From NCBI GenBank assembly GCA_024516035.1, contig CM044958.1, forward strand, positions 27,249,755 through 27,313,754: a stretch of 64,000 nt of DNA, given 5' to 3'. Shown here one piece after another: positions 1 through 64,000 of this stretch (its first letter is position 1; every line of letters begins with the position of its first letter). The position numbers were made by a program, and so were the translations under genes. The notes under the pieces are model-generated. The model saw only the letters and a program-made list of their open reading frames with translations, had not been told where the DNA came from and made no database searches. Source of the DNA: Bactericera cockerelli. Lineage: Eukaryota > Arthropoda > Insecta > Hemiptera > Triozidae.

Positions 1-645
1 CTCCTTATCTCTACCTCCATCCAGCCTTACACTCCATCTCTTTGCTTCGGTTCTCTCTTTCAGCTATCTTTTCATATTGAGAAAATGTTTCCTTGCATAG
101 TGAACTAGTTTTCTTAAAAATACATGCAGAAGAATCTATCAAAGGATAAATAATAATAAAGAACAACTTTGTGAGACGTGGATTTGAATTCTAAGCTTAG
201 TGGGTATATCCTGGGTTGTTCTAACAAGATTATATAATATCATTTAAATATCATGGAACTTACTATACGGGTTAAAAATAACCATACTGTTTCATAGGTA
301 CCAAATACAAAATTACCACACGCGTCTGTGAAAAAATGACACTTATCCTTGTCCACTTATCCTGTACAATGTTGCCAAATTATAATTTCTTTTACTTTTT
401 ATATATTCTATAAAATTTGTTCTCTTTACGCACTTACGAGTATTTTAAGAAGGCAAATCCATGAATTTTTTTGTAGAATTGGTTTAACGGATGAATATTT
501 TTTTCTAATTTTTCTATATATAAAAAAATTAAAATTTTCACACAAAGTAATATTATGAAAATAGTAATTTTCACCAAGTAACCTCATATCTCTCTGAAAG
601 TGTACTCGTATGATTACCTAATCGTTCCCCTTCGCACTGTTGCAG
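1..645 (+). other. COE intron sequence upstream of exon A
   Basis: AT-rich intron with no further exon, repeat or conserved reading frame visible. The short open frames here have no recognisable content. Confidence 0.6.
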
Positions 646-12577
<11,932 letters not shown>

Positions 12578-12581
<4 letters not shown>

Positions 12582-12904
12582 CACATTCAGCGCCAAGCGC
12601 CAAGGGCTTTTTGGTAATTATGGTTCAGTGGACCAACTTATTTTGTGTGAAAAAAGAGGTAGGTAGACTCAAACAGCCATAAAAAGTCACGAGATATATA
12701 TTTTTCTGGTCCAAAAAAAACAAAAAACTTCCACGACAATCGAATCCCCATAAGAAATACACAGTAGCGTGTACACTATAAAGAGCATCGGTTTCTGAAA
12801 GTGAGAGGGTGAGGTGTATACTTGTACAGCATAGTGTACACGGGTGTCTACTGCAGAAAACACTCGTGTACACTATACTGTTCACGTGGCGCTGAATGTG
12901 TTAA
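12578..12904. mobile_element. piggyBac-like MITE inserted at the COE stop codon
   Basis: TTAACACATTCAGCGCCA at the left mirrors GGCGCTGAATGTGTTAA at the right, with TTAA at both borders. The left TTAA contains the TAA that ends the COE exon G frame. Confidence 0.85.
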
Positions 12905-13740
12905 AGCTCAGAGCAAAATATTTCTCATAAGTTGTTTTATTTTAAATGTATTGGATATCACTATTCCAAGCATTTGTCAGTGTTCCTTTCATTTTAAGAC
13001 TTGCACTGCCCTTAGACAACACAAGAGCCCACCTGAACAGAAATTAGATAATTTATGTTGAGCCGAAAGGATAAACTAAATGGATGTAGATGTTTAAAAA
13101 AATAAAAAATAAACCATACCTTAGTCACTTACCTGCAGGATGCCACAATTATTATGTTCCTTTTGACTGAGTTGGCTTAGAGCAAGTAGGAATTTTGCTT
13201 TTTTGATAACTTGATCGGTGGGTATGATTTGTATGACACACAATCATTTCAAAATTACATATCGTTTCAGTTTTAGTAAATTAATATTTGTATTATAATT
13301 TTGTAACTATCTCATGTATTTACGAATGTATTTTTTTGTAGATAGTTGGAATATCTATTCACTGTAAATTTTGTAAAAGGTATACGGGAAGTTAGTGTTC
13401 AATATTCAATGGAAATCTTATTTCTGTCATTTTTTTGTAGATATCGTTGTATTATCTCTCAGCTGTTCATTTATAATTTATACCCGTAATTTTAATTATT
13501 AAATTACTGTAAGTACGTAAAATTGAAAAATAGGTACCTCTACCTACCTATGCCTTTTTTTAATCTTTTTATTGAATATATCTGTTGGATCCTTAGATAC
13601 TCGTCAGTGTGTCGTAATTTTTAGGCTGAGTTATGATGATAATAATAATAATGTTTGTAATATGATGATTTCATCATTCTATGAAATCAATAAATTATAT
13701 TTAATATTTCGGAGGTTCTGAAGCTGTTCTTCACCCCATA
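12905..13740. other. Region downstream of COE; no gene seen
   Basis: AT-rich. It may hold COE 3' untranslated sequence. An AATAAA-type hexamer occurs near 13689 (ATCAATAAATTATA). No coding region is supported. Confidence 0.35.
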
Positions 13741-13742
13741 TA

Positions 13743-15882
13743 CAGTATGTTTCAGAAAAGGTGGCCACCCCCTCGTAACTTTTGAACGCGACGGAATTTT
13801 TGAATTCTGTAAAGTCCTAGGTATAGGAAGTGCCCTATGGCCCATCCTGTGGTCATATTTATTTTTGGCCCCGGTCGGCCCTTTCGGCCATATTTTTTCA
13901 TTTTTCTCGCGAATTTTAAATGGAATGCTATATTTTTTATTCCTGTTAATTAAAGTCCAAGTTAGGCTGAGTATAATGAGCTTTTAAAATTTTCAAAAAC
14001 CTTATCAGGGGTGGAGCTAGTAGGGTGCAAGTTTCAAAATTGTTACACCCTGTATTTCAGCGTTAGTTGATTTTTTAGTACTTTTTTATGTTCATAGGTT
14101 CAAAATATTGTTTTACACCATATGAAATCAAAAAATATTCTGGTTTACTTCTAATCAGGGTCAAAGTAAGGTTTTTGTAAAAATACTTTTTTTCTCACGT
14201 CAATTTTTCCGTAAATTAATGGTGTTCTCGAAATTGGCATTTTTAGAGGTGAAAGTCTGCAGTGACATATGTTTTTTATGCTTGAAATCGAAAGAAAACT
14301 TAACGGAGAAGCGATTAAAATCATAAAAAAAGCCATTTAATCTGCTAGTTTTTTCACGACAGTGTCCGGTAAAGTGGGTGAATTTCGTATTGGATTTTTT
14401 TTGTTGAGGAAACACAATTGGCATAGAAAATAAATAATACCTAATAAGGGAATAATACTTCAATTAACATAACTAAATGCGAAATTAAATGAAGATTATT
14501 TCTTCTAAATCAGTGCCGGATAGTTTTTTTTCTCTCTCTCTCTCTCTCTCTTCGCCTCTTTAAAATAATTGAATGGGTTTAATTTTCACCCTCAAGAGTT
14601 TGGTACTTGACCTGGTATTTTTTTCTCTTAAATTTCGAGATAATTAGATTTTTATTTAGAGACCTGGTATTCATTACTAGCAACACCAGTATGATTTTTT
14701 TTTAAATTTGGTTTTAATATCGCGTTTCAACTGCATGGTCTTATCATAACGGGGGTGTTACATTCCGTTCGCAAGAAACTCACCAACCTCCTAAACACAT
14801 TTATCTCACCCAGCCTGGGTTAGGCCGGAATGCCAGCATCACGAAGTCTTCTCCTCGCTGGACGTTGCTTAACTTCGGTGATCCTACAAGAATCGTTGCA
14901 TTCAAAGCGCCATCGGACTGACTCCAGAATTATTGACAATGTGTTTTCTACAGATTTTACCAACTTACCAACTAAAATTATTGTCTCAAGAGGGGACGGC
15001 CGACTTTAGAAGCAGCATTATCCGATAATTATTTTTGATACAACTTGAACTTTAAAAGTGAAAAAAAGAGAGAGAGAGAAAAAAAAAAAATATATCCGGC
15101 ACTGATTTTGAAGAAATAATTTTCATTTAATTTTGCATTTAGTTATGTTTATTGAAGTAATATTCCCTTATTAGATATTATTTATTTTCTATGCCAATTG
15201 TGTTTCCTCAACAAAAAAAAATCCAATACGAAATTCACCCACTTTACCGGACACTGTCGTGAAAAAACTAGCAGATTAAATGGCTTTTTTTATGATTTTA
15301 ATCGCTTCTCCGTTAAGTTTTCTTTCGATTTCAATCATAAAAAACATATGTCACTGCAGACTTTCACCTCTAAAAATGCCAATTTCGAGAACACCATTCA
15401 TTTACGGAAAAATTGACGTGAGAAAAAAAGTACTTTTACAAAAACCTTACTATGACCCTGATTAGAAGTAAACAAGAATATTTTTTGATTTCATATGGTG
15501 TAAAACAATATTTTGAACCTATGAACATAAAAAAAGTACTAAAAAATCTAACTAACGCTGAAATACAGGGTGTAACAGTTTTGAAACTTGCACCCTACTA
15601 GCTTCGCCCCTGATAAGGTTTTTGAAATTTTTAAAAGCTCATTATACTCAGCCTAACTTGGACTTTAATTAACAGGAATAAAAAATATAGCATTCCATTT
15701 AAAATTCGCGAGAAAAATGAAAAAATATGGCCTAAAAGCCGGTAGGGCCGTCCGGGGCCAAAATAAATATGACCACAGGATGGGCCATAGGGCACTTCCT
15801 ATACTTAGGACTTTACAGAATTGAAAAATTCCGTCGCGTTCAAAAGTTACGAGGGGGTGGCCACCTTTTCTGAAACATACTG
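13743..15882. mobile_element. 2.1-kb TA-flanked foldback element with ~0.8-kb inverted arms
   Basis: CAGTATGTTTCAGAAAAGGT opens the left arm; its complement ends the right arm (CACCTTTTCTGAAACATACT, G), with TA outside both. Arms of about 800 bp (to about 14545 and from about 15078) match closely, including GTAAAGTGGGTGAATTTCGT and its complement. The matching small open frames at 14151-14463 and 15198-15465 are arm mirror images. The unique centre holds no transposase. Confidence 0.9.
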
Positions 15883-15884
15883 TA

Positions 15885-17200
15885 TGTATCCTTGTGACTG
15901 CAACTGCTAAGTGGATATAAAACTTATAATGTACGTTTACAATAAAATTCTTTATTTTTTGTTTTTAATAATTTCCCAAGATTTTATAACATGTCAGACT
16001 TCGCAAAATAAAAAGAAAGAAAAGAAAAAGGATAATGCAAGAGTTTTGAAAGCTAGTTATTTCTCCTTGTACTTTGTACTGTCTATTTTACGACTAGATT
16101 AATCTCTACCTACGCAGACTTTTAATTTCCCAGATTACCTATATTATTTTCTACCAACGTATCTGTCAAACTTGTTTACAGAATTTATTGTTTATTTTAA
16201 GTGAACAAAGAAATTATTTTTACTACAGAAGTTTAATCTCATTTTGTTGGAAGCAACAGATACCGTTCCTCTAACAACGTTTCACAGTTTCTATAACGAA
16301 GACAACATATTATTAGTGGATCACTGATTTACTGGAATACAATTTTGTTCTCTTTGAATGACGTTTTTACGATCAATATTGGAATATCTCTGTTTTACCT
16401 ATTTTTCAGAATTCTGCATGCACCCAGCTATTTATAAGTTATGGTCAGACATTTTCAGTTGAGCAGCAAAATATCTTTTTTTCACTGGTAACTATAAAGG
16501 ATAAGATTAAAATGGTCGTCTAAGTACTTTAGAGTTGTATTAATGTTTAGTAAATGAAAATTATGTCGTTTTATTGTGTAAGTTAATTATTCTATACATA
16601 AATACCTACAATAGATACAAACAAAAATATAAAATTAAAAGTCCAATCTTTCAACCTTGTGTTTTTTTTTTCTTTCTTAAAATAGCTCGTAGAAAGGACG
16701 TCAATGTTCAGTGATTTTTAGAATGTTTCCGCAACCTTTTCCCACCGCGCGCTGGCCCTCTCCATTGATATTTTTTTATCTGTAATAAAACACTTGAACT
16801 TACATTATCATTATGTGTAATGCGCTAATCCAATCTGTCAGATGGGGAGGCTCAGTCTCTGATGTCTTTGCTTGTAAATGTCATTGGTCGTGTGACCAGC
16901 ACGCTCCCTGAGTAACGCGCCTTTGAATAATAGATAGCGCGCGTGCTAATATGATGAGGATGTTCGAACCCATCTCTCCTTTCGTGAGATAATTACTATC
17001 CTGCACTGTACTAATCTTTATCAATTGTCCATCTCTTCCGCCTGATAGATGTTTTTTTTTTTAATGGAGGTCGATTTCTTGTATTTTTACAACTTTATCA
17101 ACTGTTTTGTTACAAAAATTACATAAATGACATAGACTTTTTAGTCCCAGAGCACCTAAAATAAGTCTTGAGTCATATGACTAAGTAGGCGGCCACAACG
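15885..17200. other. Intergenic, no feature recognised
   Basis: AT-rich sequence between COE and Oat. No conserved frame, RNA gene or clear transposon end was seen. Confidence 0.4.
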
Positions 17201-17213
17201 AGGACCCTGGCCC

Positions 17214-17402
17214 TGTTGAAATGTAAGCGGCCACAACGGAGTCCCGAAAATCGTCTATATCAAGAGTGGAGTCCCGAAAATCGTCTATATCAAGCTGTAG
17301 GTACCAGGGTCTAGTGTGTAGGTACCAGGGTCTAGTGTGTAGGTCCAGGGTCTAGTGTGTAGGTACCAGGGTCTAGTGTGTAGGTACCAGGGTCCTCGTT
17401 GT
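17214..17402 (+). repeat. Short tandem repeats
   Basis: GGAGTCCCGAAAATCGTCTA is present twice, then GTAGGTACCAGGGTCTAGTG repeats about five times at roughly 20-bp spacing. GCGGCCACAACG blocks occur before them. Confidence 0.85.
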
Positions 17403-17494
17403 AACCGCCTACTTACACAGGACAGCTTTTATCATGTACATAAGTTGTTGCCTTGCGAACTGTGTGTTCTCAAATACATATTCCGATTTCAAGT

Positions 17495-17695
17495 ATTATT
17501 ATTATTATTATATAATGCTTTAAGAGGACAAAGTAATGTACAATATTTACAATGTAAAATTTTGAGAAAGAAAAAAATAGATTGAACAAAAAAATAATAT
17601 AATTAATAAATAAAAAATACGAATTCCCTATATCTTAAAGGGCGGGGTTATTGCCTGCAGCAATCTCTTCCACCCAACCCTTTAAGTTCTAGAAT
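17495..17695 (-). mobile_element. LINE 3' tail
   Basis: On - it reads GGGTTGGGTGGAAGAGATTG, hairpin ATTGC-TGCAG-GCAAT, then CCCCGCCCTTT and an AT-rich tail ending in ATAATAATAATA. Confidence 0.65.
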
Positions 17696-18215
17696 TCCAG
17701 TGCCAAGTCAATCTTTTCGTTGGATTACTCTACTGCTCCCCAAATAATAGCACAGAAAGTTTACACATGTAGCTAGGTATACACATGTAACCAATGAAAT
17801 TATCTATTTCCATCAACTTTGAAAATTTAAAATACGAAGATGTCCACATTGTCTCGATCTCGATAATTTTCTGGTCGATCTCACTTTCCCGTGAGACGGC
17901 TCATTATATCTCTCAAGTATACCTACCTACTTCTCTGGCTCATGGATAATGGATCATCACACGCACGCTTCCATTCCAAACAATTATGAGAGATTTCCTA
18001 ATATTTATCATTATACTACATATTTGATAAAGATTATCAATTCAACCATGTGTCTCTGATTCAAATTGGAAAGCATTAAAAAACTCAAGTGCCTCTCGTC
18101 TTTCTACTTAACCTCAAGAAGGAGGGATAAATATGGGATTCAAAGGCAGGAGGGTGAATTAAAAAAATAATGTAAATAAGCTGTGATGTGGAGGCCTCGG
18201 AGAACAGGGGGATTC

Positions 18216-18410
18216 TAATAATAATACTCTTTAGTGGAAGGTAACCACCAGGCGAGGTTAATGCTCAAAGCATTTTCTACCACCTAACCCTCAGAGGCTT
18301 ATTATTATGTAGTCACAAACTCAAATTAATGAGGAAAAATTCGTGCACTGGGTGGGATTCGAACCAACGGTTCCCTACGCTAGATAGATTACCAGACTAG
18401 ACTACAATAT
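18216..18410 (-). mobile_element. tRNA-SINE family F copy
   Basis: On - the B box GGTTCGAATCCCACCCAGTG is followed by CTCATTAATTTGAGTTTGTG, the AATGC/GCATT hairpin and CTCGCCTGGTGGTTACC, ending in ATTATTATTA. The sister copy is at 24245-24461. Confidence 0.75.
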
Positions 18411-19349
18411 TCTACTATTCCTACTCGGACGAACTTACGATATCACATCAGGAGATATAAGTACGAGTATAATATGATGATGTCCTCTTGGAAATGAGAA
18501 ATGGGCATCCGTGGGACCGACCCCTGGGATATAATAGTCAGAACTTCATATCCAAAATTTGAACGCCCTAGCTTAGACCTTTCGAAAATTATTGCTTTGA
18601 TAGACAGACGGTGCGCAACGTTGTATAGAATTTGGCTCTAGGATTTAAAAAAAAAGTATAAGTATAAGTAGTGCTCTATTTAGACTGTCAGCGCAAGACA
18701 GGTAGTCCCATTATGCCAACAGTTTAACAAAGCACCTCTTTATTTATTTGAGTATATATACAATGTAAAAAGAAGAAAAATTGCCAGATAGCTCCCTCTC
18801 TCATACGATCCTAAGATGCTGGGTGCACTCGTGTACTGGTCTAAGGCCTATTAAGTCATGGTAAGTAGGTACCCATAGTAGGTACCAACCAACCTATGCT
18901 ATTTCTTAGTTCTCATCTCGTTCTGAATAGTGCGTACTATACTCTAGTACTTATTTATAAAGTAAATAATAGATAGAATCAGCTAGGTATACATACGTAT
19001 ACAGGCTATACACCTATAGCCTATTTACTGATGGGTTCATGATTTTTATTTTAAATTCAGTTTAGTAGTATATCAGTGAGAAACATTGTCGTTGCACCGA
19101 GGTTATTTGAATTATCTAATTAGCGTTCCATGACAAAGAAGATGTTTATTTTACCAAGTTTCAGCAGTGCATAATTATTCTAAAACTATAAGACTACATC
19201 TATCGGTTTTTTAAAATCTAAGACACTTCAGTATAAAAAAAATAGCTACTAGATCGCTTTCTAATATATTACGTACCTAGCCATTCTTTATTTTACCAAC
19301 AATACCAACATTGTGTTTAGAACTGTGATGGTGTAAGCTTTGTTGAAGA
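18411..19349 (+). other. Oat: Oat 5' flank; no promoter motif confidently called
   Basis: AT-rich sequence upstream of the Oat ATG. The transcription start was not resolved. The bases before the ATG (TTGAAGA) give a purine at -3, a good start context. Confidence 0.35.
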
Positions 19350-19388
19350 ATGGCACTCAGTAAAGTTATTTTTCGGTCTAAAGTATTG
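19350..19388 (+). CDS. Oat: Oat exon 1: start of mitochondrial leader
   Basis: [13 protein letters not shown], then TTG/GTAAGT in phase 0. It is too short to stand alone, but it joins in frame to exon 2 to make a basic amphipathic leader. Confidence 0.8.
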
Positions 19389-22300
19389 GTAAGTAATTCT
19401 TAACTTTTATTATTTTACGGTGGCTTTTGTTTGTTGTGTCTGGCAAGTCAGCCTTTGCACCTATAGTCTACTTACCAGATATATCAAAGCTGCTTTAACC
19501 CTACACGGGGTACTTTCACATTACTTTTATAATTTTCTTTTAAAAAAAACACATTGAAAAGTAGGTATAAGTAATAGGTAAAAAAAGTAGGTATATAAGT
19601 AAAAGAAAAGTAGGTATACCTATATCTACTCTAGATTTAGACCAGATTATTTATTTTATTATAGGTACCTATTATTTTATTATAGGACTTTCACTATAAG
19701 TTTTACATTTAAAGAAACAAAATATACAAAAAAATATTTGAAGGGTTCAAGAAAACAATTTGCTCGCTCTTTTTTTTCCTTCAATTTTGAAGTTTTGGAA
19801 TGTTTAGTAGGCGTACTATCATTTCTGATGACTAAACTGGCATAAATCTTACTGAGATCCAAGATACTCACAGGTAAAAATAAGTCATTGGACTGGCATA
19901 AATCTAACTGAGATCCAAGATATTCACAGGGAAAAATTATTCATCCTTGCTGGGAAGAACTTCCAGGTCTCATCTAATCAGGTGAAATAAATGCTAAGGA
20001 AATACAAAATGGACTGGCACTCGACCGTCTTGTGTGTGGGAGAGACGCTCTAATTTTACTAAAGAAATATACCCAGGTAATTTCCGGTTTTTCTATAGCT
20101 ATCATCGAGGAGATTAACTGGAGGCCATACGTACGCTAGAACACACTCTAAATCAAACCAAGTTTTTGAGCGCGAAGAGAAATTTGGAGCTCATAACTAT
20201 CATCCTATCCCAGTGGCTCTCAGTAAAGGAAAAGGTTAGTTCACAACGAAGTTATTGGCTACCTTGCTACCAATTACAAATCAAAATGCTGTTATACGTT
20301 GGACGTTAGTGAACATTGGTGTCGGTGCCACGCAGTTTCGTCTTGCATCAACGCACAGACCTTTATAATAGATCACTTGCAAATGAAAAAATACACTGCC
20401 AATCATGGACACAATACTTCCTCGTGAATGGTAATAAAAAAATTATTTAATATCGCTAGAATAAGAGACCGTAATGAAAGGTCTTGATGTCCTCATATTA
20501 AGAGTATAAATACCTGCAGTAATTTAGATAATAAAAGTCAAATTAATTAATTTGAAAAGTAAACTGTCTACTTAAATGGCGGGTTATCGGCTACGGCAAA
20601 CTCTTGTATTTTAGACAATTTATGTTCAACTATTTTACAAAAAAAAAAAAAAAAAAATACGAACTTGACTTGAAAATTGAATTAGATTTTTTTCAAGATT
20701 CTTAATCTACAAAGAATTTTTTTTTAAGAATCAAGAACGTTTTTTTGGAGTTTAACTTTCTGATAATTGGACCATAATTTTCAGGGATTTATGTCTGGGA
20801 CGTGGAAGGGAAACAATATTTCGACTTTCTCAGTGGCTACTCAGCCGTCAACCAAGGTCATTGCCACCCCAGAATCATCCATGCTCTCAAAAGCCAGGCA
20901 GAAGTTCTGACCCTAGCCTCGAGAGCCTTCTACACGGATGTTCTCGGAGAGTACGAAGAGTATGTCACCAGTTACTTCGGCTACGATAAGCTTCTTCCGA
21001 TGAACACAGGTCTGCTTGATTACCTACTTAAATGATTGATGTCAGTACTGGTACATAGATAGGTGTTTGTACAATTGTACATAGATAGGTCAGTAGGTAC
21101 ATAGATAAGTTAGATAGATAGTTGTTTGAAGTAACAGTCATTATGGGGTATTGGACAGTTTGGGTTTCGTTTGTCTGTCTGTTCCACGATAACTCCCGAC
21201 CGGTATCTTCAAAATTCTTGAAATTTAGTATACATACTCATTGATATTTTTACTTTCTATTATCTATAAGGTATTGAAAGTATTGTTTTAGGTCGGAAAT
21301 TGAGCTGATAACATTATTGGACGAATTAGAATCTCCTGATTTCAAAAAAGTAATTTTTATCAAATGGTCCGTTCGGATGTATGTATATTTTTTTTGCATT
21401 GGCATTGGGGCAAAAATAACCCCATACAGCCAGCTAATTTATGTATACAGGGTCCGCCAAAAAAAAAGAAGTTACTCGAAATATCTAGAGAACGGATTAA
21501 AATTTTAAAAAATGCTGAAACACATGTGTGATATATCGAGTGGGAAAACTTTTCTACTAGGTTCTGATTTTTTATCATTACCAGGGGGCGGGCCCAAGGG
21601 GGTCAACTTTGGATTCAAACTATTTGTAATACATTTCTGAAAAGTAGTTGATATTAAAAGTATTTTAAGACAAGTTTCATTATGAAGTTTCAGTTTTGAA
21701 AATGTAGGCATTTCATGATCAAAGGCGGATCTACCTATGGTGATAACTGAGTGAGTTATTGTTTTGACGTTGTTATATAGGTGTACACTGTACATATCTT
21801 ATAATTTATATAATCAGATTTAAAAAAATAATTCTTATCCAGGAGTGGAAGGGGGCGAGACAGCTTGCAAGATTGCCCGGAAGTGGGCGTACGAGAAGAA
21901 AGGCGTGGCCAAGAATCAGGCGAAAATCATTTTTGCCGGCGGAAACTTCTGGGGTCGAACCCTGGCTGCTGTGTCATCCTCCACGGACCCCGAGTGCTAT
22001 GAGGGATTCGGACCCTACATGCTTGGTCTTTGAGATCGGAATTCCCTAGAGTGAGTCTGGAAGCTTTAGAGGTGAGTCATTTCAGTGTAGGATCTTAAAG
22101 GCTACTTATTTCCATTCCCTATGATGATCTGGAAGCTTTAGAGGTGAGTCATTTCAGTGTAGGATCTTAAAGGCTACTTATTTCCATTCCCTATTATGAT
22201 CTGGAAGCTTTAGAGATGAGTCATTTCAGTAAAGGATCCTATAGGCTACTTATTTCCATTCCCTATGATGATCTGGAAGCTTTAGAGGTGAGTCATTTCA

Positions 22301-24685
22301 GTGTAGGATCCTAAAGGCTACTTAGTTCTATTCCCTATGATGATCTGGAAGCTTTAGAGGTGAGTCATTTCAGTGAAGAATCCTATAGGCTATAGGCTAC
22401 TTATTAGGCAATCCCAACGACAACAAAAATGTCCCTTTCCGTAACTAGGTAGGAATATCACACGTGAAGATTCTGGTTCAAAAACCATGCATGTTATTTT
22501 TTGAAATTTTTCACTGTAAAAAATGGTCCATTGTACGATACAAGTTTTCGAAAGAAAAAAAAATGTGATACATAATTACAATACTGGGAAACATTTTTAC
22601 GCTGAAAAATGGTTCTAGGAGACAGTAGGATTAAAAAAAATATTGGACAACCAGGCTGGAGACAACATATATGATTTCTTAGCTACCTTTAAAACCAACG
22701 GTTCAGATTACAAAACAAATTATATCAAGTTTTATTTACAATAAACTGTGTATATGTATATACATTACAAATATAAAGTAGAAATTATGAACAATACTAG
22801 ATCAAGGACGGTGCTAATACCTACGGCATTCTCTCTTCTATTGCTTATACAGATTATTTAAGCAACTTTTCATGTGTACAGACAGCACTACAAGATCCAA
22901 ACACAGCAGCCTTCATGATGGAGCCTATCCAGGGAGAAGCAGGTGTAGTGATCCCCCGCCCTGGCTACCTGCAGGCTGTCAGACGGCTGTGCAGCCGTCA
23001 CAACGTGTTGTGGATAGCAGACGAGGTGCAGACCGGGCTGTGTCGGACAGGGAGGCTGCTGGCTTGCGACTACGAGGCTGTGAGGCCGGATATTTTGATC
23101 CTGGGTAAAGCACTCTCTGGGGGCGTCTATCCCGTAAGTTAGATCTTCTTTATTTGTTCACAAACACGTATTTCTATAAAATAGCGTTACTTATTGTAGA
23201 TAGAAGGGTAGAAATTAAATTGTTAATTTTTGGAGATTCATAAATACCCGTACTTCGTAATACACCGGATAATTGTTCTCATTATCACCAAATTCCAAAT
23301 ATTGATTAACCTGGGATATCAAAAAATATTCGACCCAACTGGATTTTTTTTTTTTTTTTTTTAAGAAATAATTTTGGCTGAAGCAAATGAGATTAATGTT
23401 TATCTTGCTTTGTCACATCACATGCTAATCAGGTGCAAAGTCGTATTATATCACAAGGTTTTTCCCCTTGGAAATCCAGAGAAAACACTTGCTGCATTAC
23501 TCCTCTGAATTGCAATAACAATCTTTGCGCGAGACAACTGGAAATTGTACCTGTTATTCTTGGTTTCCCCGAAGCAAATAAATTCTAAATGCCAAAGACT
23601 CTTACTCTGATACTTGTGTTAGAGATGGACGAATATTGCCTGTCCCGGTAGCTCAGTGGTAAAGGCGGCACTCTGTGAACCAAGAGAATCCAGATGTCGT
23701 GGGTTCGAAACCCAGCCGGGACATGACAAGTTATCCTCCCATTTGGGATTTTCACCACATAATTATATGTCTTGGGCTTACTGCTGGAATAATGGGACTT
23801 TAATAGTCTTAATCGGGCAGTATAAATAAGGCGATATTATTATTATTCTTCCCCAGGTCTCCGGGGTGCTTGCCGATGACGCGATCATGCTTTGCATCAA
23901 ACCAGGGCAGCACGGGTCCACATTCGGCGGCAACCCCCTCGCCTGTAAGGTGGCCAGGGCGGCTCTAGACGTGCTCAGAGACGAGGGACTGGCGGCCAAT
24001 GCCACCTCCATGGGGGAGCTGCTGCGAGCAGGGCTGTCCAGCCAGCTTTCCAAGGATGTGGTGAAGGAAGTTAGAGGAAAGGGACTGCTCAATGCTATTG
24101 TTGTGTCAGAAGGTAAAACGGGTGTTGCATAATCATATTAATCATGTTTAACTTGAAGGGATTTCTTTTGCATTGTGTTCTCCAGCTCCTATATCAGCTG
24201 TTTTTCTATAATTGTAAAATCATGTAAGATATTAAAGACCCAAATCAAATAACACTCTTAAGTGAAAGGTAACCACCAGGCGAGGTAAATGCTCTAAGCA
24301 TTTTCTACCACCTAACCCTAAGAGTCTGATTATTATGTGGTCACAAACTCAAATTAATGAGGAAAAATTCGTGCACTGGGTGGGATTCGAACCAACGGAT
24401 CCCTCCGCTACCTGGATTACTAGACTAGCGCGTTAACCACTTGAATACCAGTGCACATGCCATTATTTGATCCTTATGAGCCAAAATCTCAAATACAGCT
24501 GATTACTTTCTCTATCTACAGAATTCAACGCCTGGACCATCTGCCTTAAGCTCAAAGAGAATGGACTTCTAGCAAAACCTACGCACGGGGACATCATTCG
24601 CCTCTCTCCTCCTCTAGTCATTACAGAATCACAGACTCTACAAGCTGTGGACATCATAAAGAAAACTTTTGCTCAAATCAAATAG
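19350..24685 (+). CDS. Oat: Ornithine aminotransferase, mitochondrial (seven exons)
   Basis: Class III PLP-dependent transaminase. It moves the delta-amino group of ornithine to 2-oxoglutarate, giving glutamate semialdehyde/P5C, in the mitochondrial matrix. Exons are 19350-19388, 20099-20234, 20785-21009, 21843-22071, 22882-23133, 23857-24112 and 24522-24685. The N-terminus ([20 protein letters not shown]) is basic, hydroxylated and free of acids, like a matrix-targeting peptide. [20 protein letters not shown] opens the mature enzyme. [25 protein letters not shown] (cofactor Asp), LGKALSGG (Schiff-base Lys) and [11 protein letters not shown] are all present, and the tail [16 protein letters not shown] ends near the usual length (about 431 residues after correcting exon 4). 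Every splice phase fits except the end of exon 4, where net +5 bases and stops break the frame beside a 5-copy tandem repeat. This is a damaged allele or an assembly error rather than a clear pseudogene. Confidence 0.95.
19836..19947 (+). repeat. 56-bp tandem duplication in Oat intron 1
   Basis: ACTGGCATAAATCT(T/A)ACTGAGATCCAAGATA occurs at 19836 and 19892, followed in each copy by TTCACAGGGAAAAA-like sequence. The two copies differ by a few bases. Confidence 0.8.
20099..20234 (+). CDS. Oat: Oat exon 2: leader end and mature N-terminus
   Basis: The acceptor is TTTTTCTATAG. It reads [20 protein letters not shown], then [20 protein letters not shown]. The [14 protein letters not shown] block matches the OAT family. 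It ends in phase 1. Confidence 0.93.
20785..21009 (+). CDS. Oat: Oat exon 3: N-terminal catalytic segment
   Basis: It reads [20 protein letters not shown], then [20 protein letters not shown] and [20 protein letters not shown], ending LPMNTG. This is close to family consensus. Confidence 0.95.
21447..21800 (+). mobile_element. MITE fragment (CAGGGTCCGCC end) in Oat intron 3
   Basis: CAGGGTCCGCCAAAAAAAAA, then CTCGAAATATCTAGAGAACG and GGGGGTCAACTTTGGATTC. It matches one arm of the element at 40461-41021; the opposite end is not clear. Confidence 0.6.
21843..22071 (+). CDS. Oat: Oat exon 4: cofactor-domain segment with broken 3' end
   Basis: It reads [20 protein letters not shown], then [20 protein letters not shown] and [14 protein letters not shown]. 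The family would continue with a PGF(D/E)IIPY(D/N)DL-type block. Here an extra C after GGT brings a TGA into frame, a TAG follows, and the net change is +5 bases before the donor TTAGAG/GTGAGT. Intact versions of the lost codons ([10 protein letters not shown]) occur in the downstream repeat copies. Confidence 0.85.
22041..22402 (+). repeat. Oat: Five 72-bp tandem copies spanning the Oat exon 4 splice donor
   Basis: The word TCTGGAAGCTTTAGAG starts at 22056, 22128, 22200, 22272 and 22344, exactly 72 bp apart. Each copy holds about 30 exon bases and about 42 intron bases. Copies 2, 4 and 5 read ATTCCCTATGATGATCTGGA with donor GAG/GTGAGT. Copy 3 has a mutated donor (GAG/ATGAGT). Copy 1, joined to the exon, is corrupted at the position of TATGATGA. 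Confidence 0.95.
22882..23133 (+). CDS. Oat: Oat exon 5: PLP-binding core
   Basis: It reads [20 protein letters not shown], then [40 protein letters not shown] and [14 protein letters not shown]. It holds the cofactor Asp (IADE) and the catalytic Lys (LGKALSGG). It is phase 0 at both ends. Confidence 0.96.
23638..23850 (+). mobile_element. tRNA-SINE family A copy in Oat intron 5
   Basis: TGTCCCGGTAGCTCAGTGGT (A box), GGGTTCGAAACCC (B box) and a 7-bp acceptor-stem-like pairing GTCCCGG/CCGGGAC. The body ATGACAAGTTATCCTCCCAT and tail GGGACTTTAATAGTCTTAAT end in ATTATTATTATT. It sits against the Oat exon 6 acceptor. Confidence 0.85.
23857..24112 (+). CDS. Oat: Oat exon 6: substrate-binding and C-terminal domain
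   Basis: It reads [20 protein letters not shown], then [20 protein letters not shown] and [18 protein letters not shown]. Its acceptor (ATTATTCTTCCCCAG) is supplied largely by the tail of an upstream SINE. Confidence 0.95.
24245..24461 (-). mobile_element. tRNA-SINE family F copy in Oat intron 6
   Basis: On - the head TGCACTGGTATTCAAGTGGT and B box GGTTCGAATCCCACCCAGTG are followed by the body, hairpin AATGC-TTAGA-GCATT and CTCGCCTGGTGGTTACC. It ends 60 bp before Oat exon 7. Confidence 0.8.
24522..24685 (+). CDS. Oat: Oat exon 7: C-terminus
   Basis: It reads [20 protein letters not shown], then [20 protein letters not shown] and ends FAQIK with TAG, aligned with the family C-terminus. Confidence 0.95.
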
Positions 24686-26690
24686 ATCCTAGCTTAAAAA
24701 GCGATTCCCAAACGGGTCATATGAAATACCAAGTTTCGTTTTTCTTTTTAAACCTAAACCCAATAATAATTACCTATAAGGTACTCTCATCCGCAGGAAA
24801 TCTGATTAAAAGTATACAGAACTTTCAAATGAGAAAGTTCTATGAAAAAAACACGAAATATGGTCAAGGTCGGGTGAAAAACATACTACACCTGTGTGCT
24901 ACTCTTACAGTTCTTGAGATTAAGACACACTCACACCTAGGTATAAAAAAAGGCAGGTAAATTAATACTTCATAATAATTCAGTGGACAACACGCTGTTA
25001 TATATTTATTGTTAGCATCATCATTAGTTTATTTACACAAGGAACTTTGAGAATAAAATACTGTTGAGACAATAATAGAAGAATATTATATATTCTACTA
25101 AATCTATCTTAAGATTAAAAAAGTTTAAGTACCTATCAACAATATAAAAGGGATTTTATGGAGAAATTTTCTGTGTAATTCAAACAGTAATTTTATAATC
25201 AACCTTATTTATACTGTCTGTGTCGGCTGGAACTAGAAAGTCCAACTTTGTCTTTAATCTATCTATAAATTAAAACAATAATGTTAGCTTTTAGCTCATC
25301 TTTTTTCAGACCATTTAAAATACAAACACTCGATAGTAATAATTTATAATTATGTACAACAACCTTATTTTTTCTTATATCATATTAGACGATAAAAATA
25401 ATAATAGATACTAGACTAATTAAGTACGTTCATTTTTCAGTTATTGTAGGAAAATCAATTCCATCAAAGAAAAATTCATTTTGATAGGTACTTCAGTTGT
25501 GAAAATATAGGCATTTCAAAATGGTTCATGATAAATTGCGGACTCTGTATAAGGCTGAGTCATAGAGCAAGAACATATTCACAAGTGTGGGGTTTATCAG
25601 TAACTTTTATAAAAGAGAATGAACAATAAGTTGAAGAGAGTAACTTGAAGACTTATTTTTGAAGCTAAAGTTGGAAATGTATAATTTAATTTTCACTTAT
25701 TACAGAATGAAATTCTTGGTACTCACAAGTACTTGTGATAACATAATGAGAACACAGCAATAAGGTTAAGTTTAAAAAAACGTCATTACTGCTAGCATTA
25801 ATATCTAGTTCTAGATATCTACAACAAAATTTATTTACGAATATAATACAAAATTATCACTCATATTAACAAAAAAATAGATAAAGCAGGTCCAAAACGC
25901 ACTTAGTGCTTTTCTAAGGTATATATCATAATAAAATCATTATATTTTTGCAACTGTTACCTGTTTCCTGAGTTAAGCACTCTACAATCAATTTTTTCCC
26001 AATTTTCAATGTGATGAGTGATGACTAAACTCAGCTCATAAAAACCTTTCATGGCGTGTCCCAAAATTTGTGACGGGTATTCATTACAAAATAATGACCC
26101 TTTTCAAGGCTCTTGAGAACCACAGATATGATTATTTCCAATGCGATCATTGAATTTAGCTCATATAGACATTGAATTTAATGCGCCTCTAGGTGTTATC
26201 ACATTATAATTTCGGGCCTGTATAATCCACTTTAGACCACCAATTTTTTTTTTGTCTTTCAATTTGATTTAAATCTAAAATAAATCTTGCTTTCTCATTT
26301 AAATATATTATATGTATGTTTATACACTATAAAACTATACAATACATATGTATATCCCTTTTAAGTTAGAAAATGTAACGTCCCCTTCAAAAAAGCCCTC
26401 AAGGGCCGACGATTCATAATATTTTTAGCACCGTTTCTCGAAAGTTCTAAAATTTTAGATGTCTTGCTTTTTGTTGTTGGAAAAACACCAGTTCACTACA
26501 TACAGAGTTACTTTGTACAATGTACATAGTACATACATAACATTATGATTATTTGTCAACTCCAGGGAAGATTTTTTTATTTATGGTATTGTTAGTTGTG
26601 ATTCTATTCATTCAAAAAAATAATGGTACATTACAATTTATTACAATAAAACTGATTTGTCAACAGAGAGCATTCTATGCTGTTTATGCC
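24686..26690. other. Convergent intergenic region between Oat and alpha-mannosidase II
   Basis: AT-rich, with the 3' untranslated ends of both genes presumably here. No additional gene or clear element is visible. Confidence 0.4.
25052..25057 (+). terminator. Oat: Candidate polyadenylation hexamer for Oat
   Basis: AATAAA about 370 bp after the stop is the first canonical hexamer in sense orientation that I noticed. No transcript evidence is available. Confidence 0.3.
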
Positions 26691-26941
26691 TAGAGAGAAA
26701 ATACTCTACCAGTTATAGACACAATACTTCCTCGTGAATAGTTTATATCGTATCTACTTTCACTTTGCTTTTTCTCAAACCTACTTGGTGTTGGCATTGT
26801 TTAACTTCATGGTTGAGGTTGAATAACGGGAATTTTACACTCCATTCGATGGAAATTGTACCAGCTACGCACATTACACTCACCCAGCCTGGGTAGGGTG
26901 AGTGTACGATTACACCACATCGTATACAGTTGGCGCTAAAA

Positions 26942-27065
26942 ACCGACCTCAGAAGCTTGATCGATAACCGGTGGTTCAAGTCCAGGGTACAGCAAAGAAT
27001 TAGTAAAGCGAGATTGAGTAGTTGTGACATCACGAAAGTGATTAACACAAAGCATTTGTGTTAAT
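26942..27065 (+). mobile_element. tRNA-SINE family B copy with deleted middle
   Basis: GACCTCAGAAGCTTGATCGA joins straight to CCGGTGGTTCAAGTCC, so the anticodon-arm region seen in other B copies is missing. The tail GCGAGATTGAGTAGTTGTGA is typical. Confidence 0.7.
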
Positions 27066-27616
27066 CAGATTAGTCAAGCATTGAAATTGTGTTCACTAAT
27101 AAAAAAAAATAAAAACCATAACTAATTTTGAAACTTCATCATTTTTCTATTTCGATTTGTCTTGTCTGACCGGGCTAATAATTCACTTCACAGCCACATA
27201 AATTTGATAAGTACAACCATTAATGTACAGCCCTGACCAAGTAATGTACGTTACTCAAACTTGTCTTGCAAAAGTTTACCTCGCGTGGGTCTCAAACCAA
27301 GCAAATCCCCTACTTTAATAATCAAGATACTGTGTTGGGTCAAGTTATTTCTATCCAAGATCATGGAGGTTCTCAATAATCCATCAAATAATGACCATAA
27401 ATATCTACTTACCTAGATCATGGAGACTGTGCAGAGTTTACAACTGTGACGATCACTTTGAAACCCATTCCACCAATACCTCAGTAGCTGAGTTATAGCA
27501 GTACATTTCGTAGATGTCACAATATGACACAGTATCATGTCAGAGGGTTCTTATCTTAAAATCACAGCAAACACTGTTTGGTTTCTAGACTATTCCTGGG
27601 AGAGATGGGCCGGAGA

Positions 27617-27781
27617 CTATCGTCTGTTGGCTGAGCTCTGCAGATAGAAAGCCGCTAGGTCCATGGAACAGACTGCTACTGATTTGCTCAGCGGTGTAGA
27701 CTTGTCTATGTCAAGGAAGGTAAGGGATGATCTGTACAGGTTGTCATCTCCTTGCAGAGGTACAATAAGACTCATGGGAAT
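27617..27781 (-). CDS. alpha-Man-IIa: Mannosidase coding exon 20: C-terminus
   Basis: It reads [20 protein letters not shown], then [20 protein letters not shown] and [14 protein letters not shown] with TAG. The CSM(D/E)..A(A)Y block aligns with the C-terminal CPMET.AY of insect Golgi mannosidase II. A 5.1-kb intron separates it from exon 19. Confidence 0.85.
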   Translation of the reverse strand: MPMSLIVPLQGDDNLYRSSLTFLDIDKSTPLSKSVAVCSMDLAAFYLQSSANRR

Positions 27782-30700
27782 CTGAAACAAAGTGTTAAAA
27801 ATTCACATGTACTAAACATGAATGAATTTACATACATACGTGAGATGTGTGGAATAAACACATGTTAGATTTATTATTGTGATAACTATAGTAAGAAATT
27901 AAAATCTCATTTTCTTCTTCCGTAGATAGCCACTGACCGAAAAAAATTTAAGAACATAAATAAAAGAGAGTAAATTGTAAAGATGTTAATTGACACAAGA
28001 CAACAATATATTAATTACATCCCCCAAAAAACACTTCGTGTAAAAATAGTCGTCAAGTGTTAGAATGATTAAAAAGAACTGATATCAAAAACGTCAATTT
28101 TCTATGTTTGAAGGAAAATTTTTTTTCACGTAATAAGTCTCTTGATAATTCAACCAAAATAATAGCCTCACAACAACAATACACTTTTGAGCAAACTTCG
28201 ATTTGGTATTTTGAGAATTTAACCAAAAAATAGCCACACAACAAAACAATGCTCTTGTAAGAACAATCTGCATAATTACATAACCACGTCCTTGACTACT
28301 GCACACTGTTTTGTTAGCAACGTACTTCACATAAATTTCAGAACAAAACAGTGTGCAGTCAAGGACGTGGTTCTGTAATTATGCAAGATTGTTCTTACAA
28401 GAGCATTGTTTTGTTGTGTGGCTATTTTTTGGTTAAATTCTCAAAATACCAAATCGAAGTTTGCTCAAAAGTGTATTGTTGTTGTGAGGCTATTATTTTG
28501 GTTGAATTATCAAGAGACTTATTACGTGAAAAAAAATTTTCCTTCAAACATAGAAAATTGACGTTTTTGATATCAGTTCTTTTTAATCATTCTAACACTT
28601 GACGACTATTTTTACACGAAGTGTTTTTTGGGGATATCACTACTTTTTGATTTAATTGATTTTCATATGATAGATTAAATAAAAACTGGTCAACAATCAA
28701 CAGATAAAAGAAAAAGAACTTTTAATTAGAGGATGTATATCTTTTAATTCAAAGAGAAAAAAAAAATGATAGAAAAAAAGATACTGAAAAAATATTTCAC
28801 GGTACTTTCTAGAGAGAGGAGAAATCTTGAGATAACAGGTGTATTCCTTTTTGAGTGGCACTAGATAGCGCTCAGCAATTTTGTTGATCTTTTCAAATTT
28901 TGAAACCCACTGCTAGATTCATTAACAGAAAATTACCCCGTTTCAGTATTGTTGGCAATAATTAGAGATGGGTGATACCGAGTATTTCATAGAACCGGTA
29001 CTTCAGTAATCGATTACATAAAAATACTGAGTATTTACCGAGGTTCTTTTGTACTTGGTTTTTGAGATTCTGCGAGCGGATGTAAATGGAATAGTGGATT
29101 CGAGTAATCACTCAAGAACCAAGTACAAAAGCACCGTACACTAACTAAATCTCACAATTTTGCATTCAGAATGTTTACAGGAGACGAATCTCGATTCACA
29201 AAATTTGTTGGGTGTTTTAGTTTCAAGTGTTTCAATAGATTAGAAGTTCCACCTCCTATTTTATAACCTGAATTAAATAATGTACATTTCCCTAAACCGT
29301 CCAATTGTTTGACAAAGAAGTTTCAAATAGAAGACTTGTTTCTACGAGACAAAAAGAAAAATATTAGGACACCGACAGCCTGAATATTATTCATAGATAA
29401 TATCGGAATGATGAAGTACCTCTCTCTGCTGTACCCAGTTCTAGAGATGGGTATTTGGGTATTATTGTAATACCGATTATTTCATAGAACCGGTACCCAG
29501 TATGGTACCCGGCCCCGGCGTGTAATACCAAGTATTTAATAAAAACAGTACCCGCCTACTACTTACGATACGTCGGTTTCGGTCCCAGTGTGTAATACCG
29601 AGTATTTCATAAAATCGGTACCCAGTACGGTATGCGGATCCAGTGTGTTATACCGTCACCAGTGTTGTACCCGGTACGGGTACAGGTACCTAGCAAAATT
29701 TTGTACCCGGTATGGGTACGGGTACCTAATTTTATTATGTTCCCGGTGCGGGTACTTTTGTAAATGTACCCGGTATTTTTTTTGGGTACTTTTCGGGTAC
29801 GTTATCCTTATCTATAGTAAGTATAGTAATAAGATTTGTCTAAATTATTTTAACTGTGGAGGACAAAGTCTTGTCATTAGAATACCTCCTAACAACCAAA
29901 CTAAATAAAATACCAAATTGATGGTTATCCTTTAATGAGGTCTTGAACTCGAAGTTCCAGGTTAAAAGTCTAGTAAGCTAGATTTTATTTTTATTTAAAA
30001 TTACTATTAATGTAATATTATTATTATCATCATCATCATAACAATCAAGAAATAAAAAGATACATTTTTTAAAAATAAGGCTTGTATCTTTTTAATTTAA
30101 GTATGAATTTGTGAACAAAAATAACTAGAATGTAGAAAAAATAGTATTCTATCATATAAAACAAATTTGAAGGAAATCGGTTAAGCGGTTTTGAAGATAC
30201 AAGTGATTTAGTCGAAAAAATCAAAATTGCCAGGTGTATGCAATGTGAAACAATCACGAGGAAGTTATGTGTCCATAATTAGCAGTGTTTTTTTATTTAT
30301 ATTTATAATGTAGGTACATATTTGTAAATTTTGAATGAGATCTATGTAATTTACGATTCATAATACAAAAGCATTGATCAAAATAAATGCTTTATTTAGA
30401 CTGTCAGTTGTCAGTGGCCAGCCTCCGTGGCGTAATGGTTGAAACTACTGCCCGTAGTTCAGACATTTCGAGTTCGATTCCCAGTTGTTCCAGACTTTTC
30501 TAATATTTTCTTCCTCTCTAAACACGTGAGTCTGGAATCTACCCAGGCTGGGCGAGTTTAATGTAGGTAGCTAGAACGATTCCCAGCGAATAGAGGGTAA
30601 AACCCCCCGTCCTGACTAGTTCAAATCAGGACGTTAAAACCAAATAAAATCAACTGGTCACAATCGTTTTAAAATGAGGTTCGTGTGATAATTGGTGCTT

Positions 30701-33700
30701 CTTTTGTGGAACCAGTAATAATGAAGAAAAAAACATACCTATTTAATCTTAAAATCCATTAACAATAATTCATTAATAATCAACTAGTGTTTTAACCTTG
30801 AATTGAAAAATTAGTTATGAACTCGTTAAATAACGGACAACTTTGTTTAGTGGTTTTGTTTACAATAAAATTTTAATTATAATATGTACCTAAGTACATG
30901 GTATGTAGATGGAAATTCGATCTTGGTAAAATAAAGGGGGAAATGAAAGTGCCGAGTATTATTGTATGTGCCGAAATTGCCTCTTACTATGGCTCTAAGA
31001 AATGCTGACCCATATACATATTTGGCTAACTTCGAGTTACTAAACATGGTGTCAATTCAGCATAATCAGTTGGTAGGTATAAACAGAAGAAGTGAGACAT
31101 TATACTGGATAATACATTTAATAATTATAAATTAATAAGCAAGCATATATCCATTAAATATACCCTGAAAATTTCAGCTCGATTGGACAAAAAATGCAAC
31201 TTATATCATGTTACAATGTTACAATTGTTACATACATAGGTAGATGGATAATTAGATTGTGACAAATCAATGTTGATCGAGTTAAACCATACTCACTTCG
31301 TTCGAAATAAAACGGTCATAGGAGGTTGACTCAAACTACCAACTACTGCTTTTTTCTCACGAGAAAACCGGACATCCAAAGTACAGAGTAAAAAAAAATT
31401 ATACCTAGCCGGTATTCGAACCCAGGTCACCTTGCAAACTTTGTGTTTTACCTACACCAGTCGACGACCACAGAGACTGCTCAATACATAATATTTTATT
31501 ATAATTTATTATTGTTTTGATCTATTTTAATCAATATTTTTCCCTTTACTGGCCAATACTTTATACACTTCTCATAATATAGACCTAGTTTACCTCTTGA
31601 TGTAGAAATCTCTGAATGAAGTTATAAAACGTTATTATTCTCCAATTGATAACTCAGTCTGCTGGCAGCTTGGGTGAAGCAAAGATGATTGGATCCTACC
31701 CATATTTTAAGTTCTATGTGAGGCGAAGATTTTTTGTTACTCTCATAAATCTTATTTCAGTTTTTTATTTTTATGTCTCACACTGTCGCTGATTTTCCTA
31801 ACATTTTATTTACATCGTAGTATATTTCTGCGTAATTAGACCTTTAGAAAGAACCTTCATTCATCAACTTGGGATAAATAGGCGTGGCTCCAGGGTTCAT
31901 TTTAGATATTCCTTTAGATGGCTTTGAATACTTTTCTACTTGTTTCAACCATCTGAAATTAAGTGATCTCATTCCTTTTGACTAGACCTTTCTAAAAACA
32001 CCAGAAATACATCTCTAGGATAACAATAGACGGCTCTGGGCTCCATAAAAAGTATTCCTTTCAAAGGCTATAACTCAAGTTTGGTCCAGTGAAATACTTT
32101 GGTTATATTTTTATATTTTTTCCTATGATAAGGCCTTTCGAAGAATACCACAATCGCAGCTCCAAGATAACCAGGGGCGGCTCTTTGCAACTTTCCCGTT
32201 TTATTTTAGAAGGCTATATCTCCTATCCTATAAAAAATAAATACATGAAACTATAAAAGGTATGCAGAGATAAAAATTCCCTTTTCAAAAACGTATCTCA
32301 CGTCTTTCCACGATAAGCACACGTTGCTGTACCCTTGACAGAAAATTGGTCTGAAAAAAAAAAAAAAAAACCCGTATGAATAATTTCATGAAATTCAAGA
32401 TTTTCGGCGTGGCCAGTAAACGACTTTAACTGTACGTAGGAACCTCGCGCTTTCGTGAAGCACAATCTATTTTCACGTCTCATTACGAATTTGAAATAAA
32501 AATTGATAAAAGTTAGCGTTAAGTGGGCGAAAACAATAAAACAAAATACATATAAACTCTGTTTCGTGTTAATATAGGCCGGGTGGCTGGCGCTACTTGA
32601 CGAGCGCTCGCCTCCCGGCGAGCTTGATAGTTACATTTTTTAGTAATTTGCATGAATTTAGCTGGTTTCGTTCATTTAATAAAATATTCATTACATCTCA
32701 CAAACATAATATCAATGAAAATGAACTGTGAAGATTAACTCGTAGACGACCGGGTGTACCACCGGTGGTACCTGGTACACGCACGTTCGTACGGAATGGA
32801 CCGGTGGTACACCCGGTCGGATAGCCGTATTATCCCCGGTCCCACAAGAGAATTCACGAAAAACCATGCCGGTCGTCTAAGTGTTAATATAGTAAATCAA
32901 TTACCTCGTCGCCACTGAAGCTCCTATGCCGAGGTACAGAATAACAGGAGTCGAACCTCAGCCTCCGAAGTACTATCCCCGCTGCGTGCTGTTCTCCCTG
33001 CATGTGGAGAGTAGACAGAGACACCACGTGGACGTCTAGTCCTGGACCTGAGGATGATGTTTTATCAAGTACATGGATTCTCATTAGTAAACCAACACAT
33101 GGGTGTAGCCTCTTCGCCCCAACACCAATTTTTGTTTTGTAGTACAAAGTGACCGGTGGCCTCGCCCGAGGACAAACATTTTATGCTACTTGGTAGTATA
33201 AATTTTTAGCTTGGGCACTTATAGGACTATAAAATAAATGTCCTCTTACGAGGACATTGGGCGCGAAGAGGGTAATGCTTCTAATAACTTAAAAATTAAG
33301 TAGTCACCGTTTTATTTATTTATTTACACTTTACTTTTATACAATACATACAACAATAAATTATTAACAAAGATACATTTTTTAACAATAGGTATTTACA
33401 AAATAAGATATAGAAAAAAAAAAAAAAAATTAAATGTACAATGTATTGTAATCCGGGGCGAAGTTAATGCCTTAGGCATTCTCTGCCACTTAACCCCGGT
33501 GCCACCGTGGCCGAGTGAGTTAGCGCGCTAGGCATAGCACGCACGGTGATCTGGGTTCGATACCCAGCGGGGCAGGTCTTTTTCTGCTTTGTACTTGGGT
33601 GTTCGGGGTCCACTCATATCTCGTGAGGAAAAATGAGTAGCTGCTTTAATGTTAGCAGCGACCAGTGGGGGAATAAAAGGCAAAAATAAGATATTGGGAT

Positions 33701-36700
33701 ATTAAAGATATGGAAAAGTAAGTCCTATAATTCTGCGCTACCCACTAAAATTGTGATATAATAACTCAAAAAACACATTATTATTATAACTTAAAATTAT
33801 TTCCTTGTTACAGTTATTTCAATTTGAATGCCACCACTGGTCGCTACTCATAAAAGTAAAATTTCTGTATAAACCCACCTGACTCGAGAGGTGTGTAGTC
33901 CCCTGCATCGCTCAGCGTAGAGGCCTCACTGGCTATGGTTCTGACAGGCAGGAGGGGTGAGGTCAATGACTCTTGGGAGAGGTGAGCTAGGGGTGACAGG
34001 AACCCCGCAGGGTGACCACCCACCTGTGCTTCCTGAACAGGAAAAAACATACAGTAGCCAATAGTAAGTAGATCAAGTTAGAAAGTTAAGTTTGGTCAGT
34101 CCTCTCCACTCGATAGGTCTCAGTAGCTAGCAAATTGAGACCCTAATAGCGCACCCACACACACACACACACACAAGGACCATTTGAGAAAAATCACTTT
34201 TTTGGAATCAGGAGAATCTAATTCGTCCAGAAATGCTATCACGTTATCAGCTCAATTTCGAAAATCCCGACCGAAAACAATACTTTATACGTGAATACTA
34301 GGCAGTTTTCATTTAGTAAATATTACAATGAATGAAGAAATAATGAATAAGAGCATATTCTGTTTACCTTGCAGTCAGCCTGTCTGGGTTCCAGCAGGAC
34401 ACGGAACAGAGTGAGCGTGGGTACATTGTCCAGCACCCCCTGACCCAGCCCACGCGCATCGTCCTGGTTCAATCTCCTGTCCTGGATCACCTGCATACCC
34501 AACCATAAGATACCGAATAGTACGTTTAGAGAACACATAGAAAAGAAAAATACTGTTAAAAAGAGAGACAGACAGTACAAAGCAATGGGAAATATTTATG
34601 GGAAACGAACAATATATAAAATGACCATTGACCATGTATGTACATTGTACCTGCATTATTATAAATACCTATGACCTAACAATATAAAATAAAATTCAGA
34701 TTTAACAGCTACAGTTTCAAATGACCATGCAGTTGAAAGCGACGTTTAAAAAAAGATCTTTTCTACCATAGATGATTCAAATGCAAATAAAGAATCATTA
34801 TTAATTCAATAAACAAAAAACTCGTATAAATTTTAAAAAGAAATCAAGAAAATAATAACAACTGGAATATACTCCTTGGAAAACTTCAAGGATGACTTAT
34901 TGACTTAAAGAAACTCTTATAAATTTAATAGAGTTTAAAGTGGTTGGATGGAAGAGCTTAAACTTGAGAATTGTGCAACGGTACAGAAAGCCAAAATTGC
35001 GATTTTTTTACGATTACGAAATTAACTCAATTTTTAAAGACCGTTGTCTCTTCCTCCTTATGCAAGGAGACAAATTGGGATGTCCAAAGACAAGGGAGAT
35101 GTTCTTCAATCTACTCGATCCCTTTAAAAAAAAAAAAAAAAACAATTCTCTTCTTGAGAAGAAGAAACATTACCTCTATCTGGCCGGGCTGCAGACTTGC
35201 GACCCCCAGGGACTGTGCGGAGAGTAGACTCAGCCGCCACGTCGGGTCCTCTATGTAGGCGGCACAGGGCATGGGGTAGAAGTTGCCCTGGAGGGGTATC
35301 TTGTCCAGGTGTCTGCGCTTCACCATCTGGGAAGGAAGGAAGGAATGTATTTTATTTCATTTCACATTTTGTTTCATTAAAATCCCCTTGAAGTACAATA
35401 CCTGTTGTACTTTTAGGGGGTTCGAGTTCGAGAGAACAGGTAATCACTAACAGGTAAAGCGTCTGTCCCGGTAGCTCAGTGGTAAAGGCGGCACTCTGCG
35501 GGGGGAACTTCACGATTCGGCCCAAATAACCTGAGGAGACCTTTTCCATAGCATGATTCGTCCCAAAACACACTATCAAGTTTTGATCCCACACAAAAAC
35601 TCCCACTTTCATTCTAACAAAAAGTCCCACTTTCATTCCACCAAAAAATCCCTATAAAATAGTATGGAAACGTTGCCCTGAAAGAACTGAGAACAATGGC
35701 GATGTTCACGATGTTATTGTTTTGAACTAGTAACAGTCATCTTTGTTTCAGTGTTTATTTGAGTGTTTGACAGTAGGGTTAGATAGAAGGCCATGCCTCA
35801 AGAATATAGTAGGGTTAGGTAAAATACATAGAAGGCCATGCCTCAAGAATATAGTACGGTTAGGTAAAATACATAGAAGGCCATGCCTCAAGAATATAGT
35901 AGGGTTAGGGATAATACATAGAAGCAATGCCTTAGGTTTATAGTAGGGTTAGGTAAAATACATAGAAGGCCATGCCTCAAGAATATAGTAGGCTTAGGTA
36001 AAATACATAGTAAGCCATGCCTAATACATAGAAGGCCAAAGCCTGATATACCTACATAGAAGGAAATTCCGTAATTTAATGTTGAATAATAAAAAATCCC
36101 TCAATATGTACGGTACTTAGAATGTTGCACTGGGCCGAATCGTTCGGTGACCTTTTTTACCTGAAATCGAAACCTTTTTCATAAACCTTTTGGGCCGAAT
36201 CGTAATGCGCCCACTCTGTGAATCCAAAGACACTGCTGGAATAATGGGACTTTAATAGTCTTACCCGACCTCAGTAGCTGGATCGACAAGGCGGCGGACT
36301 TGTAACTTGGAGGTCGGTGGTTCAAGTCCCGGTTTTCAGCGTAGATTTAGTAAAGCGAGTTTGAGTAGTTGTGATATCACAAAATTGATTAACACAAATA
36401 TGATACTTTAATAGTCTTAATCGGGCAGTATTAATAAGGTGATATTATTATTATTCTTTCTTTTTATACCAAAAGTAGTCACGGAAGTCGAGTGAGTTAA
36501 CGCGCTAGGCATTGCACTCCTGGAAACCTGGGTTCGATCGCCAGCGGAGCATGAAATTTTCTACTCTGTACTTGGATGTTCGGGGTCCAATTTTACCTCG
36601 TGAGGAAAAATGAGTAGGTCGTTCGATGTGAGCAACTACCAATGGCGGAATTATGGGGAAAAATAAGGTGTTGAAATATTCATGAAAAAGGAAAAAGTCA

Positions 36701-39700
36701 CATAATTCTGCCCTACCCACTAAAATTGTCATATAATAACACCAAGAAACAATAATTTGCACAATGCAAGCTAGAGTGTGCATTTTGAAAGACAAATATA
36801 TGGAACTGGAAAGGTACAAATTGGGACATTCTCGGGTTAGCAGAAATACGCAGGAACTACGACTCCTTTACTGATTTAAAAATGGGAATATATTTTGCCA
36901 TACAGCAGCAATTAAAAGCAATATGAGGGTTGGATTCTTCATTAAAAAGAAATGGGGCACAAATATTAGAGAATTCAAAGCAATTTCAGAGAGAATGGCA
37001 TTGTTAAAAATTGAAATAAATGAAAAAAAATACCAATACTGGAAATTTTCGGAAGTAAAACATAACAACTTTGTATAATAGTTTCTTTTACCTGATAACC
37101 ATTTAGGTCTGTATAGAAGACATCCTCATTCTTAATATTAGTTGATAGTCTCATAGCAAGCTCTGTGTTGACCGTTTGTTCGGATGTCCAGTAGATTTTC
37201 TATGTTAATACCTAGAGAAAAGGATATGTAACATTAAAAATAATTTTACAACTGGTATGGTATCGACGGAGTAGTTCAAACTCTCTATTAGGTTCAGTGT
37301 TAACTAATGCACTGTGGGGTTGCTGAAGAGCTAGAAACATATTACCTAGATGTGTTGTTGTTGTTGTTGTTGTTGTAGCCAGCTTCGCTACAGCTGGAGG
37401 GGTGATGATGGTCTCCAGCCAACTTTATTTCAAAGTTGGCTCGTCCTGAACCACATATTTCTATGTGCGATCAACCATCATGAGGACTTGGACTTTTCTT
37501 TATAAGCCATTAAACCCTTAGGGAACTGCAAGGGTTGGGTTGGCTAGTCTGTTACAACAACCCTTACAAGCCAACCTGGCTTGTAAGGGTTGGCTAGTCT
37601 GTTCTCTGTTTATAGTCCTCTAGCGGACACTGGTCTTCTCCCTGTTTAACGTCCCCCAGCCAGACAAACATTACCTAGATCATCGCTGTCGGCTACATGG
37701 TTCACATTACCTAGATCATCACTGTCGGCTACATGGTTCACATTACCTAGATCATCGCTGTCGGCTACATGGTTCACATTACCTAGATCATCACTGTCGG
37801 CTACATGGTTCACATTACCTAGGATCATCACTGTCGGCCACATGGTTCACATTACCTAGATCATCGCTGTCGGCTACATGGTTCACATTACCTAGATCAT
37901 CGCTGTCGGCTACATGGTTCACATTACCTAGATCATCGCTGTCGGCTACATGGTTCACATTACCTAGATCATCGCTGTCGCTACATGGTTCACATTACCT
38001 AGATCATCGCTGTCGGCTACATGGTTCACATTACCTAGATCATCGCTGTCGGCTACATGGTTCACATTACCTAGATCATCGCTGTCGGCTACATGGTTCA
38101 CATTACCTAGATCATCGCTGTCGGCTACATGGTTCACATTACCTAGATCATCGCTGTCGGCTACATGGTTCACATTACCTAGATCATCACTGTCGGCCAC
38201 ATGGTTCACATTACCTAGATCATCGCTGTCGGCTACATGGTTCACATTACCTAGATCATCGCTGTCGGCCACATGGTTCACATTACCTAGATCATCACTG
38301 TCGGCTACATGGTTCACATTACCTAGATCATCACTGTCGGCTACATGGTTCACATTACCTAGATCATCACTGTCGGCTACATGGTTCACATTACCTAGAT
38401 CATCACTGTCGGCCACATGGTTCACATTACCTAGATCATCACTGTCGGCTACATGGTTCACATTACCTAGATCATCACTGTCGGCCACATGGTTTCACAT
38501 TACCTAGATCATCACTGTCGGCTACATGGTTCACATTACCTAGATCATCACTGTCGGCTACATGGTTCACAATGACGGAGTGGGGTCACATGGGCAGTTG
38601 CACGATGACCAAACTGAGCAGAGGTCCCTGCACCAAGACCACGGGGCTGTTGTCTGCGGACACTGCCTTGGCCTGGCCTCGGGGGAGGAACAGGTAGGCG
38701 CCGCTCATCTCCTTGCCCACCCGGACGCGTACGTCACGAAGTTGAGGTTGATGGCGTGGTCACCTTGGACTCTTGTCTGTGATGCTCTTCAGGAAACCTG
38801 AAGCAAAAAAAGAAATCACATTGGCATTTTACACTTTCATTATTATAGGAAATTCCTGTTGCCAGCCTCCGTGGCGTAACGGTTGTGACTACTGCCCGTA
38901 GTCCAAAGATCCTGAGTTCGATTCCCGGTTGGAGCAGACTTTTCGCACAGAAAATTCTGTTCCATCCGAACATATGAGGCTGGCAATTCCGGCCCTACCC
39001 AGGCTGGGTGAGGTTAATGTGGGTAGCTGGTAACGATTCCCAGCGAATGGAGGGTAAAACCCCCGTCCTATCTACCTCAAGTCAGGACGGTAAAACCAAA
39101 TAGAATCAATGGACATGAAAGGAGCCTAGAAATTGGATCTGGGCGTCCATATAATCCTCTCACCACCGTGATTTAGGTATCAATACCTACCTCACGGACA
39201 CGGAATTATTATTAGGAAATTCCTGGAAACCAAAAAAGAAAAAAAAAATACTATTTTGGTGAAGCATGTTGTTTGACAGTACGACTGTTAACATCCCTTT
39301 TTTCATGTCATCATGCTATGAATACTACCAAAAGTAATTTTTTGCACAGTCAAAAATGAAATTCAGAAAGTACATTTGAGAGGAGGATTTGCAGCTTTGT
39401 AAATGAGCAAATGTCAAATTCAATATGATTACTTATGAATTGTACTTAGGAACTAGTACTTATGACTTGTACTTGGAACTATCAAGTACTTATCACTTGT
39501 ACTTAGGCACTATCAAGTACTTATGACTTGTACTTGGGAACTATCAAGTACTTATGAATTATACTTGGGAACTATAAAGTACTTATGACTTGTACATGGA
39601 TCTATCAAGTACTTGGGAACTATCAAGTACTCATGACTTGTACATAGCACTATCAAGTACTTATGTCTTGTCCTTAGAAACTATCAAGTACTTATGACTT

Positions 39701-39813
39701 GTACTTTGGAACTGTCAAGTTCTCAAGTTCTACAAGTATGATTTGTACTTGGGAACTATCAAGTACTTATGACTTGTACTGGGAACTATTAAGAGTATTA
39801 AGTACTTATGACT

Positions 39814-39866
<53 letters not shown>

Positions 39867-42800
39867 AGACATATACACACAAACGCAAATCATTTATAAA
39901 TTAGATTCTTCTAAGATTTTTGAAGTTAAGCTGCGTCCAGCAAGTTTAATACTTGGTGGATGATACACCCAGGTTTGAATCATCATTATTGGGAAGTGTG
40001 GTCTTTCATTTAGCTCATTTAACAGTCAGGATATTGCTTACCTTTATCGTTGAAGGAGACGGACATCTTACTGGTCTGAAGATTAAAGTGCTTTAGAGGT
40101 CCATTAGTGATGTACGAGGGAAAAATCTGCTTGAGCTGATGATTAGGATGATGTTGACTATTGTACACTTTCATCTCAGAAATGTTGTCTGAAATAGTGG
40201 TAACGGAATTTTTTTGATTTAAAGAAAACATAGCACATTATACTAACAGTATAATCAAAATTCAAGTCAGCATTAACAGGATCTAAATCTCATGATCAAA
40301 AAATCTTTTATAGAACAAAGCTATACTTGAAGTATTTCCTCTCTCATTTTTTTCCTACTTGTGTCCTTCAATAATAATATAATATTCTCTCAATGACAAA
40401 AGTAGTCTTTTGACTTACTACTAACTAATATTATACAGCCGAAATGATTAATATAATATACAGGGTCTGCCAAAAACAAGGAGCCACTTGAAATATGTTG
40501 AGTACGAATTTAAAATTTGAAAAATGCTACAACACGTGTACCATTATATCAAAGGGGAAACCTTCTCTACTAGGTTTTGATTTTTTGACCACGGGGGGTT
40601 GACCCCTTGACACCTGTTCTGGTAAAGCTAATGGTATCAAAATTGCATGAAATTTTAATTATTTCAAATGGAAAAACACGTGTTTAACAGTTTTACAAAA
40701 ATATACATAATAATTTCTTTAAAAAAATAACTGAAACCTCTGAAATGAAACATACGACATCTCCAGCCCTACGATAATTTGATTAAAAATCTCAAACTTG
40801 TCTTATATTATTTTCAAGGTCAACCACTTTTCAAAAATGTGTTACAAACAGGGTAGTTCTATTTAAGATTCCTAAGTTGACCCCCCTGGGGCCGCCCCTG
40901 GTAATTTTGTAGAAAAGGTTTCTTATTTGATAATATGTATAATGGTACATGTGTTTTAGCATTTTTCAAAAATTAAATTGGTTCTCCAGATATTTCGAGT
41001 GGTTTCTTTTTTGGAGGACCGTATGTGCAGATTTTAATACATAACTCGAAATATTGGTAAAGAAATTCAATTTTAGATAGTGGAGTAACATAAATGTGTC
41101 CATGATTTTAAGAACCTTGATGAGATTTGATACTCACGGGCCTTGGTTCGATTCCCAGTGTAACTCAAACAATAACTTCGCAGTTGGAAAGGGCCCATTT
41201 TGGCTACGAAAAATAATCGGTAGCATGGCGCTAGCCCAGTAGCAGTGACACATACCGGTACCACTTGAGATACCACAGGTTCAGACCCTACCAAGCTAAC
41301 TGCAACCTGAAAATGTAAACAATAAACAGGTAGTATGAAACCAATACCTTGAATCGTCTGGCTAGCTCTTAATTATTTTAAGCATTCTAGTGACGGGCCA
41401 TGTTTTAGCCCCTATAAAAAAATCATAACGACCTATCTAAAAATGGAACCAAATAGATTATTTGTAAAAATTCATTCAATTAAGTCAATTCATAGAAGCT
41501 TTAATTTAAACATTGTATGGCGATAAGTCGGCCTAAGAGACCAGAATAACTTTGGAACATAACTGCTAAAGATTCGTCATTTACCTGTGCTGAAGTAACG
41601 CGCACACTGACCAGCTCTTTACGTTCCCATGACAACGGATTGAAGAGAACTACTCTCTTGGCGCAGACTTGGTTATCATCAGGTCCTATCTCTATGACTT
41701 CGTCATTGTTCGGGAATTTTCGTAGACTTGAGACATTGCCCGATCCAGGAGGGTTGGACTCGTGACCCCCGACGATTGGCTTGTAGTTGCTTGTTGAGTC
41801 TGGAGCGAGGAGTACCTTGTGGGGAAAATTGATTGGAAAACAATTTTGTTAAAATTGAAGTAAAACCACTAACATTTTTAAGTGTTATCTTATGGGAAAA
41901 GTTTAATCTATTCCCTCATCTACTGTATTTATGGAGTTAGATGCCATTCTTTGTCGAGCGGCAGGGGACTTGTAAAAATAATTCAGAAAAATAATATCTG
42001 GAGAACCACTAAGTTAAATCAAAAGTATTATAGAACATTAATGGTTGGAAATGATTTGTACTACCACTCCTTAAGAGATTTTACATCAAGTCTTTACATC
42101 CTCTACAGAGATAATCACATAAAACATTTCATTTCACTTTACTTGTTTATTTTCTGTGTCCATGATAATAATTGTGTCATGGTGGTGGAGGGTATTAATC
42201 CATATGGACGTCCAGAAGAAATTCTCTGGGGTCCTTCCGTGTCCTGTGTGTATTGTATTGTTGCTCATCTATACCATGTAGTCAAAATATTTCTTGAAAT
42301 TCGGAATAAAAGTAGGAGTTTCAGGAGATTTGAAATCGTTTAAATCAGGATAAAACGACTTGATTTTGTTTCAAATATATAAAATGATTAGTGTGTATGT
42401 GTATGAGTCATAAGTTAAATAACTAGATAGTTCCCAAGTACAAGTCATAAGTACTTTATAGTTCCAAGTATAATTCATAAATACTTGATAGTTCCCAAGT
42501 ACAAGTCATAAGTACTTGATAGTGCCTAAGTACAAGTGATAAGTACTTGATAGTTCCCAAGTACAAGTCCCTAAGTACTAGTTCCTAAGTACAATTCATA
42601 AGTAATTATATTGAATTTGACATTTGCTCATTACCTGGGCAGAGAGATTCAAGACCCGACGTAGAGACAGGATGGCGCTCCACATCTTGAGTGCATAGTC
42701 CTGCACCACATGATCCTTGGCAGTGCCGGTGACCCCGTCATGGTGCTGGAAGAGGGAGAGGGATGCGCGCGCATCGGACAAGGCAGGGAGGCATCCTGCG

Positions 42801-45800
42801 AGCAGAGAGGGCCAGTCATTCTTGTGAGGACTCGACGTCGAACGTAAAAAACAGTGATTTCTAGTTATTTAACAGTTTGAGCCCCAGTGCTGGAATCGGC
42901 GATGTATGAGTGTTGGAACCCAACACTCATACATTGTTCCCAAGGACCACTAGAACCTATTCCCTATGAGAAACACATAGAAACGAATACCATAGAGAGT
43001 GCTCATGTCTTCAAAGTAAGGAAGGTCGTGAATACCATATAGAGTACTCTAGTCCACAGTCAAATTTCGGGTAAGAGTCATATATGGTATTCATGGGCTC
43101 AAAGTGTTAACAAGGCAACTTCGAGCGAGGATGTTTAGGGGATTCAAAGCATTCTACTTCCACGAGACCCTAGGCTGATATTTTTCCAATTTCTGGGTAT
43201 CTCCGCTTTTGGCAACGTTGGAATTCGTAATAAGCGACCCAAAAAACATATGGGTACCAAAATGCAAAAAAAAACGCATAAACTTTCCTAAACAGGGTCC
43301 TTTGTTTGCTCAGGGGATTACACTAGTAAGCATACCGCTTACATTCAACTCCCGGTGGTGGAAGGATTATTAAAGGCGCTCAGATCCAACGTCTACACCA
43401 TGTCAACTGATTCTATTTTGGTTTAATATCCTTGTAAGAGTTATTCCTATCACGTTATAATTATTATAATAATAATATCGTTTTTGTCACTTTTCAGATG
43501 ACGATAGAATTGATATTGATACACGAAATCAAACATACCTGACGCATGGAGTAGCCAATCCCTGCTTACATCACTTCCCCGCCAGGCTAGGGTGAACAAC
43601 AAATCAGCTGCACGGAGTAGACCGCTCAATTCTCTATCCATTCTCTTGTAAAAGGGACGCGAAGTGTAGTACCTGCAAAAAGATGTAGAAATCATGGAAT
43701 TTTATAGTTCGATAGAAATTTCAGAAGGGTAAAAGAATAAAAAAATAAATAGTAGTTAAAGTAATTAATATGAGAGGGGAAACAAAAGTTATTCGAAATA
43801 AATTAAAATAGCATTGTGAGTAAAATAACGCATTGGCGATCGTTGGTTAAGGCTGGAATTTTTAATTATTATTAAATTGTAAATACTTACCTATGAAATA
43901 AAGGAGACCTATTTGACTGCTGGAATAAAGGGACTTTTCAGTCTTACCTGACCAATATAAACAAGGTATAGTCTATTATATTCTAAAAAAAATTCAAGAC
44001 TACATAATAATGACACCAAAATAAAGTCTTACCAGGGTAGTATGACTGAGTGTCCATTACTATTAAATTACGTTAGATTAGACGACAATTTCCAAGAGTA
44101 TCCTTTACTGTAAATTTTGAATTCACTACAAATGGTTACTTTCTATCTCAAGCTTCACAAATATAAAAGTAAGTAATGTGAATACATCCTTAAATACTGA
44201 ACTGATGGATGTTTTCTTTGTACATTTCCAGATAATCCTAAAAGGTATTTGCTTTTGCAAGAAACTTGGAGGAACAAAGTTTCTGCATAGAATTTTTCAT
44301 AGCCCTTCTCACCCACTCCAGTAGTTGTCATCCTTGTCGGCATAGGTGAAAAAATCCCCGGACAAGCTTGGGAAACTCCTCTCGTCTTTCGACTTCCGCA
44401 GCGTGTCGAAATAGTCGGCCAATGTTCCAAACGAGGCGTGCACATTGAGCGACGCCCGTGAGTTCATGTAGGCGAACAGCTTCTCGTAGTTGATCATCTG
44501 GGAGTCCCACTCTGCAAGGTTCTCGTAGCGAAAGTCATCTCCCAGGGGAACCAGCAGGACTCGGGTTCCATACAGGGAGGCTTTCTTCCGCCACTGATCC
44601 AGGAGCATCTCCGCTCTGGAAACAGATACCGCCGTTGCTTTCATTACAAACAACAATAATAATAATAATAGTCTGGCTGGGGCACGTTTTCCAAGGGTTT
44701 AAAGGATTATAAAGAAAAGGACCAAGTTCTCACGATGGTTGATTGCATATAGAAATACATACAGCGTTCGCCATTTAAACGGATTTAAATTTTGAAAAAT
44801 GCTTGAAAATGTGTGACATTATATCAAAGAGAAACATTTTCTATTGGGTTTTTTACTTTCCTTATCCTAAAGAAATTAAACTAATGGAATCACCCAAAAT
44901 TTTCGATAGTCAGTTTTCAGTGCCAAAACACGTTTTAGGGTACCCAAAGGCATAATCCAAGTTTCTGCTATTGGTCCGTGTGTCTACCTGTCGGTCTCAA
45001 TTTAAGATATCTTGAAAACCGGGCCAGAGACTAGGACTGCACACAAGTTTTAGCATTTTTTACAATAAATTAAAGTAAATGAAAAGAATATAGGTGCTAC
45101 TAATCATAACCAATACTTGGTCTCACCTGTGCGCCACCTTATTATCTAAGATGAAAAGAATCAAGATGCTACTAATCATAACCAATACTTGGTCTCACCT
45201 GTGCGCCACATTATTATCTAAGATGAAAAGAATCAAGATGCTACTAATCATAACCAATACTTTGGGTTGAGTGGAAGAGATTGCCACAGGCAATAATCCC
45301 GCCCTTTAGGTAGGACATTATTGTTATTTTCTTTTTTACTTATTTATTTTGTCATTTGTTTGTTTTTCTTTCTCTTAATTTTATACTGTTACCATTGTAC
45401 TTTGTCCTCCTAATAAAGCTTAAAAAAAAAAAAATACTTGGTCTCACCTGTGCGCCACATTATTGTCCGTGATGACCTGAGGCTGGATGCCCCAGGGGCA
45501 GGTCAGGCGGAAGTGAGGCAGCCGCTTGAAGTCGAACTGGCAGCAGACGCTGGGGTCCGGGCCACAGGTGTGCGGCACGTCATAGCTGTAGAACGGCATC
45601 ATGTGCGTGAGGAGGTCAGTGCTGCCGCTGTTATCTGGCCCAAGAGACAAAACCGATTTATTTTCTGTTTGATTGCCAAGGATGACAATAATAATAATAA
45701 TAAAAGCATACTCGCAGGGGTCAACCCAACCGAAGTGCAATGGAAGGGCCTCACCCTGGAGGAACCTCCTTCTTGATCAAGGTAGCCTCCACGCCAGGTA

Positions 45801-48076
45801 AGTATTTATTTTCTTTATAAAGAAACATTTATACAAACGTACTTCTCCTAAGCTTTGAAGAGCTTCTAAGAGATTTCTATTATACAGGGTCCGCCCGAAA
45901 AAAGGAGCCAGTCGAAATATCTAGGCAACGGATTTAAAATTTGAAGAAATCTAAATCATTATATCAAGGAGGAAACTATTCTACTGGATTTCGTTTTTTT
46001 TACTATCAATACCAGGGGTGGCCCCAGGGGGGTCAACTTTGGAATCTTAAATGAAACTACCCTGTTTGTAACACATTTCTGAAAAGTTATTATATGAATA
46101 ATTTTAAGTAGAGTAAGAATGTGAAACAAAAAATAGGGGTTCTAATTTAAAAATCGAAAGTTTACACTAAAAATAACCAACTCTCTTACACCCTGTATAA
46201 AAAATTAATATCAATATAACCGAAACTAAAAATAATGAAACCGGTGTTTTTTGCTTTTTTAGTATTTCAAATAGGAACGAAATTTTTTCTGGTGAACATA
46301 ACTCTAGGGCCACCCTCCCTGTATGGCCTTGACAGTTGAAAGGGACGTCAAACACCTAAACATAAATAAATAATACAAAGCCAGTCGGGCTCATTTAGAA
46401 TTTTTCTCACCCCATAATTGACGCCAACGAAACTCCAAGTTTTTACCCATGGCCAAATATTTCTTCACTTCATAATGAGTTCTTTGGCCTAGTAAAGCTT
46501 CCAAACCAGCTTGCTTAAGAAGAAGAGGCATAGTAGGAGACATTCCAAATGGATCGATACACCAGCTATGTCTGCAATCAGGAAAAGGATAGAAACATCA
46601 TTCACTCACTCATTCATTGATCGCCGCATCTCGTGAAACAGTAACTGGAGGCTACTTTTCAGGTGCAGATTTGCAATAAGTGCAATTTGAAACTAAAAAT
46701 GGCACGCTAGCCACGGGGAAAACTTTGGAATTTTCTCACCTACAGAGGAATATAGCGGATCTAAGACAATGTATGAACAAAATTGATGTGAGAATTTTCA
46801 TGTAACGATTCGCAAGGGTTCTATGTAGTAATATAAAACTTTTCATAGGAGTGAGCGGTGAAAAATCTAGGCCTCATGTCTAAAAATATTTTCTATGGTT
46901 GAGGCAATCAATCTTTCACAAGATAAGTGATATTTTACTTCTTTTTAATTTAAGTTACTGGACGTGGGTTATTAATGGTCTAGAGAGGTAATGTAAGAGG
47001 TAGAAGTGATATTTGAGCTTCATCACGAAAAGAGCGAGAGGGTTACCTGGGTTTGACGCCTATGTTGCTTAGCAACCACTGTTGTCCATGGGTCAGCTCT
47101 TGTATCATGGAGTAATAGTGACTATTGGCCTCGTCCGTCATGACCCAGCCTCCTGTCACTATCTCTAACTGACCACTCTTCACGAGTCTAAAATGATAAA
47201 GTATAATTAAAAATGTGAGCAAAACAAACTCGTATTTTTCTTTCTAACCAAAAAAATTTCCTGGTTAGGTTTCTTCCAAATATTTCCAATTTATTCCAAG
47301 GTCATTCGTAAAAGAAAAATGCGTTTGGTTACTTTTAAAGATAAACAATGGACTTAACCTATAAAAAAACTGGAAGCAAGAATTTTCTACTTCCACTTTG
47401 GTTAACTTTGGAAGTGGAAATTTTTCCTCTTCCAAAAGAAAAATGACTTGCTTCCAGTTTGGTTCATTTTATTCCCGTTTGGTTAACTTTGGTTAGAAAG
47501 AAAAATAGGGCTAATAATCAAACAAACTTGCCAACAGATAAGGATGAAGTTCCAAGTCAAGACAGTGGACTCCAAATGAGGTACCTATGTCCCGAGTTCT
47601 AGTAATGTCAAATGTTTTAGTGGGGAACGACATTTTCGAGAAAAAGCTTAACATAATTAAACCCTAATCTCTTAATATACAGGATGTCCCATTATAAATG
47701 AGACATTCGAATATCTCTAGAACTAATGAAGAAAGAAAATTCGTGTTTTCGGTGGTTTTCCTGAATTTTTGGGGACATCTTATGATGACATTCATAAATC
47801 TTGTCCATCGAAGTATTTTTCAAGGTCGGATTCAGAATTTTAAACACTCAACATTTGTCCAAACAAATTTTATCACAGACACTAGCAAGTTTGATAAAAG
47901 TTGGCGGCCACCCGGAGGATACGATTTTTTATCACGTGATCTTCTCTGGGAAAACAAACCAGGTAAGTCTCAAAAAATGATGTTCAAAATCTTAAAACTG
48001 TTTACCGTGTAGGGTCGGCTTGTACTCAGAGAGTAATTTAGATAATTATTTATGTGTGATATTACTTTTCCTTGAA

Positions 48077-48125
<49 letters not shown>

Positions 48126-51100
48126 TGAGTAGTGTTTCACAGCCTTTTTTGTTTCGTAGCCATGAAACAGGAGCTACTGTAGACGCTTGTGGTCTGTGTT
48201 GTAGCCTGCCCATCCCGTAGTATGCCTCCCCTCTGATGGGCGAGAAGTGACAAAATACTTCCCATTTAGGTGCTGGGTCAACACGAGCGCACCGGAAGGT
48301 ATCCCTTACAAACAACTGTAACCAAATTTTGAATACAATTTTTTGCCGGCGCGGGGGTTCGAACCCGGGACCTTCCGCATGGCAAGCGAGTGCTTAACCA
48401 CTGATATGCCTTACTTACAGGCGCACTTTGTCTTTGATATCTTCATTGATATCCTTCCACCAGAGTGACAGGTATGACATTTCAGCCCAGATGAATTTTC
48501 TCTTCTCATTCTCTAGCAGTTTACATCGAGAAGTAAACAGTCATATACATAATTGTTTACTTCTCGATGGCAGTTTTCAAGCATATTTTTCTGAATTGTG
48601 TGAAATCTTTTCTTTTCATTTCTTGATTTTTTTTTAGTACAAGTTAACCTTGCACTCTGCCGCGCTGTCTCTTTCTATGTATAGGCGTTCTTCACAGCTC
48701 GGTCGAGGTGTTTGATTATGTATTCAGATGCTGAAATAGCAGATATGCATTTAGCATATCGCGCTGCCAACAGGAACACGAGGTGAGGTGTGCGTTTGTA
48801 AGAGGTGTCCTATTTCTAACGAAAGTAAATTTTATAAAGTAAAGCTGGGTAAATGTAGGTTGGTACTTCTATTATAAACGATACTAAGGTTTACAGTTCA
48901 CAGAACTACTAGTATAGATATAGATTTAATAACCCTTACTTACAGGCGCACTTTGTCTTTGATATCTTCATTGATATCCTTCCACCAGAGTGACAGGTAT
49001 GACATTTCAGCCCAGATGAATTTTCTCTTCTCATTCTCTAGCAGTTTAGTGACCATGGAGTCCAGAATACCCTTGGTGGACTGGGCGTAATAGGATTCAA
49101 AAGTGCTTTTCCAGCCTAAAAGTGAGGGCATCACATTAACATTGAACTAATTTATTTATTATTGAATGCCCAAGAATTTCATACAGGTAGAAAAAATTAT
49201 GAAATTGACAAAGCGATGAAGAATTTGTGTGACCAAGGATTTTACAAAACAATCAGTTTTTTTTTTTTTTTAATACACTGAGAAATTCATTATGAAGATG
49301 TGGCTTTGTTGAATTTTATTATCTGACCTGGTTGCTGGGTTTTCAAGTGAAAGTCGTACAATTAACACTGCGACCTAATTGGATCTATTGTGGACCTGAC
49401 TTTGTTGAATACTTGATCTAGAAAATGGAGATACTGCTAGTTTATTAACTTAAAATTAGTTCTCAATAATTATTTATTCTTAGATGCTAGCATTGTCTAG
49501 GCGAAAGTGAATTCTAGAAGGAAGTTGCAATGCAATTTATTAGAAAAGGCAGAGAGAAAGAACACATTTCGAAGCTAGTCAAGTATCAGAAGATAGACTG
49601 AATATATTTCCAGATTTTCATCATAATACAATCTGGCCAATATCTAGCCAATAAATTGAATTTTATGTCGACAACACCTTGAATACTAGTTCTCTTAAGA
49701 TTGCTGAAGCAACGTCCATCGTGGTTCGGACTTAAAAGATGACTTAAAATTCAAACTCTCGTCATGCTGGATATTTCCGATCCCACAGAGGTTTGTTGAT
49801 ATTATTGGCGATAAGTTTCCGGCGAATGGAGGGTAAAAATACTCTCTTAATATAATGTTTAGGAGATATTATCAAAAGAGAAAAAAATGTGACCATTACC
49901 TGGGTCATTATGAGAATGGGGCACAACAAAGACCCGCAGCAAGTTCTCTGGGTCAGTTTCATACTCCAAGTCAAGGGCTATATTCCAGCCTTGAGTCCAC
50001 TTGCCCCCGGCTATGTTCTCAAACTTGATCTCATCTGCATACACCTTGCCCATCTGTAACGAATGAGTCAAAAAGGTGTCAGAAATTTTCAGTAACCACC
50101 AGGCAAGGTTAATGCTCAAAGCATTTTCCTAACACCTAACCCTTGAAGTGTTATTTTGTGGTCACATACTTACATAAGTGAAGAAAAGTCAAAGCATTGG
50201 TTGGAATCGGATCCAGAGATCACGGATCTATGCGCTAGATTTTTTACATTACAAGTCTAGGGCCGCATCGAGTATCGACCACATGAGACAGAATAAAACA
50301 TAGATTAGAGAAAAACTCACCTGAACATCCACTTGAGGAGCGTGCAAGGAGACAGCAGGACATTGTCCATTGAAATCAAAGACTTTTCTTGCTGATGCTG
50401 CAGGTGTTATCTCCTGTTGAGTAGAACATAGGAATCAGGACTGGACCAAACTTCAATTACTAACAAGTGAGAACTTATAATGACCAATAGCCTTATCAGG
50501 TTGGTGCAGAGTTGGATGTTTCAAAAAAGATTATTTTTTTTGCTTATTATTCTGGTTTAGAGACCATTAAACACTTTCGCGTAATACCTTCTTAAAAATC
50601 TTCCAAAGATACTACCATTTAATTTAAAGAACATAATTTACCCTTGAGTAAATAGCTGAATCCACATGTGAAATCTGAAGAGCTTTACTACCAACAAGAA
50701 CAACAATGAAGGTTCGAAATAAAAATGCCAAACTTATTAGCAATAAAATGTATAGTATATTTCTTTTTATCACATAGTAAAGGAATCTTTTCATTGTCAT
50801 CAAAACTATAGTAGTTTGATAATATTCAGCTCTGAGATTAATTAAAATACACTGCCAAATATGGACACAATACTTCCTGTTTATGGTAATCAAAATTTTC
50901 AACTTTTTTTAGCTCTAGATACACAGAATTTTTACTGAATCACTTGTATTTACAAAAGTTCTCAACCGATTCTCTTCAATTTTGTTTTATATGGTAAAAT
51001 ATTTTGTTTTATCGACCTTATTTTTTGACTTTTTTGTCAAAAATTTCGGATTTTCTTCAATATCAGAGCTCAGTCAAAATTGATTAAAAAATAAATATAA

Positions 51101-54100
51101 ATTCACTATACAAAACGCAAATACACATATACATACAAAATTCCATCAAAATCGGGTGTACCGTTCATGAGATATAAGCGTCTAAGTAGAAAATTATTGG
51201 TCAGGCGCATGGTCTCTATCACCAAGAACGGCTAGTGCGAAGTTGGTGAATTTAGAATGGGACCATCTACAATACCTCCTGTATGTGTTCAAATTTTTGT
51301 CAAAATCCGTTCAGTAGTTTCTGAGATTTGCGCTTACAAGGAATGTATTTAACAGACAGACCGACAGACAGACACAAAAACAAAGTTGCTCAGGAGGTTA
51401 TGAAACGTCCAGAAATTGAAATTGGAGTAATAAAATATATTTTGTTTACAAAAACGAACCCGATTTCTAATATTAGAAATTTCTCGGAAGTAAAGTGACT
51501 TTGAATGCTTTAAAGAGCAGCACATTCAGACATTACAAAAATATTAACACGTCGCGTCGCGCAAAAGTTATGAATACAAATCTGTGTTCAATTTAGTTTG
51601 AACTGAAATATAAAATGTATTTGAAAATATTTACCTGCTATAGACATACTTGTACATGCCACAGTTGCCACATGAGCATAATAGAGATACTCACAAAACT
51701 ATAATACTATATAGGACAATTGATGAAGTGTGACTGTGAAATATGACTTCATTAGAGAACCATATGTTTTCATTTACACTACACTACTTGCAGCTGATAT
51801 ACGAGGATATACGATGAGGATTAGGTGGTATAAAATGCTTTGAGCATCAACCTTGCCTGGTGGTTACACTAAAGAGTATTATTATAATGGCCTAGGTATC
51901 TCATCTCGAGGGTGTGAAGCACCTTCTACAGGGTGTTACACCAGGAGCGGATCTATGATCAAATCTCCTGGTGTTACTCTCTTCGCAACGAGGGGCAAGT
52001 CCGCCCCTATTCTCTCCCGTGGGCGTCCCTCATGGTGGTGCATCGAAATTTCAATGGGAAAACACGTTCGGGGGTTTGGATTTATTACAAAGACTACATT
52101 TTCCCATTGCGACGATCGCATTGTTCACAATGTAAGGAGGATATTTTTGTTGGTGGACTTGATTGTTTCCATACCTCCTCAGCCATTTATTATTATTATA
52201 CAGAGTGAACAAAAAGAGATAGAACAGATGTTTATCATTTTAACGGCTCAAGATAGGGACTTGAATTTTTGTGTAAAGTTCTAACGCAAGATTATTCATT
52301 TTTTGGCAGAATTGAAATTTCTACAGGTTGTCCAAGAAGTAGTGAAACAGGCATCAACTTTCGATTTTTATATGGAACGCTCTATTTTTTATTTGATATT
52401 CGAAATCTACGTTTAATTCTACACGTAATTGACCCTCCACTCGATACTTTGATCAAACAGATCTTCGATCAACCCCACAGATTCATGGACTTTTCTTCGG
52501 TGAAAAAGTGCTAAAGCCTAGAGTGTGATACGTCAAATCAGTGTACTTGAAATCACTTGGTAGAATTGATTTTTCCAAATTTTACACGTCCGGTCCTACA
52601 GCTGGTATTGTAGCGAAATTCTCGGAGGTCAACAGTTTGATTACGAGCTGTATGAACAGACGTGTAAAATATGGAATGGCCAAAGCTACCATGTGAATTA
52701 GCATGAAAAATCACACTGATTTGATGTATCATACTCTGGGTTTTAACACTTCTATCCCAAAGAAAAGTCCATGATTCCGTGAGGTTCATCAAAAATCCGT
52801 TTGATCAAAGTATCGAGTGAGGGGTCGATAGTGTGTAGAATTTAACGTAGATTTAAAAAAGAGGGGGTTTTATTTTAAAATCGAAAGTTGACACCTCAAT
52901 TTCGGACTTTTAAACCACGTCTGGATTTGGAGAAAACAGAGTAAGGGTGGTGAAAAAAGGTCTATTTTTGGTATTTCACTTCTATCCTGGGAATGATATT
53001 ATTTTGTAAAAACATTGTATAGATTAGAATTTAAAGCTAATATTTTTTGTAGAATTTTGATTCAATGCAAACTTGAAAAATTCCCTACTGTTTTCGAGAT
53101 ATAATCTATTTCAACAACAACAAAAATTCATTATGGAGGTATAAGCCAAAAACCATAAATGGGACCTATTCTTACTTCTTTCCATACTCCCTTACCCCCC
53201 TCCCATCCTAGAAGTTAGAACTTTTAGTATGTTTACCCTCTCACCCTCCCAAATAAGTATCAGAAGGAATTAGTTCATGCTGTGTTTCCTCTCATGTAGG
53301 TACTCTACAACTCATCCCTTGATTGGACCATAAGAAAAAATAAACTGGTGTGAAAATCACACAACTTTCTACTACCCAAAAGTTGAGCAGGTTCTTTTTT
53401 ACATACAGGGTGAGCATAAAGTCTCACCCCACCCCCCGTATCTCGAGAATGGTTGAAAATACAAGAAAACGCAAAAACCCATATTCCTTAATTTTTAGGG
53501 GGATTAATTTTCAGCCAAAATTTTTTGCCTGCACGGCCCCAGTCAGGCTGGGCATGGACCAACTTTAAAATCTTAAATAGAATGGTATGTCTTGTGGCAT
53601 ATTGTTTTAAAGGTCTTATAGAGAGAATATCATTACAACAAATTTCAGTGAGCTACGACCTACCGTTCTCGAGATACAGGGCCGGACGTCCTGCGTAATA
53701 TCCATATAGTTTGACCTATAACTCGTTGACCGTAAATTCCAGAAAAATAATTTTTTTTGATAATAACTCCTTATCGCAAGAACTTTCGAACAAATTAAAA
53801 CTTGATTTGTTTTTTCGTTAAAATTTTTCGGACTGTTCGTCCGGCTGCCTGACGAAACCGATCAGAAACTAATATCAATAGAGTATGTCGAGTTATACCT
53901 TTTTCGACAGGGCTTGTCATAAGGAGTTATTATTAACAATAAAAATTTTCTCCATAATTTACGGTTAACGAGTTATAGGTCAAAATATATGGATATTACG
54001 CAGAGCGTTCGACCCTGTATCTCGAGAACGGTAAGTCGTAGCTCACTAAAATTTATTGTAATGAAATTCTCTCTATGAGACCTTTAAAACAATATGCCAC

Positions 54101-56486
54101 AAGACATACCATTCTATTTAAGATTTTAAAGTTGGTCCATGCCCACGCCCAGTGCCCACATTGCCCACTTTTGCCCAGCCTGACTGGGGCCGTGTAGGCA
54201 AATTTTTTTTGGCTGAAAATTGATTCCCTTAAAAATTAAGAAATACGGGTTTTTGCGTTTTCTTGTATTTTCAGCCATTCTCGAGATACGGGGGGTGGGG
54301 TGAGACTTTATGCTCACTCTGTTATAAAAAACTAGCGGGCTGTCGCCCGCTTTGCGGGCCGAGGCATGGCCCGCGAAACAAAAATTCCTTTTTCGCCCAT
54401 GGCAGGTGTTGTAGTGGGAATTTCGAAAAATCCCGTCTTATTGCGCATCTAGATTATAAGACAAAGCTACCCACCAAATTTCAGCTTCCTAGGACTTACC
54501 AGTTTGGAGAAACAGTGATTAATCAGTGAGTGAGTGAGTCAGTCAGTCAGTGAGTGAAACTCTCTTTTATCAGTATAGATAAATTGGACTGCTTTTTTTG
54601 TGGAAAAAAATAAAACTTTGAATCAAAATTCTACAAAAAATATTAGCTTTAATTCTAATCTATACAATATTTTTACAAAATAATATCATTCCCAGGAAAG
54701 ACGTGAAAAACCAAAAATAGACCTTTTTTCACCACCCTTACTCTGTTTTCTACAAATCCAGATGTCAAAACTTTTAGACCTTAACTAGTTTCCAAGAGAA
54801 TAGGTTGCATTACTTTTCAGAAACTAATCAGACTATAAACAATCTGAAAATTACTACATGCCAGATTTTGTAAGGCTAACACAGCATTAAGGATGTAAAA
54901 ATGTAAAGCTCTTACTTTAATATACTTTTCATTAAGAAGGACTTAGAAAAGTAAATTTCACAGTTATGCAAGTTTGGCAATGTCATACACGCACTACCTA
55001 CAAATTTCACAGAGTTTGAGATATAAAATAGATGTGAGAAGAGAGGAGACAGTTAAAAATACTTTTTTTGTGAATGCACATAACAAGGAGCACTGGTTAT
55101 TATTGATAACCACAGTATATATATATTTTGCAAATCATGCCGGCTGAACAGTTCCCCTGTTTGACCTCGCAGATCCAGCTTTCTCATCAACACTCGACCA
55201 TACATTTAAAAAGATACATTTTTTTTTATGTTGATATTTTGAGGTAGAGTATACAGTCATAATTGTTATTTGTTTTTATTTTTTATTTTTTTATTAACTA
55301 CGGAAGAGATGACAGTTGTTGAGTATTTTGATGGAGTCTTTGACAAATACTGAGAATTATACAATTTCAAGAACCCAAATTACAAAAAATAAAACTTACA
55401 TCATCTATGATATAACTAGAGATGGCATGATAACTGTCATATCTTGTTGGTTGTACAAGAGCACCACTCTTTTTCGTATTATCACTAGGGTCCTAGAACA
55501 AATAAACCAAAAATCAATCTTGAAAAATAATATAATAACATGGTAGAATTTTCATATTTAAATGTTGATTTTTGAGATCATATAATAAGAAACCAAAAAT
55601 CAGCACACCTTTTGTGTTTTAATACTTATAATTCAAACTGTAGCAAAATTGGAAAAATTAAGAACATATTGGTAAAGTTTATATTGCACCTCAATAAAAA
55701 ATAAATTGGTGTGAACATCACATGATTTTCTATTACAATGGAGCAAGTTTCCTATAAGAAATAGAAAGTATTGTTTTTCGTTAGTTCTAACAAAATTGAA
55801 CTAAACACATTTCTGTACGAATTAGACTCTCCTGATTCAAAAAAGTGATTTTTATCAAATGGTCTGTGTGTGTGTGATATTTTTCATGACATTTTTCCAG
55901 GGATGCACAATTAACACTTTGTAGCTACATGCCAAATTTCAGCTCTCTATAAGTTGGCATTCTTTGATATTTTGACATAAATACAATTGAATAAAAGTCA
56001 CTTTTTTTATATCAGAAGTTAGTTGTATCATGATTCTTTTACAAAGGAATTTTCTGTGTGTGTAGATAATGAATAAATAAGAGAGCTGAAACTATGGTAA
56101 CCAATATTCTTCTATTTGCACAATGCTAGTGTAAATTGGTCAATTTCTCAAACAGGTTAAAGGGCATATTAGATAATGGCCCCATTAGAGCACAGGACTG
56201 TTCAACTTTATGTTGAATATGTAATTACTGTGGATGAGACAAGACACTTGAAAACTATTCATTTAGGTGCTAGGTTAAAAACTTTCTACTTCAATACCCA
56301 TCCAGAATAGTTCACATTTACACAATCAGATCCTATTTCAATTTTAGAAGCCTTAGTACTTACTTTGTGTTGTACATGGGACTCAGATGACCCACCTTCA
56401 AGTACATAGTGAATGAATAATGTGAAAAACAATACTCCCAGAATAAGAACACATAATACTTTGAGTCTTAATCTGAATCTCCTCAT
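27617..56486 (-). CDS. alpha-Man-IIa: Golgi alpha-mannosidase II (GH38), 20 coding exons
   Basis: Type II membrane glycosidase of the medial Golgi. It trims two mannoses from GlcNAcMan5GlcNAc2 during complex N-glycan formation. Coding exons (high to low): 56364-56486, 50321-50413, 49900-50053, 48944-49115, 47047-47187, 46411-46571, 45448-45634, 44313-44615, 43539-43672, 42635-42795, 41585-41815, 41138-41306, 40042-40188, 38540-38797, 37092-37211, 35174-35326, 34368-34490, 33879-34032, 32905-33047, 27617-27781, about 1096 residues as in fly. A short cytosolic tail (MRRFRLRLK) precedes a hydrophobic anchor ([20 protein letters not shown]). Zinc and catalytic motifs are intact: [28 protein letters not shown] and [13 protein letters not shown]. 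Splice phases agree throughout, except that coding exon 15 has one extra base. Coding exon 14 has two in-frame TGA codons. Both flank a large tandem array, so assembly error is possible. Confidence 0.95.
28020..28634. repeat. Near-perfect 0.6-kb palindrome in mannosidase intron 19
   Basis: Arms of about 295 bp (28020-28315 and 28342-28634) are almost exact reverse complements around a 26-bp spacer. The tips read CCCCAAAAAACACTTCGTGT and complement. The arms give mirror-image short open frames. No transposase or clear target duplication is seen, though a foldback MITE is likely. Confidence 0.92.
28965..29800. repeat. GTACCC/GGGTAC-rich interspersed repeat
   Basis: AGAGATGGGT followed by (A)TACCGAGTATTTCATA occurs near 28971, 29441 and 29595, with runs of GTACCCGGTACGGGTAC type to about 29790. 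Words like CAGTGTTG suggest hAT-type ends but borders are not resolved. Confidence 0.5.
30080..30288 (-). repeat. Interspersed repeat family X, 5'-end copy
   Basis: On - it begins CACTGCTAATTATGGACACA and then ACTTCCTCGTGATTGTTTCA, continuing with ACTTGTATCTTCAAAACCGC. It matches the starts of the copies at 50846, 63213 and 63650. Confidence 0.65.
30419..30640 (+). mobile_element. tRNA-SINE family E copy
   Basis: GCCAGCCTCCGTGGCGTAAT (A-box region), GAGTTCGATTCCCAGTTG (B box), then CTACCCAGGCTGGGCGAGTT and CCCAGCGAATAGAGGGTAAA. The sister copy is at 38860. Confidence 0.8.
30641..32570. other. Mannosidase intron 19 sequence; little recognised
   Basis: AT-rich. A tRNA-like B-box stretch occurs near 31405 on - (GGTTCGAATACC). 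Otherwise nothing was assigned. Confidence 0.35.
32735..32887. mobile_element. piggyBac-like MITE near exon 19 donor
   Basis: TTAACTCGTAGACGACCGG at the left is inverted as CCGGTCGTCTAAGTGTTAA at the right, with TTAA borders. Nested inverted blocks around GGTGTACCACC give more stems. Confidence 0.8.
32905..33047 (-). CDS. alpha-Man-IIa: Mannosidase coding exon 19
   Basis: It reads [20 protein letters not shown], then [20 protein letters not shown] and ends SGDE. Its donor lies 17 bp from a TTAA-flanked MITE. Confidence 0.9.
33310..33498 (-). mobile_element. LINE 3' tail
   Basis: On - it reads GGGTTAAGTGGCAGAGAATG, hairpin AATGCC-TAA-GGCATT and CTTCGCCCC, followed by an AT-rich tail ending in AAATAAATAAATAAA. 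Confidence 0.65.
33499..33775 (+). mobile_element. tRNA-SINE family C, best copy
   Basis: GCCACCGTGGCCGAGTGAGT, GGTTCGATACCCAGC (B box), GTTCGGGGTCCACTCATATC, GAGGAAAAATGAGTAGCTGC and a tail ACCCACTAAAATTGTGATAT. Confidence 0.85.
33879..34032 (-). CDS. alpha-Man-IIa: Mannosidase coding exon 18
   Basis: It reads [20 protein letters not shown], then [20 protein letters not shown] and [11 protein letters not shown], matching the HPAGYL(T)S..AH..SQSLL region of insect enzymes. Confidence 0.92.
34368..34490 (-). CDS. alpha-Man-IIa: Mannosidase coding exon 17
   Basis: It reads [20 protein letters not shown] then [20 protein letters not shown], matching the DRRL..DD.RGLGQGV block. Phase 0 both ends. 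Confidence 0.96.
35174..35326 (-). CDS. alpha-Man-IIa: Mannosidase coding exon 16
   Basis: It reads [20 protein letters not shown], then [20 protein letters not shown] and [11 protein letters not shown], close to the family (RLTLL(S/T)GQ/AQSLG block). Phase 0 both ends. Confidence 0.96.
35499..36211. mobile_element. DNA transposon with 7-bp target duplication inside a SINE
   Basis: CACTCTG flanks it at 35492-35498 and 36212-36218, and the uninterrupted SINE copy at 23638 shows the same target once. ACGATTCGGCCCAAA near the left is inverted as TTTTGGGCCGAATCGT near the right. The interior is mostly a tandem repeat. Confidence 0.75.
35756..36060 (+). repeat. ~45-bp tandem repeat inside the transposon
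   Basis: About six units of AGAAGGCCATGCCTCAAGAA, TATAGTAGGGTTAGGTAAAA and TACAT, with decaying units at the right end. Confidence 0.9.
36264..36404 (+). mobile_element. tRNA-SINE family B inserted into family A, 15-bp target duplication
   Basis: GACCTCAGTAGCTGGATCGA, GGTTCAAGTCCCGG and the tail TTTGAGTAGTTGTGATATCA. ACTTTAATAGTCTTA borders it at 36249-36263 and 36405-36419. Confidence 0.88.
36472..36745 (+). mobile_element. tRNA-SINE family C copy
   Basis: AGTCGAGTGAGTTAACGCGC, GGGTTCGATCGCCAGCGG, GTTCGGGGTCCAATTTTACC, GAGGAAAAATGAGTAGGTCG and ACCCACTAAAATTGTCATAT. Confidence 0.8.
37092..37211 (-). CDS. alpha-Man-IIa: Mannosidase coding exon 15, one extra base
   Basis: It begins [12 protein letters not shown] (family (N)LVDI) and then shifts one base to [20 protein letters not shown] and TDLNGYQ, which is the conserved end. 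Splice phases on both sides require a 119-base exon; 120 are present, the extra G lying in ACAAACGGTCAACA. Confidence 0.88.
37378..37672 (+). mobile_element. tRNA-SINE family D copy abutting the exon 14 array
   Basis: AGCCAGCTTCGCTACAGCTG, GATCAACCATCATGAGGACT, TTTATAAGCCATTAAACCCT and GTTTAACGTCCCCCAGCCAG. The right end runs directly into the first 36-bp unit. Confidence 0.7.
37666..38573 (-). repeat. alpha-Man-IIa: 25-copy 36-bp array spanning the mannosidase exon 14 donor
   Basis: Twenty-five copies of TTACCTAGATCATC(A/G)CTGTC, GGC(T/C)ACATGGTTCACA at 36-bp spacing. On - each unit encodes [12 protein letters not shown] and contains CTAG/GTAATG, so each repeats the exon end and the donor in the same phase. 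Three copies carry one-base indels (near 37822, 37979 and 38493). The A/G and T/C variants form runs, showing block expansion. Confidence 0.97.
38540..38797 (-). CDS. alpha-Man-IIa: Mannosidase coding exon 14, with frame lesions and repeat-derived donor
   Basis: It opens [12 protein letters not shown], then a TGA at 38760-38762. The homologous text ([13 protein letters not shown]) continues one base out of frame for about 38 bases before the first frame resumes with [20 protein letters not shown], then [21 protein letters not shown] second TGA at 38586-38588 precedes [14 protein letters not shown]. Two compensating one-base indels explain the first block. The exon total length is phase-correct (enters 1, leaves 1). 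The last 31 exon bases are the first unit of the 36-bp array. Confidence 0.85.
38860..39110 (+). mobile_element. tRNA-SINE family E copy beside exon 14
   Basis: GCCAGCCTCCGTGGCGTAAC, GAGTTCGATTCCCGGTTG, CTACCCAGGCTGGGTGAGGT and CCCAGCGAATGGAGGGTAAA. Confidence 0.8.
39403..39800 (+). repeat. AAGTACTTATGACTTGTACT tandem array, inverted partner of 42420-42631
   Basis: About 12 units of roughly 30 bp (AAGTACTTATGACTTGTACT, TGGGAACTATC). Its left edge AATGAGCAAATGTCAAATTC is the reverse complement of the first bases of mannosidase intron 10. Confidence 0.9.
39829..39865 (+). repeat. (AC)n microsatellite
   Basis: About 17 uninterrupted AC units in mannosidase intron 13. Confidence 0.95.
40042..40188 (-). 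CDS. alpha-Man-IIa: Mannosidase coding exon 13
   Basis: It reads [20 protein letters not shown], then [20 protein letters not shown] and SVSFNDK, matching the variable region ahead of the (G)LLKS block. Confidence 0.85.
40461..41021. mobile_element. TA-flanked foldback MITE in mannosidase intron 12
   Basis: CAGGGTCTGCCAAAAACAAG at the left is mirrored by the right end TTTCTTTTTTGGAGGACCG, with TA outside both. Inner blocks (CTTGAAATAT / ATATTTCGAG, CCCCTT / GGGGTT) are inverted. One-arm relatives lie at 21447, 44759 and 45886. Confidence 0.8.
41138..41306 (-). CDS. alpha-Man-IIa: Mannosidase coding exon 12
   Basis: It reads [20 protein letters not shown], then [20 protein letters not shown] and LRSYCL, similar to the YEISFRAHIPPLGL strand of vertebrate enzymes. 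The 3' end (SYTGNRTKA) spans a perfect tRNA B-box word on + (GGTTCGATTCC). Confidence 0.85.
41585..41815 (-). CDS. alpha-Man-IIa: Mannosidase coding exon 11
   Basis: It reads [20 protein letters not shown], a variable linker, then [20 protein letters not shown] and ends VTSAQ. The (V)VFNPL(S/E) block starts the C-terminal beta domains. It is phase 0 both ends. Confidence 0.92.
41882..42343 (+). other. Unassigned 153-codon open frame in mannosidase intron 11
   Basis: Open antisense to the mannosidase but with no domain, motif or codon pattern I recognise, and rich in Tyr/Ile/Leu as expected from AT-rich DNA. Probably fortuitous. Confidence 0.15.
42420..42631 (-). repeat. Donor-proximal tandem array of intron 10, inverted partner of 39403-39800
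   Basis: About six units of ATAGTTCCCAAGTACAAGTC, ATAAGTACTTG. It begins within about 4 bases of the exon 10 donor; the first intron bases AATGAGCAAATGTCAAATTC are part of the copied block. Confidence 0.9.
42635..42795 (-). CDS. alpha-Man-IIa: Mannosidase coding exon 10: HHD motif
   Basis: It reads [20 protein letters not shown], then [20 protein letters not shown] and ends NLSAQ. The HHD triad contributes a zinc-ligand His. Intron sequence after the donor GCCCAG/GTAATG has an inverted copy at 39403. Confidence 0.97.
42869..43110. mobile_element. piggyBac-like MITE in mannosidase intron 9
   Basis: TTAACAGTTTGAGCCCCA at the left is inverted as TGGGCTCAAAGTGTTAA at the right with TTAA borders. 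An internal 15-bp stem ATGTATGAGTGTTGG pairs with CCAACACTCATACAT. It ends 73 bp from coding exon 10. Confidence 0.85.
43539..43672 (-). CDS. alpha-Man-IIa: Mannosidase coding exon 9
   Basis: It reads [20 protein letters not shown], then [20 protein letters not shown] and ends LHAS in phase 1. It matches the (Y/F)[11 protein letters not shown] family block. Confidence 0.96.
44313..44615 (-). CDS. alpha-Man-IIa: Mannosidase coding exon 8: second catalytic Asp
   Basis: It reads [20 protein letters not shown], then [20 protein letters not shown] and [26 protein letters not shown] holds the acid/base Asp of GH38. This is the largest exon. Confidence 0.97.
44759..44905 (+). mobile_element. One-arm MITE fragment
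   Basis: TACAGCGTTCGCCATTTAAA, GATTTAAATTTTGAAAAATG and TTATATCAAAGAGAAACATT resemble the left arm of the element at 40461. Confidence 0.5.
45079..45447 (-). repeat. alpha-Man-IIa: 72-bp tandem copies of the mannosidase exon 7 splice donor, split by a LINE
   Basis: TCTCACCTGTGCGCCAC occurs at 45121 and 45193 (72 bp apart) and in the true exon at 45443. Each copy carries at least 17 exon bases, the donor CACAG/GTGAGA and about 50 intron bases (CCAAGTATTGGTTATGATTA). The third copy is interrupted by the LINE at 45263. Confidence 0.93.
45263..45432 (+). mobile_element. LINE 3' tail with AATACTT target duplication
   Basis: GGGTTGAGTGGAAGAGATTG, hairpin ATTGCC-ACA-GGCAAT, CCCGCCCTTTAGGTAGGAC, CTAATAAAGCTT and poly(A). 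AATACTT flanks it at 45256-45262 and 45433-45439. Confidence 0.88.
45448..45634 (-). CDS. alpha-Man-IIa: Mannosidase coding exon 7
   Basis: It reads [20 protein letters not shown], then [20 protein letters not shown] and [17 protein letters not shown]. The exon end and donor (GCGCACAG/GTGAGACC) are tandemly copied in the following intron. Confidence 0.96.
45886..46195. mobile_element. MITE relative (CAGGGTCCGCC / CACCCTGTA ends)
   Basis: CAGGGTCCGCCCGAAAAAAG at the left and CTTACACCCTGTA at the right, both next to TA. The left arm matches 40461; the right arm does not, so this may be a composite. Confidence 0.5.
46411..46571 (-). CDS. alpha-Man-IIa: Mannosidase coding exon 6: catalytic nucleophile
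   Basis: It reads [20 protein letters not shown], then [20 protein letters not shown] and [13 protein letters not shown]. The Asp of IDPFG is the catalytic nucleophile and zinc ligand. Met replaces the usual His/Tyr in FG(H/Y)SPTM. Confidence 0.96.
47047..47187 (-). CDS. alpha-Man-IIa: Mannosidase coding exon 5
   Basis: It reads [20 protein letters not shown], then [20 protein letters not shown] and NIGVKP. The [12 protein letters not shown](P/T)DEA block is diagnostic of the family. Confidence 0.96.
47233..47507 (-). mobile_element. MITE, inverted sister of 8024-8283
   Basis: TATTTTTCTTTCTAACCAAA at the left and TTTGGTTAGAAAGAAAAATA at the right. Shared interior words include TGGAAGCAAGAATTTTCTAC and AACTTTGGAAG. 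Confidence 0.75.
48079..48412 (-). mobile_element. tRNA-SINE family G with ~40-nt poly(A), full length
   Basis: On - GGCATATCAGTGGTTAAGCA (A box), GGGTTCGAACCCCCGCGCC (B box), a unique body with CTTCTCGCCCATCAGAGGGG and AGTAGCTCCTGTTTCATGGC, then about 40 A. It is the only SINE here with a pure poly(A) end, so likely young. It abuts the duplicated exon 4 segment. Confidence 0.9.
48409..48523 (-). pseudogene. alpha-Man-IIa: 115-bp exact copy of the 3' end and donor of mannosidase exon 4
   Basis: Identical to 48934-49048 at every base: 105 exon bases plus 10 intron bases including the donor GTAAGTAAGG. It lies downstream in the same intron, next to the 5' end of SINE G, and lacks an acceptor. 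Confidence 0.95.
48524..48566. repeat. Short inverted repeat after the exon copy
   Basis: CATCGAGAAGTAAAC pairs with GTTTACTTCTCGATG across a loop of about 13-16 bases. Confidence 0.85.
48944..49115 (-). CDS. alpha-Man-IIa: Mannosidase coding exon 4
   Basis: It reads [20 protein letters not shown], then [20 protein letters not shown] and [17 protein letters not shown], with the RKFIWAE(I/M)SYLS family block. The 3' 105 bases plus 10 donor-side intron bases are duplicated exactly at 48409-48523. Confidence 0.96.
49900..50053 (-). CDS. alpha-Man-IIa: Mannosidase coding exon 3: start of GH38 domain
   Basis: It reads [20 protein letters not shown], then [20 protein letters not shown] and [11 protein letters not shown]. 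The His and Asp of HSHND are zinc ligands in GH38 enzymes. Confidence 0.97.
50094..50290 (-). mobile_element. tRNA-SINE family F, degraded
   Basis: GTAACCACCAGGCAAGGTTA, AATGC/GCATT hairpin and ACACCTAACCCTTGAAG on + mark the 3' part. The head is decayed. Confidence 0.65.
50321..50413 (-). CDS. alpha-Man-IIa: Mannosidase coding exon 2: stem region
   Basis: 31 residues: [20 protein letters not shown] then [11 protein letters not shown]. It is phase 0 at both ends and aligns to the C...DVQM segment before the catalytic domain in vertebrate MAN2A. Confidence 0.85.
50846..51497 (+). repeat. Interspersed repeat family X, most complete copy
   Basis: It starts CACTGCCAAATATGGACACA, passes through ATCGGGTGTACCGTTCATGA, a run of GACAGACAGAC type, and ends with ATTTCTAATATTAGAAATTT. 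No reading frame is evident; class unknown. Confidence 0.6.
51838..51895 (+). mobile_element. SINE family F tail fragment
   Basis: ATGCTTTGAGCATCAACCTT, GCCTGGTGGTTAC and AAAGAGTATTATTATAA match the 3' end of family F. Confidence 0.6.
52316..52902. mobile_element. Foldback element, partly decayed
   Basis: CCTCCACTCGATACTTTGAT on the left is mirrored by ATCAAAGTATCGAGTGAGGG on the right; ATCAACTTTCGATTTT and AAAATCGAAAGTTGA also pair. Confidence 0.7.
53406..54321. mobile_element. 0.9-kb foldback MITE nested in the outer element
   Basis: CAGGGTGAGCATAAAGTCTC at the left mirrors GAGACTTTATGCTCACTCTG at the right. Arms of about 390 bp pair closely; one arm has acquired a short extra stretch near 54148-54170. 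Confidence 0.88.
54332..54579 (-). mobile_element. 248-bp non-autonomous Helitron
   Basis: On - it begins TCTATACTGATAAAAGAGAG after A, has a TCACTCACTGACTGAC run, and ends with hairpin GCGGGCGACAGCCCGC into CTAG before T. It carries no gene. Confidence 0.72.
54790..56280. other. Mannosidase intron 1 sequence; mostly unassigned
   Basis: AT-rich. Repeat fragments occur near 55818 (GAATTAGACTCTCCTGATTC), shared with 21320 and 34200. No exon was found. Confidence 0.4.
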
Positions 56487-56502
56487 AATGTATATTGTTC
56501 AC
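56364..56502 (-). CDS. alpha-Man-IIa: Mannosidase coding exon 1: cytosolic tail, membrane anchor
   Basis: The acceptor TTATTTTCAG precedes 16 bases of 5' UTR and ATG at 56486, so an untranslated first exon lies upstream (not located). The 41 residues run [20 protein letters not shown] to the stem start ([11 protein letters not shown]). The donor CACAAA/GTAAGT is in phase 0. Confidence 0.8.
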
Positions 56503-57730
56503 CTGAAAATAAATTATTTCATAAAGTAATGTTAGTAGAGAATCAACAGTAATCAGATATATATTTCTGTTTCCTTTAATAAAATCAAAGATTTAATATA
56601 ATAATAGGGATTTTCTATTTCATTTTAATGCCTAATAGTCTCTTATATTTAACAAATGGTTTCAAGATTCAAGTAACAGGGTATTTTATTATATGAATAT
56701 TTTTTTTTTTTTTTTAGAAAAAAAAAAACAAATATAATGATTTTTTTTCTTCTATCACAATCTGGCTGCAAATATTTTTTTTTTTTTAGTTTACCTTGGC
56801 ATCTTTTCATACACCTAATAAAATAATAAAAGACCTGATGGAAATTTTTCATACAATGAAACTATCAACTTTTGTTTGAACAATTTTTAAGACAGAAATG
56901 GGCAAGTTTGAAAAATGGGAATGTGCTTCAAGGATGCTAAAACTTTAAAAATAAACAAACAAACATACGTATACAAAAAATGGCCTTTTTCAAGTGTAAA
57001 AAATGCACTGTGGAAAAATATTGGAGTCTTAAATTTGGATAAATAAGAAAAAAATTGTTTTACCAGATTAGGAGACACTTTTTATCAGATTAGTAGAAAA
57101 GTAAGGGGCAGCCTTCGTGTTAAAATGACCAGAACTTTTGGGTGTATAATTTACCTTCTGCTGTTTTGAATCTTTCCAAAAAAATTACAATGAGTTTTGC
57201 TACAAAAATGCCAGGATAGCTTTTGTCTCTAACAAAGGATATACCTTTAAAATTGCAAAAATTAAACATAATAAAATTATGAATACGGTATGTTAAATCT
57301 AACAAAGAGTCCCTACCTCAAAAACTGTGAATCTTTGTTGTTGTTGTACAAATTCATTATCACTAGATTTGGTACCTTGTACCAAGGTATAAATAGTTAT
57401 CAGAACAAATCAATCAACTTTATACACAATTTTTTGTGTATAAAGGCCATCCCTTATTGGGCTGTTAGTGATTATTCACTCTACCAGTATTGTTGTAATG
57501 GACACTAGCCAACTTTTACCCTTAAAAATACATAGTTCATGACTTTAGTATAAAATATACCTACAAGTTGGCATGTATACTTAAAATTATTACCAAGGAA
57601 TTCGAATATCTTACCCCTGTTTTACATAGATTAATAATTCTCCATATTAATTCAAGAGTTTTCTAGTCACTGGAATTATTTAAGAGTACTCTACTTATTG
57701 TTGTAAAGTGTTGGTTATGGTTATTAGAGA
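56503..57730. other. Upstream of mannosidase coding exon 1; 5' UTR exon not located
   Basis: The acceptor before the ATG exon shows that a 5' untranslated exon lies upstream. A plausible donor on - is ACAGGG/GTAAGA near 57612, but nothing confirms it. Confidence 0.25.
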
Positions 57731-57734
57731 CTCA

Positions 57735-57880
57735 GCCAACCTCAGTAGCTTGATCGATAAGGTGGCGGACTTGTAACTTGGAGGTCGGTGGTTCAAGTCC
57801 CGGTATTTCAGCATAGATTTAAGTGAAGCAAGTACTTTGACTAGTTGTGATATCACGAAAGTGTCAAAGTGATTAATTTC
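57735..57880 (+). mobile_element. tRNA-SINE family B copy
   Basis: GCCAACCTCAGTAGCTTGAT, GGTTCAAGTCCCGG and tail TAGTTGTGATATCACGAAAG. Confidence 0.8.
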
Positions 57881-58345
57881 TTATTATGCAAATCCAATTT
57901 GAAATTTGAAGTGATTGATAGTTGATAGTGAATTCGAGCAAGGTTGCCAGATTGGGGATTTCTGGCCCCATTTTGCCCCTAAAAAATCTGATGTAAACAT
58001 CACATTTGTAATAAACATGTAATTATCCCAAAAAAGAAGTCGAATTCCGCGACTGGTGACTCAACGGTAACAGATTGCTAAAATTTAATGGCAAATTCGT
58101 AATCAGCACTTCAAAATCATTGAATTTGATGTGTCACAATCCCCATCTAGGATGAATAATAAAAAAGTTAGTCAAAGCGGGTCCCCCCCCCCAAAATACC
58201 GGTAAATTGGGGCCGATGTCCAAAAAGTTCAAGATATCAACAAAAAATAATAATAATAATCAGAATAGACCCCTATTATTTTTTTATTGAAGAAAATGTT
58301 GTTCTCTAACTTTTTTGTATCTTTAACCAATTTAAAAAAGCGGCG

Positions 58346-58393
58346 CTTGCGGCTTATATTTGCGGCCCTGCGGCCGCAAATATAAGCCGCAAG
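58346..58393. repeat. Perfect 22-bp GC-rich hairpin
   Basis: CTTGCGGCTTATATTTGCGG-CC and its exact complement are separated by the four bases CTGC, in otherwise AT-rich DNA between two divergent genes. Confidence 0.95.
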
Positions 58394-58889
58394 ACTGCAT
58401 AACTTTAAAGGTAGAATAAATTTAAAATTGGGAAATCTTTCATAAGAACGCAATTTAAACTAAACTTGAACTTTCATGTGGATTAATTTATTATAACAGA
58501 TAGCTCAATAGAAAATGGCCGCCAAATTAAGGGGCTGCTTCAGTCCTCAACCCTTAGCCTCACTAGTTGATTTTTCTAAATCTATGTGCCTAAAAACATT
58601 TGAAATGGATTTTTTTTCTCAAGTATTTTGGGGATGTTTTTATAACTTCATCTGGCAACTCTGAATTCGAGTTAAGCCGCACTGAGCAGCCGAGTCAAGT
58701 GATTGCAGTGGATACAGTACAGATGACAGCAACAAAAAGAAGTAGAAGAGATTGCCTTTCAGCTTTCTTACATTTCAACATTTGAATTTAAAACAACATT
58801 TTGATTTGTTGAAAAAAGTCAACAAAATACATTTTGAATTGGTTTTCAAAGTGATTTCTTAACTTATTTACCCTGACAGACAGAAAAAT

Positions 58890-61800
58890 ATGGCCAATGC
58901 AGAGAAATCTGGTAAGTGCACCCTATATTATTGAAGAAATGATGGATCAAACTAGTGATGGTACGAGTTGAGTGGTTTAAATCGAGTGGACTCGAGTTCT
59001 GGTTCACTTGATTCAACTTGAGTAAAAGATATTTTTATTATCTATTCACTTGCTAAGACTGACTCAATTTGTGTCTCAAACGTCTTGCTCAATTGAGTGG
59101 ATTTTTATTGAATTGAGAATATTTACTTGAGTCCTATCACTAAGTTGATACTTAACTGATGAAATTCTTGTGAGTGAGAATAGAACAGTGAATAAAAATC
59201 TCATGTTAAAAGAAGGGGTGATGTGGGGTAGAAAATGTTGATTATTGCTGACATTTCCTACATGACTGTAATTTGTATTTTTCCACCATGAGTGGAATTT
59301 GAGCCAAGGGGAATTACCAGACTAGTGCGTCAACCACTTGACCATCAGTGCAAAATAAAATTACTTTTGGGGTATACCTAGGCTGTTAAAATTAGAATAA
59401 ATTATTCTGGTCAGAAGTGTTTATTTTTTGTTTCAATATATCCTTATTATTAAAAATAAATACTCAAAAAATTTCATACATACATATGCAGTACCCACTT
59501 ACCCTTTTATACTTGCTTCCTTTAATACATCTAGCACCATGTGAACACCGGTGCACACAAATTGAGTACTGTCAGGGGCTGTGTGATCACATATCCACAC
59601 GTTACCCAGAGTGGCATAGTGATGTGTGGCATAGTGCACACAATTTACATTGAAACTATAGGTCTAGAATGAATCTCTGGCCCTAGGAGAACCTACATAT
59701 TTGCTTGGCCCGGACTTTTTGCATATCCATAATGTGCTAGGGGCGCGCATGATCACCGGTGTACACGAAGAAAATTGCTGAAAAATCATCTAAAGAATAA
59801 AAAAAAATCGTTTCTATTTTCACAAAACTAACCCAAGTAAGCCTAACTACAAAATTATCAACAAAAAAAATTTGTCTCCAGGAGAGAATTTCAGTTTTAG
59901 GCCTTGTCGCTAGATGTGTTAACAACCAACTATAGTTGACCCCCCTAAATGGTATTGACATCTAATTGAGAAGCACCTTTTATAATAAATAGGAAATTGT
60001 AATCTAAAATTTGAAGACTGGCATCTCAACAGCCCTAACCAAACTAAAATACAGGATGGTCCCAACAGCCTTTCAACAATAATTATATTGTAACATTTTC
60101 AACAGTAAAAAATTCCCAATTTCATGTTGAGTTCATGTGGTTTCCAAGATAACCACCATAAAATCAGAGGTACTCTTTGTTTCCTTTTAATGAAAAGAAA
60201 TAGTCTAAAAAAAATAATCAACAAAATAATCATTGCCAAAATCCTTATCTGTTTTTAGAAGGATAACAAAAAACTTCTCTGTTATAGGAGGTGCTTTGAT
60301 CCACACTTATTGGTTTTCTAGTTTTCTGTCCTACCTTAAACACATGATATGCTCCAAATTTTGTTCTGATGATGGAAATCTGGCACTCTTTAGTAATAAC
60401 ATGACTATTTTCCCCCATTATACAAGAAATCAATATCATTGAAATTGGACCAGTAAAACCACAAATAATACAGGATAGCTCAGAATAATATGTGATGTGT
60501 CAATTTGCTATAAAGTCCATTAATACACTGAAACTCTTTAAATATTGATATTTATCTGTCTTCAATGTTGCTATTAATATCATGATGGAGTTTTTTTTAG
60601 TAAACATTATCTTGGCAAAGAAACTAGTCTTTCTAATTATGCTCAAATCCCTAGCCTGAGTAGAGTTAGAAATAGCTGGCAGAACATGCAATACCTTTAT
60701 ATGACTTTGGATGGATTCAAAACCAGAACGGTTACTAGTCCTGCTATGACAGTGCTTCTCAAACTTTTTCACACAACAGCACCCTCTGAAGACTCCAATC
60801 TTTTGCAGCTTTTACCTATCAACATAATGATGGTGATAATAATTGAAATTACGCATGGGAGACATGTGCCTGGTGTTTTTGCACAGTTCTAATATGCAAG
60901 GGGGTATGTTTGATAAACAAAAACACCAAATGTCTTGCAGAGTGGTAGATAACATACTTCCATGTCTCTTGGTTTTGGTATTTCTGAGAAAGGAAAATCC
61001 ATGTTCACACAACCACAAGAGGTTAAAAATGGTAGCAATAGCCACAGTGCCTCTTTGGACAATTGAGGGCACACTTTTTGTAGCGAAATCCAAATGGCAC
61101 TGATTTTGGTTTCTCCAAATGGTAATCTTAAACTCCTTTCATTTTTTTTATTTCAGAGCTTCTGATACAAGTTCAATATTTTCACTGTCAGGCTGGGCAA
61201 CAAAAAGGTTTTGTTGTTATATTTGTCCAAAACCAAGTTGGAAAATAAGAAAATACACAAAAATCACCTTGGGCGACCTCACACCCTTTGAAAAGCACTT
61301 TGCTATGGTGATAACAGATGTTTGGCTGGCTTGTCTCATCTCTACTCTAGGCTTTTTAGGCATATTTTGTTTTGTCTTTTGTATTATTGACTTTTTGTCT
61401 TTTGTATTAAAATGTTAATCTAAATTATTTAATTACCATTTTTATCATTAAAATTTTAGATGTCCCCAAAAGAACAACAAGAAGTAGTGCTGCAGTTTCA
61501 AAGGATGTTGTAAAAAAACCAAAGAAATTAAATGAATCAATAGATAATAAAACTGATAGTATAGATGTTATTCAAGACAAATCCCAAATTGAAGCAAGTA
61601 TTGAAAGTAGACCAGTTTTAATTGAAAAACCAATGGACATTGAGAAAAATATTTGTGATAGTGATGGTGCAGGTGACACTAAAAATAAAAATGAAACTGG
61701 AAATACTGCAATTGTCTGTACAAACACATCTCCTGAAAATTTAGAAGTAATGGAACCTGCCATTCCTTTTAATGATAATGATGAAACTGAAATATCATCA

Positions 61801-62035
61801 GTAAAAGATATAACCAAACATATTGAAACTGAAAGCACCCTTCAAACTAAGCTAAATGGAAAAACTAAAGAGAATAGCCACAGTTTAGAAGATGAAACAA
61901 GTGATAGTACATCAGAGAAAATAGATGATGTTGGACAAGATGACACTTTGGCAGCAGAAAATAAAGAAGGAGAAGAAAATAAAATCAAAAAACTCAATGA
62001 AAAAGTTGGAGTAAAAAAAGATTCTAACGAAACTG
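58890..62035 (+). CDS. Unrecognised acidic, disordered protein, first two exons; continues past window
   Basis: Exon 58890-58911 (MANAEKS, donor TCTG/GTAAGT) joins in frame to 61460-62035 (acceptor AAATTTTAG, donor AACTG/GTGAGA), giving about 199 residues with no stop. The ATG has A at -3 and G at +4. After a basic patch (VPKRTTRSSAAVSKDVVKKP) the chain is rich in Asp, Glu, Asn, Thr and Ser with Lys clusters near the end (NKIKKLNEKVGVKKDS). No domain, signal peptide or membrane segment is seen. The composition resembles disordered N-termini of nuclear proteins, but I do not recognise the family. Clean splice sites and a 576-base open exon without repeats support a real gene. Confidence 0.7.
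59285..59355 (-). mobile_element. SINE family F head fragment
   Basis: On - GCACTGATGGTCAAGTGGTT, then ACGCACTAGTCTGGTAATTC, resembles the family F head with decay in the B box. Confidence 0.5.
60750..61150 (-). mobile_element. hAT transposon relic: transposase C-terminal remnant
   Basis: The end CAGTGCTTCTCAAACTTTTT is a typical hAT (Charlie-like) terminal repeat. Reading inward on -, frames give ETKISAIWISLQKVCPQLSK, then EALWLLLPFLTS and, after a one-base shift, CEHGFSFLRNTKTKRHGSML and LSNIPPCILELC. This is the hAT dimerisation region pattern (LLLPF.TSYLCE.GFS.L). Frameshifted and partial, so inactive. Confidence 0.75.
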
Positions 62036-62212
62036 GTGAGAATATTTGTTAATTTAACTTCACAATCAGATAATTGTGTGAGATTTTACCCAAATCATGG
62101 TCAATCAAGTCTATGAATTTCTATTTTTTCTAATAATAGATAACCTCATTGGTATTTAAATCTTTTTTGAATAGAAATAGAGGGAAAAAAATCAATTATT
62201 CTTAATTCTAAC

Positions 62213-62237
62213 TACCCCCCCCCCCCCCCCCCCCCCC
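62213..62237 (+). repeat. Poly(C) tract of about 24
   Basis: An uninterrupted C run in the second intron of the unrecognised gene, just after the decayed word TAACTA. Confidence 0.9.
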
Positions 62238-62489
62238 TTTGGTTGTTGTTGTTGAAATCATAAAATGGATAATTCAAAAACCACTGATAGAGCTTGGGGT
62301 GTTGGTTTGGTAAAATAGAATCTGTATGAAGTCATGAGGCAACTTTTTCTCTTGTTTCATAATCATCATTGGATAGCATCATTGTGTCCCATGGTTGCTT
62401 GGATGCCAAACTTGATTTTTTCATCAAGTTCATACAAGGAGGCCAGTAATTAACAAGGTCCCCCAGAACCAAGTATTAGGATGCATTAA

Positions 62490-62660
62490 TGAACTTGTCA
62501 TCTTATATTAATCAACAGTTAATGAGACAGTATGAGAAGACAAGTGTCTTGTTAGAGGACTATAAACAGAATTTGCAGTTTTCTAAAGGAATTTTTTTAG
62601 AAAAAAAGCCCAAGTTCTCACAATGGTTGATTGCACATGGATATACAGAGTGTTCATTTT
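62490..62660 (+). mobile_element. SINE family D tail fragment
   Basis: GTTAGAGGACTATAAACAGA, TTTGCAGTTTTCTAAAGGAA and CAATGGTTGATTGCACATGG match the family D tail. Confidence 0.55.
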
Positions 62661-63212
62661 TTAAACATACAATAAGAAATTAACCTGCAAATTACGCTTT
62701 TTTGTCTATTTCCTGTTATCAATAGTTCCCAATGATATACTTGTGCCAACTAAAAAGTTTTTGAGGGTAAAACTTGACAGATAATCAAATAAAATTTGCA
62801 TTAAGCGTTAGAGAGATATAGGCTACATTTTGACACTGGCAAGTGCAGATCATAGTTGTTTTTTTAATGTTCTCTACGGTTCCCAATAGTTAAATTGTAC
62901 ATTGTAATGTGTGATTTAGGGGTGAAAATTAAACAGAAAAACAAATAAAACCGGTTTACATAATATTTGCCAAGGCGTTAGTTAGGGAGTTACAGCAACA
63001 TTTCGTTTTGGGCGAGTGCAAATCACATTGTCTACAGTTTTTACTTATTTAAATTGTGAATTGCAATGGGTGTTCAAGGGGTCAAATTAAAGGGAAAAAG
63101 GATAATAGGCTTAAATAAAGGATAATTAGGGAGTTATAGCAATTTTGCTATATTGATCGAAATTACCCTCCAGTGCACATAAATGCAATAGGCATTAAAA
63201 TGTGATTGACAT

Positions 63213-63645
63213 AAAAAATACACTGCCAATTATGGACACAATACTTCCTCGTGATTGGTTCACATTGTATACACTTGGCAATATTGAGCTTTTATACTAA
63301 ATCACTTGTATATTCAAAACGGCATTACTGATTTTCTTTTAATTTATTTTAAATTGTAGAATATCGTTTTTACCAATATTTTGTATTGGCTACTGAAACT
63401 ACTGAACGGAATTTGACAAAGTTTTGTACATTATTAAATGAGATAAATATTGCAGATGGTCCCATTTTAAATTCATCAAGAGCATGCACCTGACCACTAA
63501 TTTTTTACTAATATGATTATATCTCGTGAACGGTACACCCAATTTTGATTTAAAAAAATATATATGTATATATGCATATTTGCGTTTTGTATATTTTGAT
63601 TGAACTCTGATATCAAAGAAAATCCGAATTTTTTGACAAAAAAGT
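63213..63645 (+). repeat. Repeat family X copy, internally inverted
   Basis: It begins CACTGCCAATTATGGACACA, but its second half (CTCGTGAACGGTACACCCAA) is the reverse complement of the 51040-51220 part of the family, so the copy is rearranged. Confidence 0.65.
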
Positions 63646-63655
63646 CAAAAAAAAC

Positions 63656-64000
63656 ACTGCCAATTATGGACACAATACTTCCTCGTGATTGTTTCACATT
63701 GTGTACACGTGCGAATTTTGAGTTTTTATACTAAATTACTTGTATCTCCGAAACGGCTGAACCGATTTTCTTCAAATTTGTTTTATATGGTAGAAAACCG
63801 TTTTTCCTACATTCTAGATTCTACAAAAAATTCTGTACCGGCAAGTCGTGGTTCTTATTTTTTGACTTTATTGTCCAAAATTCGGATTTTCTTAAATATC
63901 AGAGTCAAATTATAATTAATTAAAAAGAAAATATAAAAAGCCTGTGTAAAACAATAATATTCATATACATACAAAATTTCATCAAAATCGGGTGTACCGT
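63656..64000 (+). repeat. Repeat family X copy, runs off window
   Basis: CACTGCCAATTATGGACACA, ACTTCCTCGTGATTGTTTCA, then in sense ATCGGGTGTACCGT at the window end. It directly follows the rearranged copy. Confidence 0.7.

What the first reader, a model, noticed from the sequence alone, without database searches (positions are those of the whole stretch)
22041..49048. Five independent duplications seeded at 5' splice sites in two neighbouring genes
Oat exon 4 (5 x 72 bp), mannosidase exon 7 (3 x 72 bp) and exon 14 (25 x 36 bp) each have tandem units holding the exon 3' end plus its donor. Exon 4 has a 115-bp direct copy that also crosses the donor, and the intron start after exon 10 is copied in inverted orientation. 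That is 5 of 27 Oat and mannosidase coding exons, always at the donor side. No exon acceptor is duplicated. All three tandem units contain AGGT, the junction that could act as both acceptor and donor, as proposed for intron gain by tandem duplication. A shared mechanism acting at splice donors (R-loop, spliceosome-linked damage or repair, or an unknown process) would be new. Chance is possible but looks unlikely.
Basis: partly seen in the sequence, partly recalled or inferred. Interest (0 to 1): 0.88.

Follow-up and report, generated by a model that had tools for sequence, protein, structure and literature searches.

The report
Tandem repeats seeded at exon edges
In this insect genome, probably a psyllid, short DNA repeats arise across the edges of exons more often than chance, clearly at the downstream edge and probably at the upstream edge too; this is known from single lancelet genes as "mirages" but is seen here across an insect genome.

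Summary
Three of the five reported duplications are real donor-spanning arrays: Oat exon 4 (72 bp x 4.9), mannosidase exon 7 (72 x 2.6) and exon 14 (36 x 25). A second copy of the mannosidase gene 236 kb away keeps the exon 7 and 14 arrays and has another, 34 bp x 9, across the exon 17 donor, where the window is single-copy. The other two are different things: the exon 4 copy lies in a 455-bp SINE insertion absent from the second copy, and the exon 10 case is an insertion landing 5 bp from a donor.

Genome-wide the pattern holds. Repeated perfect donors are 16 times commoner per motif than the reversed control (743/8137 against 25/4347). In 59 kinase exons, direct duplications cross 10 of 49 donors and 5 of 47 acceptors, against 1.7 and 1.9 expected. 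So acceptors are hit too (P 0.035); the donor lean is not significant (p = 0.26).

The arrays match amphioxus "mirages" (PMC3087553). I read them as local tandem duplications at edges of GC-rich exons, expanded by slippage and tolerated because the exon-proximal splice site still works. New are the insect host and the genome-wide scale.

The parts
22041..22392 (+). Oat exon 4 boundary array: 72-bp unit (30 nt exon end [10 protein letters not shown], then 42 nt of intron starting with donor GTGAGT), about 5 copies; first donor at 22072
   Evidence: TRF; exon end by psyllid OAT relatives; only one place in the genome
37668..38571 (-). Mannosidase exon 14 boundary array: 36-bp unit (31 nt exon + GTAAT), 25 copies; exon-proximal donor at 38539/38540
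   Evidence: TRF; also 25 copies in the second gene copy with a different order of unit variants; exon 14-15 junction
45079..45262 (-). Mannosidase exon 7 boundary array: 72-bp unit (17 nt exon + 55 nt intron), 2.6 copies beyond the retroposon
   Evidence: TRF; same array in the second copy
45264..45435 (+). Poly(A)-tailed retroposon, antisense to the gene, inserted in the exon-proximal copy of the exon 7 array
   Evidence: Sequence; shared by the second copy; same family by eye in the arrays of L043 and L090
45448..45636 (-). Mannosidase exon 7 with the exon-proximal donor (intron starts at 45447)
34368..34480 (-). Mannosidase exon 17: single-copy donor in the window; the second gene copy has a 34-bp x 9 array here
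48083..48539 (-). Insertion of about 455 bp: 39-bp poly-T, tRNA-type SINE, 115-bp copy of exon 4 end + donor (48409-48523), 16-bp fold-back
   Evidence: Empty site in the second copy; copy identity
48934..49048 (-). Source of the 115-bp copy (exon 4 3' part and donor)
42400..42633 (-). Insertion 5 bp after the exon 10 donor: inverted copy of the intron 13 array region about 39402-39800
38540..38786 (-). Mannosidase exon 14; carries 1-nt indels relative to the open second copy

Best explanation
These are exon-boundary minisatellites ('mirages'). In this genome, tandem duplications of about 20-85 bp arise preferentially across the edges of exons, at donors and, less surely, at acceptors, and more at GC-rich exons set in AT-rich introns. 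SHOWN: the boundary enrichment in the sample, different unit sequences at different loci, copy-number change between two copies of a locus, and an array present in one copy only (exon 17). INFERRED: the first step is a local duplication joined at little or no homology (replication slippage or microhomology end joining at the exon/intron step); the array then grows and shrinks by slippage or unequal exchange. INFERRED: the array persists because the copy next to the exon still supplies the working splice site, so the extra copies lie in the intron and mostly do no harm. Retroposons that land inside arrays, and SINE insertions with switched templates, separate and spread the copies further.
For:: CAGGTAAGT pairs 743 for 8137 single motifs against 25 for 4347 of the reversed control; exon-side flanks of eight of the ten C1 arrays in the listed part were read, two of them paralogues; six of the seven independent ones sit at a plausible coding-exon end, strongly so for the LDLR-like, RING-type and C1:27895031 exons; the seventh is a dispersed fragment; in 59 kinase exons, 10 of 49 donors and 5 of 47 acceptors are crossed, expected 1.7 and 1.9; second copies of two boundary-array loci keep them with other copy numbers (acceptor 7.0 against 3.0, donor 5.7 against 3.2; 7.9 against 2.0 + 4.2); exon 17 array in one copy only; exons with a donor or acceptor array are more GC-rich (0.595 in 13 against 0.512 in 36, p = 0.004, set sizes; window genes 4 against 19, p = 0.035); the Oat stretch occurs nowhere else.
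Against: Raw coverage of nearby intron by duplicated sequence is also high (3128 of 22604 positions, 13.8%, in the first 40 loci), so the enrichment shows only when seeds, not all copies, are counted; with a stricter 8-nt rule that call had 5 of 35 donors and 4 of 33 acceptors. Acceptor arrays are only modestly above chance (P = 0.035), and the one acceptor motif tried shows no excess (pairs 16 against 40), though that motif is a poor acceptor probe. The GC link is exploratory: acceptor arrays alone give p = 0.12, and some window exons without arrays are as rich in GC (0.60-0.64). No reads or RNA could be examined, so splicing past the arrays and copy numbers rest on the assembly. The duplication mechanism itself is inferred.
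Confidence: 0.72

Rival explanations
1. A splicing-linked mutational process acts specifically at 5' splice sites (for example R-loops or U1/spliceosome-associated breaks); acceptor arrays are a minor by-product.
For: Donor motif excess 16-fold per motif; kinase donors 10 of 49 against acceptors 5 of 47; the two window genes have 4 donor arrays (one in the second copy) and no acceptor array was found.
Against: Acceptor duplications exist (L067, L072, L079, L080, L087) and the donor/acceptor difference is not significant (p = 0.26). GC content is associated with arrays.
Confidence: 0.2
2. No mutational preference: duplications arise everywhere, and selection keeps those at exon edges, either because redundant splice sites buffer against nearby insertions or because one copy is conserved and the array stays recognisable longer.
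For: Retroposons sit between the exon-proximal copies and the rest of the array in several cases (exon 7, L043, L090), where a spare donor could matter; exon interiors are nearly free of duplications (60 of 7605 positions in 40 loci).
Against: The boundary arrays reported by TRF are mostly 90-100% identical, so longer recognisability should matter little (inference); introns were searched in the same way but seeds are rarer there.
Confidence: 0.15
3. Assembly artefact: collapsed or looped consensus around exons, for example from RNA-aided polishing.
For: The window copy carries small indels in exons 14 and 15 that the second copy lacks, and the assembly keeps near-identical second copies next to scaffold gaps.
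Against: Second copies, assembled separately, hold the same arrays with different copy number, unit variants or insertions; exon 17 differs between copies; arrays carry variant repeats, not exact loops.
Confidence: 0.06

Closest known systems
'Mirages': minisatellite-like tandem duplications of exon-intron boundaries in amphioxus (Adh3, globin, troponin C, PGBD5 genes; PMC3087553 and PMC3902484, passages read)
   Same: Repeat units span donor or acceptor boundaries; units of tens of base pairs (Adh3 10-72 bp); copy number differs between haplotypes (6 against 3 in BflGb6); many units carry AG/GT signals; mechanism reported as unclear.
   Different: Those are single genes of a cephalochordate. 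Here it is an insect (probably a psyllid), with about a fifth of sampled kinase donors and a tenth of acceptors affected, and a link to exon GC. Normal splicing was reported there from RT-PCR and is not testable here.
Internal tandem repeats at exon-intron boundaries of human genes in segmental duplications (PMC2812944, passages read)
   Same: Tandem repeats at exon-intron boundaries with variable copy number that can change exon-intron structure.
   Different: 27 curated intron modifications in recently duplicated human genes; no boundary hotspot claimed in the passages read.
[quoted passage not shown] PMC4974935, passages read)
   Same: Tandem duplication that includes AGGT or whole splice signals.
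   Different: There a new intron arises within an exon; here the copies lie in an existing intron and relatives' mannosidases are collinear at the exon 14-15 junction.

Membership tests
Mirages (exon-boundary minisatellites) | Tandem repeat unit spans an exon-intron boundary and carries its splice signal | tested here: met
   Oat e4, mannosidase e7, e14, e17; 10 of 49 donors, 5 of 47 acceptors; not all clean tandems
[quoted passage not shown]
   L067, L080 and L087 have duplications at both ends of one exon
Mirages (exon-boundary minisatellites) | Length instability between haplotypes or copies | tested here: met
   whether the second copies are alleles or paralogues is not settled
Mirages (exon-boundary minisatellites) | Regular splicing is not disturbed | not testable with these tools
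   No RNA data for this genome; only relatives' proteins show the normal junctions
Mirages (exon-boundary minisatellites) | Somatic instability (reported at amphioxus Adh3) | not testable with these tools
   No reads available
[quoted passage not shown]
   No extra coding segment between exons 14 and 15 in three psyllid-type proteins; relatives' gene structures were not available
Introners (intron-creating mobile elements) | The same sequence family inserted at many sites | tested here: not met
   Units differ between the loci seen; the Oat exon 4 stretch has one place in the genome; the other units were not searched one by one

The most novel reading that the evidence does not exclude
Exon edges in this insect lineage are genome-wide mutational hotspots for tandem duplication, driven by a process tied to splicing or transcription (or to the GC step at exon edges), so that thousands of genes carry fast-changing arrays of extra splice donors and acceptors. 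This would be a standing supply of raw material for alternative splicing, intron growth and intron gain.
Probability: 0.4. Interest if true: 0.85.

Novelty: new member of a known kind. Interest (0 to 1): 0.66.

Why it matters
Mirages were noted gene by gene in amphioxus, with the mechanism left open. A genome in which about a fifth of sampled exon donors carry such duplications turns the question of how they arise, and whether they feed intron gain or alternative splicing, into something that can be tested statistically and in populations. It also warns that gene models in such genomes contain tandem spare splice sites.

Tried and rejected
Rejected: exon 4 dispersed copy and exon 10 inverted copy as donor-seeded duplications. 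Internal 36-bp structure in the two 72-bp units: 10 of 36 identical in both, shuffle P 0.45 and 0.49, so the shared multiples of 36 are taken as coincidence. A weak idea kept only as a remark: the 36-nt exon 14 unit is open in the exon's frame and its two substitution-variant sites are synonymous, but indels break it in the window copy.

Weak probe: TTTTTGCAG as acceptor motif; singles 7793 against 16092 for its reverse, pairs 16 against 40. Two further motif searches (AAGGTGAGT pairs, TTTTCAGG pairs) did not complete. No second Oat copy was found. I looked by eye at the 14 most GC-rich ORFs per region outside the two genes and saw no obvious conserved gene; no profile search was run on them.

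Rows dropped: of 134 kinase matches I fetched 59 (20, 20, 19), mostly partial-domain exons, leaving out near-identical second copies and most matches with stops; a few come from one gene. Of the 59, 10 had no assignable donor and 12 no assignable acceptor (boundaries set by script and then set or corrected by eye for many loci). L102 (20-bp x 2.9 at the donor) and L088 (array starting at the donor) were not hits. L102 was counted as an array exon in the GC test, which used the 49 loci with a donor. Of ten C1 arrays listed, two were not fetched.
Full report
WHERE THIS IS. The window is C4:27249755-27313754 of a 565-Mb eukaryotic assembly. The mannosidase protein matches an unnamed product of a 3.6-kb contig at 83%, Cacopsylla melanoneura at 78% and Diaphorina citri at 77%, and Oat is closest to Cyamophila willieti at 80%; that these genera are psyllids is recalled. 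So the insect is a psyllid or close to one. Contigs C1 to C13 are 22 to 65 Mb long (lengths printed). That fits psyllid assemblies with 13 pseudo-chromosomes, and the size is near the 567 Mb given for Bactericera cockerelli (passages of PMC12203342). The species itself is not established. Oat is read on the + strand and an alpha-mannosidase 2-type gene on the - strand.

THE FIVE CASES. TRF confirms the Oat exon 4, mannosidase exon 7 and exon 14 arrays. A second copy of most of the mannosidase gene lies at C4:27513619-27541820. It is collinear, with aligned blocks of 90-99% identity, and next to a scaffold gap, so it is either an allelic contig kept in the scaffold or a segmental duplicate; I could not tell which. 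It is open where the window copy has single-base indels in exons 14 and 15. It shares the exon 7 array, including the retroposon inside it, and the exon 14 array with the same number of units but a different order of variants. It lacks the block of about 455 bp that contains the exon 4 copy; that block is a tRNA-type SINE with a poly(A) tract, the 115-bp exon copy and a 16-bp fold-back of the flank, as expected of an insertion completed by template switching (inference). It also lacks the exon 10 insertion, which is an inverted copy of intron 13 material that landed 5 bp after the donor; the second copy has instead its own SINE with a 15-bp target duplication near the same donor. Finally, it carries a fresh array of 34 bp x 9, with eight identical donor segments and a ninth variant one, across the exon 17 donor that is single-copy in the window.

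IS IT CHANCE IN THE WINDOW? Fifteen arrays with period 20 or more were placed at random against 24 donors and 24 acceptors, whose positions are good to a few bases. Counting the seed unit, three or more donor hits have P 0.0012 (whole window) to 0.0053 (gene interval); counting whole arrays, P is 0.07 to 0.24. Three to none for donors against acceptors has p = 0.25. A scan of these junctions found no acceptor crossed.

GENOME-WIDE BY MOTIF. Pairs of the perfect donor CAGGTAAGT with 9-39 bp between them: 295 + 448 = 743, against 19 + 6 = 25 for the reversed pattern. Single motifs: 8137 against 4347, so 9.1% against 0.58%, a ratio of 15.9. These are matches, not arrays; one array gives many. The listing is capped and shows ten arrays on C1; I looked at the exon side of eight of them, two being paralogues. 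Those at C1:45461062 (LDLR-type repeat protein), C1:31927709 (RING-type protein) and C1:27895031 follow clear coding exons. Those at C1:6910390, C1:43994033 and the paralogous pair at C1:29.18 and 29.31 Mb follow plausible ones. C1:45005276 is a dispersed fragment of the first. Family names here are read from the sequence by eye, not from a profile search. A further locus, C9:30607248 (L004), shows about 1 kb of donor-like repeats starting at a coding exon's donor, but it was found by a donor pattern. An acceptor motif, TTTTTGCAG, gives pairs 16 against 40 and singles 7793 against 16092. It shows no excess, but since it is not enriched over its reverse it hardly probes acceptors.

GENOME-WIDE BY EXON. 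To avoid choosing by motif I took 59 of 134 protein-kinase matches with about 350 bp on each side. Self-comparison found 33 duplication families. They cross 10 of 49 donors (L053, L056, L062, L067, L073, L080, L085, L087, L096, L097) and 5 of 47 acceptors (L067, L072, L079, L080, L087), with at least 5 nt on each side. Random placement of each family's unit within its own locus expects 1.7 and 1.9 (no donor count as high in 20000 trials; P 0.035 for acceptors). Donor against acceptor gives Fisher p = 0.26. The rates are 20% (95% interval 11-34%) and 11% (5-23%). A stricter rule of 8 nt on the first 40 loci gave 5 of 35 and 4 of 33. Not all hits are clean tandems: L062 is a copy about 300 bp away beside a tRNA-type SINE and L072 an acceptor copy 200 bp away, and L053 and L080 have donor arrays separated from the exon by other sequence. 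Counted as raw coverage, 13.8% of intron positions more than 60 nt from the exon also lie in duplicated sequence, and 0.8% of exon-interior positions; the boundary excess is therefore an excess of seeds.

INDEPENDENT COPIES. Second copies of four loci were fetched. Two of the four are loci with counted boundary arrays, and both keep them with changed numbers: L067/L091 acceptor 7.0 against 3.0 and donor 5.7 against 3.2; L056/L090 7.9 against 2.0 plus 4.2 units with a retroposon between. The other two, L070/L092 and L088/L093, keep their repeats next to the exon. This argues strongly against an assembly loop.

MECHANISM. Units differ between loci; the boundary arrays seen run from about 22 to 84 bp, and all 33 kinase families from 21 to 110 bp. 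AGGT is present in seven of nine units checked, absent from L067 and L080. Exons with a donor or acceptor array are richer in GC than those without (0.595 in 13 against 0.512 in 36, p = 0.004; donor arrays alone p = 0.011, acceptor arrays alone p = 0.12). The four array exons of the two window genes agree (0.55-0.61 against a mean of 0.50 in 19 others, p = 0.035), though some exons without arrays reach 0.60-0.64. Exons average 53% GC and flanks 34-37%. These are small exploratory tests. The reading I find most likely is local tandem duplication at the exon/intron step, favoured at GC-rich exons, followed by ordinary minisatellite turnover, with little harm because the exon-proximal splice site still works. 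The first cause (replication, transcription or splicing) is open.

WHAT IS KNOWN. Tandem duplications of exon-intron boundaries were named 'mirages' in amphioxus. The globin paper reports them at both boundary types, with haplotypes of 6 and 3 units, undisturbed RT-PCR products and unclear mechanism, and suggests that they may be general in cephalochordates (PMC3087553, passages). The PGBD5 paper adds troponin C and PGBD5 (PMC3902484, passage). Boundary repeats are also described in human segmental duplications (PMC2812944, passages), and intron gain by tandem duplication, with plant and yeast cases, in PMC4974935 (passages). Intronic minisatellites near exons are described in earthworm metallothionein genes (PMC12783039) and C. 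elegans (PMC4039745), but the passages I saw do not speak of units that cross exon edges. For reports of boundary arrays in psyllids or genome-wide I saw only listings: 20 of 101 papers, 13 of 13, 10 of 48, 8 of 8, 6 of 6; by title and start of abstract none reports them as a genome-wide or insect feature, within a library that lacks most subscription papers. I therefore file this as a new member of a known kind, with an unexpected host and scale.

Noticed in passing
window 28019-28655: A near-perfect inverted repeat with arms of about 300 bp; it also aligns in both orientations to the second region, like a fold-back element.
   Followed up: no
window 45264-45435; L043 about 1816-2006; L090 about 720-910: The same poly(A)-tailed retroposon family (by eye) sits antisense inside three different donor arrays, close to the exon. 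Chance, target preference or a role in array growth are all possible.
   Followed up: partly
window 37668-38571 and C4:27516990-27517892: The 36-nt exon 14 unit is open in the exon frame and its two substitution-variant sites (AGT/AGC, GTA/GTG) are synonymous; all 23 inner units split out in the second copy are 36 nt, so a 12-residue repeat could be made if a later donor were used.
   Followed up: partly
window 22028-22060, 38540-38786, 37092-37206: Small indels break the frame at Oat exon 4 (first array copy) and mannosidase exons 14 and 15; the second mannosidase copy is open, which suggests consensus errors or a decaying copy.
   Followed up: partly
C4:27460001-27580000 and several kinase matches: Several loci occur twice in the scaffolds at about 88-99% identity, as if allelic contigs had been kept.
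   Followed up: partly
L070 and L092: A TCTAT/TCTAC repeat of 300 bp or more forms the polypyrimidine tract right up to an acceptor.
   Followed up: no
C1:45005276: A two-unit fragment of the C1:45461062 donor array lies 456 kb away without its exon, so array pieces move.
   Followed up: no
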